Shown here: positions 1 to 52,651 of the stretch, piece after piece | Position numbering within the stretch: position 1 is the stretch's first letter | Layout of the letters: each line of letters starts with the position of its first letter | Assembly (NCBI RefSeq): GCF_029223525.1 | Contig: NZ_JARHTQ010000042.1 | Location: 1 to 52,651 of the forward strand | DNA length: 52,651 nt | Origin: Streptantibioticus ferralitis | Lineage (GTDB): Bacteria; Actinomycetota; Actinomycetes; Streptomycetales; Streptomycetaceae | Direction: 5' to 3' | Made by a program: the position numbers and the translations under genes | Notes under the pieces: generated by a model | The model's database searches: none | Seen by the model: only the letters and a program-made list of their open reading frames with translations | What the model was told of the DNA's origin: nothing

Positions 1-81
1 AGCACCGTCAACGCCGCTGCCCAACACCGCAACCGACACGCCGTCAGCGTCCTCGATCAGGTGACTGCTCTTCGTGTCCAT
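1..81 (-). CDS. First 27 codons of an unidentified protein, cut by the left edge
   Basis: An ATG at 81-79 is preceded by an AAGGGA ribosome binding site eight to nine bases upstream. The frame stays open to base 1. The 27 visible residues end in VAVLGSGVDGA, a beta strand followed by a glycine turn. That could be the first strand of a subtilase-like fold, although the usual catalytic Asp of the D-S/T-G motif would then be Gly, or of a dinucleotide-binding fold. Neither can be decided from 27 residues. It starts 67 bases after the NRPS stop on the same strand, so it is probably the next gene of that operon. Confidence 0.6.
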   Translation of the reverse strand, partial: MDTKSSHLIEDADGVSVAVLGSGVDGA

Positions 82-148
82 CTGGGGTCCCTTCTGATCG
101 GGTGCCCACCTGATTCATGACACTCCCTGAAAGCTCGCGTAAGTGGCT

Positions 149-3100
149 TTACTGTCGCACGGTGCCTGCCTCGTCGCGTGCCTGGCGGACCAGTGCGGCC
201 ACGCGCTCCAGGGTGGGTTCGCGGAGGATCGCGGGCAGTTCCGCCATGAAGGCGTCCTCTCCTGCGGTCGCCAGTAGTTCCCTGCTGACTGCGGCGAGCA
301 TTGCCAGCAGTGAGATCGAGTCGCCACCGAGCCGGTGGAAGTTGGCCTGTCCGTCGAGTCGGGCGCGGTCCACGCCGAGGGTGCGGGACCAGATCTGGGC
401 TACCGCTTCGTGCAGGGGGTCTGCTGTCTCGGCGTCGCCGCCGACAGCGGTGTCGGGGTTGGTGTCGAAGGGGTCGGGCAGGGCCCGGATGTCCACCTTG
501 CCGCTGACGGTGTAGGGCAGTTCGGGGACCACCACGGTTGCTGCGGGCACCATGTAGGCGGGTAGTCGCGCGACCAGGTGGTCCGTCAACTGCTCCTGCG
601 TCACAGTGGCGTTGGTGAGGGCGTAGGCATAGAGCGCCTTGCCGGTCTGGCCTCTTCTGGTGCGGGCTACGACGACGGCCCGGTCGACGGCAGGGTGATC
701 TTCCAGGGCCTGGGCGATCTCGGCTGGTTCCACCCGGTGGCCGCGTACCTTGACCTGGTCGTCGATACGTCCGATGAACTCCAGCTCTCCTGTGGCCAGG
801 AGGCGGGCGTGGTCGCCGGTGCGGTAGACGCGGGTGCCGTCGGCCAGGATGGGGAAGCGTTCGCGGTTCAGGTCGGGGCGGCCGAGGTAGCCGCGGGCCA
901 GTTGCGCGCCGCCGAGGTACATCTCGCCCACCTCGCCGGGGGCGACGAACCGGCGCTCGGCATCGAGCAGGAACACCTTGGTGTTGTCAGCCGGGAGGCC
1001 GATGGGCACGACCGATGCGCTGCTGTCGGTGCGGGGGGTGTAGGTGTGTGCGGTGCAGCCGATGGTGGCTTCGGTCGGTCCGTACTCGTTGATGATCCGG
1101 CAGTCGGGTCCGAACATCCGCTGGGCGCGGGCGGCGACTTCGACGCGGAGCTGTTCGCCGACGACGATGATGCTGCGGTAGCCGGTCGGAGCCAGGTCGA
1201 GGTGGCCGATCAGGTCGAGGTGGGAGGGGGTCAGGTTCAGCGCGTTGGCCCCGGATTCGGTCAACAGCCGGCGCAGCGACAGGTGGTTGGGGTCGTCCCG
1301 CATCAGCACCACCTCGCCACCGGCCAGCAGGGGCAGGAAGACGGAGGTGCCGGAGACGTCGAAGGAGGGTGAGGTCAAAAGTGGCATCCGGGTCTGGTCG
1401 TCGATGCCGAACTCGCGGGTGGCCCAGTGGACGTAGTTGACCAGATTGCGGTGTTCGATCTGAACGCCTTTCGGGCGCCCCGTCGACCCGGAGGTGTAGA
1501 TGATGTAGGCGAGGTCATCTGGGTTGATGGTGGCGTCGGCGCTCTCGGCCGACGGTCCTTCGACGCCTGCCAGGTCGTCCAGGGGCAGTGACTGGCAGCT
1601 CTCGGGGACGCAGTCGCGTTGGTCGTAGGGCCGCTCGACCAGGCAGTACCTGCTCCCGGCGTCTGTCAGCAGTTCGGTCAGGCGCAGGTCGGGGTGGCGT
1701 ACGTCCAGCGGGAGGTAGCAGGCGCCGACGCGCAGTACGCCCCACAGTCCGGCGATGGCGGCCACCGTGCGACCGGCCAGCAGGCCGACCACCGTGCCCG
1801 GGCCGGCCCCGCGGCGCCGTAGCTCCGCGGCGACCGCGTCGGCCCGGCGGCTCAACTCGGCATAGGTGACGTAGCCTTCCGGGCCGCTGAGCGCGACCCG
1901 GTCCGGGGCCCGCTCGACCCGCTCACGAAAGAGCTGGACCACCGAGCGCTCAGTGGGCAGTGCCCGGTCGGTACGGTTGCCTGCCCAGCCGCGGTGCTCC
2001 CGGGGGGAGAGCGCCTCCTCGATGATGTCGAGGAGCGCGTCGGCCCGGGCGTCGGCGCCGGGGCCGTCATGCCAGGCGAGCGTGATCTCCGTGCGCCCCG
2101 GGGTCTCGACGAGGTCGATTTCCGGTGGGCTGCCGGGGTTGGCGTTGCCCAAGGCGTAGACGGAGGTCGCCTGGAAGTCGTTGGCGGACACATCGTCGAG
2201 GTTGACGGTGCCCAGATGGGAGACGTAGGCGCGGCCGGGGTAACTATTGTACTGCGCCGCGTCCTTGTCCAGCTCTTCGGCGCCCATACGCAGCACTGGC
2301 AGCGGCACTTTCATGATGACGGGGTCCGCGCCGGAGGCCAGCTCCCGCCGTTCGGCCAGGCCGGTCAGCATCTCGCGCTGCACCTCCTCCCAGCCATCGC
2401 CAACCTGAACCTCCAAGTGGAGGGCCTGGGCCAGCATCGCGGTCGACCGGACGTGCGGGGCGTGGCGGCGCAGATCCACCGGCACGATGAATCGGCCAGG
2501 GCCGTATGCCGCCGCGAGCGCCGAAATCACCTTCGCCGTGGCGCCGAGGTGAGTTCCGTCGACTGTTCTGCGCCGCCATATCGGGCCCGGTGAGCTGATG
2601 GGGCGCGGCCCCAGTGGGGAGGCGAATTCCGCCGTCGGCGGTTCGGACGGCGGTGGCGCGGCGTCGGGTGCGCAGACCTGCCTGATCAGCTCATCGCCGT
2701 CAATACGAGAGGTCGCTCCCATCGGGTCTTGGCCGCGCAGCACCCTGAACACATCGTTGGCCCACATCAGCAGGCCACGCGCGTCCATCACGGCGTGCGC
2801 CGCGCGGAACACCACGGTCGTCGATGCACCAGGAAACAGCAGTACTTCGCAGGTCGGACCGGTTTCGGGCAACTCGGTACGCAGCGCTGACGAGTCGAGG
2901 CGCTCCCGATTGAACGATTCCTCATCAAAGACAAGCACCTCCGGCGCCTTGCCGCTGTCCACCCAGCGCTTGCCCTCAAGCACCAACCGGGCACCCGGGT
3001 TGGCTTCCGAGGCGACGGCTACGGCGCGGGTCAGTTCCTCGGGCCGCAGCCCACCCTCGCCCTCGACGAGAAGGTTGATAACGCTGCGGTCGGGCGCTAT

Positions 3101-3154
3101 ACCCAAAAACAGCCATTCATGTACGGCGACGGATCGGCTGTACGACGGCTCCAT
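149..3154 (-). CDS. Single-module NRPS: acyltransferase-like C, adenylation, thiolation
   Basis: About 1,001 residues. Residues 1-390 resemble a condensation/PapA-type acyltransferase with HAVMDARG near residue 120, a variant of HHxxxDG lacking the first His and the Gly. Residues 400-890 are an adenylation domain with YTSGSTGRPKG (about 552), NEYGPTE (about 692), YRTGD and a terminal SGKVD whose Lys aligns with A10. Residues 905-1001 are a carrier domain with LGGDSIS, whose Ser near 944 would take phosphopantetheine. There is no thioesterase, so the product must be passed on in trans. I prefer the ATG at 3154, which has GAAGGGG upstream; an in-frame TTG at 3211 would add 19 residues but has poor spacing. 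The amino acid activated was not predicted. Likely role: activation and loading of one amino acid in a secondary-metabolite pathway. Confidence 0.9.
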   Translation of the reverse strand: MEPSYSRSVAVHEWLFLGIAPDRSVINLLVEGEGGLRPEELTRAVAVASEANPGARLVLEGKRWVDSGKAPEVLVFDEESFNRERLDSSALRTELPETGPTCEVLLFPGASTTVVFRAAHAVMDARGLLMWANDVFRVLRGQDPMGATSRIDGDELIRQVCAPDAAPPPSEPPTAEFASPLGPRPISSPGPIWRRRTVDGTHLGATAKVISALAAAYGPGRFIVPVDLRRHAPHVRSTAMLAQALHLEVQVGDGWEEVQREMLTGLAERRELASGADPVIMKVPLPVLRMGAEELDKDAAQYNSYPGRAYVSHLGTVNLDDVSANDFQATSVYALGNANPGSPPEIDLVETPGRTEITLAWHDGPGADARADALLDIIEEALSPREHRGWAGNRTDRALPTERSVVQLFRERVERAPDRVALSGPEGYVTYAELSRRADAVAAELRRRGAGPGTVVGLLAGRTVAAIAGLWGVLRVGACYLPLDVRHPDLRLTELLTDAGSRYCLVERPYDQRDCVPESCQSLPLDDLAGVEGPSAESADATINPDDLAYIIYTSGSTGRPKGVQIEHRNLVNYVHWATREFGIDDQTRMPLLTSPSFDVSGTSVFLPLLAGGEVVLMRDDPNHLSLRRLLTESGANALNLTPSHLDLIGHLDLAPTGYRSIIVVGEQLRVEVAARAQRMFGPDCRIINEYGPTEATIGCTAHTYTPRTDSSASVVPIGLPADNTKVFLLDAERRFVAPGEVGEMYLGGAQLARGYLGRPDLNRERFPILADGTRVYRTGDHARLLATGELEFIGRIDDQVKVRGHRVEPAEIAQALEDHPAVDRAVVVARTRRGQTGKALYAYALTNATVTQEQLTDHLVARLPAYMVPAATVVVPELPYTVSGKVDIRALPDPFDTNPDTAVGGDAETADPLHEAVAQIWSRTLGVDRARLDGQANFHRLGGDSISLLAMLAAVSRELLATAGEDAFMAELPAILREPTLERVAALVRQARDEAGTVRQ

Positions 3155-3281
3155 GGCGGGCCCCTTCGATTCCCCGGACCGGTCCCTGCTGGTCTGCTGG
3201 TTCAACGTCAATTTCCTTTATCGCGGTCACGGGAATGGCCCAGCAGTGGCAGTTGGCCGAACGCAAGCGTCAGCCGCCGGG

Positions 3282-4091
<810 letters not shown>

Positions 4092-4350
4092 GACTTCTCC
4101 TTGGTGAGGGCCTTGTGGGCGTGCCCCGGCACGCGGGCCGGTGAGAACCGAAGGAAGCCCGTGGGCTTTCAGGAGCCGCAGGATCGCGGACGGCGTGCCG
4201 CGACCGGTCCACCGCTCGTCAGGTGGTTGTCTCGGCGAGAGCCTAAAAGGGCTTGGCTCGGCGAAATTGCGTGACCGCGCAGGGAAGTTTCGCCGCAGCG
4301 CACACTTGCCCCTGGCGGGCGTCGATTTGGCCGTGCCGACCGGTGAGAAC

Positions 4351-5313
4351 CTACGTGTTGGCGCCGGGGTGCGGTCGGCCGTGCTGCTTCTGCCATGCCC
4401 GGGGGGTGGTTCCGTAGGCCGTCTTGAAAGCGGTGCTGAAGTGCGAAGGGCTGCGGAATCCCCACTGGTGGGCGACGGCGGCAATGGCACCTGGGCTGCG
4501 GGCGAGTTCGCGGCGGCACTCCTCCAGGCGGCGCTGAAGGATCCACCGGGTGACGGTGGTGCCCTGGTTCTGGAAGAGATTGTGCAGGTGGCGCACGGAG
4601 ATATGGTGCGCTGCGGCGATCGTCGCGGGCACCAGGTCGCAGTCGGACAGATGCCGGTCGATGAAGTCGCGGATGCTCAGGATGAGGGCGGACTGGGTGT
4701 CGGTGGCCGGGTGGGGGCTACCGACGCGCTGCGCGATCAGGGTGTGCAGCACGTCCACGGCGTTGACAGCGATTCGTTGGCCTGCGGTGGTCGCCCCTTC
4801 CCCCGCGCAGCCGGGAAGGTTGGCAAGGAAGGTGGAGACCAGTCGGCCCAAGCCCTCTCGGCCGCAGATGGTGATCCCGGTAACGCCCCGAAGGTCCTGG
4901 TCGCTCACGGCCAGGGCGTCGCGAGGTATCCGCACGACCTGTATCCGGTAGCGTTCGGGGAACTGAAGGGTGACGGGACGAGCCGAGTCGTACAGGACCA
5001 AGTCCCCCGGGACCAGGCGAGCTTGGCGGCCGTCATGCGTCACGAAGCCGGGGCCGTCGAGTGGTATGCCAACGCTGACGCAATGTTCTTCGCCTTGGAC
5101 GATCGAGTGGGATGTGCGGGACACGCTTTCGGGATCGGCGTCAACGGTGAACAGTTCCAGGCTTCCCAGCCGGCCGGTGGTGACGCTGCCGCTGAAGGCC
5201 GTGCGCTGGGCTGTCTCGATTGTGTGGGGCCCGAACGTGCGGCTCACGACGTCATGCCAGAAAGCGAGCCTCTCGTTCGGGGCTACCGAGTCCGTGGACA
5301 GCACAATGGTCAT
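4351..5313 (-). CDS. AraC-family transcriptional regulator
   Basis: 320 residues. The start ATG at 5313 has GGGAGGAAG upstream. The N-terminal 190 residues look like the AraC-binding-like domain found in regulators of the NphR/FeaR type: it opens with a segment around LAFWHDVVSRTFGP and has a cupin-like stretch with VPGDLVLYDS. The C-terminal 100 residues form the two helix-turn-helix units, including ISVRHLHNLFQNQGTTVTRW and the signature GFRSPSHFSTAFKTAYGTTP. This is the normal length for the group. Upstream, in divergent orientation, lies a GMC oxidoreductase relic, and downstream a chloroperoxidase relic, so its former targets may be dead. Effector unknown. Confidence 0.9.
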   Translation of the reverse strand: MTIVLSTDSVAPNERLAFWHDVVSRTFGPHTIETAQRTAFSGSVTTGRLGSLELFTVDADPESVSRTSHSIVQGEEHCVSVGIPLDGPGFVTHDGRQARLVPGDLVLYDSARPVTLQFPERYRIQVVRIPRDALAVSDQDLRGVTGITICGREGLGRLVSTFLANLPGCAGEGATTAGQRIAVNAVDVLHTLIAQRVGSPHPATDTQSALILSIRDFIDRHLSDCDLVPATIAAAHHISVRHLHNLFQNQGTTVTRWILQRRLEECRRELARSPGAIAAVAHQWGFRSPSHFSTAFKTAYGTTPRAWQKQHGRPHPGANT

Positions 5314-5812
5314 GTGAATCTTCCTCCCGGCAGTCGAGCACTGCCGTGCCAGGGTCGGACAAGATCACGGGCGGGGCGGGGACCGTGCCCGAGAAACCGG
5401 GGGCTGCGAAGGCAGGCATCACGCCGGGGTCGAGGTCCGCCTGCAGCATAGTGCGCACATGCGGCTGGATCCGGCCGCTGTCCACAAGGGCTGTGCATCC
5501 GCCGCCCAGCCTGGGCTGTGCAAGCGGGAGTTGGCCCAGGTGACGCCCACTTGCGCGCTTTCGCCGGGCCGTCCCGTAGCGCACGACACCCCATCACCAC
5601 TGAGAAATGCCCGGCGCCTGAGCAGCGATCCGCCCGACGGCACCCGAGCAAGCCTCGGGGCGAGCGAAGTGTGGAATGAGCAACGAATGATCTGGGACTT
5701 GAGCAACAGCATCTGCTGATGTTGCCGATGACGGATGGCCATCGGACGGTTGGGCGCGAGCGCCTGCCACCAGTGGCCCACCACATTGCGCTTCATGAAA
5801 CGAGAACGCTGG
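5314..5812. other. Intergenic stretch with no supported gene
   Basis: About 500 bases between the AraC regulator and the GMC relic. Short open frames exist on both strands, but none has a family resemblance or a convincing ribosome binding site. It presumably holds the promoter of the AraC gene near 5330-5400. Confidence 0.5.
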
Positions 5813-6101
5813 ATGGCTGGGCCAGAGGACTTTGACTACATCGTCGTCGGCGGCGGTACGGCGGGCAGCGTACTGGCCGCGCGCCTCTCGGAGAACCCGC
5901 AGGCAAGTGTGGCGTTATTGGAAGCGGGCGCCCCCGACGGGCCGGAGTTTGCGCATCGCGGACGCGTCTGTCATGCCCTCCGTCGTCTCAGCGAACACCA
6001 ACGCGGCCGTATTGGGAATCGCGGAGCGTGCGGCGCACCTTGTAAAGGAGCCCGCGGCGGGCCTTGCTGGGGCGACCACGCGGCCAGCCGAGGCCAGCTG
6101 A
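5813..6101 (+). pseudogene. GMC oxidoreductase relic: both ends kept, middle deleted
   Basis: The first part (5813 to about 5940) reads [20 protein letters not shown] followed by [18 protein letters not shown], the FAD-binding N-terminus of GMC oxidoreductases (GxGxxG-type turn, then an acidic strand end). About base 5943 the frame changes and the text becomes [20 protein letters not shown] followed by [11 protein letters not shown], which is the extreme C-terminus of the same family. Roughly 430 residues of a normal 520 or so are missing and the two ends are out of frame. It is oriented away from the AraC regulator and may once have been its target. Confidence 0.85.
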
Positions 6102-6280
6102 AGAGGCCCGGGCGAAGTGCCTTGTGGTGCGGCGCAGGCCTCAAACCGTAGCGCCTGGCCCGTCGGGCTACCCTCTGTGCTCCGCGCGCTTCCCACCGCC
6201 ACTCCCGCATTACTCCTTCCGGCATAACATCAGTTCCCCTACGACACGTGGCCGAACGCCTGGGCCCGTTCAATCGCGAT

Positions 6281-6312
6281 GGCACAAGCACGACGCGACG
6301 GCACAAGCACGA
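6281..6312 (+). repeat. 13-bp direct repeat GGCACAAGCACGA twice, upstream of the NTPase regulator
   Basis: GGCACAAGCACGA occurs at 6281-6293 and again at 6300-6312, with 19 bases from start to start, inside the 5' region of the NTPase-type regulator. It may be a binding site or a simple local duplication. The rest of 6102-6362 shows no gene. Confidence 0.55.
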
Positions 6313-6362
6313 AAGAAATGAGGAGGGCCCTTGCCCCCGAGGGTGCCGGGCCCCGGCAGAGA

Positions 6363-8423
6363 ATGGCGAAGAAAGATGGTCCATGGCCGAGCTATCTGGG
6401 ACAGCATCTACGCGCCGAGCGGCTTCGCACGTTCGCCGGGCGCACCGCTGAGTTGGACGCGTTCCGCTCGGCACTCCAGGCGGCCGATTCCTTCACGGTC
6501 TTCTTCCTGACCGGGCCGGGCGGGGTCGGCAAGTCGACGCTGCTGCGGCGCTTCGCGGACGAGGCTGCCGCGGCCGGGCGCGTCGTGGTCGAGGTCGACG
6601 GGCATGGCGGCGAAGCGGTCCCGGCGGTCTTCGAAGCCGATGCCGCCGAAGCCCTGACCGGTGACCGGGTGGTGTTGCTGGTCGACACCTTCGAGGCGTA
6701 CCAGCCGATCGAAGACTGGCTGCGGGACCGTTTCCTTCCCCGGTTGCCGACGGGCTCGGTGGTAGTGCTGGCGGGGCGGCAGCCTCCGGGAGTCGGGTGG
6801 GTCGATCCCGGCTGGGACGAGGTCCTGCGCACGGTCGTCCTCGCTGACCTGTCCCCGGAGGACGCGGTCGCCATGCTGACGGCGCGCGGCGTCCCGGCAG
6901 CGCTGCATGGTGCGGTGGTGGCATTCGCCAAAGGCCACCCGCTGGCCCTGTCCCTCGCTGCCGAGATGGTCAGGCGGGAGGGCGGCAGGAACACCGGGTG
7001 GAGGCCGAGCCATGAGGTGATCGGAACGCTGGTGCACCAGTTGGTGGGTGAGGTGCCCTCGCCGGAGCACCGACAGGCGCTGGAGGTCTGTGCACACGTC
7101 GACAGCACGACCGAGGGGCTGTTGCGGGCTGCTCTGCCCGGCGCGGATACCGGCGCCTTGTTCGCCTGGCTGAGGCGACTACCGTTCATCAAGGTGGGCC
7201 CCTCCGGGGTCCGTCCGCATGATCTGGTGCGCGAGCTTCTCGACGCCGACCTGCGGTGGCGCGATCCGCAGCGCTACGCCACCATGCATCGGAGGCTCTT
7301 CCGCCAGCTCATCGAACAGGCCCGCACCGCTTCCGGTTCCACCGTCCTCGCCTCCTCGGCGGCCCTGCTGCATCTGCAGCGCCATGCCGGACTCGCCCCG
7401 CACTGGTTCAGCGGGAAGTTCGACGGCGAGGTGTTCGAGGATGTCTTGCGGCCCGAGGACCGGCAGGAGGTGCTCGCACTCGCGGCTGAGCACGCGAACG
7501 AGGAGTCGGTGGCCCTCGCGGATTACTGGCTCGATCGGCAGCCGGGGGCGTTCACCGTCTACCGGTGCACCGAATCCGGAGAACTGGCCGGTTTCCTGGC
7601 ATGGCTGCGATTCACGGTGCCGCAGGAGGAGGAGCTGACGGCCGACCCCGTGGTGGCGGCCGCGTGGGCCCACGTGCGCGCAACGAACCCGCTGCGGGGC
7701 AAGGAGCACCTGGGGATCGCCCGGTTCATGGTCAGCCGCCGGCCGAACCCGTCGCCGACCGGTGACCTGATCAGCGCGCGCATCCTGGCCCACCTCATCC
7801 ACGCCGACCTTCTCGCCTGGTCCTGTCTCGTGCTTCCCAATCCCGACGAGTGGCGGCTATCGCTCTTCACCCACATGGACCCTCCGCCCGTGGCACAGGT
7901 CGGTGCCCAGACATACGGACTCTTCGGCCGGGACTGGCGAGCGGAACCCGTCGAGGCATGGCTCGACCGGATGGACCTCCTCGGTTCCCGCCAGGACGGT
8001 CCGAGTCGAGCGGTGCCCGCACACGACGCACGGACCCGCAAGTTGGAGGTCCTCTCCCGGCCCGAGTTCGACACGGCCGTGCGCAACGCGTTGCGTTCGT
8101 GGCACCGGCCCGACGCCCTGGCGGCCAACCCGCTCATCCGTACCAGGCTGGTGGGGGAAATCACCGCCGACGACCCGGTCGAAGCGTTGCGTACGGCGCT
8201 GTCCGAGGCGATCGAGAGGCTGGGCGGCGACAGAGGCGGGGAAAAGCCACAACGCGCGGTGACCGTCACGTTCCTCCATGGCACCGCCACCCAAGAAGCA
8301 GCAGCGGAACGACTCAACCTGCCCTTCAGCACCTACCGTCGACACCTCACCCGCGGACTTGAACGCGTCTGTGACCTGCTGTGGTACAGCGAGCTCCACG
8401 GCCCGCTCCACACCCCCGACTGA
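6363..8423 (+). CDS. Large NTPase-type transcriptional regulator (STAND-like) with C-terminal HTH
   Basis: About 686 residues from the ATG at 6363; in-frame ATGs at 6318 and 6279 are possible and none has a strong ribosome binding site. Near residues 50-60 is a Walker A motif, GPGGVGKSTL, followed by a Walker B-like strand RVVLLVDTFEAY and an arginine-rich region, as in AAA/STAND NTPases. The middle is a long helical region. Near the C-terminus a segment containing TQEAAAERLNLPFSTYRRHL looks like a sigma-region-4/LuxR-type helix-turn-helix. The expected role is ligand- and ATP-dependent activation of transcription. The next gene, on the same strand 189 bases downstream, is a flavin monooxygenase and is the obvious candidate target. 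Confidence 0.75.
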   Translation: MAKKDGPWPSYLGQHLRAERLRTFAGRTAELDAFRSALQAADSFTVFFLTGPGGVGKSTLLRRFADEAAAAGRVVVEVDGHGGEAVPAVFEADAAEALTGDRVVLLVDTFEAYQPIEDWLRDRFLPRLPTGSVVVLAGRQPPGVGWVDPGWDEVLRTVVLADLSPEDAVAMLTARGVPAALHGAVVAFAKGHPLALSLAAEMVRREGGRNTGWRPSHEVIGTLVHQLVGEVPSPEHRQALEVCAHVDSTTEGLLRAALPGADTGALFAWLRRLPFIKVGPSGVRPHDLVRELLDADLRWRDPQRYATMHRRLFRQLIEQARTASGSTVLASSAALLHLQRHAGLAPHWFSGKFDGEVFEDVLRPEDRQEVLALAAEHANEESVALADYWLDRQPGAFTVYRCTESGELAGFLAWLRFTVPQEEELTADPVVAAAWAHVRATNPLRGKEHLGIARFMVSRRPNPSPTGDLISARILAHLIHADLLAWSCLVLPNPDEWRLSLFTHMDPPPVAQVGAQTYGLFGRDWRAEPVEAWLDRMDLLGSRQDGPSRAVPAHDARTRKLEVLSRPEFDTAVRNALRSWHRPDALAANPLIRTRLVGEITADDPVEALRTALSEAIERLGGDRGGEKPQRAVTVTFLHGTATQEAAAERLNLPFSTYRRHLTRGLERVCDLLWYSELHGPLHTPD

Positions 8424-8503
8424 TCAAGACGCGGACCCTTGGCGATCTCCCTTCGACGAACAGCAGACCGCAGCACCGATTGAGCAGTGAATGACCTGTC
8501 GGG

Positions 8504-8521
8504 TGACCAGTCGGCTGATCA
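8504..8521. promoter_or_regulatory. Inverted repeat TGACCAG-TCGG-CTGATCA, candidate operator
   Basis: The half sites match at six of seven positions around a four-base centre. It lies 92 bases before the GTG of the monooxygenase gene, in the gap after the NTPase regulator. No -10/-35 pair is convincing. Confidence 0.4.
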
Positions 8522-8612
8522 GAATGGAGCGTTCCAGCGTGTGCGTGATCATCCACACGCTCCCGGCGCGTGCACGGCGCTGCCCGTCCGGCTGAGTCCT
8601 TCTGGAGGAGAC

Positions 8613-9815
8613 GTGAGCAACACCTCGTCGGAGTCCCGCATGCCTCAGGACAGCGTGGACTGGGCACTGGTCCAGTCCGTCGAGGAGCTGCTCCCCTTGC
8701 TGCGTGAAAACGCCGCCGAAGCGGAACGGTTGCGGCGGCTTCCCCCTGCGAACCTCAAGGCGCTCGAATCCCTTGGAATCACTCAGCTGACCGTGCCCAA
8801 GCGCTACGGCGGCCTGCAGGTGAACCTCGCGACCGAGTTCGAGGTCGTCCGCACCATCGCCCGCGTTTGCGGCTCGACGTCGTGGGTGACGGCGTTGTAC
8901 GCCGTGTGCGGCTATTGGGCATCGCTGTTCCCGGACTCGGTACAGGACGAGGTCTTCAGCGGCCCGCAAGCGCGTGTCGCGGGGGTGGCGGCGCCGGGAG
9001 GAAAGCTCGTTCCCACCGACGGCGGTTACCTCCTGACCGGCAAGTGGCCGTGGAACACCGGGGTCCTGGACGCCACATGGAACGTTCTGTCCGCCGTCCT
9101 GCCACGCGAAGACGGCACGAAGGAGCCCTACATGGCTCTCGTCCCCACCGCCGAGATGAAGATCCTCGACGACTGGCACATGAGCGCCATGCAGGGGACG
9201 GGGAGCAACAGCTCGATGGCCCAGGACGTCTTCGTCCCAGCCGAACGCGCCCTGCCCTTCGCCCAGTTGCTGGGCGGCGACCATGTCTCCGAGGCCAACC
9301 GCGGAATCACCGAGTACTCCTACGCGGTCTTCCCGTTTCTGCTGGCCGCGAGCGCGGGCACCCCCATCGGCATGGCCCAGGGCGCGCTGGAGTCCTTCCT
9401 GGCGCGCGCCCCGAAGCGCACTACGTCCTTCGAGAACGCCGATCCGCAGTCGACCAGCCCCGTGGCGCAGTTCCAGGTCGGAGAGATCAGCATGGCGATC
9501 GAGGCGGCTCTCGCCATCTCGCGGGGCGCTATCGCCTCACTGCACCTGCACGCCATCCAGGGCACGCCCGTGAGCACCGAAGAGCGCGTCCGAGTCCGCG
9601 CGGCGGTGGCGTACGCGACGCGCCTCTCGGCCGACGCGACGACAGCTCTGTCCCGCATCGGGGGTGCCACCGCGTTCCGACTCGACATCGTCGGCCAGCG
9701 CCACCAGCGCGACGCCGCGATGCTGTCCAACCACGCGCACTTCAACTACGAGACCCACCTCGGACTGCTCGGCTCCGTCGTCATGGGCAACGAACCGCGA
9801 GCGATGCTGCTGTAG
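8613..9815 (+). CDS. Acyl-CoA dehydrogenase-fold flavin-dependent monooxygenase
   Basis: 400 residues. The GTG at 8613 is preceded by GGAGGAG at 8604-8610, which decides the start over an upstream in-frame codon at 8487. The fold is acyl-CoA dehydrogenase-like: an N-terminal helical domain with LLPLLRENAAEAERLRRLPP and GITQLTVPKRYGG, a central beta domain with GGYLLTGKWPWNTGVLDA, and a C-terminal helical domain with RIGGATAFR and HFNYETHLG. The absence of a typical acyl-CoA dehydrogenase catalytic Glu context, together with the W-P-W-N-T-G turn, suits the group D two-component hydroxylases (HsaA/HpaB-like), which use reduced flavin from a partner reductase. No reductase gene lies next to it. 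Substrate unknown. Confidence 0.8.
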   Translation: MSNTSSESRMPQDSVDWALVQSVEELLPLLRENAAEAERLRRLPPANLKALESLGITQLTVPKRYGGLQVNLATEFEVVRTIARVCGSTSWVTALYAVCGYWASLFPDSVQDEVFSGPQARVAGVAAPGGKLVPTDGGYLLTGKWPWNTGVLDATWNVLSAVLPREDGTKEPYMALVPTAEMKILDDWHMSAMQGTGSNSSMAQDVFVPAERALPFAQLLGGDHVSEANRGITEYSYAVFPFLLAASAGTPIGMAQGALESFLARAPKRTTSFENADPQSTSPVAQFQVGEISMAIEAALAISRGAIASLHLHAIQGTPVSTEERVRVRAAVAYATRLSADATTALSRIGGATAFRLDIVGQRHQRDAAMLSNHAHFNYETHLGLLGSVVMGNEPRAMLL

Positions 9816-9913
9816 CACACGTCTCAGGGCGGTGGCCGTCGTTCGGGGCTGGTCCGTTCCCTGCTCCGGAAGCACCACCCGGCCGCTGCGGACGCCTTCG
9901 CCGGGTGGCAGAA

Positions 9914-10438
9914 CTATCTGTGCCGCCCCGAGGCACCCACACTCCTCGTCCGGGCCCACCCCGGCCAGAGGTGCCCGCCTGTCACGAGCCCAGCTCTGTG
10001 CCGGGCACGCCGGGCGAAGCCGCGGCATCGATGCAGAGGCCGGCCGCTGCCGCGGACCCCGGCGACCCGGTCGCACTCGACGAGCGTGCCGTCCAGGACC
10101 AGTTGTGACATGCCAGTGCCCTGACATCGCTTCAGGACGTCATACAGGTCGGGAGCCTGGGCGCCGAGCACGCCGATGCATTCGTGCAGGTAGCGGTAGC
10201 CGGTGGCCTGGGAGACGCCGGCATCGCGGGCCAGGCAGTGTACGCAGCCGCGCTCGCGGAACCAGCGGAGCACCAGCACGGCCTGGCGGGACGGGCTCAA
10301 CGCGCGTGAACCGCGCGAGGTCCGCAGCCGACGGCGGCGCGTAGCGAGCCGACGGGCGACGAACTCGACGGTGCAGCGCGGGACGTCGAGCATGGCAGCA
10401 TAGGTGACCAACGTGGAGCCTCTGGTAGTTGCGGACAT
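9914..10438 (-). mobile_element. Truncated IS5-family (DDE) transposase remnant
   Basis: From the ATG at 10438 the frame carries LVTYAAMLDVPR, RQAVLVLRWFRERGCVHCLA, ARDAGVSQATGYRYLHE and LVLDGTLVECDRVAGVR, the N-terminal two thirds of the small transposases common in Streptomyces, including the first catalytic Asp (VLDGTL). After VAGVR the resemblance stops, so the other catalytic residues are lost. An 11-bp inverted repeat (GCCTCTGGTAG at 10418-10428, CTACCAGAGGC at 10460-10470) brackets the start and may be part of the element's end. Non-functional. Confidence 0.75.
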
Positions 10439-10555
10439 GATCTTGTGGTGAGACTTGTCCTACCAGAGGCTTCACGCCTGCCGACAGCGCGGCGCCGCTG
10501 GTCGGGGGCCAGCTGGATCGCACAGCTTCGCGGAGATCATTTCGCGGAGAAGACC

Positions 10556-10858
10556 TCAGTGAGCTGTTGTCAGGGACTCGGGCAGAAGGCTTGTTTCGGC
10601 GTTCCCAGTGTGGATGAGGTCGAGGATGGCCGCGGCCACATGGTCGGCGCTGTGGACGGGAGAGTCCGCGGCGGAGACGACCTGTCCGGCGCGCAGGGTC
10701 TGGTGGAATTCGGTCGCGGTGACGAAAGGCAGAATGGTCGAGACGGTGATGCCGTCGGCGGCCAGCTCACGGCGCGCGGTGGCGGAGAGCATGTTCAGGG
10801 CGGCCTTGCTGGCGGCGTACGCGCCGAGGCCGGGAAGGACCATCCGGGTGGTTGCCGA
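10556..10858 (-). pseudogene. C-terminal fragment of a short-chain dehydrogenase/reductase
   Basis: About 100 residues beginning MVLPGLGAYAASKAALNMLS, with the catalytic Y-x-x-x-K of the SDR family, followed by the usual GITVSTILPFVTATEF segment and a short tail. The NAD(P)-binding N-terminal half is absent. Directly upstream on the same strand is the N-terminal part of an unrelated hydrolase, so this looks like the right side of a deletion junction. Confidence 0.75.
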
Positions 10859-10859
10859 G

Positions 10860-11142
10860 CTGCCAGGCTGGCCGCCAGGCCCGCCGAAGCGCGCGCCGAG
10901 CCGACGACGAAGCCGCCGCCGTGGAAGTACAGGACGGTGCCGTTCGCCGTCCCTTCAGGGCCTGCGATCGCGAGGGCGGGGACCCCGCCCAGGGAGATCG
11001 GCTCGATGGTGACGTCGCCGGGGACCGGGTTCGCCGCGACCAGATCGCGGAACCGCTCGCGCTGCTCGGCGACCTCACCGCCGAGTTCGAGCGGGGCGTT
11101 GCGCAGGATCTGAGCAACCGTGTTGCGCTGCTGCTGAGTCAT
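10860..11142 (-). pseudogene. N-terminal fragment of an HSL-type alpha/beta hydrolase
   Basis: An ATG at 11142 with AGAAGG upstream opens MTQQQRNTVAQILRNAPLE and continues to TVLYFHGGGFVVGSARASAG. The HGGG oxyanion-hole motif is typical of the hormone-sensitive-lipase/acetyl hydrolase family. After about 95 residues the similarity ends and the SDR fragment begins in another frame. The catalytic Ser, Asp and His are therefore missing. The start site still faces the double-palindrome region shared with the MarR gene. Confidence 0.75.
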
Positions 11143-11227
11143 GATTGCTGCCTTCTGACACGGCCCCTGTGGGGACCGCTGAACGAAGAAAAACGCACGG
11201 GCACTCAGTTCTGGAGCGCCCAGGTGC

Positions 11228-11254
11228 ATTAGTGCTAATCTAATTAGGGCTAAT
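11228..11254. promoter_or_regulatory. Two palindromes ATTAGNNCTAAT in tandem, probable MarR operator
   Basis: ATTAGTGCTAAT at 11228-11239 and ATTAGGGCTAAT at 11243-11254 are perfect 5+5 palindromes with two-base centres, 15 bases apart. They sit in an AT-rich island between the divergent hydrolase remnant and the MarR gene, 22 bases before the MarR start. MarR-family repressors typically bind such sites in divergent promoters, so autoregulation is likely. Confidence 0.75.
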
Positions 11255-11276
11255 GAATATGGCAAGAGGAGGACGC

Positions 11277-11726
11277 ATGGACCTGCGGCAGATCTTCGAC
11301 GACCTGGTCCGGTTCGAGACCGAGCTGTGGGACGGGGTCGACGCCCGGCTGCGCCGCGACACCGACCTGCCCCTGGGCAGCTTCAACGTGATGCTCGTCG
11401 TCGAGCGCACCGCGAACTGCCGGGTCAACGACATCGCCGCCGCCCTGTCCATCACCATCGGCGGCGCGAGTCAGGCCGTGGACCGCCTGGAGAAGCGTGG
11501 CCTGTGCGCCCGTCAACCCAACCCCAGCGACCGCCGTTCCTCGATCGTCCAGCTCACCCCGGCCGGTCAGGAACTCACCGCCGCCGCGGGTCTGATCTTC
11601 GACGAGGAGATCGCAGCCCGACTCGCAGCCCCGCTCACCGGCGCCCAGCTGGCCCACCTCGCCACCGCGCTCACCGCCCTCCGCGCCGCGACACCCCACC
11701 CGATCGACCCCGCTGATGGATCCTGA
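11277..11726 (+). CDS. MarR-family transcriptional repressor
   Basis: 149 residues. The ATG at 11277 follows GAGGAGG; an in-frame ATG at 11253 would overlap the operator and is less likely. The protein has the MarR winged-helix core: CRVNDIAAALSITIGGASQA, VDRLEKRGLCARQPNPSDRR (recognition helix into the wing with the DRR signature) and a C-terminal dimerisation helix. It is followed 18 bases later by a quinone oxidoreductase gene, forming a likely two-gene operon. Such repressors are usually released by phenolic or quinone-type compounds; the ligand here is unknown. Confidence 0.9.
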   Translation: MDLRQIFDDLVRFETELWDGVDARLRRDTDLPLGSFNVMLVVERTANCRVNDIAAALSITIGGASQAVDRLEKRGLCARQPNPSDRRSSIVQLTPAGQELTAAAGLIFDEEIAARLAAPLTGAQLAHLATALTALRAATPHPIDPADGS

Positions 11727-11744
11727 CCACCCCAAGGAGTCGCC

Positions 11745-12683
11745 ATGCCCGCCCTCCCTACGCACGCCCGAGCCGTCCGCTTCGACCGCTACGGCGACCG
11801 CGACGTCCTGTACCTGGCCGACATCCCCATGCCCCACCCGGCCCCCGGTGAGGTTCTCGTCGAAGTTCGTGCGGCGGGCATCAACCCGGGCGAGACCCGT
11901 ATCCGCACTGGTGCGCTCCACGACCGCTTCCCCGCCACCTTCCCCTCCGGTCAGGGCAGCGACCTCGCCGGCGTCGTCGTCGGACTCGGCGACGGCGTCA
12001 CCGATTTCTCGCCCGGCGACGAGGTCCTCGGCTACTCGTGGCAGCGCTCCAGCCACGCCACCCACGCGGCCGTTCCGGCCGCCCAGCTCATCCGCAAGCC
12101 GGAGGCCCTCAGCTGGCCTGTCGCAGGCAGCCTCTACGTCGCCGCCTGCACGGCCTGGGCCGCCGTCCACGCCGTCGACCCCCGGCCGGGAGAGACCGTG
12201 GCCGTCTCCGCCGCCGCCGGTGGCGTCGGGAGCATCGTCGTCCAACTCCTCGGCCTGCGGGGCGCCCGCATCCTCGGCATCGCCTCGTCGGCCAATTCCG
12301 CCTGGCTGACCGCCAACGGGGCGGTTCCTGTCTCTTACGGCGAGGACCTGGCCGCCGGCCTCACCGCCGCCGCACCGGGCGGCATCGACGTCTTCATCGA
12401 CCTGTTCGGGCCCCAGTACGTGCAACTCGCCGTCGACCTGGGCATCCCGCCTGACCGCATCGAGACAATCATCTCCTTCGAGCTGGCCGCCCGGTACGGC
12501 ACCAAGCACGACGGCAGCGCCGTCGGCTCCAACCGCGAGGTCCTTACCGAGATGGCCGACCTCGCCGCCGGTGGCCGCATCGAGATCACCGTCGCCGCCG
12601 CCTACCCCCTCGACCACGTGCGCGACGCCTACGCCGAGCTCGAACAACGCCACACCCACGGCAAGATCGTCCTCGTCCCTTGA
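11745..12683 (+). CDS. Zinc-independent quinone oxidoreductase-like MDR protein
   Basis: 312 residues. The ATG at 11745 follows AAGGAG. It belongs to the medium-chain dehydrogenase/reductase superfamily: an N-terminal GroES-like domain with RAAGINPGETRIRTG and GSDLAGVVVGLGDGV, then an NAD(P)-binding Rossmann domain with AAAGGVGSIVVQLLG, and a C-terminal HGKIVL. It lacks the zinc-binding Cys/His set, as in NADPH:quinone reductases. It probably reduces quinones or enones using NADPH. It is cotranscribed with the MarR gene in front of it and ended by the hairpin at 12693-12721. Confidence 0.88.
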   Translation: MPALPTHARAVRFDRYGDRDVLYLADIPMPHPAPGEVLVEVRAAGINPGETRIRTGALHDRFPATFPSGQGSDLAGVVVGLGDGVTDFSPGDEVLGYSWQRSSHATHAAVPAAQLIRKPEALSWPVAGSLYVAACTAWAAVHAVDPRPGETVAVSAAAGGVGSIVVQLLGLRGARILGIASSANSAWLTANGAVPVSYGEDLAAGLTAAAPGGIDVFIDLFGPQYVQLAVDLGIPPDRIETIISFELAARYGTKHDGSAVGSNREVLTEMADLAAGGRIEITVAAAYPLDHVRDAYAELEQRHTHGKIVLVP

Positions 12684-12692
12684 ACAGCACGG

Positions 12693-12721
12693 CGGCCGGG
12701 ACACGGATGGTGTCCCGGCCG
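12693..12721 (+). terminator. Strong hairpin after the MarR/oxidoreductase operon
   Basis: CGGCCGGGACA and TGTCCCGGCCG form a perfect 11-bp stem around a seven-base loop, starting nine bases after the stop codon. There is no T-run, as is common in high-GC actinomycetes. Confidence 0.75.
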
Positions 12722-12825
12722 TCCCGTTCGTCGCGCGAGCGGTTCAGGAGGTGTCGGCGGCGCGCCCGGCGTCGACGGGGGCCTGTGGGGTTCCGGAACA
12801 CGGCCACCTACGCTGAGCTGCGCCT

Positions 12826-13295
12826 CTACGCCGCTGGCTCGTACTCGTTGATGAGGCCGCCGAGAACTGGGCGTCGCTCTATCCGCTTGTGGGAAGGATC
12901 GGCGATGAGGTGGTCGGGGCGTGGCGGGTGCAGACGTTGTCCGCGGTGGGGTCGGCGTCCGTTGCAGCGCTTGGCGTACTGGTCCAGGACGGTCCGTAGA
13001 TGCCGCTGACCGAAGATCAGCACCCGGCCGGTAGCCTCCGAGCGGACGGTGAGCACGAACCTCTCCGCGTACGCATTCGCTTGTGGGCCACGCGAAGGGA
13101 CCCTCACCACGGCGATCCCCGCGCCCGCCAGGACAGCGTCGAACATCGCGCTGAACCGGCCCGCCCGGCCTCGTACAAGAAATGTGAATTCGGTAGCGCG
13201 GTCGCCAAGGTCCATCAGGAGGTTGCGAATCTGCCGCGTGGGCCAGGGCCCGTCCGGATGGGAGGTCGTCCCGAGAATGTGTACCAAGCTGCCTG
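12826..13295 (-). mobile_element. rve-type integrase/transposase C-terminal remnant
   Basis: Minus-strand reading from about 13290 to the TAG at 12826 shows VHILGTTSHPDGPWPTRQIR, then a segment with RAGRFSAMFDAVLAGAGIAV, ANAYAERFVLTVRSEATGRV and a terminal RPVLGGLINEYEPAA. These are the last two thirds of the integrase-core transposases frequent in Streptomyces; the Glu in N-A-Y-A-E-R-F is the third catalytic residue. The N-terminus is missing and the frame runs straight into an IS256 remnant upstream, making a chimeric open frame. Confidence 0.8.
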
Positions 13296-13299
13296 AACC

Positions 13300-13710
13300 A
13301 ACGACATCAGCACAGGTCACAGCACGAACCGCATTTTCGAGCGGCACAGGCGTGAGCTTCGGGGCGTTCCACGAGGTGACCGCGTTCGGAGCGGGCTCCG
13401 ACGCGGACGAGGGCCACGAAGTACGGTGCGTTGACGGCCCGACACCCCTGCTGAACTGACTCGACGAGCTTGAAGACCATGGGAGCGCGCCGTCCGGGCT
13501 GCCGACGCCCTTGGTGACCTTCGTACGCAGGCGCACCGTGGCGAAGGTCGACTCGATGGGGTTCGTGGTCCGCGGGTGGATCCAGTGTTCGGCGGGGAAG
13601 TCGTAGAACGCCAGCGGCTCGTCCACATCGGTGATCTTTTGACCGCCTTGGGGGAGCTTGACGCCGTAGTGTCTTCGCGAACGCGGTGACCGCCTTCAGC
13701 GCGTTCGGGC
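13300..13710 (-). mobile_element. IS256-family transposase C-terminal remnant, frameshifted
   Basis: Three minus-strand frames in order give NALKAVTAF (about 13705), then YGVKLPQGGQKITDVDEPLA continuing into FYDFPAEHWIHPRTTNPIES and TFATVRLRTKVTKG (about 13670-13500), then MVFKLVESVQQGCRAVNAPY continuing to a TGA near 13317. Together they spell the C-terminal third of a Mutator/IS256 transposase with two frameshifts. It cannot be active. It abuts the rve integrase remnant. Confidence 0.8.
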
Positions 13711-13798
13711 TGCCCGCTCATGGAGTGTGTGGCCCGCGCCGAGTTGCCAAGAGCGCCTACGGCGGCGCTGCGCGCTGAGCTTCGCTCACCCAGGACAA

Positions 13799-13828
13799 CT
13801 CTCCCGGCTCCCGGTAGGCCGGGGAGAG
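13799..13828 (-). terminator. Hairpin downstream of the lipoprotein gene
   Basis: CTCTCCCGGC pairs with GCCGGGGAGAG (one bulged base) around a nine-base loop, 37 bases past the lipoprotein stop codon on the minus strand. Confidence 0.5.
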
Positions 13829-13864
13829 GTCCACGGGGCACGCATGGCATGGGGTGCCGGGGGC

Positions 13865-14500
13865 TTACGGGTGGTACTTCTCCTCGACCGTCTCGGCACC
13901 GCCGGACTGGGAGTTCATGGTGACGCGGACAGTCACGCTGTCGGTCTTCGCGGCCTTCTCCAGCTGGTCCACGGTGCACTTCGAGGTGCCGTAGCCGTCG
14001 TGGCCGATGGTCACGCGGCCGTCGGTGTCGGAGCAGATCGCGGCCGCGCCGAGGATCCGCGTGGCGTTGGAGACCAAGAATGCCTGGTCCATGCCGCCGC
14101 CCTGGGGCTTGACGATCAGCTTGCCGGGCGCGAGGTACTCCAGCGTGCCGACGATCGTGTGGTGGTCACCCGCGTTGGCGACGCCGCTCCCGCCGGAGGC
14201 GGACACCGGCGGGCAGTAGCCGGTCTGCTCGCCTATGGTGTTGATTTCGGCGTTGGACCTCCGGTCTCCCGCGTACTTGATCTGGTCGGTGCAGCTCACC
14301 CCAGGCTTCTTGGGGGTGCCCGACGGCTTGCCGTGGGCGGAGCCTTGGCTGCTGGGCTGTGCGGAACTCGTGGGGGCGGACGAACTGGTGGAGGTTCCGG
14401 CCGCGGAGGGCGCGTCGTTGGGTCCGCACGCGGTCAGTGCCAGCCCCGCTGCGACGAGCACGGCAGTCGACAGTCCCCAACGAGCAGTCTTGGTAGGCAT
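13865..14500 (-). CDS. Secreted lipoprotein of unknown function
   Basis: 211 residues. The ATG at 14500 follows AGAGGGA; longer upstream frames would disrupt the signal peptide. It starts MPTKTARWGLSTAVLVAAGL and has the lipobox L-T-A-C followed by GPNDAPSAAG, so it should be lipidated at the Cys after signal peptidase II cleavage. Next comes a 50-residue Ser/Thr/Pro/Gly linker, then a compact domain with three Cys (GVSCTD, GYCPP, ICSDT) and a fourth in TSKCTVDQ, probably two disulfides. Similar DUF4232-like or small lipoprotein domains are common in Streptomyces, but I cannot assign a family. It is flanked by IS remnants and a tRNA relic. Confidence 0.85.
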   Translation of the reverse strand: MPTKTARWGLSTAVLVAAGLALTACGPNDAPSAAGTSTSSSAPTSSAQPSSQGSAHGKPSGTPKKPGVSCTDQIKYAGDRRSNAEINTIGEQTGYCPPVSASGGSGVANAGDHHTIVGTLEYLAPGKLIVKPQGGGMDQAFLVSNATRILGAAAICSDTDGRVTIGHDGYGTSKCTVDQLEKAAKTDSVTVRVTMNSQSGGAETVEEKYHP

Positions 14501-14702
14501 GATGTCCCTCTTTCGCTTTCGACGGTGTCGCCCCGCATCCGGTGGCGATGAGTCCGGTCCCGCCCCCGGATGGACGCAATCACCAGGGGCTGCAACGACC
14601 TTGGCATGTACAACAGCCCACGTCAGCACCGGTTACAGCCCCGTGACGTAACGTCATACACGTCGCGACAATCGACACCGGAGCATTGCCAACACCTGCG
14701 TA

Positions 14703-14751
14703 TGCCGCTCTCCTGAAGCGGGGGTCGCAAGTTCGGATCCTGCTGGCGTGT
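14703..14751 (+). tRNA. 3' half of a tRNA-Arg(CCT)-like gene (relic or att site)
   Basis: The anticodon arm CCGCT-CTCCTGA-AGCGG (14705-14721) pairs perfectly, with CCT at the anticodon position. It is followed by a five-base variable region and a T arm GCAAG-TTCGGAT-CCTGC (14727-14743) with one mismatch, then a degraded acceptor strand. No matching D arm or 5' acceptor strand is visible upstream. It is either a pseudo-tRNA or the 3'-end copy left by an element that integrated into a tRNA gene. Confidence 0.5.
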
Positions 14752-14759
14752 ATCAACGG

Positions 14760-15116
14760 CGGCGCGATCATTACTCCAGTCACTTCCGCGAGTGCAGCCC
14801 GCCTGACGAGTTCGCAGGCGGGATGCTTCATCTTGTGGGCCGCTGTCCCGGTCGACTCCTCACAAAGCCTGGAAAGAGCAATAGTCAGGACTTGTGGACG
14901 AGGTGGGGCTCAGCGCGATCCCGGGACCGTGTGATGTTGGTCCGGCGATGCTGGGGCTCGGTGTATCCGGCTCAGCCCGGATACACCGGGCATCCCGTAA
15001 GTGCGATCCTCTGGTCCCCTCCTGGTCCCTCTCCAGACATCGTGTGCCTCAGGTACGCGCGACTAAAGTGGCCTATCCGCTAAATTCGCCTTGATAGATC
15101 GTCACCAGGAGGGCGC
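14760..15116. other. Non-coding stretch between the tRNA relic and a small hypothetical gene
   Basis: No gene supported. Its base composition is slightly less GC-rich than the neighbourhood. CGGTGTATCCGGC and GCCCGGATACACCG, around 14957-14990, form an imperfect inverted repeat (the cores GTATCCG and CGGATAC are complementary) that could be a terminator or an element end. Confidence 0.4.
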
Positions 15117-15578
15117 ATGCCGCACATCGTCGACTTCGGGAACGTGTCCACTGTCGGCTTGGAATCGTCCCCGGTCGCGGAGGCTCTCGCTGGACTACGC
15201 GCCAACGAGGCGCGCTATTACAAGAACAAGTACGATCACGTCTTCACCGTCAGCCCCGCAAGCGAGGCACCGGAAGCGCTCGACTGGCTGAACCGCATCC
15301 TTGCCCAAGAGCGCGACATCGTCATCTCCGCCCGTCCGCTCGAGGTGACTTCCTTCGAGGTGGACGGCTTTCGGATGGTTTACGTGTTCTACGAGTCCGG
15401 CCTGTCAATCAACGTGATGTACGGCATCGAGGCCGGGGAGAAGCGCGCAGTCGGGTTCAAGCTCTCAGAAGGCATGGAAATTCCCGAGGAACTGGCGTCA
15501 TTCAAGTTCGCACGCCAAAAGTCAAAGCTGGCTGGCGTGATCCGCGGCTCCTTCTTCGTGATCAAGGGCGAATACTGA
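15117..15578 (+). CDS. Hypothetical protein, 153 residues
   Basis: The ATG at 15117 has CAGGAGG seven bases upstream, a good start. The protein begins MPHIVDFGNVSTVGLESSPV and has a mixed helix/strand pattern with an aromatic strand FRMVYVFYESGLSINVMYGI and a basic end, FKFARQKSKLAGVIRGSFFV. There is no signal peptide or membrane segment. It has more Lys, Tyr and Asn than the neighbouring proteins, a sign of foreign origin. It lies alone between a tRNA 3' relic and IS debris, so it could be cargo of a lost integrative element. I do not recognise the family. Confidence 0.75.
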   Translation: MPHIVDFGNVSTVGLESSPVAEALAGLRANEARYYKNKYDHVFTVSPASEAPEALDWLNRILAQERDIVISARPLEVTSFEVDGFRMVYVFYESGLSINVMYGIEAGEKRAVGFKLSEGMEIPEELASFKFARQKSKLAGVIRGSFFVIKGEY

Positions 15579-15694
15579 GCCCGAACCAACCCGGTGGATT
15601 CAGGCTCAGTCCTGGACCGGTTCGACGCGAATGGGCTCAACTCCGCCCAGATAGAGCGTGCATCCTGCGTCTCCACTCGCTTCACCCTGTCCCT

Positions 15695-15965
15695 GTTCCC
15701 GGGATCCCGGAGGCCACGGCGCGGGTGGCCCGGGCGGCGTTCCCCAAGGGCTGCTTGGCGATGCGGTTCCTTGGCGAGCTGGGCGTGCTTTTCCAGGACG
15801 CAGACTTCGCGGCAGCGTTCCCCACGCGGGGCGGCCCGGGCTTGTCGCCGGGCATGCTCGCGCTGGTGTCGGTGATGCAGTTTTGCCGAGCGACTGACGG
15901 ACCGCCAGGCAGCGGATGGGCCGTCCATCGGGTCCCGTTCGTGCTGCAGCGTCGCTCAGCCACTG
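15695..15965 (+). mobile_element. IS1182-type transposase N-terminal remnant
   Basis: The frame reads EATARVARAAFPKGCLAMRF, then DADFAAAFPTRGGPGLSPGM and LALVSVMQF, the conserved start of IS1182-family transposases (about 550 residues when whole). After VMQF the frame shifts; ERLTDRQAADGP continues in the next frame, then similarity ends. Only about 75 residues survive. Confidence 0.75.
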
Positions 15966-16078
15966 CGTTCCCCCCGGTTTGCCTGTCATTCGCCCCCGAG
16001 GCTGGCTGCGTGAGCGTGTCGCATCAGCTGCCTCGACCAGGGCGATGGGCGGGCGCTGGCGGCTGATCCGGCCGGCCG

Positions 16079-16675
16079 TCAGCAGTCGCCGGCCTCAGCG
16101 GCGTTCCGCTCGCGGGTGACCGTCATGCGGGCCAACAGTATGGAGAGTGCTGTGATGGCGGCCCACAAAGGTCCCATGAGGATGTGTAGGAGCCCCAGCC
16201 AGGCGACCTCGCTCCAGCGATACAGTGCCACCTGCGCGGCCAGGCTCACGAGCGCGATCACTACCGTTGCTACCGCATAGAAGCGGTGCAGCACCCGGTG
16301 CGAGCGCCAGCCGGGTGGGCCGCCCACGACCCTGTTCGCGACCAGACCGGCCAGAGGGCGGTCGGCCGCGAGAGACAGCAGGCATGCCGCCATCGCCACG
16401 GCTGGAATCAGCATGGGGAGCAGGAAGAACCCCCGCGCCTGTCCTGTCCAGGCGGCCACGGCCGCGCACGCTGTCGCCAGCAGGGCTCCGATGACCGCGT
16501 GCCGGACCTGCCGCCGGGCGCGCAGCCGCCACGCGAGGACGAGCACGGCGGTCACCGTTGCGGCGGCAGATGCGGGCCGCAGACTGCTGATCCCGTCTGC
16601 GGCCAGGAACACCAGTGTGGGTGCCCCTGTCGCAGCCGCAGCAGTGGCCACAGACGTGGCGCGTGGTGTTGTCAT
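16079..16675 (-). CDS. DUF3159-like integral membrane protein
   Basis: 198 residues. The ATG at 16675 overlaps the TGA of the preceding gene in ATGA, so translation is probably coupled. There are five or six hydrophobic segments: around GAPTLVFLAADGI, AAATVTAVLVLAW, VIGALLATACAAVAAW, FFLLPMLIPAVAMAACLLSL, AVATVVIALVSLAAQVAL and LLHILMGPLWAAITALSILL. The pattern A-R-x-F-F-L-L-P followed by a basic R-P-L-A-G is reminiscent of DUF3159 membrane proteins of actinomycetes. Function unknown. It is the third gene of an operon with a DJ-1-type protein and a small beta protein. Confidence 0.75.
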   Translation of the reverse strand: MTTPRATSVATAAAATGAPTLVFLAADGISSLRPASAAATVTAVLVLAWRLRARRQVRHAVIGALLATACAAVAAWTGQARGFFLLPMLIPAVAMAACLLSLAADRPLAGLVANRVVGGPPGWRSHRVLHRFYAVATVVIALVSLAAQVALYRWSEVAWLGLLHILMGPLWAAITALSILLARMTVTRERNAAEAGDC

Positions 16676-17010
16676 CGCGCTGGCTCGGCGGTGTCGGCGA
16701 CATCGTGGGAGCGGCGTCGGCCGGTGACTTTTGAGGACGGGAGGCGACCGGCCTGGGAGGTACCGGTGAGCCTGTCGCCGTCGACGGTGACGGCGAAGGT
16801 CAGGTCGAGGCGCATCGGGCGGGTGATGGACTGCTTCCAGGTCAGCCGGTCGCCGTCGAGGGCGATGTCTTTCAGGGGCAGGTCCTCGCCCGCGCCGTGG
16901 GCGGTGCCGACCAGCAGCCCATCCTCCGTGCGCAGTTCGACGACGGGTCGCATCCGCCCGATGGGCGTGACGATGGTCAGGTCCCAAACACCTTCGATTT
17001 CAGTGGACAT
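16672..17010 (-). CDS. Small beta-rich protein, possible calycin-like fold
   Basis: 112 residues from the ATG at 17010, with AGGAA upstream; an in-frame upstream codon at 17037 is less likely. It begins MSTEIEGVWDLTIVTPIGRM and consists of alternating short strands and Gly/Asp turns (LLVGTAHGAGEDLPL, ITRPMRLDLTFAVTVDGDRL, TGTSQAGRLPSSKVTG), as in small lipocalin-like barrels. There is no catalytic motif. It lies 45 bases after the DJ-1 gene and overlaps the membrane protein gene by four bases, so the three are one operon. Confidence 0.75.
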   Translation of the reverse strand: MSTEIEGVWDLTIVTPIGRMRPVVELRTEDGLLVGTAHGAGEDLPLKDIALDGDRLTWKQSITRPMRLDLTFAVTVDGDRLTGTSQAGRLPSSKVTGRRRSHDVADTAEPAR

Positions 17011-17055
17011 GAAGTGGCGCTTCCTTGCTCGTAACATGCGGGCGGTGCGGGACGC

Positions 17056-17736
17056 TCAGACAGCGGCGGGCTCGGGCCCGTCAGACAGCCAGGTGGTGCC
17101 GCGGCGCTCATGGGCGAACAACTCCTCCACGGCGTGGGCGATCTGCGGACCCACTTCGCGCTCCAGCAGGTACAGGCCGAGGTCGAGGCCAGAGGTGACC
17201 CCGGCGGCGGTGATCAGGTCGCCGTCGTCGACGACGCGTGCGCGGACGGCGTGGACGCCGGTCGCGTCGAGCAGATCCAGGCCCAGGTGGTGGGTGGTGG
17301 CGTGGCGACCTTGGAGGAAGCCAGCCATGGCCAGGACGAGCGAGCCGCCGCAGACCGTCGCCACGGTGATCCGCGCGTCCTCCATGGCGGCCTTGAGCAG
17401 CACTGGCAGCTCGGTGTCCAGCGCGCGGGCCAGCCGGACCGGGATGGCGTCGTCCTGCGTACCTTCGTTTTCGAAGTCCGCGGTGTCGCCGGGGTCGCCG
17501 ACGCGCCCGGAGGCGCCGGGGACGAGGACGACGCCGGGACGACGGGGGTCGAGGGTGCCGGTGGCGCGCAGCGACAGGCCGCCGGTACCGCTGACGACCT
17601 CCCGCGGGCCCTCGGCGCTGACCAGCTCCACGCTGACAGCGCCCCCGGAGGCAGTGCCGCCGGCATGGAGGACCTCGAACGGCGCGATGGCGTCAAGCGG
17701 GTCGAACCCGTCGAACAACACGATCTGGACATGCAT
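17056..17736 (-). CDS. DJ-1/PfpI-family protein
   Basis: 226 residues. The ATG at 17736 has AAAGG eight bases upstream; an upstream in-frame ATG at 17751 adds five residues and is less likely. It begins MHVQIVLFDGFDPLDAIAPF; the acidic residue in this first segment and the nucleophile elbow ITVATVCGGSLVLAMAG with its Cys are the DJ-1/PfpI signature, and RHATTHH follows as in isonitrile-hydratase-like and AraC-associated members. The C-terminus contains ITAAGVTSGLDLGLYLLER. It is probably a cytosolic enzyme acting on a small reactive compound. First gene of the operon with the beta-barrel and DUF3159-like genes. Confidence 0.88.
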   Translation of the reverse strand: MHVQIVLFDGFDPLDAIAPFEVLHAGGTASGGAVSVELVSAEGPREVVSGTGGLSLRATGTLDPRRPGVVLVPGASGRVGDPGDTADFENEGTQDDAIPVRLARALDTELPVLLKAAMEDARITVATVCGGSLVLAMAGFLQGRHATTHHLGLDLLDATGVHAVRARVVDDGDLITAAGVTSGLDLGLYLLEREVGPQIAHAVEELFAHERRGTTWLSDGPEPAAV

Positions 17737-17879
17737 GTGAGTGCCTTTCATTGGACCGGGATCCGGCGGTCACCGACCTCGCCTCGATGCTAAGAGCCGA
17801 TGCGCACAGCGGAGATGGGCTCGAATGACACATTCCAACGGGATCTCGCCACGAGTCGTGTGCCGTCGTTCAGGGCCGC

Positions 17880-18405
17880 TCGTCGGCAGCGTCCGCCCTA
17901 CTCGCTCCGTCCCTTGTCCAGGGAGCGCGCCGCGGTAGCCATGCGGGGTGGTCCCGGTGCAGCGCCGCCAGATACAAGCGCAGATTGCTGTCGGCGACCC
18001 GGTACAGCGCGGGTTTGCCCGGTCGAATCGACAGCGGCTCGTCGGCAGCGAGAACCCGCTTCTCCTCCACCATGCGGCGCAGCAACGGCGACAGCGAGCC
18101 GGAAGGCAGCGAGCCCTGCCGACCCCCCGCGGTTGCGGCGATGTTGGCGTGGGTACGGTCCCCGCTTCCCACCGCTTCCAACACCCGGCGCGCCTGGTCG
18201 GGCGAGGAAAATTCGGCCAGCAGGGACGATTCGGGCACGCTGAACAGCGGCGAGGCGGGGTCGGCGCACTCCTCCTGGATGAAGGACAGGGCCGGAATGC
18301 CGTGCGGCCAACTGCGCAGGATGCCGGGCAGGCCTCCGGAGACCAGATGTGCGTCGATCGCATCGGCCCCATCGAGGCCGAGGGCGCCACCGGAAAATAC
18401 GATTC
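17880..18405 (-). pseudogene. C-terminal remnant of an ATPase of the DUF234/archaeal-ATPase-like type
   Basis: The open frame has DGADAIDAHLVSGGLPGILR, SFIQEECADPASPLFSVPES, GGRQGSLPSGSLSPLLRRMV and KPALYRVADSNLRLYLAAL. This matches the second half of AAA ATPases carrying a winged-helix and a DUF234 region (about 450-480 residues whole). The P-loop half is missing and the tail after LYLAALHR is replaced by unrelated sequence. No start codon with a ribosome binding site belongs to it. Confidence 0.7.
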
Positions 18406-18732
18406 GGTGCTGTGGCCTGCGACGATGTTGACCGGTCAGGCCGCGTGGCAGTACCCGTTCGTGAGGCCGCCCAGGACAGAAAATCGTCGTATCCGGCGGA
18501 CTTGGAGGTCGGTGACCGTTGCCGGAGTGGGCGGTTCGGCACTGTCTCGTATTTTCGAGCGGCACTGGGTGATCTGACGCAGCACCAGGGACGCGGAAGG
18601 ACGCGGGAGGTATAGCAGGCTGTACCCGGCACTGTCCTGCTGGCGTCATCGTGTGGGCACGGACTCCATTCCTACGCTGATGAGCACATCGCGAACGCGG
18701 TGTCACCGCCATCTCACCGAGGATCTCGCCCC
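18406..18732. other. Unassigned stretch between the ATPase relic and the serine hydrolase relic
   Basis: No family resemblance in any frame beyond short scraps, and no ribosome binding site. It probably holds the promoter of the serine hydrolase relic near 18650-18700 and a recombination junction near 18410. Confidence 0.4.
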
Positions 18733-19556
18733 TTGACCTCGCGCACCCGAACTTCTCTGACCTCCGGCCTCGCCGCCACCGCGCTGGCCGCCGCCCTCGT
18801 CACCGCCGTCACCGGCACCGGGCCTCTGGCGCCCGCTGCGCACGCGTCGACGCCGACGCCGACGCAGAGCACGCTCCAATACCAGGTAAACGCGCTCCAG
18901 AAGACCGGAACTGTCGGCGTCGTGGCCCAGTCAACGAGCCCCGGCGACCGAAGCTACGCCACCGCCGGGGTAGCCAACACCGCCACCGGAGACCCGGTGA
19001 GCCCCGGCGACAGGTTCCGGGTCGGCAGCATCACCAAGACCTTCATCGCCACGGTGGTCCTGCAGTTGGCCGGTGAGCACCGGCTGTCGCTGGACGACAC
19101 CGTTGACCACTGGCTGCCCGGCGTGGTGTCCGGCAACGGCAACGCTCCGGACCGGCCATAGACGTCAGCGACCTCGACCCCACCGTGGCCGGCTCGGCCG
19201 GAGCCGTGATCAGCACCACCGGCGACCTGTCCAGGTTCTACGCGGCGCTCCTGGGCGGCCGGCTGCTACGGCCGGCCCAGCTGGCCGAGATGAAGACGAC
19301 GGTGCCGGCGCCGAACCTGGACCCGGCGATGCCCGGTGCGCGCTACGGCCTGGGGCTGATCCAGGCGCCGCTGCCCTGCGGCGGGTCTTACTACGGCCAC
19401 GGCGGTGACATCCCCGGCTACATCGCCGGCGTCAGCGCGGACGGCCGACGAACCGTGGTGGTGGAGTCGACGGGCGACGGATCCGCCGATCTCAGCAGCG
19501 ACCAGGCCCGGGTCGACCTGCTGGGCCGGCAACTGCGCGCCTCCGACCGGAAGTAG
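18733..19556 (+). pseudogene. Secreted beta-lactamase-family serine hydrolase with internal deletion
   Basis: A TTG at 18733 (GAGGAT upstream) opens a signal peptide with SGLAATALAAALVTAVTGTG and PAAHAS. Then follow VGSITKTFIATVVLQLAGEH, with the S-x-x-K catalytic motif, and WLPGVVSGNGN. A TAG at 19159-19161 ends that frame. In another frame the C-terminal part continues from about 19152: DVSDLDPTVAGSAGAVISTT, then YYGHGGDIPGY, the H-G-G equivalent of the KTG motif. The central region with the Y-x-N motif, roughly 110-130 residues, is gone. Family members are about 390 residues. Non-functional. Confidence 0.85.
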
Positions 19557-19647
19557 CGGCCCAGCGGGCCCGTCACCGAGTGGAAGCCCGCCCTCACGCC
19601 CGCTCCGTGCGATCCGACACGTGCCACCGAAGAGAGCAGGAAGAGCC

Positions 19648-20622
19648 ATGACGACCGGCCGAAGCCCGCACCAGCGCCGGACCGTCCGCGCCGGGAACAC
19701 TGGCGTCGCCCCCGCGTCCGACACGACGACCCCAGCCTGGGGCAGCACGTACGGCAGGCAGCGCCGCCGCAGTGAGGCACGCGCGGGGCTGAAGACGTAC
19801 CTGCTGCTCCTGGTGGTGCTGACCGCCTGCTCGGACGTGGGCGCCATCGCCACCGGCAAGCAACTCCCCTGGCTGCTCATGGAGATGTGGTCCCCCGGAG
19901 CCGCCGCGATCATCACCCGCCTGGTTCGCAGAGAAGGCTTCTCGGACATCTCCCTCAAGCTCAGGTCCCGGGGCGTCGGCCGGGCGATCGCCCTCGGCGC
20001 CCTGTACCCCGTGGCCATCTCTGCTATCGCCTACAGCGCGGGATGGGCCACCCACCTCGCCCGCCTGATCGCTCCGGGGAACACGCTCGGCATCCACTTC
20101 CCCACGGGCATGCCGGCCGCGGCGCAGGTCGCCTTCTCCGTGTTCCTGGTGACCGTTCTGGGCGGGCTGGTGAACGTCGTTCCGGTGCTCGGTGAGGAAC
20201 TGGGCTGGCGCGGCTACCTGCTGACCCGGCTCATCGACGCGGAAGTGCCCCGCCCAGTGCTGGTCGGCGGTGTGATCTGGGGCGTGTGGCACCTGCCGGT
20301 CATCTTCGGCGGCGTGTACCTCGCCGAGGGCGGTGGCCCGGTGGCCGTCATCGCCTTCCTCTTCCTGCTGTCCATCCTGCTGCAGAACCAGCTGATGGCC
20401 TGGCTGCGGTTGCGCACCGGCAGCATCTGGCCGAGCGTCGCCTACCACGCGACGTGGAACGCCGTCATCCAGGGCGCATTCGGCCCGGCCACCAAGGGAT
20501 CGCACGCGTGGCTGTTCGTCGGTGAACAGGGCATCATCCTGCTCGCCGTCAACCTCGTCGGCGTGCGGCTGATCCTTTCTGGCCGCGGGCGGGAGGCCGC
20601 CCACCAGACATGTGGGCCTTGA
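19648..20622 (+). CDS. CPBP-family intramembrane metalloprotease
   Basis: 324 residues. The ATG at 19648 follows GCAGGAAGAG. After a basic 45-residue N-terminus there are about seven hydrophobic segments. The Abi/CPBP motifs are clear: VLGEELGWRGYLLTRL (EExxxR), VIWGVWHLPVIF (FxxxH equivalent) and SVAYHATWNAV (HxxxN). Known relatives are membrane-embedded proteases involved in CAAX-type processing, bacteriocin immunity or stress signalling. It stands alone, 91 bases after the serine hydrolase relic. All catalytic Glu/His residues are present, so it is probably functional. Confidence 0.88.
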   Translation: MTTGRSPHQRRTVRAGNTGVAPASDTTTPAWGSTYGRQRRRSEARAGLKTYLLLLVVLTACSDVGAIATGKQLPWLLMEMWSPGAAAIITRLVRREGFSDISLKLRSRGVGRAIALGALYPVAISAIAYSAGWATHLARLIAPGNTLGIHFPTGMPAAAQVAFSVFLVTVLGGLVNVVPVLGEELGWRGYLLTRLIDAEVPRPVLVGGVIWGVWHLPVIFGGVYLAEGGGPVAVIAFLFLLSILLQNQLMAWLRLRTGSIWPSVAYHATWNAVIQGAFGPATKGSHAWLFVGEQGIILLAVNLVGVRLILSGRGREAAHQTCGP

Positions 20623-20659
20623 AACGGGGGACCTGACAGGTCCGAATCCTGATGGGCAT

Positions 20660-20965
20660 CGGGGTGGAAGCGGCTCGAAGATCCACCTGTTCACCGAGCG
20701 AACCGGTCTGCCCCCTCTCGAGCGGCATCTCCGGGGCAAACCTGCACGACAGCCAGGCCCTTGAACCCCTCGTGCGCGGGATACCTCCCGTCTGCATGGC
20801 CACCGGCCGCCGCCGCCACCGACGCTGCGAGCGCAGAGCCGACCGCTTCGCCGCCTTCACCAGCATCGCCCGCACCCTCGCCTGCTATCGCAGGCTGACC
20901 GGACGAGACGAGCTCATAGCGGACGAAACGACGGCGGAGGCGGCACAGCGGAATTCCGCATAACA
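20660..20965 (+). mobile_element. IS5-family transposase remnant with frameshift and internal deletion
   Basis: Reading GSKIHLFTERTGLPL, then, after a one-base frameshift, SSGISGANLHDSQALEPLVR and GIPPV gives the middle of an IS5-type DDE transposase. It then jumps to RRRHRRCERRADRFAAFTSI and ARTLACYRRLT, the C-terminal end. About 60 residues containing the last catalytic residues are missing in between. Non-functional. Confidence 0.75.
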
Positions 20966-20998
20966 GCATCAACGATCTCGACCTCATGAGGAGGGCGA

Positions 20999-21640
20999 AT
21001 GCCTCGGCAGGTACTCACGGGCACGGTGCGCGTGGCGGTTCATTCACCCGACGCGGTCACCCGCGCCGGACTGGTCAGCTTCCTCGAAGACGACCACCGC
21101 GTTCGCGCAGTCCCAATCGAGAGCATCCAGGAAGCCGACATCATCGTGGCGGCCGTCGAGGTCGTCGACGCCTCCGCCCTGGATCTGCTGCGCGGCCTGT
21201 GCGACAAGCCCGAGGCACGCTTCATGTTGGTCGTGGGGGAACGCTGGCAGGTCGACGTCTCGACGGCTGCCGACCGCGGAGTCCGCGCCGTGGTGTGGCG
21301 CCACTCCTTCGACCCCGCCGCCTTCGTCCGCGCCCTGCTCACCATCGCCGACGGCGGCGGCAGTCTCCCGCACACGCTCCAGGGCACGCTGAGGGAGCAG
21401 GTCGGGTCAACGCACCGGAAAGTCACCGCCCCACACGGCCTGACGGCGGCCGCAGTCAGCCCGCGTGAGGTGGAGGTACTGCGCCTGATCGCCGAGGGCA
21501 AGGAACTGTCCGAGATCGCCACCATGCTCTGCTACTCGGAACGCACCGTGAAATACGTCCTCTACGGCCTGACGAGGCGTCTGCAGCTGCGCAACCGTGC
21601 CCACGCCGTCTCCTACGCCATACGCACTGGCCTCATCTGA
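20999..21640 (+). CDS. LuxR/NarL-type regulator with degenerate receiver domain
   Basis: 213 residues. The ATG at 20999 follows GAGGAGG. Residues 1-130 have the outline of a response-regulator receiver (VRVAVHSPDAVTRAGLVSFL; ADIIVAAVEVVDASALDLLR), but the phosphoacceptor Asp position at the end of strand 3 is not an Asp, so phosphorylation is unlikely. Residues 150-213 are a LuxR helix-turn-helix: SPREVEVLRLIAEGKELSEI, MLCYSERTVKYVLYGLTRRL. Similar pseudo-receiver regulators in Streptomyces control nearby biosynthesis or stress genes. It stands alone, next to a broken transposase and a broken XRE-type gene. Confidence 0.85.
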   Translation: MPRQVLTGTVRVAVHSPDAVTRAGLVSFLEDDHRVRAVPIESIQEADIIVAAVEVVDASALDLLRGLCDKPEARFMLVVGERWQVDVSTAADRGVRAVVWRHSFDPAAFVRALLTIADGGGSLPHTLQGTLREQVGSTHRKVTAPHGLTAAAVSPREVEVLRLIAEGKELSEIATMLCYSERTVKYVLYGLTRRLQLRNRAHAVSYAIRTGLI

Positions 21641-21809
21641 CGTGCCATCCCCTTGGGGGCGTCGTTCGAGGTCCCGGTCCGTTGCAGGGGCGCACCGCAC
21701 CGCCACCCGCGACGAAGCCGGGTCTGACGCTCCCGCCCGCGTCGACATCCGGATGCCCGTGGCCGAAGAGGCCCGCGGCTGGGACGGCGACCGCCGACCG
21801 GGCAGTGGC

Positions 21810-21981
21810 GGGACCGGAAGCGATCGAAGTCGGGCACGTAAATGCCCACGTCTGGGGCGTGAACGCGTACGGCGCGCCCGTCTGGCACCTCCGCCGTCAC
21901 GGCGACGGCGGCATGTTCGACACCTACGCCCAGAGCTTCGACGCCGTGTGGGCGACAGCGACGCCGGTACAGGAAGGGTGA
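21810..21981 (+). pseudogene. C-terminal tail of an XRE/DUF5919-type regulator
   Basis: The last 55 or so residues of an open frame, IEVGHVNAHVWGVNAYGAPV then WHLRRHGDGGMFDTYAQSFD and AVWATATPV, resemble the end of helix-turn-helix regulators that in Streptomyces are encoded directly upstream of a Nudix gene. No DNA-binding domain precedes it. It ends three bases before the Nudix ATG, so the two were an operon. Confidence 0.55.
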
Positions 21982-21984
21982 CCC

Positions 21985-22455
21985 ATGGCGCGGACCGAGT
22001 ACTACGACGATCCGGACGCCCCCGAGCCGAACAGCTTGGTTGTCGCGGCGTCGGCCGTCGTCACCGACGAGACCGGACGCATCCTGCTCCAGCGCCGCCG
22101 GGACAACGATCTATGGGCACTGCCCGGCGGCGGCATGGAGATGACCGACTCGCTACCGGGAACGGCAGTCCGCGAGGTCAAGGAAAGGACCGGACTCGAC
22201 GTAGAGATCACCGGACTCGTCGGCACATACACCGACCCACGTCACGTCATCGCCTACACGAACGGCGAGGTCCGCCGACAATTCAACGTCTGCTTCACCG
22301 CCCGCATCGTCGGCGGTCAGCTCGCGATCTCCGACGAGTCGACGGAACTACGGTTCGTCCCGCCGGAGGAACTTGCCGCTCTGCCCATGCACCACACACA
22401 GCTGCTCCGACTCCGTCACTTCCTTGAGCACCGCGACCGACCGTATCTCGGCTGA
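21985..22455 (+). CDS. Nudix-family protein with altered Nudix box
   Basis: 156 residues. The ATG at 21985 follows AGGAAGGG. The Nudix box is GGGMEMTDSLPGTAVREVKE followed by RTGL. The family signature is Gx5Ex7REUxEExGU; here the first Glu is Asp and the second Glu of the EE pair is Arg, a metal-ligand position. Fold residues around it (LQRRRDNDLWALPGG, VRRQFNVCFTARI) are intact and resemble Streptomyces Nudix hydrolases next to XRE-type regulators. It may have lost hydrolase activity, in keeping with the decay of its upstream partner. Substrate unknown. Confidence 0.85.
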   Translation: MARTEYYDDPDAPEPNSLVVAASAVVTDETGRILLQRRRDNDLWALPGGGMEMTDSLPGTAVREVKERTGLDVEITGLVGTYTDPRHVIAYTNGEVRRQFNVCFTARIVGGQLAISDESTELRFVPPEELAALPMHHTQLLRLRHFLEHRDRPYLG

Positions 22456-22529
22456 CCTCATGAACCCCCAGGTCAGACTCCCGTCACCGCAGGCCAGCAC
22501 GCCGCTCAAGCCCCTGAGAAAAAGACATA

Positions 22530-22905
22530 CTTTTGCGGATGACTTGCGAGATCAGGGCCTGCTCGGCGCGGCGCCGTCGCTCGAGCAGCCAGGCGGGGAA
22601 GTAACTGCCCTTGCGGAGTTTGGGGATGGCCAGTTCCACGGTCCCCGCCCGCGTGTCCCACTCGCGCGGGCGGTAGCCGTTGCGGTGGTTGACGCGTTCC
22701 TCGCTGACCTGCCCATACTCGGCGCCGCACAGGGCGTCGGCCTCGGCGGACATCAACGCGTCCGCGAAGGTCTTGATCATCGAGCGGAGCAGGTCCGGAC
22801 TCGCCGAGGCGAGGTTCTCCTCGGTGAGCGGTGCAACGTCAGACTGCCTCGTGCGGTCATCGTGCTGATCTCCTTCAAAGACTTGGACGTCTTGAAGATC
22901 AGCCG
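22530..22905 (-). mobile_element. IS256-family transposase N-terminal remnant
   Basis: The minus-strand frame reads SDVAPLTEENLASASPDLLR, SMIKTFADALMSAEADALCG, then RVNHRNGYRPREWDTRAGTV and SYFPAWLLERRRRAEQALIS, the N-terminal quarter of a Mutator-type transposase of about 415 residues. Similarity stops near 22530. It is a different IS256 subgroup from the remnant at 13.3-13.7 kb, so the two are not halves of one copy. Confidence 0.8.
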
Positions 22906-22933
22906 GTGGCCGTTCGTCTATCCGGGCCCTCAC

Positions 22934-23290
22934 CCCGTTACCGGATCAAACCCCCGGAACGAGCGGGAACCCGTACACCGCTTCCCGGGACGCAACCGGT
23001 TCCCGGACGCCTTCCATGGCCTTCCCCCAACAAGAACAGGCTCGGCTCCTCCTTGGCCGCCCCTCAGGAGCGGGATCAACTGACGACGCTGCAGGCTTCG
23101 CTTCATGCTGCGGACCGGTCGGTCGCACGCCCCCGAAGGACGCTTGTCACCCCACTTCGACGCCGCCCTCTCGAACGACGCCGGGAGTCAGCTACCGGGG
23201 ACCCTGCGCGTCTCCCCGGACCGGACTTGCACCGGCTGACTGCCCTGAGCTTGACGCTCGGTTACATCCCTTCAACCTCCTCAATCTCTA
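22934..23290 (-). mobile_element. Possible 5' part of a group II intron (no reverse transcriptase left)
   Basis: On the minus strand the sequence includes AACCGAGCGTCAAGCTCAGG, GCCGGTGCAAGTCCGGTC and, further on, TCCGGTAACGGGGTGAGGG. These strings and the GTGCAAGTCCGGT element recall the domain I region of bacterial group II introns. No intron-encoded protein follows, because an IS256 remnant begins at once. Without folding I cannot exclude another structured RNA. Confidence 0.35.
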
Positions 23291-23557
23291 CAGACGCCCG
23301 AGCTGCTGGACGTACTCTTGGTGGCTAATTGGCACAGCGTCACGGAGGTGCCGCTTCCTGTCTGGTTTGTCGGCAATGAGGGTGTGCTCCAGGCCCGCGG
23401 CCTTCGTTGTTTGACCACGGTGAAAAATTGGCCACCAGGATCCTTCGTGGTGTGAAAACCGTGACACCGCAGCGCGGAAGGCGGGACCAAGAGCGCACAC
23501 TGCGATGCCCGCGGCCGTAACCAGACCGCTTTCGGGTCCTCTCCCGGACTTCCTCAC
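23288..23557 (-). CDS. Short open frame directly after the giant gene, doubtful
   Basis: 89 codons from a GTG 16 bases past the giant gene's stop, ending in FHRGQTTKAAGLEHTLIADK then a tail with ISHQEYVQQLGRL. There is a weak GA-rich stretch but no clear ribosome binding site and no recognisable family. The region is locally less GC-rich. It could be a small partner gene, a truncated gene cut by the intron-like sequence, or chance. Confidence 0.25.
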   Translation of the reverse strand: MRKSGRGPESGLVTAAGIAVCALGPAFRAAVSRFSHHEGSWWPIFHRGQTTKAAGLEHTLIADKPDRKRHLRDAVPISHQEYVQQLGRL

Positions 23558-23572
23558 CCCGGAGCGTGGCGG

Positions 23573-26500
23573 TTATCCGGTCTCGCCGTCGAACCGGCGG
23601 CGCCCAACGAGTTCTTCGTACAGCGCCCGGCGCTCCGGCGTGCCGTCTGCGGTCGCGGTCAGCTTCGCGTCCCACTCCTGCTTGACCTGGTCCAGGAAGG
23701 CACGCCAGTCCCCGCTGCCCTGGGCGGTGCCCAGTTCCCGCAGGTCCACCAGCCGTTCGTTGAGCTTCAGCCCGCCAGAACCGATCTTGTCGCCCTTGTG
23801 GCCGTGCAGGACGGATTCAGGGTTGGCTGTGGCCTCGGTTGAGCGGAAGTCGTGCTCGTAGCCGACCGGGCTCTCGGCGTGGGGCTTGATCGTCTCGATG
23901 CCGACCAGCAGGGAACCGTCCTTCTTCGGGGTCGGCGCTGTGAAGACCAGCAGCATGTGGCCGTACGAGCCGTTCGGCAGGACGACGTCGCCGTTCCAAT
24001 CCTTCGAGCCAAGGCCGCCGCCGGAGATGTCGATGCCCATCAGCTCCGGGGGCTCCAGCCCGAGGACCGGCGCGGACGGCGTGAACAGGTTGGTGAGGGA
24101 GGCGCCCACGCCGCCCTTCTCCCGGAACGCGCCGGGCTCGTTTCCCTTGTTCTTGCCGACGGCGGTGCGGTGGGTGGCGAACCGGCGCTTGTCCACGGAC
24201 TTCGCGCGCCGCCCGCCCTCGGTGACGCCCAGGAAGTCCGTCAGCGACGCGCGCGACTCGCCCTCGCGCAGTGCCGGTACGCGGATGTTGACCCGTCCGC
24301 CGTGGGCGAGGGCGCGGATCACGTCGCCCTCGCGGTAGTCGACGTGCATTCGCTGCTGCGGGTCGTAGACCTTCAGCCCGTGCTGGAGGACGAGCAGGAC
24401 GGCGGTGAGGATCTCGCGGGCCTTGGCGTCCTTCACCGCTGCTGCCTCGACGGCGGGGCTGTCCGCCTCGTCGTGGCGGCGTTCCGGCGCGAGCCCGGCC
24501 GGGTGCAGGGTGTCGACGGCGGTCTGCCGGATCTGCGCGTCGCGCTCGTCGTACAGGGGCTGCTTGCCCTCCCGGGGCACGGCACCCTGGGTGGTCATGA
24601 AGCGGCCGAGGGTGTAGTCCGGACTGATCGGCACGGGTTCGCCGGACGCGCGGGCGTCCGGGCCGTGGGAGCGGAAGGAGAGGGTCGCGACGAGGAGGCG
24701 CTTGCCGGGCGCGAGCTTCAGCCAGTCCTTGTAGCCGCCGTCCGCGTACGCCTCGGCCTCCGCGAGGGCGCCGATGCCCACGTCCGACAGCCACTGGGGG
24801 TCCACCCGCGAGAGCGTGGCGATGTCTGCCAGGTCCTGGTCGCCGAAGACCTCTCCCCGGACCACCCGGCGCTCAAGTGCCCTTCGCAGGCGGGCCGGAC
24901 CCGGCGTCATCCAATGCTCGGGCCACCAGGTGCCCGGGGCCCAGATGTTCGCCTTGGCCTTCGCCAGTACGACGTGGCCCTCGATCGACCCGCTCAGCCG
25001 CTCGATCACCGCCTCCCCGGGGTACAGGTCGTCGGGGAGCTGGGCCGCGCCGGGCGCGGGCGCGGCGGTCTGGACGCCGGCGTCACCCGCCAGGGCCGTC
25101 GAAGGGCCGGCATTGCGGTACCGCGCCGCCGGATAGTCGGGCTGCCGCTGCGCTGGTCCGGCCACCACGGTCTGCGGGACCTCAGCACGGCCCTCCGGAA
25201 GTGCGGAGACGAAGCGCGTGGGACTGTCGTCCGGCCGCTCGTGGGTGTGGATGCGCACCGGCTCATCCGCGGTAGCCGGGGTGACCGAGCTGTCGTACTC
25301 GGGCAGGTGCACACCGAGCCCGGTCGCCTCCTGGATGCGGCGCGCCACCTCCTTCTGCGTCCTCTGGTCGGCACCGGAGGAGCACGACGTCAGCAGGATG
25401 TCCGTCGCGTCCGCCGGCAACTCGCCCTCGAACAGCGACAGAAGCCCCTCAGCATCGAAGCCGATGGCCTTGTCTTCCTCCGTGGCACCCGTGAACCGCC
25501 CGCCGCCGCCGTGCGAGCCCCACACCACGACCTTGGCGTCCGGCGCCACCGGCAACCGGCGCTGTGTGCTCACCAGATGGCCGTCGGCGTCACGCCGCCA
25601 CTGGGTGTACTCCCGTATGCCCGGGACCTCCCGATAGGCGTCCCGCCGCGCAGCGGCACCCTCGCGGGTGTACGACATCAGTCCTGAGGGCTGCCCGTGG
25701 CGGTCGAGAATCCTCTCCACCTTCACCTGGGACCGCAGCACATGGTTCCTCGGGTCGGTGATGGCGCCCGCGGCCAGCATCCGGGCTGCCGAGTCGCGGG
25801 TCATCCGGATCGGGACCGGGTGCGCGATCGGCACGTCCAGCTCTGCTTCGGCGTCCTTGATCGCCATGGCGTGCCTGGCGGTGTCGCGCAACCGGGCGAC
25901 CAGGCGCAGGTCGACGGTGAACTGGACCATCGCGTACGGGCCTGAGAAGACCAGCGTGGTCACGTTTCCGCTGCTGCGCTGGGCGGTCTCGGTGGTGCTG
26001 TGCCCGGCTGAGCGGGCCGGTGTCGTCTCGTAGTCGTGGTAGAAGTGGGCGCCGGAGTTCAGCCATGCCGGCAGCGGCGCGCCCTGTCCCGCGACACCGC
26101 CGCTGTCCGCCAGCCTGCCGCCCTGCCCGCTGTCCAGCAGCCCCATGCTGCCTGGGCTCGCCCCCGAGACCGCTTCGAAGTCGGCCTTCTCACCGGTGCC
26201 GAGCACCTCGCCGTCGGTGAGTCGTGCGTGCAGGAAGACGTCCAGGTCCTCCGTGCCGAAGAACCGCTTGACGAACGCCGAAGGCAGCGGCAGCCCGGAC
26301 GTGGTGAGAACCGGCAGCGCCGACTCAAGCCACTCCGTGGACACCTCCTCCCGCACGGTGTACGCCACGGCCTTGCCGATGGTCTGGAAGTTCGGCGACG
26401 CCCCCAGCTTCCGCGTCAGGGCGGCCATCCCCGCCCGCACCTGTGCTGCTCCCCGGAAGCCGTTCGCCTGTGCTTCCCTCGGCAGCCGCACCCCCGAGGC

Positions 26501-29500
26501 GCTCCACTGCGCGGGCGGCGCGAGCGACGCGAGCGGCTGGTCCACCGGCGGCAGTTCGCGTGGCGGGCGAAGCCCCATCAGCGCCCGCAGATCCGACTCC
26601 GGGATACGGAACAGCAGGTAGCGGTCGTCCTCGACGGGCGATCCGTCCTGCGCGGGGAGCGGCGCCTCCAGGTCCACGGAGACAATCGGCCGTGGGTCAT
26701 CCGGCGACCCCGCGCGGTGCAGTTCCAGCCGCGCCGACACCGGGATCTTGATGTGGACCATGCCGGCCTTGTCCGGGATGACGGTTTTGACGCTGGTCAT
26801 GAGCGCCTTGCGCACGGTGTCGGCGAAGGTGCGCTGGGCAGAGGTACCGCCGGCCGGCAGCCCTGCCAGGCCGCCCGCGCTGTCGGAGAGGGTGCCGTCC
26901 ACAACGGTGGGGGCATCCAGCCCAGGGCCCCTGCCTTCCGAGCTGGTCGTCCCGCCGTCGAGCACCGCAGTCGTCTGGTACGCGATCGCCCGGCCCTGCT
27001 GGGGACGGCTGTGGAAGGTGCCGTCCCCGCGGCTCAGCACCAACCGCGCCCAGTAGGCCCGGGTGCCGCGGTTCTGGTCGAACAGTTCCACCGACACGTC
27101 GTCGTCCATCAGGCTGCTGAGCAGGCCGACGGCACCGTCGAGCACCGCTCCGAGCCGTTCGGTGTTGTGCCGTTTATCGTCAAGCAGCCGCTCGGGCAGC
27201 AGGTCAACGGGGATGAGGTCCTTGGTGAGCTTGCCCTGCCGGGCCGTCAGCTTGCCGCGCAGTGCGGGTAGCAGCCGTCCGAAATCGGGTGCGTTCTCCA
27301 CCGTGCCGAGCCCCAGCGGCCCGTCCTCCGCCAACCGCAGCTCGGCAGCACGATCGGGCTCGGGCTCGGTCTCGGGCTGGAGCTGGGGCTGAGGAGCAGG
27401 CGCCGGCTCGGCAGCCGTGCGCTCGGCCTCGGAACCCCCGGCGGCAGCCGTCGCAGCCGTGGCCGGTTCCGGAACGGCGGCATGCGAACCGTCGCCGACC
27501 GGCACCTCCGGAGCATCCTCGGAGCCTTCCGCATCGGGCGCCGGCGGAGTGATCCCCCGGGCCCTCAGGCGCGTGTCGATCTGTGTGCCGAGTCCGAGCG
27601 CACGTGCCTGTTCCTCGGTCAGCAGCGCGGCGGCGGACCGGGACAGCAGCCGGCCACCGGTGCGCAACTTCGCCGGCAGGATGCCAACCGCCGCCTCGGC
27701 GGCCATCAGGACCTCAAGGTCTCCCTGGACCAGCACGACCCGTTGGTCGGCGCCGGTGACGGTGATCCGGTCGATCGCGGCGGCGGAAGCCAGCAGCGAC
27801 TGCAGCGACTTGTTGAAGCCGAAGCTGGGGGCCAGACCGCCGAACAAGAACGTCGTCTGCGACGGGTCTCCCGCACCGGCGAGCATCAGCGAGGTCTTCA
27901 CGAACCTGCTGGCGTCCTTGGCGCTGACCACCTGGTGACCGCCCGTCAGCCACTGCTCGGTGGCGGGTCCGTCGAGCACTTCCACCACGGAGGGGTTGAC
28001 CACATGGAAGCGGCTGCCCACCGCACCGCTCAGCGTGCCCGCCCGGCGCTCGTAGCGCAGGTCGTCGGCGATCCAGGCGCTCTTGGTGCCGCGGGCCAGA
28101 CCCGACGGGAGCGTGTCGGCGCTGAACCGCTCCTCGATCCACAGCGCCGGGTCCAGGCCAGGGACCGTGAACGCCTCGTCGCCGCCGGCGGCGTCGGCGA
28201 GCAGTTCCTGCGCCAGTTCGCGGATCTCGGCACCGTCGCCGACGATCTCCAGCGCGAGCCACTGCTTCAGCGCCCGCTTCTCGGGCGCGGGAGCGGCCCA
28301 CGCGGGGTCGTACATCGTGTTGATCCCGCGCAGCTCGGGCACCGGAATGGTCCGCGTATCCGCTGCGATGTGCGGCAGATGGACGGCGGAGGGCGCGAGG
28401 GTGAGAGCCGTCGGGGTCGTCAACTGCACGGGCACCGGATCGACAGCCAGCGGGCGCACTCCGGCGGCCGCGCCCGAGGCGGCGCCGGTACGGGCGATCA
28501 CGGTCACCTCGGGGCTCTGCCGGCCGGGCAGTCCGGGCGTCGCGTACCGCCGCCAGGTCCTGGGCCGCGTGACGGATGTGACCTCCACGTCGAACGCCAG
28601 CACGGAGTCGTACGCGCTGGTGTCGGCGGAGCCGGTGGTCAGCCATCGGGCTTCCATGTTCGGACCGGCCATGTTGACCCGTGCCCGGGTCGCGCCGAAC
28701 GCCGCGGCGAACGTCAAGTAGTAGTGCCCCGGAATGGGTTTGGCCGACAGCGATCCCACCAACGAGGCGCCGTACTGCCCGCCCTCGCCGCTGTGCGCAC
28801 GGCCAACCAGCTTGGCGGTGCTGCGCATCCTCCAGTCTGCGATGTCCCCCTTGTACTGCGGTGCCGTGACGAAGCGGCCCTTGACCCGCACCAGGACGTA
28901 CTCGTTGCTGGTCCAGCCCTTGCGGCGCAGGCGCACCGGGATGCCCGTGCTGAGCAACTGGCCCTTGCGCGCGGTCATGTTGGACGGTGAGAGCGCCTTG
29001 ATCAGGTTCCGGTGGTTGGTCCGCATGCGCGCGTGGTCGGGCGCGGTCTGGAAGAAGCCGGACTTGTTGGCGTCGCCGAATCCCGGCAGGAATCCATCCA
29101 GCCTCGGGTCCTCCACGAACAGCGCCTCGATGTGCTGGACGAGCTGTGCGGTATCCACCTTCGACAGCGCCACGCTGGGGCTCGACGGGCCGAAGGGCAT
29201 GGTCCGTTCGTAGCCCGGGGGCCGCAGCAGAGGCGGAATCGTCGACATGTCGCCGGGCAGCTTCAGCCCCAGCGACGCGGCCTCGTCGGGGCGCAGGCTC
29301 AGCCAGGCGGTCACGTCCTTGTACGCAGGTCCGCCGGCGAGCCCCGCGCGCATCGCGCTGGACCGCGCGCCCGTGCCCTCCGCCCAGATCCGCACCCGGG
29401 CCTGGTAGACGATCCGGCCACCGGTGATCTGCGGCCCGGCTGCCGTCGTGACGATCGACTTCGACGAAACCGCCCGGCTTATCGCGGACATCAGCGCGGG

Positions 29501-32500
29501 CCGCACAGCCAGTCGCACCCGAGGGCCGCCGGGAATCAGCCCCAGACCGACCGCGGGACCGAGCCCCACCTCACCGCCAATGCCGTGGCTGACTTCCACC
29601 GACCGCTGCCGGTCGGACTGCCGGTAGCGGCGGGAGAACATGTCGTCGACCGGGAAGGCCGGCGCGATCCTGACGATCTCGCCCCGCGCCCGGTACCCTC
29701 CGCGCAGATACCCGTCCGCGCTGACCAGTTCCTCGGAGTCCGTCCACCCCTCGAAGAAGGAGTGCAGGTCGTGGGTGAGCCGGTCGGCCGTCCCGGCCTT
29801 GAACGCGGTCGACCGGCCCGGAGCGCCGGGTGCGGTGAGCGCCGGATGCACCAGCGAGCGGATCACGTCGAACAGGCCCTTGCCGCCCGCGAACTGACCG
29901 CCCGTGTCGGTCACTCCCAGAATGTCCAGCGAGTCGGCGAACCGCAGGGCGCGTGCCGTCTTCGCGGGCAGCGGCTCAAGGGATGCGCTGCCGGGCTGCG
30001 GGCCGTCGGCGACGAGGAAGCGGACGGGAACCGTGACGGTCGCGGGACCGTTGGCGCGGAAGACCCTGGGCACTCCGAGGCGCCCCGTCCTCTCCACCCG
30101 AACGCTCACCGTGACCTGGCGCGGGACGTCCACCGAGCCGTCGGCGCTGGCCAGCAGGCTGTTGAGGGACAGGGTCTCCTGGGCGCCCGACTCCCGCGAG
30201 GTCTGGCCGAACGAAAGGTTCACCACCGCTGTGCCGCCGGCGAGCAGGCCGGGCGTCGGCGTCGGCAGGAGCACAGTGGCACTCGCCTTGACCGCCCAGC
30301 CGTGGGTCGACTTCGTCGAGCGGGCGTCGGTGCCGGTGGCCATCTGCAGACCGGCGATGTCCGGGCCCTCGCCCTTCGTCCGGTCGACGAGGGTGATCAG
30401 CGGTCGTCTCTCGCGATCGGCGCGGTTGACGGCGACCGTCACGTCGTACCAGCCGTCGCCGCCGCGGACCTGGAACGGGACGCCGTCACCGATGAAGGCG
30501 CCGCCGTTCGACTCCAGTTCGTCGATGACGGGCTTCGGATCGCCGCCCTCGGTCAGTGTCCGTATCCGCTCGGCGACCCACGGCAGGACGCTCAGGTCGT
30601 GCAGATGGGCCAGTCCCGGAGCCCTCATCGACTCCAGGTACGGAGGCAGCCGGAGCGTGGCGACCACCCGCGGCGGCGCCTTGGTCACGGGGGCGGCCGC
30701 TTCCGACTGCGATGCGTGGGGCTGCGCCGTGGCCGATGACGCCACATCACTGGCGCGGTCCCTTGACGGCCCTGGGACGCGGGACACCGCGTCTTCCACG
30801 GCGAGCGAGGCCGCGATGCCGTCGTTGCGGAACCGGGGGTCGGGGTAGGCCGGTGCGCGATCGTCGCGTTCGCCCGCGTCCGACTCGTCGCCGGAACGCC
30901 TCCGCCGCACAACCGTGCCGGACTCGGCGGCGTCCGACTCGTCGTCCATGGACGCTTCGGAACCGGACTCCCCCGCCTCGGACGCGTCGTCCATGGCCGC
31001 GTCGGAGGACCGCCGCGCCGCCGCGTATGACGGGGTGACTGCGGCGCCGGTCAGTTGGCCGGAGTGCCGGTCGGCCGAACTCTGGTCGAGCGCGTCGCTT
31101 CCCGGCAGCGGTGCCATCTGGGTCTCCGCGGCCGTGGCGACGGCCTTCACCGCGTCGAGCGCGTTCCGCGGGTCAGCCGACGGCAGCTCCTCCACCCGCA
31201 CCAGCTCGTAGGGGTTGCCGTCGCCGTCCGTGCGGCCGTGACGCGACCGTCCCGCCAGCACGGTCGCCGCGGCGTACCGGATCTGGCGCCGACCGGGATC
31301 GTGCGCCAGAGCGGTGAAGTCGCGGGCCGTGGAGTTCGCCACTTCGACCACGACCCGGCGAGTGGGGTCCGCGACCGTTCCCAACTGCGCCAGCGCGTCG
31401 GCCTCCTCCAGTGCGACCCGCTGGAACTGCGGCACGCTCAGCCTCGCCAGGCTCCCGCCCGCCCCGGCGACCGGTGCCTCGAAAGCGTAGAACACCGGAC
31501 GTTTGACCGGGGGCAGTTCCGCCAGGCCCTCCGCCGCCAGCCCCCGATGGATGGGGAGCTGGGCACGCAGGGCACGGGCCAGCGTGGGGATCGTGTTGAG
31601 CATGTCCTGGTGGATCTCGTCGAAGGCGTCGGTGTCCGGCAGGGCGACGACCAGCCGGTCGGTGTGCCGTTGCAGGATCGGGTGCCGCAGCAGCGGCGGC
31701 AGGTACAGCTCGTGGCCCTCCTCCATCCGGTCCACCGCCGCGTTGATCTCCTTCCACAGCAGCGGCTTCAGCGCCGCCGCGCCCTCGGCGAAGGGGAGTT
31801 CGTCGGCGCCCGATTCCAGCAGCCAGCGGTTGCCGTCGTGGCTGAGCTGGTACAACTCGATGACGTGCGCGGGGTCGAGGCGGTCCACCAGACCACTGCC
31901 CCAGTCACGAGCCGCGGAATGCCTGTCCGCCCAAGTGCGCGCGCCCAGCTGCGGCTCGGCCCCGGCCGGCACCGGCGGGAGCTTCTCCGACGCCGAGAGC
32001 AGCCGCACGGCCTGCATCAGACCCTGTGGCACCTGGACGCCGTCCGGATGTGCGGCGAGCCACGACATGCCCTCGGAGTGGGTCCGCCGATGCGGCAGCC
32101 GCAGACGCTCCGCGAGATCCCCCGGAGGCAGCCCGTCGCGCGGCGCGAACATGGTGTCGACCAGGCCGTACAGATGCGGCCCGTTGCCGGCCAGCGCCGC
32201 GGTGAGCGCCGCCTGGTTCCCGCTCATCCCGGACAGCCAGAGTTCGAGCAGGAGTCCGGCGAGGGGCTGCCGCTGTGACAGCGCCCAGCCGAACACGGCC
32301 CGCACGAACGCCGGGAAACGCTCACCGGGCAGGTCCAGATCCCGGTACAGGTGGTACATCGCCCGCGTGCGCGGGGTCTGCGGTGCGACCGAGATGCCGC
32401 GCTCCTCAAGGAGCTGCTTGTGCACCGGTGCGCTGACGATCAGCGGGGTGGCGTCGGCCGGAGACCTGTCGTTCGCGGCGGCACGGGTGACGTCGATCAG

Positions 32501-35500
32501 CTCGTTCAGGGTCACCCCGGGTCCGCTGGGATCGATCGCCATCTCGAACCGGCCGGAGTCGGCGATCGCCTTGACGACCCGGCGCATAACCGCCAGCGAC
32601 CCCTGATCCCCCGACAGCCGCTCGCCCAGCGCCGCGTCGTAGACCGCCGCGTACCCGAACCACTCGCTGGTCACCGGGTAACGCGCCGCTTGGCCGGCGA
32701 AGTACGGCTCGGTCGAGGGCGCCGGCATGCCCGAACCCCGCGTGGCCGGTGGCTGGACTCTCGCGACGTCCACATCGGGCGCGGCGTTCCACCCCGGCGC
32801 GAGCTCGACGTAGTTCTGCTGCCCTCTGCCCGAGGTGCCGACAACCGTGTTCCCCGCGTAGGAGGCGCGCTGCGGCGGCTGCTCGCCAACCGCCTGCTGC
32901 GCCACCGACGACAGGCCGGGGCGCTTGGTGCCCACCGAACACTGCCACTGCAGCAAAGGCGTGTCGTTGGCGATCCCCGCCTCGGCCAGCCGCCGGGCGG
33001 ACTCTGCTCCGCTCTGCGTACCGCTCAGCAGTTTGGGACCGAAACGGCCGATCACGGCGAGCAAGTGAGGCGAGCCGTGCGCGGCGAACACCGCGAAGCC
33101 CGGCTTGCCAGTGTGCTGGCTGACCCCCACCGGCAGCGGCCACGGCCGAGGCGGGCCGGACTTGCCGTTCCGGATGTCGTGAACCTTGTGGTGGCTGACG
33201 AACGGGAAGCGCGCGTAGGCGTCCCTGCGAAACGCGTGATCCCGAGAGTTGTGACTCGAGTAGCCGAACAGCACTCCGCTCGGCGTGCGGACGCCGCGGA
33301 CCAGGACCTCGTTGTCCCAGGCGATCTTCGACGTCGGCCGCTGCACCTCGGTGGCGACGATGAGCTCGTACCACAGGCCGGTCTTCCCGTCCCTGCCGTA
33401 CGAGTGTCCGAGGGTCCGCAGCGTGGTCGGCCGGGGGGACTGCACCTGGCGCTTCCCCGGCGTCAGCGAGAAGATCGACGTCTCGCGGGACGACAGCGGC
33501 CGCACGACTTCGAGGACCACCCCATGCCGAGTCCCCGGCGGTACCCCCTTGAGCCGATCGTTGAGATCCTTCAGCGCCGCCGCACGGTCCGACGACCCGA
33601 TGTGGAACGCGGAGAGCGGCAGCTCCTTGCCCTTGCCCGGGTAGGTGCTCGTCCCGCCGAACAGGGGCCCCGGCGCGATCAGGGTGTAGACCGCCGAGCG
33701 GCCGTCCGCCGGCTTGGCCGGCAGCAGGTCCAGGGCCTCTTCGGCCATGGACGCATGGCCGCGCACCTCGGCCAGCAACCGCTCGTCGACCCGTTGCACG
33801 AACGCGTCGACCGCGGCCTTCAGGTCGGCTGCCGGAGCTGACCCGCCGATGACGGCCCGGATGCCTGGATCGCGCAGCATCAGCAGTGGCCACTGCGCCC
33901 TGTTCGAGGGGTCCGTGCTGAGGCCCGCGGCTTGGAACTCGGCGCGCAGCCGGTCCAGCGCCTGTGGTCCCCCGCCCAGCACCCCCGGAACGAAGAACCG
34001 GGCATCGGGCCCGGAGACCAGCGTCAGCGCCATGCAGTGCCCGGCCGACAGCCGCTGCAGCACCGTCAGGGTGGCGGGGTCGCGCAACTGGTCTCGCAGC
34101 GCCTCCCGACGCGCGCCCCACAGCTCCGAAGCGCGGCCGGTCACACCCGTGAGCTGATTGAATCCCACTCCGAGGACCTGGGTGGGATCGAACCAGACTC
34201 CGAGTCCGGTCACCTCATGGCCGAGCAGCGGTTCCGTCTGCGCCGCGTACATCACCACGTGCGGCGGCCGCAACGCGTCCCGCACGGCCTGGTCGCCCGC
34301 CAGTGTGCCGTGCGGCAGCCGCTCCCGCGGGTCGAGCGTGCCGTGTATCCATCCGTGCACCCGGGACATGTCCGTCAGCCACGGGTCGGGCTCCACCTCC
34401 TCGTCCCACACCCCGGCCCGGTGCGAGACGTCCAGGAACCACTCCCACGGCAACGCGTCCGGACGCGACAGGAACCACCCCGCCACCGCCTCCCGGAACA
34501 TGAACTTGTCACCACCGGGGATCCGCAACTCGTCATAGACACGGAGCATCAGCTCGACGTCCCGAGCCTGCTGCAGCTGACCAGCTGTCAGCTCGCCCGA
34601 TCCGTGGTAGCCGCGCCGCCGCATCTCGGCATCCCACGCGGCCTCGCGTGCCTGGATACCGGCCACCACGGGCAGTTGCTGCGCCGACGCGAAGTGCGGC
34701 GCCACCCGCTGGAACGCAGCCATCAGCTCGTCGAACGGAGGCGGATTGTCGGGATCCAGCAGCCGCTTCTCGGCGGCTACGGCGGCGAGACCGTGCAGCG
34801 AGGACCCGCTGTGCAGCAGGCTCAGGAAGGCGGGCGTCAGACCGCCGGGCCTGCTCCTGGAGATCTGCACCACTTGGCTGAGGGCCTCCTGAAGGTGCGC
34901 GCGCATCAGCGGATCGGCCGCCAGCGTCCGGGCGGCGGCACGCCCGTACTCGTCCGAACGGGCCTGGTACTCCGCCCGCGACGGCCCGGTGAAGAGGTTC
35001 GGGTACCGCGGCTCGTGCACGGCCGGGAACGCCGTCGCGGCCGGCCCGGACACCGCCGCCTGCTGGCCCCCCGTGCTGCCCTGCTGGGCCGTACCGACCG
35101 CGGGCGCGGTGGCCTGGCCGCCAGCGGCTCCCGCCTGAGCCGTCGCGGAGCCTGCATCGGCCTCGGTGTGCACCGGGTCGGTGTGCGGCGCCTCGGTGTG
35201 AACCGGGTCGGTGTGCAGCGCCTCGGTGACCGGCAGGAAACCGCCCGGCCGCCTTCCCGGCTGGGACGACCCGCTCGGAAGGGGCGCCTGCGAGGCGGAG
35301 AAGTCAAGGGGCCGTCCGACAGGGGGCAACCCGTACACGTAACGCACGTCGTTGTAGCGGTCGACCAACAGCTGCGCGAGGGTGTAGAAGCCCTCGCTGA
35401 GGGTCTCCACCGTGGAAGCGAGCGGCGCGTAATGCCGCAGCTCCAGCCGTACGCCCTCCGGATCGATCAGCGGCTCGCCATCCACCGGATTGCTGTCAAG

Positions 35501-38500
35501 CCGCCCGAACTCCGTGCGAATGTAAAGCGCATGATGCTGACTCACCACATGCCGGGGTGACTCGCTGAGCATGTTGTCCAGGTAATCGCCGAGCGTCGCA
35601 TCCGGCCTCCCCTCCCACCGGTGAGGAAGCGGCCGGGACAACAGGTCCACCGGCGTGGGCAAATCCCTGGTGTACCTCCGATAGGTCTCGACGAACTCGG
35701 CCTTGAATATCTCCTGCATATGCTCCAGGAACGCCCGGGGAGCCACCCCCAGCGCGGCCCTCACCACGGACAGCTGATCCCGCGAACTCACCCCGGAGAA
35801 CTCCTTCGCCAGGGCCGCCCCACCCATCCGTCGGCGAGCGGCCGCGGCGACCTGGGAGTACGCCAGGGCGAGGGCATTCTCCAGTTCGAGCGAATCCACC
35901 CCACGCGAAACCGCCCCCGGATACATCTGAAGCCACCGGTTGAATTCCCGGGCTCCGAACTCTCCGAACTCCCGCGCGGCGAACAGATCACCGTAGGCGG
36001 TCCGGGTGGCATACGACTCCGTGCGCATGCGCTCCGCGACATGCCCCATCACGCCGGTGACTCCGGCCACGGGCGTGGCCACCGTGTAGTGGATGAGCAT
36101 GCCCGTGACATCACCATTGCGCGTGACCCGCAGATCAGCCGCCAGCGGATCGACCTCGTATCCGGCGTGCGCCGGGAAAATACGTGACAGCGACTCATAA
36201 GGGCGCGCCGCCTCCAACCTCCCCAGGAGGTCGCGGAACGCGGCCATCACCTCGTCCTTGTCCGCCCGGCCGTCCGGCCGGCCGCCGGACAGGCCCCGAG
36301 CCGGCTCGGACGTGACCTCCAGGATGGGTACACCGTCGACCGTGTCCAGGACGACCTTCAGCAGACCGGGCACTTCGACAAGGACAAGCACGCCGTAGTC
36401 CTCCTCGTCGGTGCCCACCGGCAGCCTGACGCGGAACCCGTTCAACTGCGCCTCGAACCCGAGAGCCGGTGCGTACCCCTCAACCAGCACTGCCGGCGGC
36501 TCATGTGCAGGACCCGCCTGCTCCTGGGGGGCACCGTGCCGGGAGGCGTACTGCTGGGAGGCACCGTGCTGGGAGGCGTACTGCTGGGGAGCGTACTGCG
36601 GGGCTGGCTCCGGGCTGAGCAGGGACCCGACCGCCGCCTCCAGCTGACTGACCGCCTGCCAGCGACTGCTCCGCGGCGACTTGTCGGCCTTCCACTGCGA
36701 CGCCGCATCCAACACCCGCCGCAGACGACGCTCGCTCGGCCGCTGGAGGGCGCTGCCCACAGCGTGGTCGATCCGCTGCAACGCCGACGAACGCCGCTGG
36801 CCGGAAACCGCGGACAACTCCGGCCAATCCCGGATGACACCCCACGCCGCGTCTTGGGAGCGGTAAGCGACATCGCCCGCCTCGGCCCCGAAGGGGTTCG
36901 CCGACGCCTGCCGGTAGGCGCCCGTGCCGGGCGCACCACCGAACAGACCGGGCAGTGTCCGTCCCATGATCAGGTCGGCGATCCCCCGCGCCTGCTCCTC
37001 CGGCAGGCGCGGCACCGGACCACGCCAGCTCCACGGCAACCGGCGATACCAGTCCGCCACGGTCTCCTCGTCGACAGGTTCGCCGTTCCGTTCCGGACGG
37101 TTGGTCCATTCCGGGCGCGCCTCCAGGACACGGTTCACCTCGGACGTCAGGTACTCCAGCCTCGGAACGGCAACCTGCACAGCCCGATCATGACCGGAGA
37201 CGGCCTCGGCCGCCCCGATGACCTCGATCGCGTCCTCGTCCGCTCCGGACCGGCCCTGGACCGGCCTCTGTCGATCCGGGACCCCGCTCCCGCGCTGCTC
37301 GTCGTCCGGGGACGTCAGGGTCGAGGAGTTCTCGGTCTGGATGTGGACCGCCGACGGTCCGGCGGACGGCTGCGCCTGTCCTCCAGCAAGCCCATGTCCC
37401 TGCTCCGCCACGTCGGGCGGGTTGGCCCGCACAATGGGTGACCCGACAGTACGGTCGGCCCTGATCCGCAAAGGATTCCGCGACTGGGCCCCCCTGTGAA
37501 CCTGGAGAATCGTCGAGTGGGGGATGTAGAAGACGGGGACGCCACCCACGGTGCGCGCAACCATGTCGGCGAATGCAGGCGGCAGGCTGCGCGGGTTCTG
37601 CCTATCGCCGCTCGTCATCAGCAGCAGGACGGGCGCCTCGCTCGGACGGTCCGCATACTTGATCAGCTCAGCGACCACCCCCCAGGGCATGTCCCGCCGC
37701 CTATCGCCGTCCCGCCAGCTCACGTGCTCGTCCCGGCGGCCGGGATTCACCACGGCAGTCCACGTGTTGTCCGGCAATCCCGTGTTCAGCACCCCGAGCT
37801 CGGGGTCGCCCTCCAGCCGATAACGACTGATGTCGATCGCGTACTTCTGAAACGCGAGGTTGCCTCCGGTGGTCGGGAGCGGCGGAGGGCCCACCGGCCG
37901 GAGGGCCACACCGTGTCGTGCGCCGCGGTGCTGCAAGTAGTAGGCGGTAGCGGCGTGCACCGTGCCCCCGCGACCGGCCGAGTAGGCGTGTGCAAGGGAT
38001 TTCAGCACCTCGGCCCTCCACTTGGGGGTGGTGGCGTCCTCCTCGTCCGTCAGCAGCATGACCTGGCGGACCACACGGTCGATCACCTCAGCCGCACGGC
38101 CGCCTCCCAGCCGCTCCAGCACACCCCCACCAGCAGACAGCAGGGTGGAAGCATCCGTACCCCAAGACGGCATCTCGTTCCCGAGAAGCTCCTCCAGGAC
38201 CCACGACTCAACCCCCTCGACCTCCCTGAGACGCTCCCAGTCCAGCGGACCCGCCTTCCTGCGCTGGAGCAGACGCCGGGGGGCACTCAACCCCGGCCGG
38301 CCTGCCCGCCCGGTAACCGCGCGCTTCGGCTCCCGGTACGCCCCCTCAGCCGGCTCCAACAGCTCAGTTACCTCGCCGCCCGAGGACCGGATACCAACGG
38401 GGCGAAGCCCGCCGTCTCCGCCAGCACGGCCATTGACACCATGGATGTTGACCGGGTGTGGTATGTGCCACACCCTCACGCCCACGATGTTCTTGACCGC

Positions 38501-41500
38501 CTCCGCCAGCACGCGCCTGCCCGGAACCACCTGCCCGGGCTCGAAATTGTGCTCTCCCTCTGCCAGCACCACCATGTCAGCGCCCTGCGGCCGCTTCCTG
38601 AAGTGCTTGAGGAGATGAGCGACGGCCTCCGGGTGCAGCTGCCTGACCGGCGCCGTGGTACCGAATTGCGTTCGCCATGGCACGTGCCCCGTTGCAGATG
38701 GCCGTGACACCACAAGGGGATTCGTGTCAACCGGCCACGGTGAACCCTCCACGCCGCCCACCGTCCGCTGATAGCGACCGGCATCGAAAACGAAGTACCT
38801 CGCAGTGGCGTTGATTCCCTGAACCGGATGCTCAGGCGTGCCCATCGGCCGGTCGAACGGATGCCTCCCGGAGAAGTTCTGGCTTTCCACCTGGAAAGCG
38901 GTAACCGCGTGTATCGACTCGGCACGGCCGGCATCAAGCGCCTCCCCGATCACCGTCAGCACCTCAGCCCGCACCGCCGCAGTGACCTCCTGCGACCAGT
39001 CCAACACCTCCCGCGCCGCCGCAGCGATCGACGCCGCCGAAAGACCGCCCCACTGCCGCAGCAAATCCGCACCCGCGTTCACCAACCCGGTATTCAGCCC
39101 CGTCGCACTGTCCCCCAACAACGGCACCAGATCCGCGGACAACGGCGGACCGGCCTCTTCCCGGTACGAGCCACTCGGCTCCACCGACTTCCAGACCTCA
39201 CCGCCCACGGCCTCTGGCACACCGTAAACCACCAGCGACTGACGCTCCCCCGCACCGCTGTCCAGGTCTGTGCTGTAACTCGTCCACCGCACACGAACGC
39301 CCACCGCGTCAGCAATGGACCGGGCCAGATCGTCAATATACGAGCCGAGGTTGACCCAACGCGAACGGTCTTGCACATCGACCGTCGGCATCACCAGCAG
39401 GATATCGGCGCCCCTCGGCCTTCTCCTGTGATGTTTGATCAGCTCATTGAAAACACCCCACGGCAAATCCCTCCCCATTTTACGGTGGCTGCGCTTCCAT
39501 CCCACCAGTCCGATACGGGCCCCAGAGCGGAGTTGACCACGGGGGACCACCACAATCGGCCACGGGGGAACACCACCCTGGACAGCCCACGGAGTCTGCC
39601 GGGAATCACGCAGCACTCCACCGCCAGACCGGGCAGCCGAAGTCGACCGGTAACTGCCGCTGTCAACCTCCTGACTGCCACCCGTAAGGTCCACTCCAGC
39701 AACCAGAGAACCCCCCGAGCGGCCAAGCGCGTTGTACGTGCGCTCAAGATAGAACGCGGTCACCGCCTCCACCGAGCCCGCACGCCCGGCCCCACCCGCC
39801 TCAGCAAGCAGCCCCACCAACTCGGCCCTCACCCGCCCGGAAACCTCCCCGCCCGCCGGAAGCCCCATGACCTCCCGGGCCACCCTGTCGATCGCATCGG
39901 CCACCCCAGCCTGACCATCCAGACCAGGCTCCAACCCGCCCAGCACCCGCCCACCAGCAGTCAGCAGCCCATCATCCAACCCCCCCGCACCATCCCCGAG
40001 AACACCCCGCAACTCATCAACACCCACCCCCGACCCAACCAGCGACTCCACCACCGACCCAACCGGCGACTGCAGCGGTGCTGTCGGGACCCGCACTCCC
40101 AGCAGCTCCTCCGGAGGATCCGGCAGATCAAGGTCCAGATCCCCACCCGACTCATCCGGGACCCACGACCTGACCAGATCACCCAGGTTCGCCGGAAGAT
40201 CCGACATCTCCTGATCTTCCCGCTCGCCCTGCTCGCCCTGCTCTTCCTGCCCGCCCTGGAAATCCGGTCCCAGGTCCTCCATCTCCACATCACTGGACCC
40301 GTCCGACCCGCTGAGCTGCCCACCCGCGCCCGACAGGTCCGGCTGACCGGTAACGAACTGCCCGTCAGCAGGAACATCCACGCTGGTGTCAGACGAGGTG
40401 TCCATCTGCAACTCGCCCTGCGCATCGCCAGCCGTCCCCGCCTGCGGGTGCGGGGGGCGTGCCAGACCGATGGGCACCCAGGCCGCACCATGCCCCACCA
40501 GGACCACGTGTGCCGTCCCCCGGCCATCGGGCAGTAGACGGAACCCGCTGTCCGGTGCCCACGTCCTGACCCCCAGCGCCTCGGCCACGATGCGCGGCCC
40601 GTCCGCGGTCAAGGAGCCGGCGGCATGCGACAGTACGACCATCTCGGCGTCCGCCGGCCGGGCCCAGTCGTGACGCATCAGTTCGGCGAACTCGTCCCAG
40701 TCGTTCACCCTCAGTTCAGAGTCGTCCGCTCCCCTCAGGACCGGGAGCCCGGGCCCACCGAGGGTCGCCACCGCCCACCGGTTGGAGCCCCAGGGAGCGG
40801 CCCGGGGGCCCCGCACCTGACCGTCGCCACCCAGCAGCCCGTACTCGTCCAAGTCCACGCGGGTGATGTCACCGGTGTATTCGCGTCCCTCCACCTCTCC
40901 GGTGGGGCCGTACATCAGCGACCGCTCGTCCAGCACACCCCGCCGCTCCAGGTCCAACGCGCCGATAGCCGCCAGGCTCCCAGCCCGCCCAGCGGCGTCA
41001 GCCGCCGCCACCAGGTTCAACAACGCGTTCATCCGCTGAGCGTCCAACGAGGCGGAATCGCCCAGGTGCAGCAACCGCCGGACCAGCACACCCAGATCGA
41101 CTCCCGGCCCCGCCAACCGCCCCAGCAACGCACGGGCATCGCGCACCCCGGACGGGCTCTCCGGGACGTACCGGCCGTGACGCTGCGCCGCTTCCGGCGC
41201 AGCCGAGACCGGGTCCGGCTGACTGGGGATCCATCTCCCGACCGGAACATTCCCCGGGTCGGGGCTGACCAGAACGAGCTTGCGCCGACTGCCCCCGCGC
41301 AGCTTCCGCGCATCGAACTCACCGTCGGGGGCCCACACTTTCCCCAAGGTCGCACTCGCGACCTTCCTCGGCAGGGTCCGAAGCCCCCCGCCTGCACCCG
41401 GAATCAGCAGCAACACCTCGACGCGGGAACGCCGCTTCGGATCCATGGCGATGAGAGCCGCCAATACCTCCTCATCGACCTCCCTGCCACCTACCAGCGG

Positions 41501-44500
41501 CCGACCCGAAGCCGCCACCTTCGCCCACACCACGTGCGGTTGACCGCGCCACGGCGCCGGTACCGCTGCGCCGATCCGGCCATCGCGGTTCTGGACGGCC
41601 ACCTGCCCAAAGTCCAACTCCCGGGGAGCCTCGCCTGTCAGATCACGCCCGGCAAACGAACCGCCGGTACCAGTCACCTCCGTCGAAGCGTCCAGGACAC
41701 CGTTCTTCACCAGGTAATGAGCCGCCAGCTGGAACAGATTCCCCGCCCGCCCCAACCCGGCGGCCTCGTCCACCATCCCAAGCGCAGCCTCGAAGACGCC
41801 CGGCTCCACCGGGACCGCGGAATCCCTCCCCGCGATCCACCGGACGATCCCCGCCAGATCCAACTCACCCGCACCAAAGACCGGATGACCCACCCGTGCC
41901 CGCTCCAACACCGCGCGGGCCGTGCGCGCCTGCGCCGCTTCCGGCGCAGCCGAGACCGGGTCCGGCTGACTGGGGATCCATCTCCCGACCGGAACATTCC
42001 CCGGGTCGGGGCTGACCAGAACGAGCTTGCGCCGACTGCCCCTGCGCAACTCCCGCGCATCGAACTCACCGTCGGGGGCCCACACTTTCCCCAAGGTCGC
42101 ACTCGCGACCTTCCTCGGCAGGGTCCGAAGCCCCCCGCCTGCACCCGGAATCAGCAGCAACACCTCGACGCGGGAACGCCGCTTCGGATCCATGGCGATG
42201 AGAGCCGCCAATACCTCCTCATCGACCTCCCTGCCACCTACCAGCGGCCGACCCGAAGCCGCCACCTTCGCCCACACCACGTGCGGTTGACCGCGCCACG
42301 GCGCCGGTACCGCTGCGCCGATCCGGCCATCGCGGTTCTGGACGGCCACCTGCCCAAAGTCCAACTCCCGGGGAGCCTCGCCTGTCAGATCACGCCCGGC
42401 AAACGAACCGCCGGTACCAGTCACCTCCGTCGAAGCGTCCAGGACACCGTTCTTCACCAGGTAATGAGCCGCCAGCTGGAACAGATTCCCCGCCCGCCCC
42501 AACCCGGCGGCCTCGTCCACCATCCCAAGCGCAGCCTCGAAGACGCCCGGCTCCACCGGGACCGCGGAATCCCTCCCCGCGATCCACCGGACGATCCCCG
42601 CCAGATCCAACTCACTCGCACCAAAGACGGGATGACCCACCCGCGCCCGCTCCAACACCGCCACGGCTCTTGCGAACACCGGATAACGCTCGTGGTTCAC
42701 CACATCCTCGCCGAACGCCGCGACCAAGGGGGGCGGCTGAGCCATCTGCTCATCCACGCCGGCGTCGGACGAGGTATCCGTCCGCACCTCGCCCTGCACA
42801 CCGCCAGCGGTAACGACCTGCCTGCCAGCAAGAACATCCACGCCAATGTCAGGCGAGGTGTCCATCTGCAACTCGCCCTGCGCATCGCCAGCGGTGTCCG
42901 CCTGCGGGCGCGGGGGGCGTGCCGGGTCGCGGGACACCCAGACCGCGCCATGCCCCACCAGGACCACGTGTGCCGTCCCCCGGCCATCGTGCAGCAGACG
43001 GAACCCGCCGTTCGGCGCCCAAGCCCTGACCCGCAGCACATCGGCGACGATCTGCAGCCCGTCCGCGGCCAGGGAGCCAACGTCCGGCGACAGTATGACC
43101 ATGGGGGCGTCTTCCGGACGCGCCCAGTCGTGACGCATCAGTTCGGCGAACTCGTCCCAGTCATTGACCCTCAGTTCAGAGTCGTCCGCTCCCCTCAGGA
43201 CCGGGAGCCCGGGCCCACCGAGGGTCGCCACAGCCCACCGGTTGGAGCCCCAAGGCATGGCCTCGCGGGGTCCCGCCGGCCGCCCGTCGTCACCGAACAC
43301 ACCGTAAATGTCCAGGTCCGCCGCCGGGGACATGCTGCCGGTGTAGTCGCGCCCTTCCACCTCTCCGGTGGGGCCGTACATCAGCGACCGCTCGTCCAGC
43401 ACACCCCGCCGCTCCAGGTCCAACGCGCCGATAGCCGCCAGGCTCCCAGCCCGCCCAGCGGCGTCAGCCGCCGCCACCAGGTTGAACAACGCGTTCATCC
43501 GCTGAGCGTCCAACGAGGCGGAATCGCCCAGGTGCAGCAACCGCCGAGCCAGCACACCCAGATCGACTCCCGGCCCCGCCAACCGCCCCAGCAACGCACG
43601 GGCATCGCGCACCACGGACGGGCTCTCCGGGACGTACCGGCCCTGGCGCTGCGCCACGTCCGGGGCCATCGGCTGCTGGACCGTGCCCATCCGGCCATAG
43701 GGGTCGGCCTCGGTGACGGCGTCCACGGACGGGGCGGCGGCGGTCTGCACGTCGGTCGATGTGCCGACCGGCACCGCGGTGTTCTGCGGCGGGGTGCTGC
43801 CCTTGGCCACGGACCGCGGGGGTTTGTCCATCTCGGCGGCGCTCAGCGCCGCCTTGACCGCGTCGAGCCCTGTCTGGCGGTGCGGCGCGGGTGCCTCCGT
43901 CGCCTCCAGGACGTCGTACGAGACGCCGTCGGAAGCGGTGCGGCCGCCATGCGCGGTGATGCGCAGTTCGGTTGGTACGGCGTAACGGAACCGGTCCCCA
44001 CCGCCGGCCGGCACAGTGCCAGCCGAGGGGTTCGCCACCTTGACGAGCACCGGGCGGGTCCCGGCCGGAAGCGGCCCGAGCTCGGCCAGGGCGGTCTGCG
44101 GATCGGGGGCCAACGACGTCACGTCGAGCCGGGTCAGGCCGCCCACGTCAGCCTCGGCGGGGACCGGCAGGGCGAGGTAGGCGAGGCCGTTCGACGCCGG
44201 CTGACGGCTCAACGCCTCGGCCGCCATGGCCTGGTGCACGGGGATCTGCTCCAGCAGGCCCGGGACCAGCGCGGCGGCACGCCTCAGCAGATCCTGGTGG
44301 ACCTCGGTGTACGCGGCGCTGCCAGGGTCGAGCTTGGCCGCCTGGTTGGCGGATGTCCGCAGTGCCGGGTCCTGCAACAGCAGCAGCGGCAGGTCGCCCA
44401 GGCTGCCTCGGCGCACCGCGTCGTCGACAGCGCCGCGCACCGCCCCGGCGAGAGCGCCGGGCGACGCCTCCAGCAGGGCTCGGTCCGGTCCGCTGCCGAG

Positions 44501-47500
44501 CAACCGGAGCGCGGTGGCGTACGCCGGGTCGAGGCCGCCTGTTGCGAGCGGGGCAGCGCCGGAGGGGAGGGCGTCGATCGGTGCCGCGAGCTTCCCGTAC
44601 AGCGTCAGGTGTGGCGGGCGCAGATCGCCGGCCAGGTCCTGCGGCACGCTCTCTCCCTGCACGAACAGGGTGTCTGCCAGGCCGTACAGGTGCCTGCCGT
44701 TGCTGGCCAGAGCAGCGGTCAACGCGGCCTGGTTGGCGCTCATGCCGGAGGCACTCAGGTCCGCGACCAGCGCGGCGAACGTACGACCGGTCGTCAGCCC
44801 GTACGCGAACACGGCCTTCACGAACGCCGGGAAGTCCTCGCTGGGCAGCCCCAGGGCGTAGTACAGCGCGTACATCGGCTCGGTGCTCGGCACCGAGCCG
44901 ATGTGGAGCCTGATCCCCCGCTGCTCCAGCAGGCGCCGCTGCGCGGCGTCGTCCGCGGCGCCGCGGCTCTGCGACAGGCCGTACGCGTGCTGGGAGGCGT
45001 CGCGGAAGGCGGTCATCAGCTCGTTGAGCGGCACGTCCGGGCGGTTCGCACCCGGCGCCGGCTGCCCGAGCAATGGCTCCAGCGCTCGGGCGGCCCGCTT
45101 CGCGATGTCGGTCACGTCGGGCTGACGGGACAGGTGTGCGCCGAGCGCGGTCTCGTAGTCCTCGGCGATCGGACCCCACGCGCTTCCGTAGTTCCAGTGC
45201 TGTCCGGTCTCCCCCACGACGTACGGGTCGACGATGTTGGCGGCCACGTCTCGGACGTCTGCCGACCGCGACCGGAAAGGGTTGACGGCTATCTCGGAAA
45301 GGGGCACGGAACCCCATCCGGGGCGCAGATGGGTGCTCTTGCCCCAGAAGCCGACAGTGGTGTTGCCGCCCCGGACGAGGCGGGCCGCGGGCTGCTGGTC
45401 GGCGAACAACTGCGCCGGGGACTTCAGTCCGGGGGGCGAGATGCCGGCCGAGCACTGCCACAGGAGGAGGGACGTCTGTGCGCTCACTCCTTGCGCTGTC
45501 AGTCGCTCGGCGACAGAGCGGCCGCTCTGCGAGCCGCTGATCATTCCCGGGCCGTATCGACCCACTCCCCTGACGCCCTGCGAATCGCCGTGTTGAGCGC
45601 TGAAGACATATCCGTGGGCGCCGTTCGGGCTGCCGGCCACATGGCTGGCAGCCGGCCCGGGAACCCGCGTCCCGTCCGGCTTCTTGCCCGAGTCGGCCGT
45701 CGGCCAGACGTCGAACTCTTTGAGGCGCAGGAGTCCGCGATAGAAGTTTCGGCGGCCCTCGTATTCCTCCAGGTTGTGGTTTTCCAGTCCCGTCAAGGTG
45801 CCGTCGTCGCCGCGCACCTCGCGCATGAGGATCTCGCGGTCCCACGGGACACGGGGCGTCTTGGGCGCGAGTTCGCCGACGACGACATGTGCATACCAGG
45901 GACCCCGTTTCTGGTCACCGCCGAGCCCGGCATGGTCGACCAGCAGCCGGAGGGGCCCAGGAGCCTGCGCGGTGAACTCACCGGGGCTGGGCGCGTGCAG
46001 TGCCGTTTTCCGCAGTGACACCGGCTCCCGCAGCTCCACGAGCACGGGGTGGCCGCTACCCGGCGGCAGCCCCTCCGCCAGCTCTGACAGCTTCCTGAGA
46101 GCGACCCCGCGGTCCGACGTCCACTTCGCGAACGGCGGAAGCTCCTCCTCCCGGCCCGGCGCGGCGTAGGCTCGGTCCGCGGTGAGCAGCGGGCCCGGCG
46201 CGTGGGCCACGTAGTACATCGAGCCGCTGTCGGCCGGCACGGCCGGGCGCCGGTCGAGCGCCTCCTCCGCCATAGAGGCGTGCCCGCGGATCTCACCGAG
46301 CAGCTGCTCGTCCGCGCTGGAAGCCAGCGCGTCCACCGCCTGCCGTACAGCGGCCGGGGACCCGGACGGTCCGAGGGCGTCGCGCAGCGCCGGATCACGC
46401 AGCATCAGCAGCGGCCAAGTCGCCACGTCCGCCGGGTCGGCCTGCGCCCCCGCCTGCCGGATGAGGTCGCGCAACCGGTCCACGGTCAGGCCCGGCTCGA
46501 AGAACAGGGCATCCGGACCCGCGGCGAGGCTCAGCGCATAACGGTGCGCCAGCGGCCCGAATACCGACCGGTGGTCCAGGGCCCCGGGGCCGCGCAGCAG
46601 GTCGCGCATGGCCGCTTGGCGCTGCGGCCAATCCCTGTGGGAGGTGGCACCGGTGCCGGTCCTGGTGACCGGGGCGTGCATGAGTGCCGCCGGGTCGGCC
46701 CAGCCGCCCCGACCGGTCAGGGCTGCGTTCAACAGCCCTTCGGCGGCCCGCTTGTAGGGCTCCAGGTGCGGGGGACTCTCAACGGCATTCTTCGCCCCGT
46801 CCGACGCCTTCTCCGACCGTGCCCAGGGGGCGAGAACGCCGTGGATCCATCCGTGCACCCGCGAGAGGTCCGTCACCCACGGATCGGGTTCCATCTCCCG
46901 GTCCCACACCCCGGCCCGGTGTGACGCGTCGAGGAACCACTCCCACGGCAGGGCGTCCGGCTGCGCCATGTACCAGTGCGCCAGCGCGTCCCGGAACATC
47001 AGCGCGTCCACGTCCGAGCCGCCCACGTGCTGGTAGACGCCGAGCAGCAGCTCGACCTGCCGGGCCTGCTCACGCTGGCTGTCGGTCAGATCGGCGAATC
47101 CGCGGTATCCGCGGGCGTGCATCGCGGCGTCCCACTCCGGTCCGCGCGACCGCGGACCAGCCGGCATCAGCTCCGGGTGCTGCGTCGCATACCAGGCCGC
47201 ACCGCCCATGAACGCCTTCAACGACGACTCGAACCGCTCCCGATCGCCCTTGAGCAGCAGGGGTTGCACGGCGGAGGTGACATCGTCGGAGAGCCTGGCC
47301 TTCGACTTCCTTCCGAAGGAGGGCAGTACCGGCCTCTTCTTCGGGTTCTTCGGGCCGGTCACCCGGCTGGAACCCGCGGGGTGCTGCGCCAGACCGGCCA
47401 ACGCCTGCTCATGGTTGAACAGCGCCTGAACGAACCCGCGCACTTGGCCGGAGCCGCCGTAGTGCTCCTGAGCATGCTTCGCCAGCAGTTCCAGGGCACC

Positions 47501-50500
47501 GCGTGTGCTGGAGTCCACGGCGTCGGCTCCCCGCAGCACCTCGGCGACTGCGCGGCCGTACTCCGCCGAGCGCGCCAGGTAGTCGGGGTCGGCGAACAGC
47601 AGCGGGTACCTCGGCTCATGCACGGCCGACGCCGCCCCGCCGGGCCCCCGCTGCCCGAACACCGGAGCGTACGGGGCGCTCTTCGGCACCTGCTCGGACT
47701 GGACCGGGCCGGACGGGACCGTAGCCGGTCCTGGCTCAGACTGCACCGGGCGCGGGACAGGAGTCGTCGCAGGCTCAGACTGCACCGGCCCGGACGGGGC
47801 GGTGGCCGCGTCCATTTCGGTCTGGGGCTGCGGCAGGGCCTGCGTCTGGGCGCCGTGCTCCTCAAGGGCGGCCGCAGCATCGGGGAGCGTGGCGGACTGA
47901 TATACGCCGGGCCGCGCCGCCGTGGCCGCGGCGGCGCGTGTGACGGTGACGAGGCGGTAGTCGCCATGATGACGGATGAGAAGCGGCACGCCGCCCACAT
48001 CGGTGATCTCACGGCCTCCGGAGAACGTCAGGTCCGGCTCAGTGACCTCGACCTGCAAGGGGAGGTAGCCGGGCGTGTACCGGTTGCGCTCGTTGATTGC
48101 TGCGATGTTCGCCGCCAGCTCCCCTGCCTGGCTGGCATCCAGACCCTCGTTGTCCGTCAGCACCCAGGCCCTGCTGCCGGGCCCCATGACGTGCTCCATG
48201 AGCTGCGCCAGACCGCCTGGTCCCCCCTCCATCGCCCAGGGCCCAGGATGCGGAACGATCACATCGGTGTACGGCACATGCTGCCCGAACCCGGCAAACG
48301 AACCCGCGACCAGCGACACCGACCCCGCACCCGCAGCTCGTGCCATCAGCGGCTGCTCGATGTACGGGACCATCACCGGGTCGTACGCGTTCAGGTTGCC
48401 CCGCAACCGCAGCGCATTCGCCAGGAACTCGACGTCTTCAGGCCCGGCCCCGCCGTCCACCGCGGCGACGACCGTATTGCGCGTGCTCTCCAGCGCGTCC
48501 CGCAAAGCGCTGAAGTCCTCCACCCAACGCAGCCGCTCCCGCTGTCCCGGGTGCAACTGCTGGTACCACGGCGACGCGACGACGTCCGTCCACTCCAGAA
48601 CCCCGGTGGCCTCACCTTGATCGTTGTACTCGACCAGGGTCGGCAACTCCTCCTCATCGTCACCGACGCCTTCATACCGCGCGCCCCCCAGCGGAGCCTC
48701 AAGACCGGAACTCCATTCGACAGGAGCAGCGGCGTCCACCTGGACCTGGTTCACGGAGCCGGACTGCACAGAGTCGGACCGCACGATGTCAGGCCGCACG
48801 GAGTCGGACTGCACGGTGTCGGGCGCCATCGGGTCCCCGCCCTGCCAGGTGGCGGCGGTCGTCGCGGATCCGGCCGCAGTCTGTGTGGGTTCGGCTCGTT
48901 GGTCGCCGTACCGCGTGTACCGCGCGCCCGAGGGCCGCACCGCGTCCTGGGCGGCGGTCGCCGCGGCGCGCGGCGGAATCCGCAGGAAGGCGGTGCCGGG
49001 GGCGGTGGCCAGCGCCTCGTCCTCGATCTGGACCTGGCCACCATGGGGTACGAACAAGCCATCGATGCGGGACGGCGGGAAGTCGATCTCGCCGGGCAGG
49101 TACTCGTCGGTGGCCGTGACGTGCACCGGCTGGCCGAGGGCGTCGGCAACACCCTGGGCCCACCGGAACAGGGAGGCGGGAAGTTCGGCGCTCGGGTAGG
49201 CGATCACCAGCGGCTGACGCCCGGTCCGGCCGAGATGGGGCAGCAGGGCCGCGAACTCCTGGCCGGTGGGCTGGTGACTGCCGCCGAGGCCGAAGACTCC
49301 CGGCGCGCGCCGGGCGCCGGGCGCGACCTGGACCACGAAGGCGTCCTGGCCGAACCGGTCCCGCACCCCGGAGACGTCCGCCGGACTCACGCCGGTCGCG
49401 GGCTCGTCCGCGGATTTGGTGAACACCGCGCCGCCCGGCAGAGGATGGACGAAGAGCCGGCCCAGCGGTTCGAGCGCGGCCAGCGCGGGCTCCCCCGCCG
49501 GGACGGCCCAGCCGACCTCGGCGCCGACGACGCCCGCCTGCGCGCCCTTGCCGCCGAACCAAGGGGTGGTGGCGAACACCGCCATGGCCTGGTCCCGGTC
49601 CGCCTGCCGCCGGTAAACCAAATTGAGCAGCGCGAAAAGAGCCGGTGTGTACCGCGGATCATCCGGCTCGAAAACCACTTGGCCCCCGGGCGGCCGGACG
49701 CCGTCAGCCGGGTACCGCACCGGCTGGGTGACTTCCCCATGCTCACCCATCCGTTGGTACGCCGGCGCCTCCCAGCCGGGTTCGCCCGCCATCCGCAGCG
49801 CCGTGTGCACCAGCCCGAGCGACAGCTTGACCCTGGCCTGGATCTCGCCCGGATCCAGCGTCCCGTCCCACAACCGGAACTCCAGATGGTCGGTGACCTC
49901 GCCGACCACAGCGGAAAAGTTCAACGCGTCGTAGTGCGTGGTGGGCAGCCAGTCCGGGGCGACGGCGTCGGCCGGCCGGCTCTGCTCGCCGGAGGTCTGC
50001 CGCGGCGGGATCTCGGCGGCGTAAGTGCCGCCGCGGTGGGCCTGGGAACGGGTGCTCGTGGCCAGCCGGGCCAAGACCGCCTGGTAGCCGCGGAACAAGT
50101 CGAGCACGGCGGCCGGCAGCGCGGGATTCCTGCCGAACTGGCTGGTTCCCACGTGTACATGGCCGCCCGCGCTGGCGTCGACGATCCCGCCGTGACTTTT
50201 GATGATCTTTATCGCCGTGGCCAGGTCCTGCCAGGTCCGCGGCGTGTCACGCAGAATCGGTGAGACCAGTTCGGCACCGACCGAGGCGTCCCCTTCGAGC
50301 ACCCAGCCGCCCGGGTCCTCCCGATACCCACCCTCCTGCTCGGCCGCCGTGTGGTAAGCACCGATCTCATCCTGCCGGGTGAGCCCCGCACGCTTCAGAT
50401 CGGCGAGGATCTTGTCAATCCCCTCGAAGCGCTTCTCTCGGCTGAACGATTCGGGGAAGGTGAACTCAACCTCCAGACCGAAGGTCATGGCTCCGCGTTC

Positions 50501-52651
50501 GGGGTCGGCCAGGCCGTCGGTGGCGTCCTCCAGCAGATACGGTACGGCCTCTTCCTTCCCAGCGGCCAGCCGCGCGACGACCTGGTCGGTCACCTCCCGC
50601 AACGCCGCCGGACCGGTCGGCGGCGCGTGCTCGCCCTGCGCCCACATCGCGCGCTGATACGCACTCACCGCCCGCAGCGGCACCTGCACCGTGGCACCTT
50701 CCCCGGTACCCAACTCGCGTGTTCCGGGCGGCAGATGGTCGGCCATCGCCTTGTACAGCACCGGGTCGACGTTCATCATCGGCACCGGCTCGTCAGGCAC
50801 GGGACCGGACTCCGCGAAGGTGCCCGCGTCGGAGGCGTCGGGCAGTTCGACGCCGTTGTGCCACTGCCCTCCGGGCGCGCTCTGCTGCGTCGGATAGGGC
50901 ACGGCCTGTGGGGGCGCCCCGCCACCCAGTCGGGGCTGCTCGCCGTGGACCATCAGGTCGACGATCCCCTGGGCCCGGTCCTTGAGCAGACGCGGCACCG
51001 GGCGGCGCCAGTGCGCGGGGAGCTTGCCGTGCCATTCCGCCACCGCTTCCTGGCTCACCGTGCCGCCGGTCCACTCCGGCTGCAGTTGCAAGGCTCGGTT
51101 GACCGCGGCGGCCAGATCCGGGTCCCGGCCCAGGCTGTCGTCCTGCGGGAGCTGTTCGTGCTCGGAGGCGGGTCCCGCCGCCTCGATGGCGTCGATCGCT
51201 TCGCCCTGCCGGTCGGGGGCTACCTGCTGGACGGGGGTGGCGGCCGGTGTTGTTGTGATGGTGGCCGCCGAGTCCGTGGCAGTGGTGGTCGAGTCCGTGG
51301 CCGGCGTTGTTGTGGTGGTGACCGCCGCGCTCGTGGTCACGGAACTCGTGTCGGCCATGGTCGCGTTGGTCGTGTCGGCCGAGGTCGCGGTCGTGACCGC
51401 CGTGGCCGCGGCGGCGCGTGTGACGGTGACGAGGCGGTAGTCGCCATGATGACGGATGAGAAGCGGCACGCCGCCCACATCGGTGATCTCACGGCCTCCG
51501 GAGAACGTCAGGTCCGGCTCAGTGACCTCGACCTGCAAGGGGAGGTAGCCGGGCGTGTACCGGTTGCGCTCGTTGATTGCTGCGATGTTCGCCGCCAGCT
51601 CCCCTGCCTGGCTGGCATCCAGACCCTCGTTGTCCGTCAGCACCCAGGCCCTGCTGCCGGGCCCCATGACGTGCTCCATGAGCTGCGCCAGACCGCCTGG
51701 TCCCCCCTCCATCGCCCAGGGCCCAGGATGCGGAACGATCACATCGGTGTACGGCACATGCTGCCCGAACCCGGCAAACGAACCCGCGACCAGCGACACC
51801 GACCCCGCACCCGCAGCTCGTGCCATCAGCGGCTGCTCGATGTACGGGACCATCACCGGGTCGTACGCGTTCAGGTTGCCCCGCAACCGCAGCGCATTCG
51901 CCAGGAACTCGACGTCTTCAGGCCCGGCCCCGCCGTCCACCGCGGCGACGACCGTATTGCGCGTGCTCTCCAGCGCGTCCCGCAAAGCGCTGAAGTCCTC
52001 CACCCAACGCAGCCGCTCCCGCTGTCCCGGGTGCAACTGCTGGTACCACGGCGACGCGACGACGTCCGTCCACTCCAGAACCCCGGTGGCCTCACCTTGA
52101 TCGTTGTACTCGACCAGGGTCGGCAACTCCTCCTCATCGTCACCGACGCCTTCATACCGCGCGCCCCCCAGCGGGGCCTCAAGACCGGAACTCCATTCGA
52201 CAGGAGCAGCGGCGTCCGCCTCGCCTCCCACCGCCCTCGGTGCCAGGGACGGCTCGGGCGCCATGGGGGTGTCCACGGTGGACGTCGGCGCGTCCGTCGC
52301 GGACGGGGGCTCCGGCTCGTCGTGGGTCTCGGTCTGGTCCGGCGCGCCACGTTGGTCGGACGCATCACCCAGGGCGGAGTTTGGCTCCCGCATCGAGTCG
52401 AAAGCGGCAGCAGCGAGGTTCCCCCTGACCTGCTCCGGGTCCATCCCCAGACCCCGCAGGACACCGACGGCCCGCCCCTGGTCCTGCACGGCCTGCAGCC
52501 CGACGTACAGAGCCTGCCGCGCCTGCCAGCCCGAACCACCGTCGTCCTGCCGATAATGATCGACGTCCTGCTCCGCCCGCACCACCGCCGCCGACGCCCG
52601 CTGATACTCCTGCCAAGCCGCCACCCGCTCGTCCGCCGAGCCAGACGAACC
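23573..52651 (-). CDS. Giant modular lonely-Cys-type protein, at least 9,693 residues, 5' end outside the window
   Basis: One frame runs from the right edge to the TAA at 23573-23575 without a stop. Residues are numbered from the GTG at 52624, but nine sense codons precede it, no ribosome binding site is present, and the helical text continues across it, so the true start lies beyond the window. Approximate order: helical part (1-80); repeat R1 (136-410); Thr-rich linker; Trp-rich module (503-575); amidoligase domain (705-950); repeat R2 (1296-1570); lonely-Cys module X1 (1665-2932, H2345/C2391); units A1, B1, B2, A2 (2992-4075); acidic linker; units C1-C3 (4182-5065); second Trp-rich module; amidoligase-like domain II (5375-5769); X2 (5865-7165, H6516/C6562); beta-rich region (7312-8042); further domains; third His/Cys pair (H9038/C9081); unrecognised C-terminus. 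By eye there are only four Cys. Function unknown; a self-processing effector is possible. Confidence 0.9.
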   Translation of the reverse strand, partial: GSSGSADERVAAWQEYQRASAAVVRAEQDVDHYRQDDGGSGWQARQALYVGLQAVQDQGRAVGVLRGLGMDPEQVRGNLAAAAFDSMREPNSALGDASDQRGAPDQTETHDEPEPPSATDAPTSTVDTPMAPEPSLAPRAVGGEADAAAPVEWSSGLEAPLGGARYEGVGDDEEELPTLVEYNDQGEATGVLEWTDVVASPWYQQLHPGQRERLRWVEDFSALRDALESTRNTVVAAVDGGAGPEDVEFLANALRLRGNLNAYDPVMVPYIEQPLMARAAGAGSVSLVAGSFAGFGQHVPYTDVIVPHPGPWAMEGGPGGLAQLMEHVMGPGSRAWVLTDNEGLDASQAGELAANIAAINERNRYTPGYLPLQVEVTEPDLTFSGGREITDVGGVPLLIRHHGDYRLVTVTRAAAATAVTTATSADTTNATMADTSSVTTSAAVTTTTTPATDSTTTATDSAATITTTPAATPVQQVAPDRQGEAIDAIEAAGPASEHEQLPQDDSLGRDPDLAAAVNRALQLQPEWTGGTVSQEAVAEWHGKLPAHWRRPVPRLLKDRAQGIVDLMVHGEQPRLGGGAPPQAVPYPTQQSAPGGQWHNGVELPDASDAGTFAESGPVPDEPVPMMNVDPVLYKAMADHLPPGTRELGTGEGATVQVPLRAVSAYQRAMWAQGEHAPPTGPAALREVTDQVVARLAAGKEEAVPYLLEDATDGLADPERGAMTFGLEVEFTFPESFSREKRFEGIDKILADLKRAGLTRQDEIGAYHTAAEQEGGYREDPGGWVLEGDASVGAELVSPILRDTPRTWQDLATAIKIIKSHGGIVDASAGGHVHVGTSQFGRNPALPAAVLDLFRGYQAVLARLATSTRSQAHRGGTYAAEIPPRQTSGEQSRPADAVAPDWLPTTHYDALNFSAVVGEVTDHLEFRLWDGTLDPGEIQARVKLSLGLVHTALRMAGEPGWEAPAYQRMGEHGEVTQPVRYPADGVRPPGGQVVFEPDDPRYTPALFALLNLVYRRQADRDQAMAVFATTPWFGGKGAQAGVVGAEVGWAVPAGEPALAALEPLGRLFVHPLPGGAVFTKSADEPATGVSPADVSGVRDRFGQDAFVVQVAPGARRAPGVFGLGGSHQPTGQEFAALLPHLGRTGRQPLVIAYPSAELPASLFRWAQGVADALGQPVHVTATDEYLPGEIDFPPSRIDGLFVPHGGQVQIEDEALATAPGTAFLRIPPRAAATAAQDAVRPSGARYTRYGDQRAEPTQTAAGSATTAATWQGGDPMAPDTVQSDSVRPDIVRSDSVQSGSVNQVQVDAAAPVEWSSGLEAPLGGARYEGVGDDEEELPTLVEYNDQGEATGVLEWTDVVASPWYQQLHPGQRERLRWVEDFSALRDALESTRNTVVAAVDGGAGPEDVEFLANALRLRGNLNAYDPVMVPYIEQPLMARAAGAGSVSLVAGSFAGFGQHVPYTDVIVPHPGPWAMEGGPGGLAQLMEHVMGPGSRAWVLTDNEGLDASQAGELAANIAAINERNRYTPGYLPLQVEVTEPDLTFSGGREITDVGGVPLLIRHHGDYRLVTVTRAAAATAARPGVYQSATLPDAAAALEEHGAQTQALPQPQTEMDAATAPSGPVQSEPATTPVPRPVQSEPGPATVPSGPVQSEQVPKSAPYAPVFGQRGPGGAASAVHEPRYPLLFADPDYLARSAEYGRAVAEVLRGADAVDSSTRGALELLAKHAQEHYGGSGQVRGFVQALFNHEQALAGLAQHPAGSSRVTGPKNPKKRPVLPSFGRKSKARLSDDVTSAVQPLLLKGDRERFESSLKAFMGGAAWYATQHPELMPAGPRSRGPEWDAAMHARGYRGFADLTDSQREQARQVELLLGVYQHVGGSDVDALMFRDALAHWYMAQPDALPWEWFLDASHRAGVWDREMEPDPWVTDLSRVHGWIHGVLAPWARSEKASDGAKNAVESPPHLEPYKRAAEGLLNAALTGRGGWADPAALMHAPVTRTGTGATSHRDWPQRQAAMRDLLRGPGALDHRSVFGPLAHRYALSLAAGPDALFFEPGLTVDRLRDLIRQAGAQADPADVATWPLLMLRDPALRDALGPSGSPAAVRQAVDALASSADEQLLGEIRGHASMAEEALDRRPAVPADSGSMYYVAHAPGPLLTADRAYAAPGREEELPPFAKWTSDRGVALRKLSELAEGLPPGSGHPVLVELREPVSLRKTALHAPSPGEFTAQAPGPLRLLVDHAGLGGDQKRGPWYAHVVVGELAPKTPRVPWDREILMREVRGDDGTLTGLENHNLEEYEGRRNFYRGLLRLKEFDVWPTADSGKKPDGTRVPGPAASHVAGSPNGAHGYVFSAQHGDSQGVRGVGRYGPGMISGSQSGRSVAERLTAQGVSAQTSLLLWQCSAGISPPGLKSPAQLFADQQPAARLVRGGNTTVGFWGKSTHLRPGWGSVPLSEIAVNPFRSRSADVRDVAANIVDPYVVGETGQHWNYGSAWGPIAEDYETALGAHLSRQPDVTDIAKRAARALEPLLGQPAPGANRPDVPLNELMTAFRDASQHAYGLSQSRGAADDAAQRRLLEQRGIRLHIGSVPSTEPMYALYYALGLPSEDFPAFVKAVFAYGLTTGRTFAALVADLSASGMSANQAALTAALASNGRHLYGLADTLFVQGESVPQDLAGDLRPPHLTLYGKLAAPIDALPSGAAPLATGGLDPAYATALRLLGSGPDRALLEASPGALAGAVRGAVDDAVRRGSLGDLPLLLLQDPALRTSANQAAKLDPGSAAYTEVHQDLLRRAAALVPGLLEQIPVHQAMAAEALSRQPASNGLAYLALPVPAEADVGGLTRLDVTSLAPDPQTALAELGPLPAGTRPVLVKVANPSAGTVPAGGGDRFRYAVPTELRITAHGGRTASDGVSYDVLEATEAPAPHRQTGLDAVKAALSAAEMDKPPRSVAKGSTPPQNTAVPVGTSTDVQTAAAPSVDAVTEADPYGRMGTVQQPMAPDVAQRQGRYVPESPSVVRDARALLGRLAGPGVDLGVLARRLLHLGDSASLDAQRMNALFNLVAAADAAGRAGSLAAIGALDLERRGVLDERSLMYGPTGEVEGRDYTGSMSPAADLDIYGVFGDDGRPAGPREAMPWGSNRWAVATLGGPGLPVLRGADDSELRVNDWDEFAELMRHDWARPEDAPMVILSPDVGSLAADGLQIVADVLRVRAWAPNGGFRLLHDGRGTAHVVLVGHGAVWVSRDPARPPRPQADTAGDAQGELQMDTSPDIGVDVLAGRQVVTAGGVQGEVRTDTSSDAGVDEQMAQPPPLVAAFGEDVVNHERYPVFARAVAVLERARVGHPVFGASELDLAGIVRWIAGRDSAVPVEPGVFEAALGMVDEAAGLGRAGNLFQLAAHYLVKNGVLDASTEVTGTGGSFAGRDLTGEAPRELDFGQVAVQNRDGRIGAAVPAPWRGQPHVVWAKVAASGRPLVGGREVDEEVLAALIAMDPKRRSRVEVLLLIPGAGGGLRTLPRKVASATLGKVWAPDGEFDARELRRGSRRKLVLVSPDPGNVPVGRWIPSQPDPVSAAPEAAQARTARAVLERARVGHPVFGAGELDLAGIVRWIAGRDSAVPVEPGVFEAALGMVDEAAGLGRAGNLFQLAAHYLVKNGVLDASTEVTGTGGSFAGRDLTGEAPRELDFGQVAVQNRDGRIGAAVPAPWRGQPHVVWAKVAASGRPLVGGREVDEEVLAALIAMDPKRRSRVEVLLLIPGAGGGLRTLPRKVASATLGKVWAPDGEFDARKLRGGSRRKLVLVSPDPGNVPVGRWIPSQPDPVSAAPEAAQRHGRYVPESPSGVRDARALLGRLAGPGVDLGVLVRRLLHLGDSASLDAQRMNALLNLVAAADAAGRAGSLAAIGALDLERRGVLDERSLMYGPTGEVEGREYTGDITRVDLDEYGLLGGDGQVRGPRAAPWGSNRWAVATLGGPGLPVLRGADDSELRVNDWDEFAELMRHDWARPADAEMVVLSHAAGSLTADGPRIVAEALGVRTWAPDSGFRLLPDGRGTAHVVLVGHGAAWVPIGLARPPHPQAGTAGDAQGELQMDTSSDTSVDVPADGQFVTGQPDLSGAGGQLSGSDGSSDVEMEDLGPDFQGGQEEQGEQGEREDQEMSDLPANLGDLVRSWVPDESGGDLDLDLPDPPEELLGVRVPTAPLQSPVGSVVESLVGSGVGVDELRGVLGDGAGGLDDGLLTAGGRVLGGLEPGLDGQAGVADAIDRVAREVMGLPAGGEVSGRVRAELVGLLAEAGGAGRAGSVEAVTAFYLERTYNALGRSGGSLVAGVDLTGGSQEVDSGSYRSTSAARSGGGVLRDSRQTPWAVQGGVPPWPIVVVPRGQLRSGARIGLVGWKRSHRKMGRDLPWGVFNELIKHHRRRPRGADILLVMPTVDVQDRSRWVNLGSYIDDLARSIADAVGVRVRWTSYSTDLDSGAGERQSLVVYGVPEAVGGEVWKSVEPSGSYREEAGPPLSADLVPLLGDSATGLNTGLVNAGADLLRQWGGLSAASIAAAAREVLDWSQEVTAAVRAEVLTVIGEALDAGRAESIHAVTAFQVESQNFSGRHPFDRPMGTPEHPVQGINATARYFVFDAGRYQRTVGGVEGSPWPVDTNPLVVSRPSATGHVPWRTQFGTTAPVRQLHPEAVAHLLKHFRKRPQGADMVVLAEGEHNFEPGQVVPGRRVLAEAVKNIVGVRVWHIPHPVNIHGVNGRAGGDGGLRPVGIRSSGGEVTELLEPAEGAYREPKRAVTGRAGRPGLSAPRRLLQRRKAGPLDWERLREVEGVESWVLEELLGNEMPSWGTDASTLLSAGGGVLERLGGGRAAEVIDRVVRQVMLLTDEEDATTPKWRAEVLKSLAHAYSAGRGGTVHAATAYYLQHRGARHGVALRPVGPPPLPTTGGNLAFQKYAIDISRYRLEGDPELGVLNTGLPDNTWTAVVNPGRRDEHVSWRDGDRRRDMPWGVVAELIKYADRPSEAPVLLLMTSGDRQNPRSLPPAFADMVARTVGGVPVFYIPHSTILQVHRGAQSRNPLRIRADRTVGSPIVRANPPDVAEQGHGLAGGQAQPSAGPSAVHIQTENSSTLTSPDDEQRGSGVPDRQRPVQGRSGADEDAIEVIGAAEAVSGHDRAVQVAVPRLEYLTSEVNRVLEARPEWTNRPERNGEPVDEETVADWYRRLPWSWRGPVPRLPEEQARGIADLIMGRTLPGLFGGAPGTGAYRQASANPFGAEAGDVAYRSQDAAWGVIRDWPELSAVSGQRRSSALQRIDHAVGSALQRPSERRLRRVLDAASQWKADKSPRSSRWQAVSQLEAAVGSLLSPEPAPQYAPQQYASQHGASQQYASRHGAPQEQAGPAHEPPAVLVEGYAPALGFEAQLNGFRVRLPVGTDEEDYGVLVLVEVPGLLKVVLDTVDGVPILEVTSEPARGLSGGRPDGRADKDEVMAAFRDLLGRLEAARPYESLSRIFPAHAGYEVDPLAADLRVTRNGDVTGMLIHYTVATPVAGVTGVMGHVAERMRTESYATRTAYGDLFAAREFGEFGAREFNRWLQMYPGAVSRGVDSLELENALALAYSQVAAAARRRMGGAALAKEFSGVSSRDQLSVVRAALGVAPRAFLEHMQEIFKAEFVETYRRYTRDLPTPVDLLSRPLPHRWEGRPDATLGDYLDNMLSESPRHVVSQHHALYIRTEFGRLDSNPVDGEPLIDPEGVRLELRHYAPLASTVETLSEGFYTLAQLLVDRYNDVRYVYGLPPVGRPLDFSASQAPLPSGSSQPGRRPGGFLPVTEALHTDPVHTEAPHTDPVHTEADAGSATAQAGAAGGQATAPAVGTAQQGSTGGQQAAVSGPAATAFPAVHEPRYPNLFTGPSRAEYQARSDEYGRAAARTLAADPLMRAHLQEALSQVVQISRSRPGGLTPAFLSLLHSGSSLHGLAAVAAEKRLLDPDNPPPFDELMAAFQRVAPHFASAQQLPVVAGIQAREAAWDAEMRRRGYHGSGELTAGQLQQARDVELMLRVYDELRIPGGDKFMFREAVAGWFLSRPDALPWEWFLDVSHRAGVWDEEVEPDPWLTDMSRVHGWIHGTLDPRERLPHGTLAGDQAVRDALRPPHVVMYAAQTEPLLGHEVTGLGVWFDPTQVLGVGFNQLTGVTGRASELWGARREALRDQLRDPATLTVLQRLSAGHCMALTLVSGPDARFFVPGVLGGGPQALDRLRAEFQAAGLSTDPSNRAQWPLLMLRDPGIRAVIGGSAPAADLKAAVDAFVQRVDERLLAEVRGHASMAEEALDLLPAKPADGRSAVYTLIAPGPLFGGTSTYPGKGKELPLSAFHIGSSDRAAALKDLNDRLKGVPPGTRHGVVLEVVRPLSSRETSIFSLTPGKRQVQSPRPTTLRTLGHSYGRDGKTGLWYELIVATEVQRPTSKIAWDNEVLVRGVRTPSGVLFGYSSHNSRDHAFRRDAYARFPFVSHHKVHDIRNGKSGPPRPWPLPVGVSQHTGKPGFAVFAAHGSPHLLAVIGRFGPKLLSGTQSGAESARRLAEAGIANDTPLLQWQCSVGTKRPGLSSVAQQAVGEQPPQRASYAGNTVVGTSGRGQQNYVELAPGWNAAPDVDVARVQPPATRGSGMPAPSTEPYFAGQAARYPVTSEWFGYAAVYDAALGERLSGDQGSLAVMRRVVKAIADSGRFEMAIDPSGPGVTLNELIDVTRAAANDRSPADATPLIVSAPVHKQLLEERGISVAPQTPRTRAMYHLYRDLDLPGERFPAFVRAVFGWALSQRQPLAGLLLELWLSGMSGNQAALTAALAGNGPHLYGLVDTMFAPRDGLPPGDLAERLRLPHRRTHSEGMSWLAAHPDGVQVPQGLMQAVRLLSASEKLPPVPAGAEPQLGARTWADRHSAARDWGSGLVDRLDPAHVIELYQLSHDGNRWLLESGADELPFAEGAAALKPLLWKEINAAVDRMEEGHELYLPPLLRHPILQRHTDRLVVALPDTDAFDEIHQDMLNTIPTLARALRAQLPIHRGLAAEGLAELPPVKRPVFYAFEAPVAGAGGSLARLSVPQFQRVALEEADALAQLGTVADPTRRVVVEVANSTARDFTALAHDPGRRQIRYAAATVLAGRSRHGRTDGDGNPYELVRVEELPSADPRNALDAVKAVATAAETQMAPLPGSDALDQSSADRHSGQLTGAAVTPSYAAARRSSDAAMDDASEAGESGSEASMDDESDAAESGTVVRRRRSGDESDAGERDDRAPAYPDPRFRNDGIAASLAVEDAVSRVPGPSRDRASDVASSATAQPHASQSEAAAPVTKAPPRVVATLRLPPYLESMRAPGLAHLHDLSVLPWVAERIRTLTEGGDPKPVIDELESNGGAFIGDGVPFQVRGGDGWYDVTVAVNRADRERRPLITLVDRTKGEGPDIAGLQMATGTDARSTKSTHGWAVKASATVLLPTPTPGLLAGGTAVVNLSFGQTSRESGAQETLSLNSLLASADGSVDVPRQVTVSVRVERTGRLGVPRVFRANGPATVTVPVRFLVADGPQPGSASLEPLPAKTARALRFADSLDILGVTDTGGQFAGGKGLFDVIRSLVHPALTAPGAPGRSTAFKAGTADRLTHDLHSFFEGWTDSEELVSADGYLRGGYRARGEIVRIAPAFPVDDMFSRRYRQSDRQRSVEVSHGIGGEVGLGPAVGLGLIPGGPRVRLAVRPALMSAISRAVSSKSIVTTAAGPQITGGRIVYQARVRIWAEGTGARSSAMRAGLAGGPAYKDVTAWLSLRPDEAASLGLKLPGDMSTIPPLLRPPGYERTMPFGPSSPSVALSKVDTAQLVQHIEALFVEDPRLDGFLPGFGDANKSGFFQTAPDHARMRTNHRNLIKALSPSNMTARKGQLLSTGIPVRLRRKGWTSNEYVLVRVKGRFVTAPQYKGDIADWRMRSTAKLVGRAHSGEGGQYGASLVGSLSAKPIPGHYYLTFAAAFGATRARVNMAGPNMEARWLTTGSADTSAYDSVLAFDVEVTSVTRPRTWRRYATPGLPGRQSPEVTVIARTGAASGAAAGVRPLAVDPVPVQLTTPTALTLAPSAVHLPHIAADTRTIPVPELRGINTMYDPAWAAPAPEKRALKQWLALEIVGDGAEIRELAQELLADAAGGDEAFTVPGLDPALWIEERFSADTLPSGLARGTKSAWIADDLRYERRAGTLSGAVGSRFHVVNPSVVEVLDGPATEQWLTGGHQVVSAKDASRFVKTSLMLAGAGDPSQTTFLFGGLAPSFGFNKSLQSLLASAAAIDRITVTGADQRVVLVQGDLEVLMAAEAAVGILPAKLRTGGRLLSRSAAALLTEEQARALGLGTQIDTRLRARGITPPAPDAEGSEDAPEVPVGDGSHAAVPEPATAATAAAGGSEAERTAAEPAPAPQPQLQPETEPEPDRAAELRLAEDGPLGLGTVENAPDFGRLLPALRGKLTARQGKLTKDLIPVDLLPERLLDDKRHNTERLGAVLDGAVGLLSSLMDDDVSVELFDQNRGTRAYWARLVLSRGDGTFHSRPQQGRAIAYQTTAVLDGGTTSSEGRGPGLDAPTVVDGTLSDSAGGLAGLPAGGTSAQRTFADTVRKALMTSVKTVIPDKAGMVHIKIPVSARLELHRAGSPDDPRPIVSVDLEAPLPAQDGSPVEDDRYLLFRIPESDLRALMGLRPPRELPPVDQPLASLAPPAQWSASGVRLPREAQANGFRGAAQVRAGMAALTRKLGASPNFQTIGKAVAYTVREEVSTEWLESALPVLTTSGLPLPSAFVKRFFGTEDLDVFLHARLTDGEVLGTGEKADFEAVSGASPGSMGLLDSGQGGRLADSGGVAGQGAPLPAWLNSGAHFYHDYETTPARSAGHSTTETAQRSSGNVTTLVFSGPYAMVQFTVDLRLVARLRDTARHAMAIKDAEAELDVPIAHPVPIRMTRDSAARMLAAGAITDPRNHVLRSQVKVERILDRHGQPSGLMSYTREGAAARRDAYREVPGIREYTQWRRDADGHLVSTQRRLPVAPDAKVVVWGSHGGGGRFTGATEEDKAIGFDAEGLLSLFEGELPADATDILLTSCSSGADQRTQKEVARRIQEATGLGVHLPEYDSSVTPATADEPVRIHTHERPDDSPTRFVSALPEGRAEVPQTVVAGPAQRQPDYPAARYRNAGPSTALAGDAGVQTAAPAPGAAQLPDDLYPGEAVIERLSGSIEGHVVLAKAKANIWAPGTWWPEHWMTPGPARLRRALERRVVRGEVFGDQDLADIATLSRVDPQWLSDVGIGALAEAEAYADGGYKDWLKLAPGKRLLVATLSFRSHGPDARASGEPVPISPDYTLGRFMTTQGAVPREGKQPLYDERDAQIRQTAVDTLHPAGLAPERRHDEADSPAVEAAAVKDAKAREILTAVLLVLQHGLKVYDPQQRMHVDYREGDVIRALAHGGRVNIRVPALREGESRASLTDFLGVTEGGRRAKSVDKRRFATHRTAVGKNKGNEPGAFREKGGVGASLTNLFTPSAPVLGLEPPELMGIDISGGGLGSKDWNGDVVLPNGSYGHMLLVFTAPTPKKDGSLLVGIETIKPHAESPVGYEHDFRSTEATANPESVLHGHKGDKIGSGGLKLNERLVDLRELGTAQGSGDWRAFLDQVKQEWDAKLTATADGTPERRALYEELVGRRRFDGETG
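23576..25100 (-). other. Unrecognised C-terminal domain of the giant protein
   Basis: The last 500 or so residues include PGTWWPEHWMTPGPARLRRA, a basic centre (RRAKSVDKRRFATHRTAVGK) and a late conserved-looking block NGSYGHMLLVFTAP, VGIETIKPHAES, VLHGHKGDKIGSG. The Gly/His/Lys-rich block near the end looks enzyme-like but matches nothing I know. If the protein is autoprocessed at the third His-Cys domain, this part could be the released effector. Confidence 0.45.
25370..25540 (-). other. Third His-Cys pair, caspase-like peptidase motif
   Basis: VVVWGSHGGGGRFTG with H9038 (25511-25513) and DILLTSCSSG with C9081 (25382-25384), 43 residues apart. Each follows a hydrophobic strand, the layout of clan CD peptidases such as the autoprocessing domain of MARTX and clostridial toxins. 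It lies about 600 residues before the C-terminus, just upstream of an unrecognised terminal domain. Confidence 0.6.
28500..30690 (-). other. Beta-rich region of unknown function
   Basis: Residues about 7312-8042. Long runs of alternating hydrophobic residues with Gly/Asp turns (PRQVTVSVRVERTGRLGVPR, ATVTVPVRFLVADG, YQARVRIWAEGTGA, YYLTFAAAFGATRARVNMAG). No family recognised. It could be a beta-barrel or beta-solenoid used for binding or delivery. Confidence 0.4.
31130..35035 (-). other. X2: lonely-Cys module, second copy
   Basis: Residues about 5865-7165. It aligns with X1 along its length: HEPRYPNLFTGPSRAEYQAR, LPWEWFLDVSHRAGVWD, WLTDMSRVHGWIHG, FAAHGSPH with H6516 (33077-33079), LLQWQCSVG with C6562 (32939-32941), SGMSGNQAALTAALAGNGPH, LDAVKAVATAAE. 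The His-Cys spacing is again exactly 46. It has one extra Cys (C6197, in SAGHCMALTL) where X1 has Tyr. Confidence 0.75.
35320..36500 (-). other. Amidoligase-like domain II, probably degenerate
   Basis: Residues about 5375-5769. In the same order as the first amidoligase domain it shows ALGFEAQLNG (G-x-E-x-Q in place of G-x-E-x-E), ILEVTSEPARG, LIHYTVATP and VRLELRHYA. The second Glu and the second His of H-x-H are replaced, so catalysis is doubtful. Like the first copy it is preceded by a Trp-rich module (36.9-37.15 kb). Homology is inferred from motif order and context. Confidence 0.4.
40400..41180 (-). repeat. A2: outer unit of the A-B-B-A array
   Basis: Partner of A1. After it come an acidic linker rich in Glu, Asp and Gln (about 40090-40380) and three more divergent units, C1-C3, of the same outline (about 40080-39170, 39150-38310 and 38310-37430), each with a GRAGSVEAVTAF-, GRAESIHAVTAF- or GRGGTVHAATAY-like turn. 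Confidence 0.85.
41183..41913 (-). repeat. B2: tandem repeat unit in the central array
   Basis: Second copy of B1, adjacent and in frame. Differences cluster around 41300 (the ARKLRGGS versus ARELRRGS segment). It is followed directly by unit A2. Confidence 0.92.
41930..42660 (-). repeat. B1: tandem repeat unit in the central array
   Basis: 731 bases matching 41183-41913 with only a few differences, at an offset of 747 bases (249 codons). It encodes a unit from ERARVGHPVFGASELDLAGI to PSQPDPVSAAPEAAQ. Confidence 0.92.
42840..43650 (-). repeat. A1: outer unit of the A-B-B-A array
   Basis: About 270 residues, with VRDARALLGRLAGPGVDLGV, MYGPTGEVEG and GFRLLHDGRGTAHVVLVGHG. It is about 85-90 percent alike, by eye, to A2 at 40400-41180, from which it is separated by B1 and B2. 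The B units share its outline (helical start, GRAG turn, strand-rich end), so A and B are distant relatives. Confidence 0.85.
43830..47640 (-). other. X1: lonely-Cys module, first copy
   Basis: Residues about 1665-2932. It begins at HEPRYPLLFADPDYLARSAE, passes LPWEWFLDASHRAGVWD and WVTDLSRVHGWIHG, and reaches FSAQHGDSQ with H2345 (45590-45592) and LLLWQCSAG with C2391 (45452-45454), 46 residues apart as in clan CD peptidases. Further conserved parts are SGMSANQAALTAALASNGRH and LDAVKAALSAAE. A segment near 45.9-46.2 kb (KWTSDRGVAL, PVLVELREP, GEFTAQAPGPLRLLV) faintly recalls ADP-ribosyltransferase folds; unproven. X2 is its divergent copy. Confidence 0.75.
47917..48737 (-). repeat. R2: second copy of the 821-bp internal repeat
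   Basis: Partner of R1. It lies between the amidoligase cassette and the X1 module. The single mismatch indicates a recent duplication or ongoing gene conversion. Confidence 0.95.
49790..50520 (-). other. Amidoligase-type (COOH-NH2 ligase) domain inside the giant protein
   Basis: Residues about 705-950 carry MTFGLEVEFTF (from M713), WVLEGDASVGAELVSPIL, GGHVHVG (H822, H824), then HLEFRLWDGTLDPGEI. These are the G-x-E-x-E, E-L-x-S-P, H-x-H and L-E-F-R elements of the Amidoligase_2 family, glutamine-synthetase-fold enzymes predicted to make amide bonds using ATP. All expected metal/ATP-binding acidic and His residues appear present. It is preceded by the Trp-rich module at 50.9-51.1 kb. Confidence 0.75.
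51397..52217 (-). repeat. R1: first copy of an 821-bp internal repeat
   Basis: Identical to 47917-48737 except for one base (52175 G, 48695 A). The offset is exactly 3,480 bases, that is 1,160 codons, so both copies are read in the same frame. It encodes a 274-residue unit beginning near PVEWSSGLEAPLGGARYEGV and ending GDYRLVTVTRAAAATA. Strand/helix alternation around AGSVSLVAGSFAGFG and SRAWVLTDNEGLDAS suggests an alpha/beta fold; no family recognised. Confidence 0.95.

Follow-up and report, generated by a model that had tools for sequence, protein, structure and literature searches.

The window, i.e. the whole stretch of 52,651 bases analysed here, is an entire contig (G000:C47), so that its right edge is an assembly break. 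Its minus strand carries one giant frame, the 5' end of which is open at this edge:

23573..52651, minus strand: 3' part of the giant gene, 9,692 sense codons and a stop (amino acids are counted from window base 52651)
52575..52651, no strand assigned: 77-base overlap with contig C20 (sequence identity); the upstream frame extends to C20:4754 and adds 1,559 aa, with a WXG100_2 leader

Both the ORF listing and the translation give the terminal stop alone. The initial annotation had described an intact frame of at least 9,693 codons and 29 kb free of stops, and both statements agree with our translation, the stop codon being the 9,693rd. It had further placed the protein among the largest in bacteria, which is fair, though the protein is no record: relatives contain frames of 16,221, 14,265 and 13,655 aa, and a Streptomyces toxin of 13,652 aa has been in the literature since 2012 (Zhang et al., PMC3482391).

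Three lines of evidence demonstrate that high GC did not produce the frame by chance. Across the same 29 kb, the other five frames contain 21 to 202 stops, with a longest open run of 1,826 codons, and the GC content by codon position is gene-like in all ten slices (0.77-0.91 at the third position, 0.51-0.55 at the second). In addition, in-frame alignment to the relative G007 was obtained for four blocks, with coverage of 96-99% for three of them and 69% for the fourth. The dN/dS values over these blocks are 0.48-0.69, as a crude NG86 estimate in GC-rich DNA that covers neither the amidoligase region nor most of aa 3000-5063, which lack a match in G007 at E 1e-6. We rejected a shadow frame or assembly artefact on the basis of stop density, codon-position GC and conservation, and long plus-strand frames inside the gene, such as 40625-46018 (1,797 aa), are taken as shadows of the coding frame.

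A related concern is that collapsed or falsely expanded repeats have distorted the gene, or that it is a silent, decaying remnant. The DNA contains exact internal repeats of 778, 563, 128 and 113 bases, which could hide a wrong copy number if the assembly is a short-read one; the contig breaks 477 bases beyond one of them, and mobile-element scars lie beside the stop codon. Against this, all 9,692 codons are free of stops where the other frames have 21-202 of them, every slice has coding GC, dN/dS relative to G007 stays below 1, and comparable frames are found in one- and two-contig genomes (13,650 aa in G049, 14,265 aa in G007). We give this explanation hardly any weight.

The start of the gene was expected outside the window, and extension of the assembly to the right had been proposed as a check. 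The last 77 bases of the window are identical to C20:1-77, the end of contig C20, and within the same genome they are common to this contig only; we infer that such an overlap fits contigs cut at a k=77 graph node. Given this join, the frame continues along the minus strand of C20 for 1,663 codons and reaches a start codon. We chose the one at C20:4754 (MSIMLPPEL...) because the G007 giant opens with MSIMLPSGL..., which leaves 1,559 residues on C20. If the join is right, the whole protein has about 11,251 residues (1,559 + 9,692), compared with 9,692 in a single frame of the window and 14,265 in G007. The join is supported by G007, a two-contig genome, in which homologues of both parts lie within one frame of 14,265 residues. 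The junction itself, as 120 residues before and 110 after it, has no significant match in the giants of the relatives in a search that included a positive control.

The ESX (type VII) setting

The N-terminus of the giant is a WXG100_2 domain (E 3.4e-18, profile search), which is encoded on the C20 part and belongs to the giant if the join is right; hydrophobic stretches come after it. Leaders of the WXG type, for type VII export, are among those listed for the giant toxins of Zhang et al. The WxG and YxxxD/E motifs are both absent from the first 320 residues, and we therefore limit our claim to a protein encoded in an ESX cluster, short of a demonstrated ESX substrate. Upstream on the same strand of C20, the order is EccC (both halves far above cut-off), EccB (above cut-off), an EccA-like beta-helix/AAA protein with a profile score below its cut-off, two WxG-motif proteins, a 146-aa protein and, last, the giant. 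The WxG neighbours are:

L012:6661-10407 and L012:10461-12578, minus strand: long proteins, WxG-bearing and with tails of low complexity, located after the EccA-like gene and before the giant

The term PPE-like for these two proteins is our own label; they have WxG motifs and no Pfam match at E 0.001, and the 706-aa one has no NCBIfam match either. One of the two also has YxxxE about 60 residues after WxG. EccD, EccE and a mycosin protease were not identified.

The same order is retained in G007, as EccC (87% identical), EccB, a homologue of the 791-aa frame, the EccA-like protein (74%), two PPE-like proteins, a homologue of the 146-aa protein (68%) and the giant. G013 shows the same cluster order with one PPE-like match. 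In the stretches compared, G033, G028 and G046 have some ESX genes only, in other arrangements, and no Ecc gene of the three is seen in G055. At E 1e-8, a WXG100_2 leader is present in 71 of 120 related genomes; the giant frames headed by one include those of 14,265 (G007), 13,655 (G028), 13,650 (G049), 12,041 (G117) and 10,806 aa (G070). No match to eCIS_core (PF13699) was obtained at E up to 0.1 in either the window piece or the C20 piece.

G007 has a second WXG100_2 leader, 58% identical to that of the giant (L031, G007:C2:479976-480764, minus strand). It belongs to a 1,250-aa frame about 350 bases downstream of the G007 giant, possibly a tandem second toxin.

Repeated modules, caspase-like domains and lonely_Cys stretches

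Self-comparison of the window protein reveals two copies of a 257-residue module (99% identity), two copies of a module some 1,300 residues long (32-45% identity), and a run of related modules at aa 3000-5063. The features of the protein, all on the minus strand, are as follows:

51452..52222, minus strand: duplicated module, copy 1, aa 144-400; 99% identical to copy 2, with the 778-base exact DNA repeat
49811..50311, minus strand: Amidoligase_2 (PF12224), aa 781-947; E 1.5e-8, 35.2 bits, cut-off 22, model 47-244 of 245
47972..48742, minus strand: duplicated module, copy 2, aa 1304-1560 (self-comparison)
43817..47722, minus strand: long module A, aa 1644-2945, holding peptidase-like domain 1; 32-45% identical to module B, 51% to G007
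45266..45805, minus strand: caspase-like domain 1, His2354-Gly and Cys2400 (AF2 model, fold matches led by the MARTX CPD, dyad)
42797..43579, minus strand: partial lonely_Cys module, model 15-287 (profile match, as for the next six)
41897..42661, minus strand: partial lonely_Cys module, model 2-267
41168..41911, minus strand: partial lonely_Cys module, model 3-262
40445..41113, minus strand: partial lonely_Cys module, model 15-248
39371..39892, minus strand: partial lonely_Cys module, model 21-192
38570..39025, minus strand: partial lonely_Cys module, model 22-183
37547..38083, minus strand: partial lonely_Cys module, model 21-208
31109..35092, minus strand: long module B, aa 5854-7181, holding peptidase-like domain 2 (self-comparison, G007 alignment)
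32753..33292, minus strand: caspase-like domain 2, His6525-Gly and Cys6571 (dyad; homologous in sequence to domain 1)
25106..30667, minus strand: conserved block before the toxin, aa 7329-9182; 65% identical to G007, the similarity ending abruptly at aa 9182
25196..25735, minus strand: caspase-like domain 3, His9047-Gly and Cys9090, directly before the toxin (dyad; alignment to G007)
23576..25039, minus strand: C-terminal Ntox11 region, aa 9205-9692; Pfam match 23609-24535, E 1.1e-62, model 8-294 of 294

Modules A and B and the block before the toxin follow one another in the same order in G007. Colinearity throughout was rejected: the 257-residue module sits after module A in G007 and before it in the window protein, and neither the amidoligase nor the lonely_Cys region is matched in G007. 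The region that separates the lonely_Cys run from module B, aa 5386-5800 (about 35250-36500, minus strand), gave no hit to Pfam at E 0.1, and it includes aa 5420-5439, the one strongly hydrophobic segment in the window piece.

The window piece has only four cysteines, at aa 2400, 6206, 6571 and 9090, and three of them are in His-Gly...Cys pairs with a spacing of 43-46 residues. Clan CD peptidases place the His-Gly and the Cys of the dyad at the ends of neighbouring strands; we found dyads in all three domains, and the strands in the model of domain 1, where strand 129-133 precedes His135 and strand 175-179 precedes Cys181. This AF2 model, of one copy of the three, has the autoprocessing peptidases of MARTX, TcdA and TcdB as its best fold matches. 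Caspase-like domains lie upstream of the toxin, the copy next to it being judged by motif and alignment. The three domains look like clan CD (caspase-like) peptidases, as predicted from the model for the fold of domain 1, from motif and homology to domain 1 for domain 2, and from motif and alignment to G007 for domain 3. The aligned peptidase-like domains of the window have no sequence match to solved structures, and the rows of their alignment were chosen for HG...C, so that the invariance of those columns is by construction.

The dyads were evaluated by HG spacing with offset controls. A stricter motif, which also required four hydrophobic residues before the Cys, gave few sites, and the spacing test replaced it. 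The 20 listed HG...Cys pairs have spacings of 43-48. The fraction of cysteines in such pairs is 3/4 in the window, 5/8 in G028, 6/12 in G007, 2/6 in G046, 2/4 in G025, 1/6 in G013, 1/9 in G033 and 0/1 in G055; the frames of G025, G033 and G055 are incomplete, and the counts for G007 and G046 begin after residues 34 and 400, respectively, the trimmed parts being upstream of any plausible start. The G007 giant (L031) has two very similar peptidase motifs (KVVVWGSHGAEGG...) around aa 11490 and 12694, at a distance of about 1,200 residues, an arrangement that would suit two cargo domains, each released by a peptidase of its own.

The initial annotation stated that actinomycete giants of this sort are named only for a lonely-Cys domain. 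In the profile search, the slice matches NCBIfam lonely_Cys (NF012197) with 407.5 bits summed over seven stretches, against a cut-off of 200; individual stretches score 36-123 bits, none above the cut-off alone. In contrast to the full NCBIfam domain, the seven stretches cover model positions 2-287 of 707 only and contain no cysteine. The cysteine of the model falls at residue 379-389 in six full-length matches, among 11 of the longer matches that were examined for its position, and the window stretches end upstream of that. The NCBI model gives such proteins no other name than "lonely Cys domain-containing protein", and the term "lonely Cys" is absent from the literature searched, which takes in few subscription papers and no preprints. 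What is new here is evidence that the "lonely Cys" of the NCBIfam model is a caspase-like active-site cysteine. If this residue is the nucleophile of a caspase-like self-cutting peptidase, stretches of giant proteins that have gone unread gain a testable function.

The Ntox11 end and its 3' flank

The protein ends in a complete Ntox11 domain (PF15521; 212.6 bits, cut-off 25). Zhang et al. list Ntox11 among predicted RNases and give its motif in Table 2 as GxR, RxxxoH, H, GxE and GxxH plus an acidic residue (PMC3482391). All of these motif residues are present in the window copy, the assignment of residues to motif elements being ours. R249, R285, T289, H290, H361, G380, E382, G393 and H396 are invariant in all 20 aligned rows, and G247 is kept in 19 of them. 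In work on Legionella effectors, Ntox11 is described as a putative toxin domain of uncharacterised structure, and alterations in a domain of VpdC with distant homology to it are reported to attenuate the toxicity of VpdC in yeast in part (PMC11696984). Our AF2 model of the domain has a mean pLDDT of 85.8, and fold comparison gave no convincing likeness to any solved structure.

The similarity to G007 stops at aa 9182, 92 residues past the last dyad Cys, and Ntox11 starts near aa 9205. We scanned the C-terminal stretches of 11 giants, a set that leaves aside G025, G033 and G055: five have a domain and six have none, G117 among the latter being cut by a contig end. The domains are Ntox11 in the window, a Scabin-like domain in G028 (contig C5), ADP-ribosyltransferase domains in G049 and G044, and a C97-like match below its cut-off in G013. 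At the level of sequence, a conserved upstream part followed by differing C-termini is the pattern of polymorphic toxins.

These C-termini also bear on whether the giant might instead be an ESX-displayed surface or matrix protein, with caspase-like modules that serve processing or peptide binding and with Ntox11 as a passenger or inactive. Much of the length consists of repeated, cysteine-poor modules, the hydrophobic N-terminal segments could anchor the giant, and the seven lonely_Cys stretches are without the cysteine; Zhang et al. describe some of the caspase repeats of these proteins as lacking catalytic residues and as perhaps structural (PMC3482391). The retained motif residues of Ntox11 argue against a surface protein, as do the divergence from G007 past a sharp boundary and the ADP-ribosyltransferase-type domains at the ends of other giants. 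We consider it improbable.

Ntox11 occurs in 13 of 394 genomes of the same family; on 12 of them it lies on frames of 342-775 aa, and only that of the window is on a giant. Ntox11 on a giant is new here, and its combination with this leader was seen nowhere else in the genomes searched. In a class-wide draw of 394 genomes, a match was obtained in our own genome alone, and another collection gave 18 loci, mostly of Streptomyces, with stand-alone frames of 464-952 aa from stop to stop. Judging by these relatives, the host is an actinomycete, probably one of the Streptomycetaceae. Across the 488-residue region, the window copy is 46-70% identical to 19 homologues.

Two of the four stand-alone relatives scanned, out of the 18 loci, have an eCIS_core leader. 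These stand-alone Streptomyces proteins (L050, L055) are candidate contractile-injection cargo. A Streptomyces contractile injection system has been linked to cell death in development (PMC10020575), and the giant might on this basis serve the producer itself, its self-cleavage releasing Ntox11 inside the producing cell during development or programmed hyphal death. The giant itself has an ESX-type leader and no eCIS_core match, and such a role appears highly improbable.

At the 3' side of the giant, no adjacent immunity gene was found; polymorphic toxins usually have one, although those directed at a host can do without. An 89-aa frame starts 15 bases after the stop and has no relative in any other locus compared (E 1e-3). 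Across 18 named Ntox11 loci, some with short flanks, we counted downstream frames of at least 80 residues within 2.5 kb that recur in at least three loci; there was none apart from the close set L045-L047 and an ATP-binding-cassette-type match in L051. The table of Zhang et al. likewise gives no immunity protein for Ntox11 (PMC3482391). A group II intron piece (RF02003, 82.8 bits) is located at 23103-23238 on the minus strand, between the giant's stop and a fragment at 22484-22933 (minus strand) that is similar to IS256-family transposases of Streptomyces plasmids; together they mark the gene's toxin end with a mobile-element scar. Elsewhere in the window, an AAA_16 NTPase domain above cut-off, with a weaker STAND-like match, lies at 6279-8423 on the plus strand.

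Many polymorphic toxins act between bacteria. The giant could accordingly be an antibacterial ESX toxin with its immunity gene elsewhere in the genome, and the intron piece and IS256 fragment directly 3' may have displaced such a gene. The lack of a recurring downstream frame beyond the exceptions above, and of an immunity protein in the 2012 table, makes an antibacterial target somewhat unlikely. Since no immunity gene was found here and the table gives none, we lean towards a eukaryotic target (soil protists, fungi or invertebrates) as more likely than a sister bacterium, a preference tempered by the mobile-element scar just downstream of the gene.

A probable self-cleaving giant toxin and its relation to known systems

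Whatever its target, the frame is probably most of an ESX-linked, self-cleaving giant polymorphic toxin of about 11,251 residues. The gene order, the domains, the dyads, one fold and the swap point behind this reading were established computationally. The ESX machine, perhaps with the neighbouring WxG-bearing proteins, would export or display the giant. By analogy with the MARTX cysteine protease domain, the caspase-like domains would cut the chain at linkers, either after delivery or on a trigger. The last of them would free Ntox11, which may then act as an enzyme in the target cell. The statement of the initial annotation that such proteins have no known function does not hold, since the WXG100-like leader at an ESX locus, the caspase-like domains and the full-length Ntox11 all provide functional clues. 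The protein belongs to a known and functionally readable kind, a group described in 2012 (PMC3482391).

More tentatively, we can imagine a MARTX-like class of toxins exceeding a megadalton and encoded where ESX loci end, which would be exported by the type VII route and cut into many effectors by a caspase-like array. The lonely Cys would then mark a peptidase family unrecognised under that name, and the array here would deliver a toxin domain that is fused to contractile-injection leaders in relatives. This broader proposal is possible, and we would not bet on it. If the self-cutting reading is true, type VII passage of a chain of more than 11,000 residues becomes a concrete question, and Ntox11 would be a likely case of a single toxin domain that has passed from one delivery machine to another, unrelated one.

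The stand-alone Ntox11 toxins of Streptomyces and its relatives share the 488-residue region, but they are short frames (those of the 18 loci and the 12 others given above), none of them a giant. The NCBIfam lonely_Cys domain is matched by seven stretches, but only in its first part and without its cysteine. The MARTX and large clostridial toxins (family C80) are, like this protein, very large toxins with an internal clan CD-type peptidase, and they provide the top fold matches of domain 1; the His-Gly...Cys spacing is 43-46 residues in the window and 49 in MARTX (His91/Cys140). They differ in that the window protein has an ESX setting and three peptidase-like domains. Finally, the giant polymorphic toxins of actinobacteria reported by Zhang et al. 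(PMC3482391) exceed 10,000 residues and contain caspase-like domains, and they include a Streptomyces toxin with an array of them; we compared these giants, e.g. SACTE_5178 of Streptomyces sp. SirexAA-E (13,652 aa), by their description. Unlike them, the window protein ends in Ntox11, which is tabled there only with contractile-injection (PVC) export, and it contains an amidoligase domain and seven cysteine-less lonely_Cys stretches. It resembles them in its actinomycete origin, in a length above 10,000 residues, provided that the two contigs join as proposed, and in the presence of both caspase-like and toxin domains.
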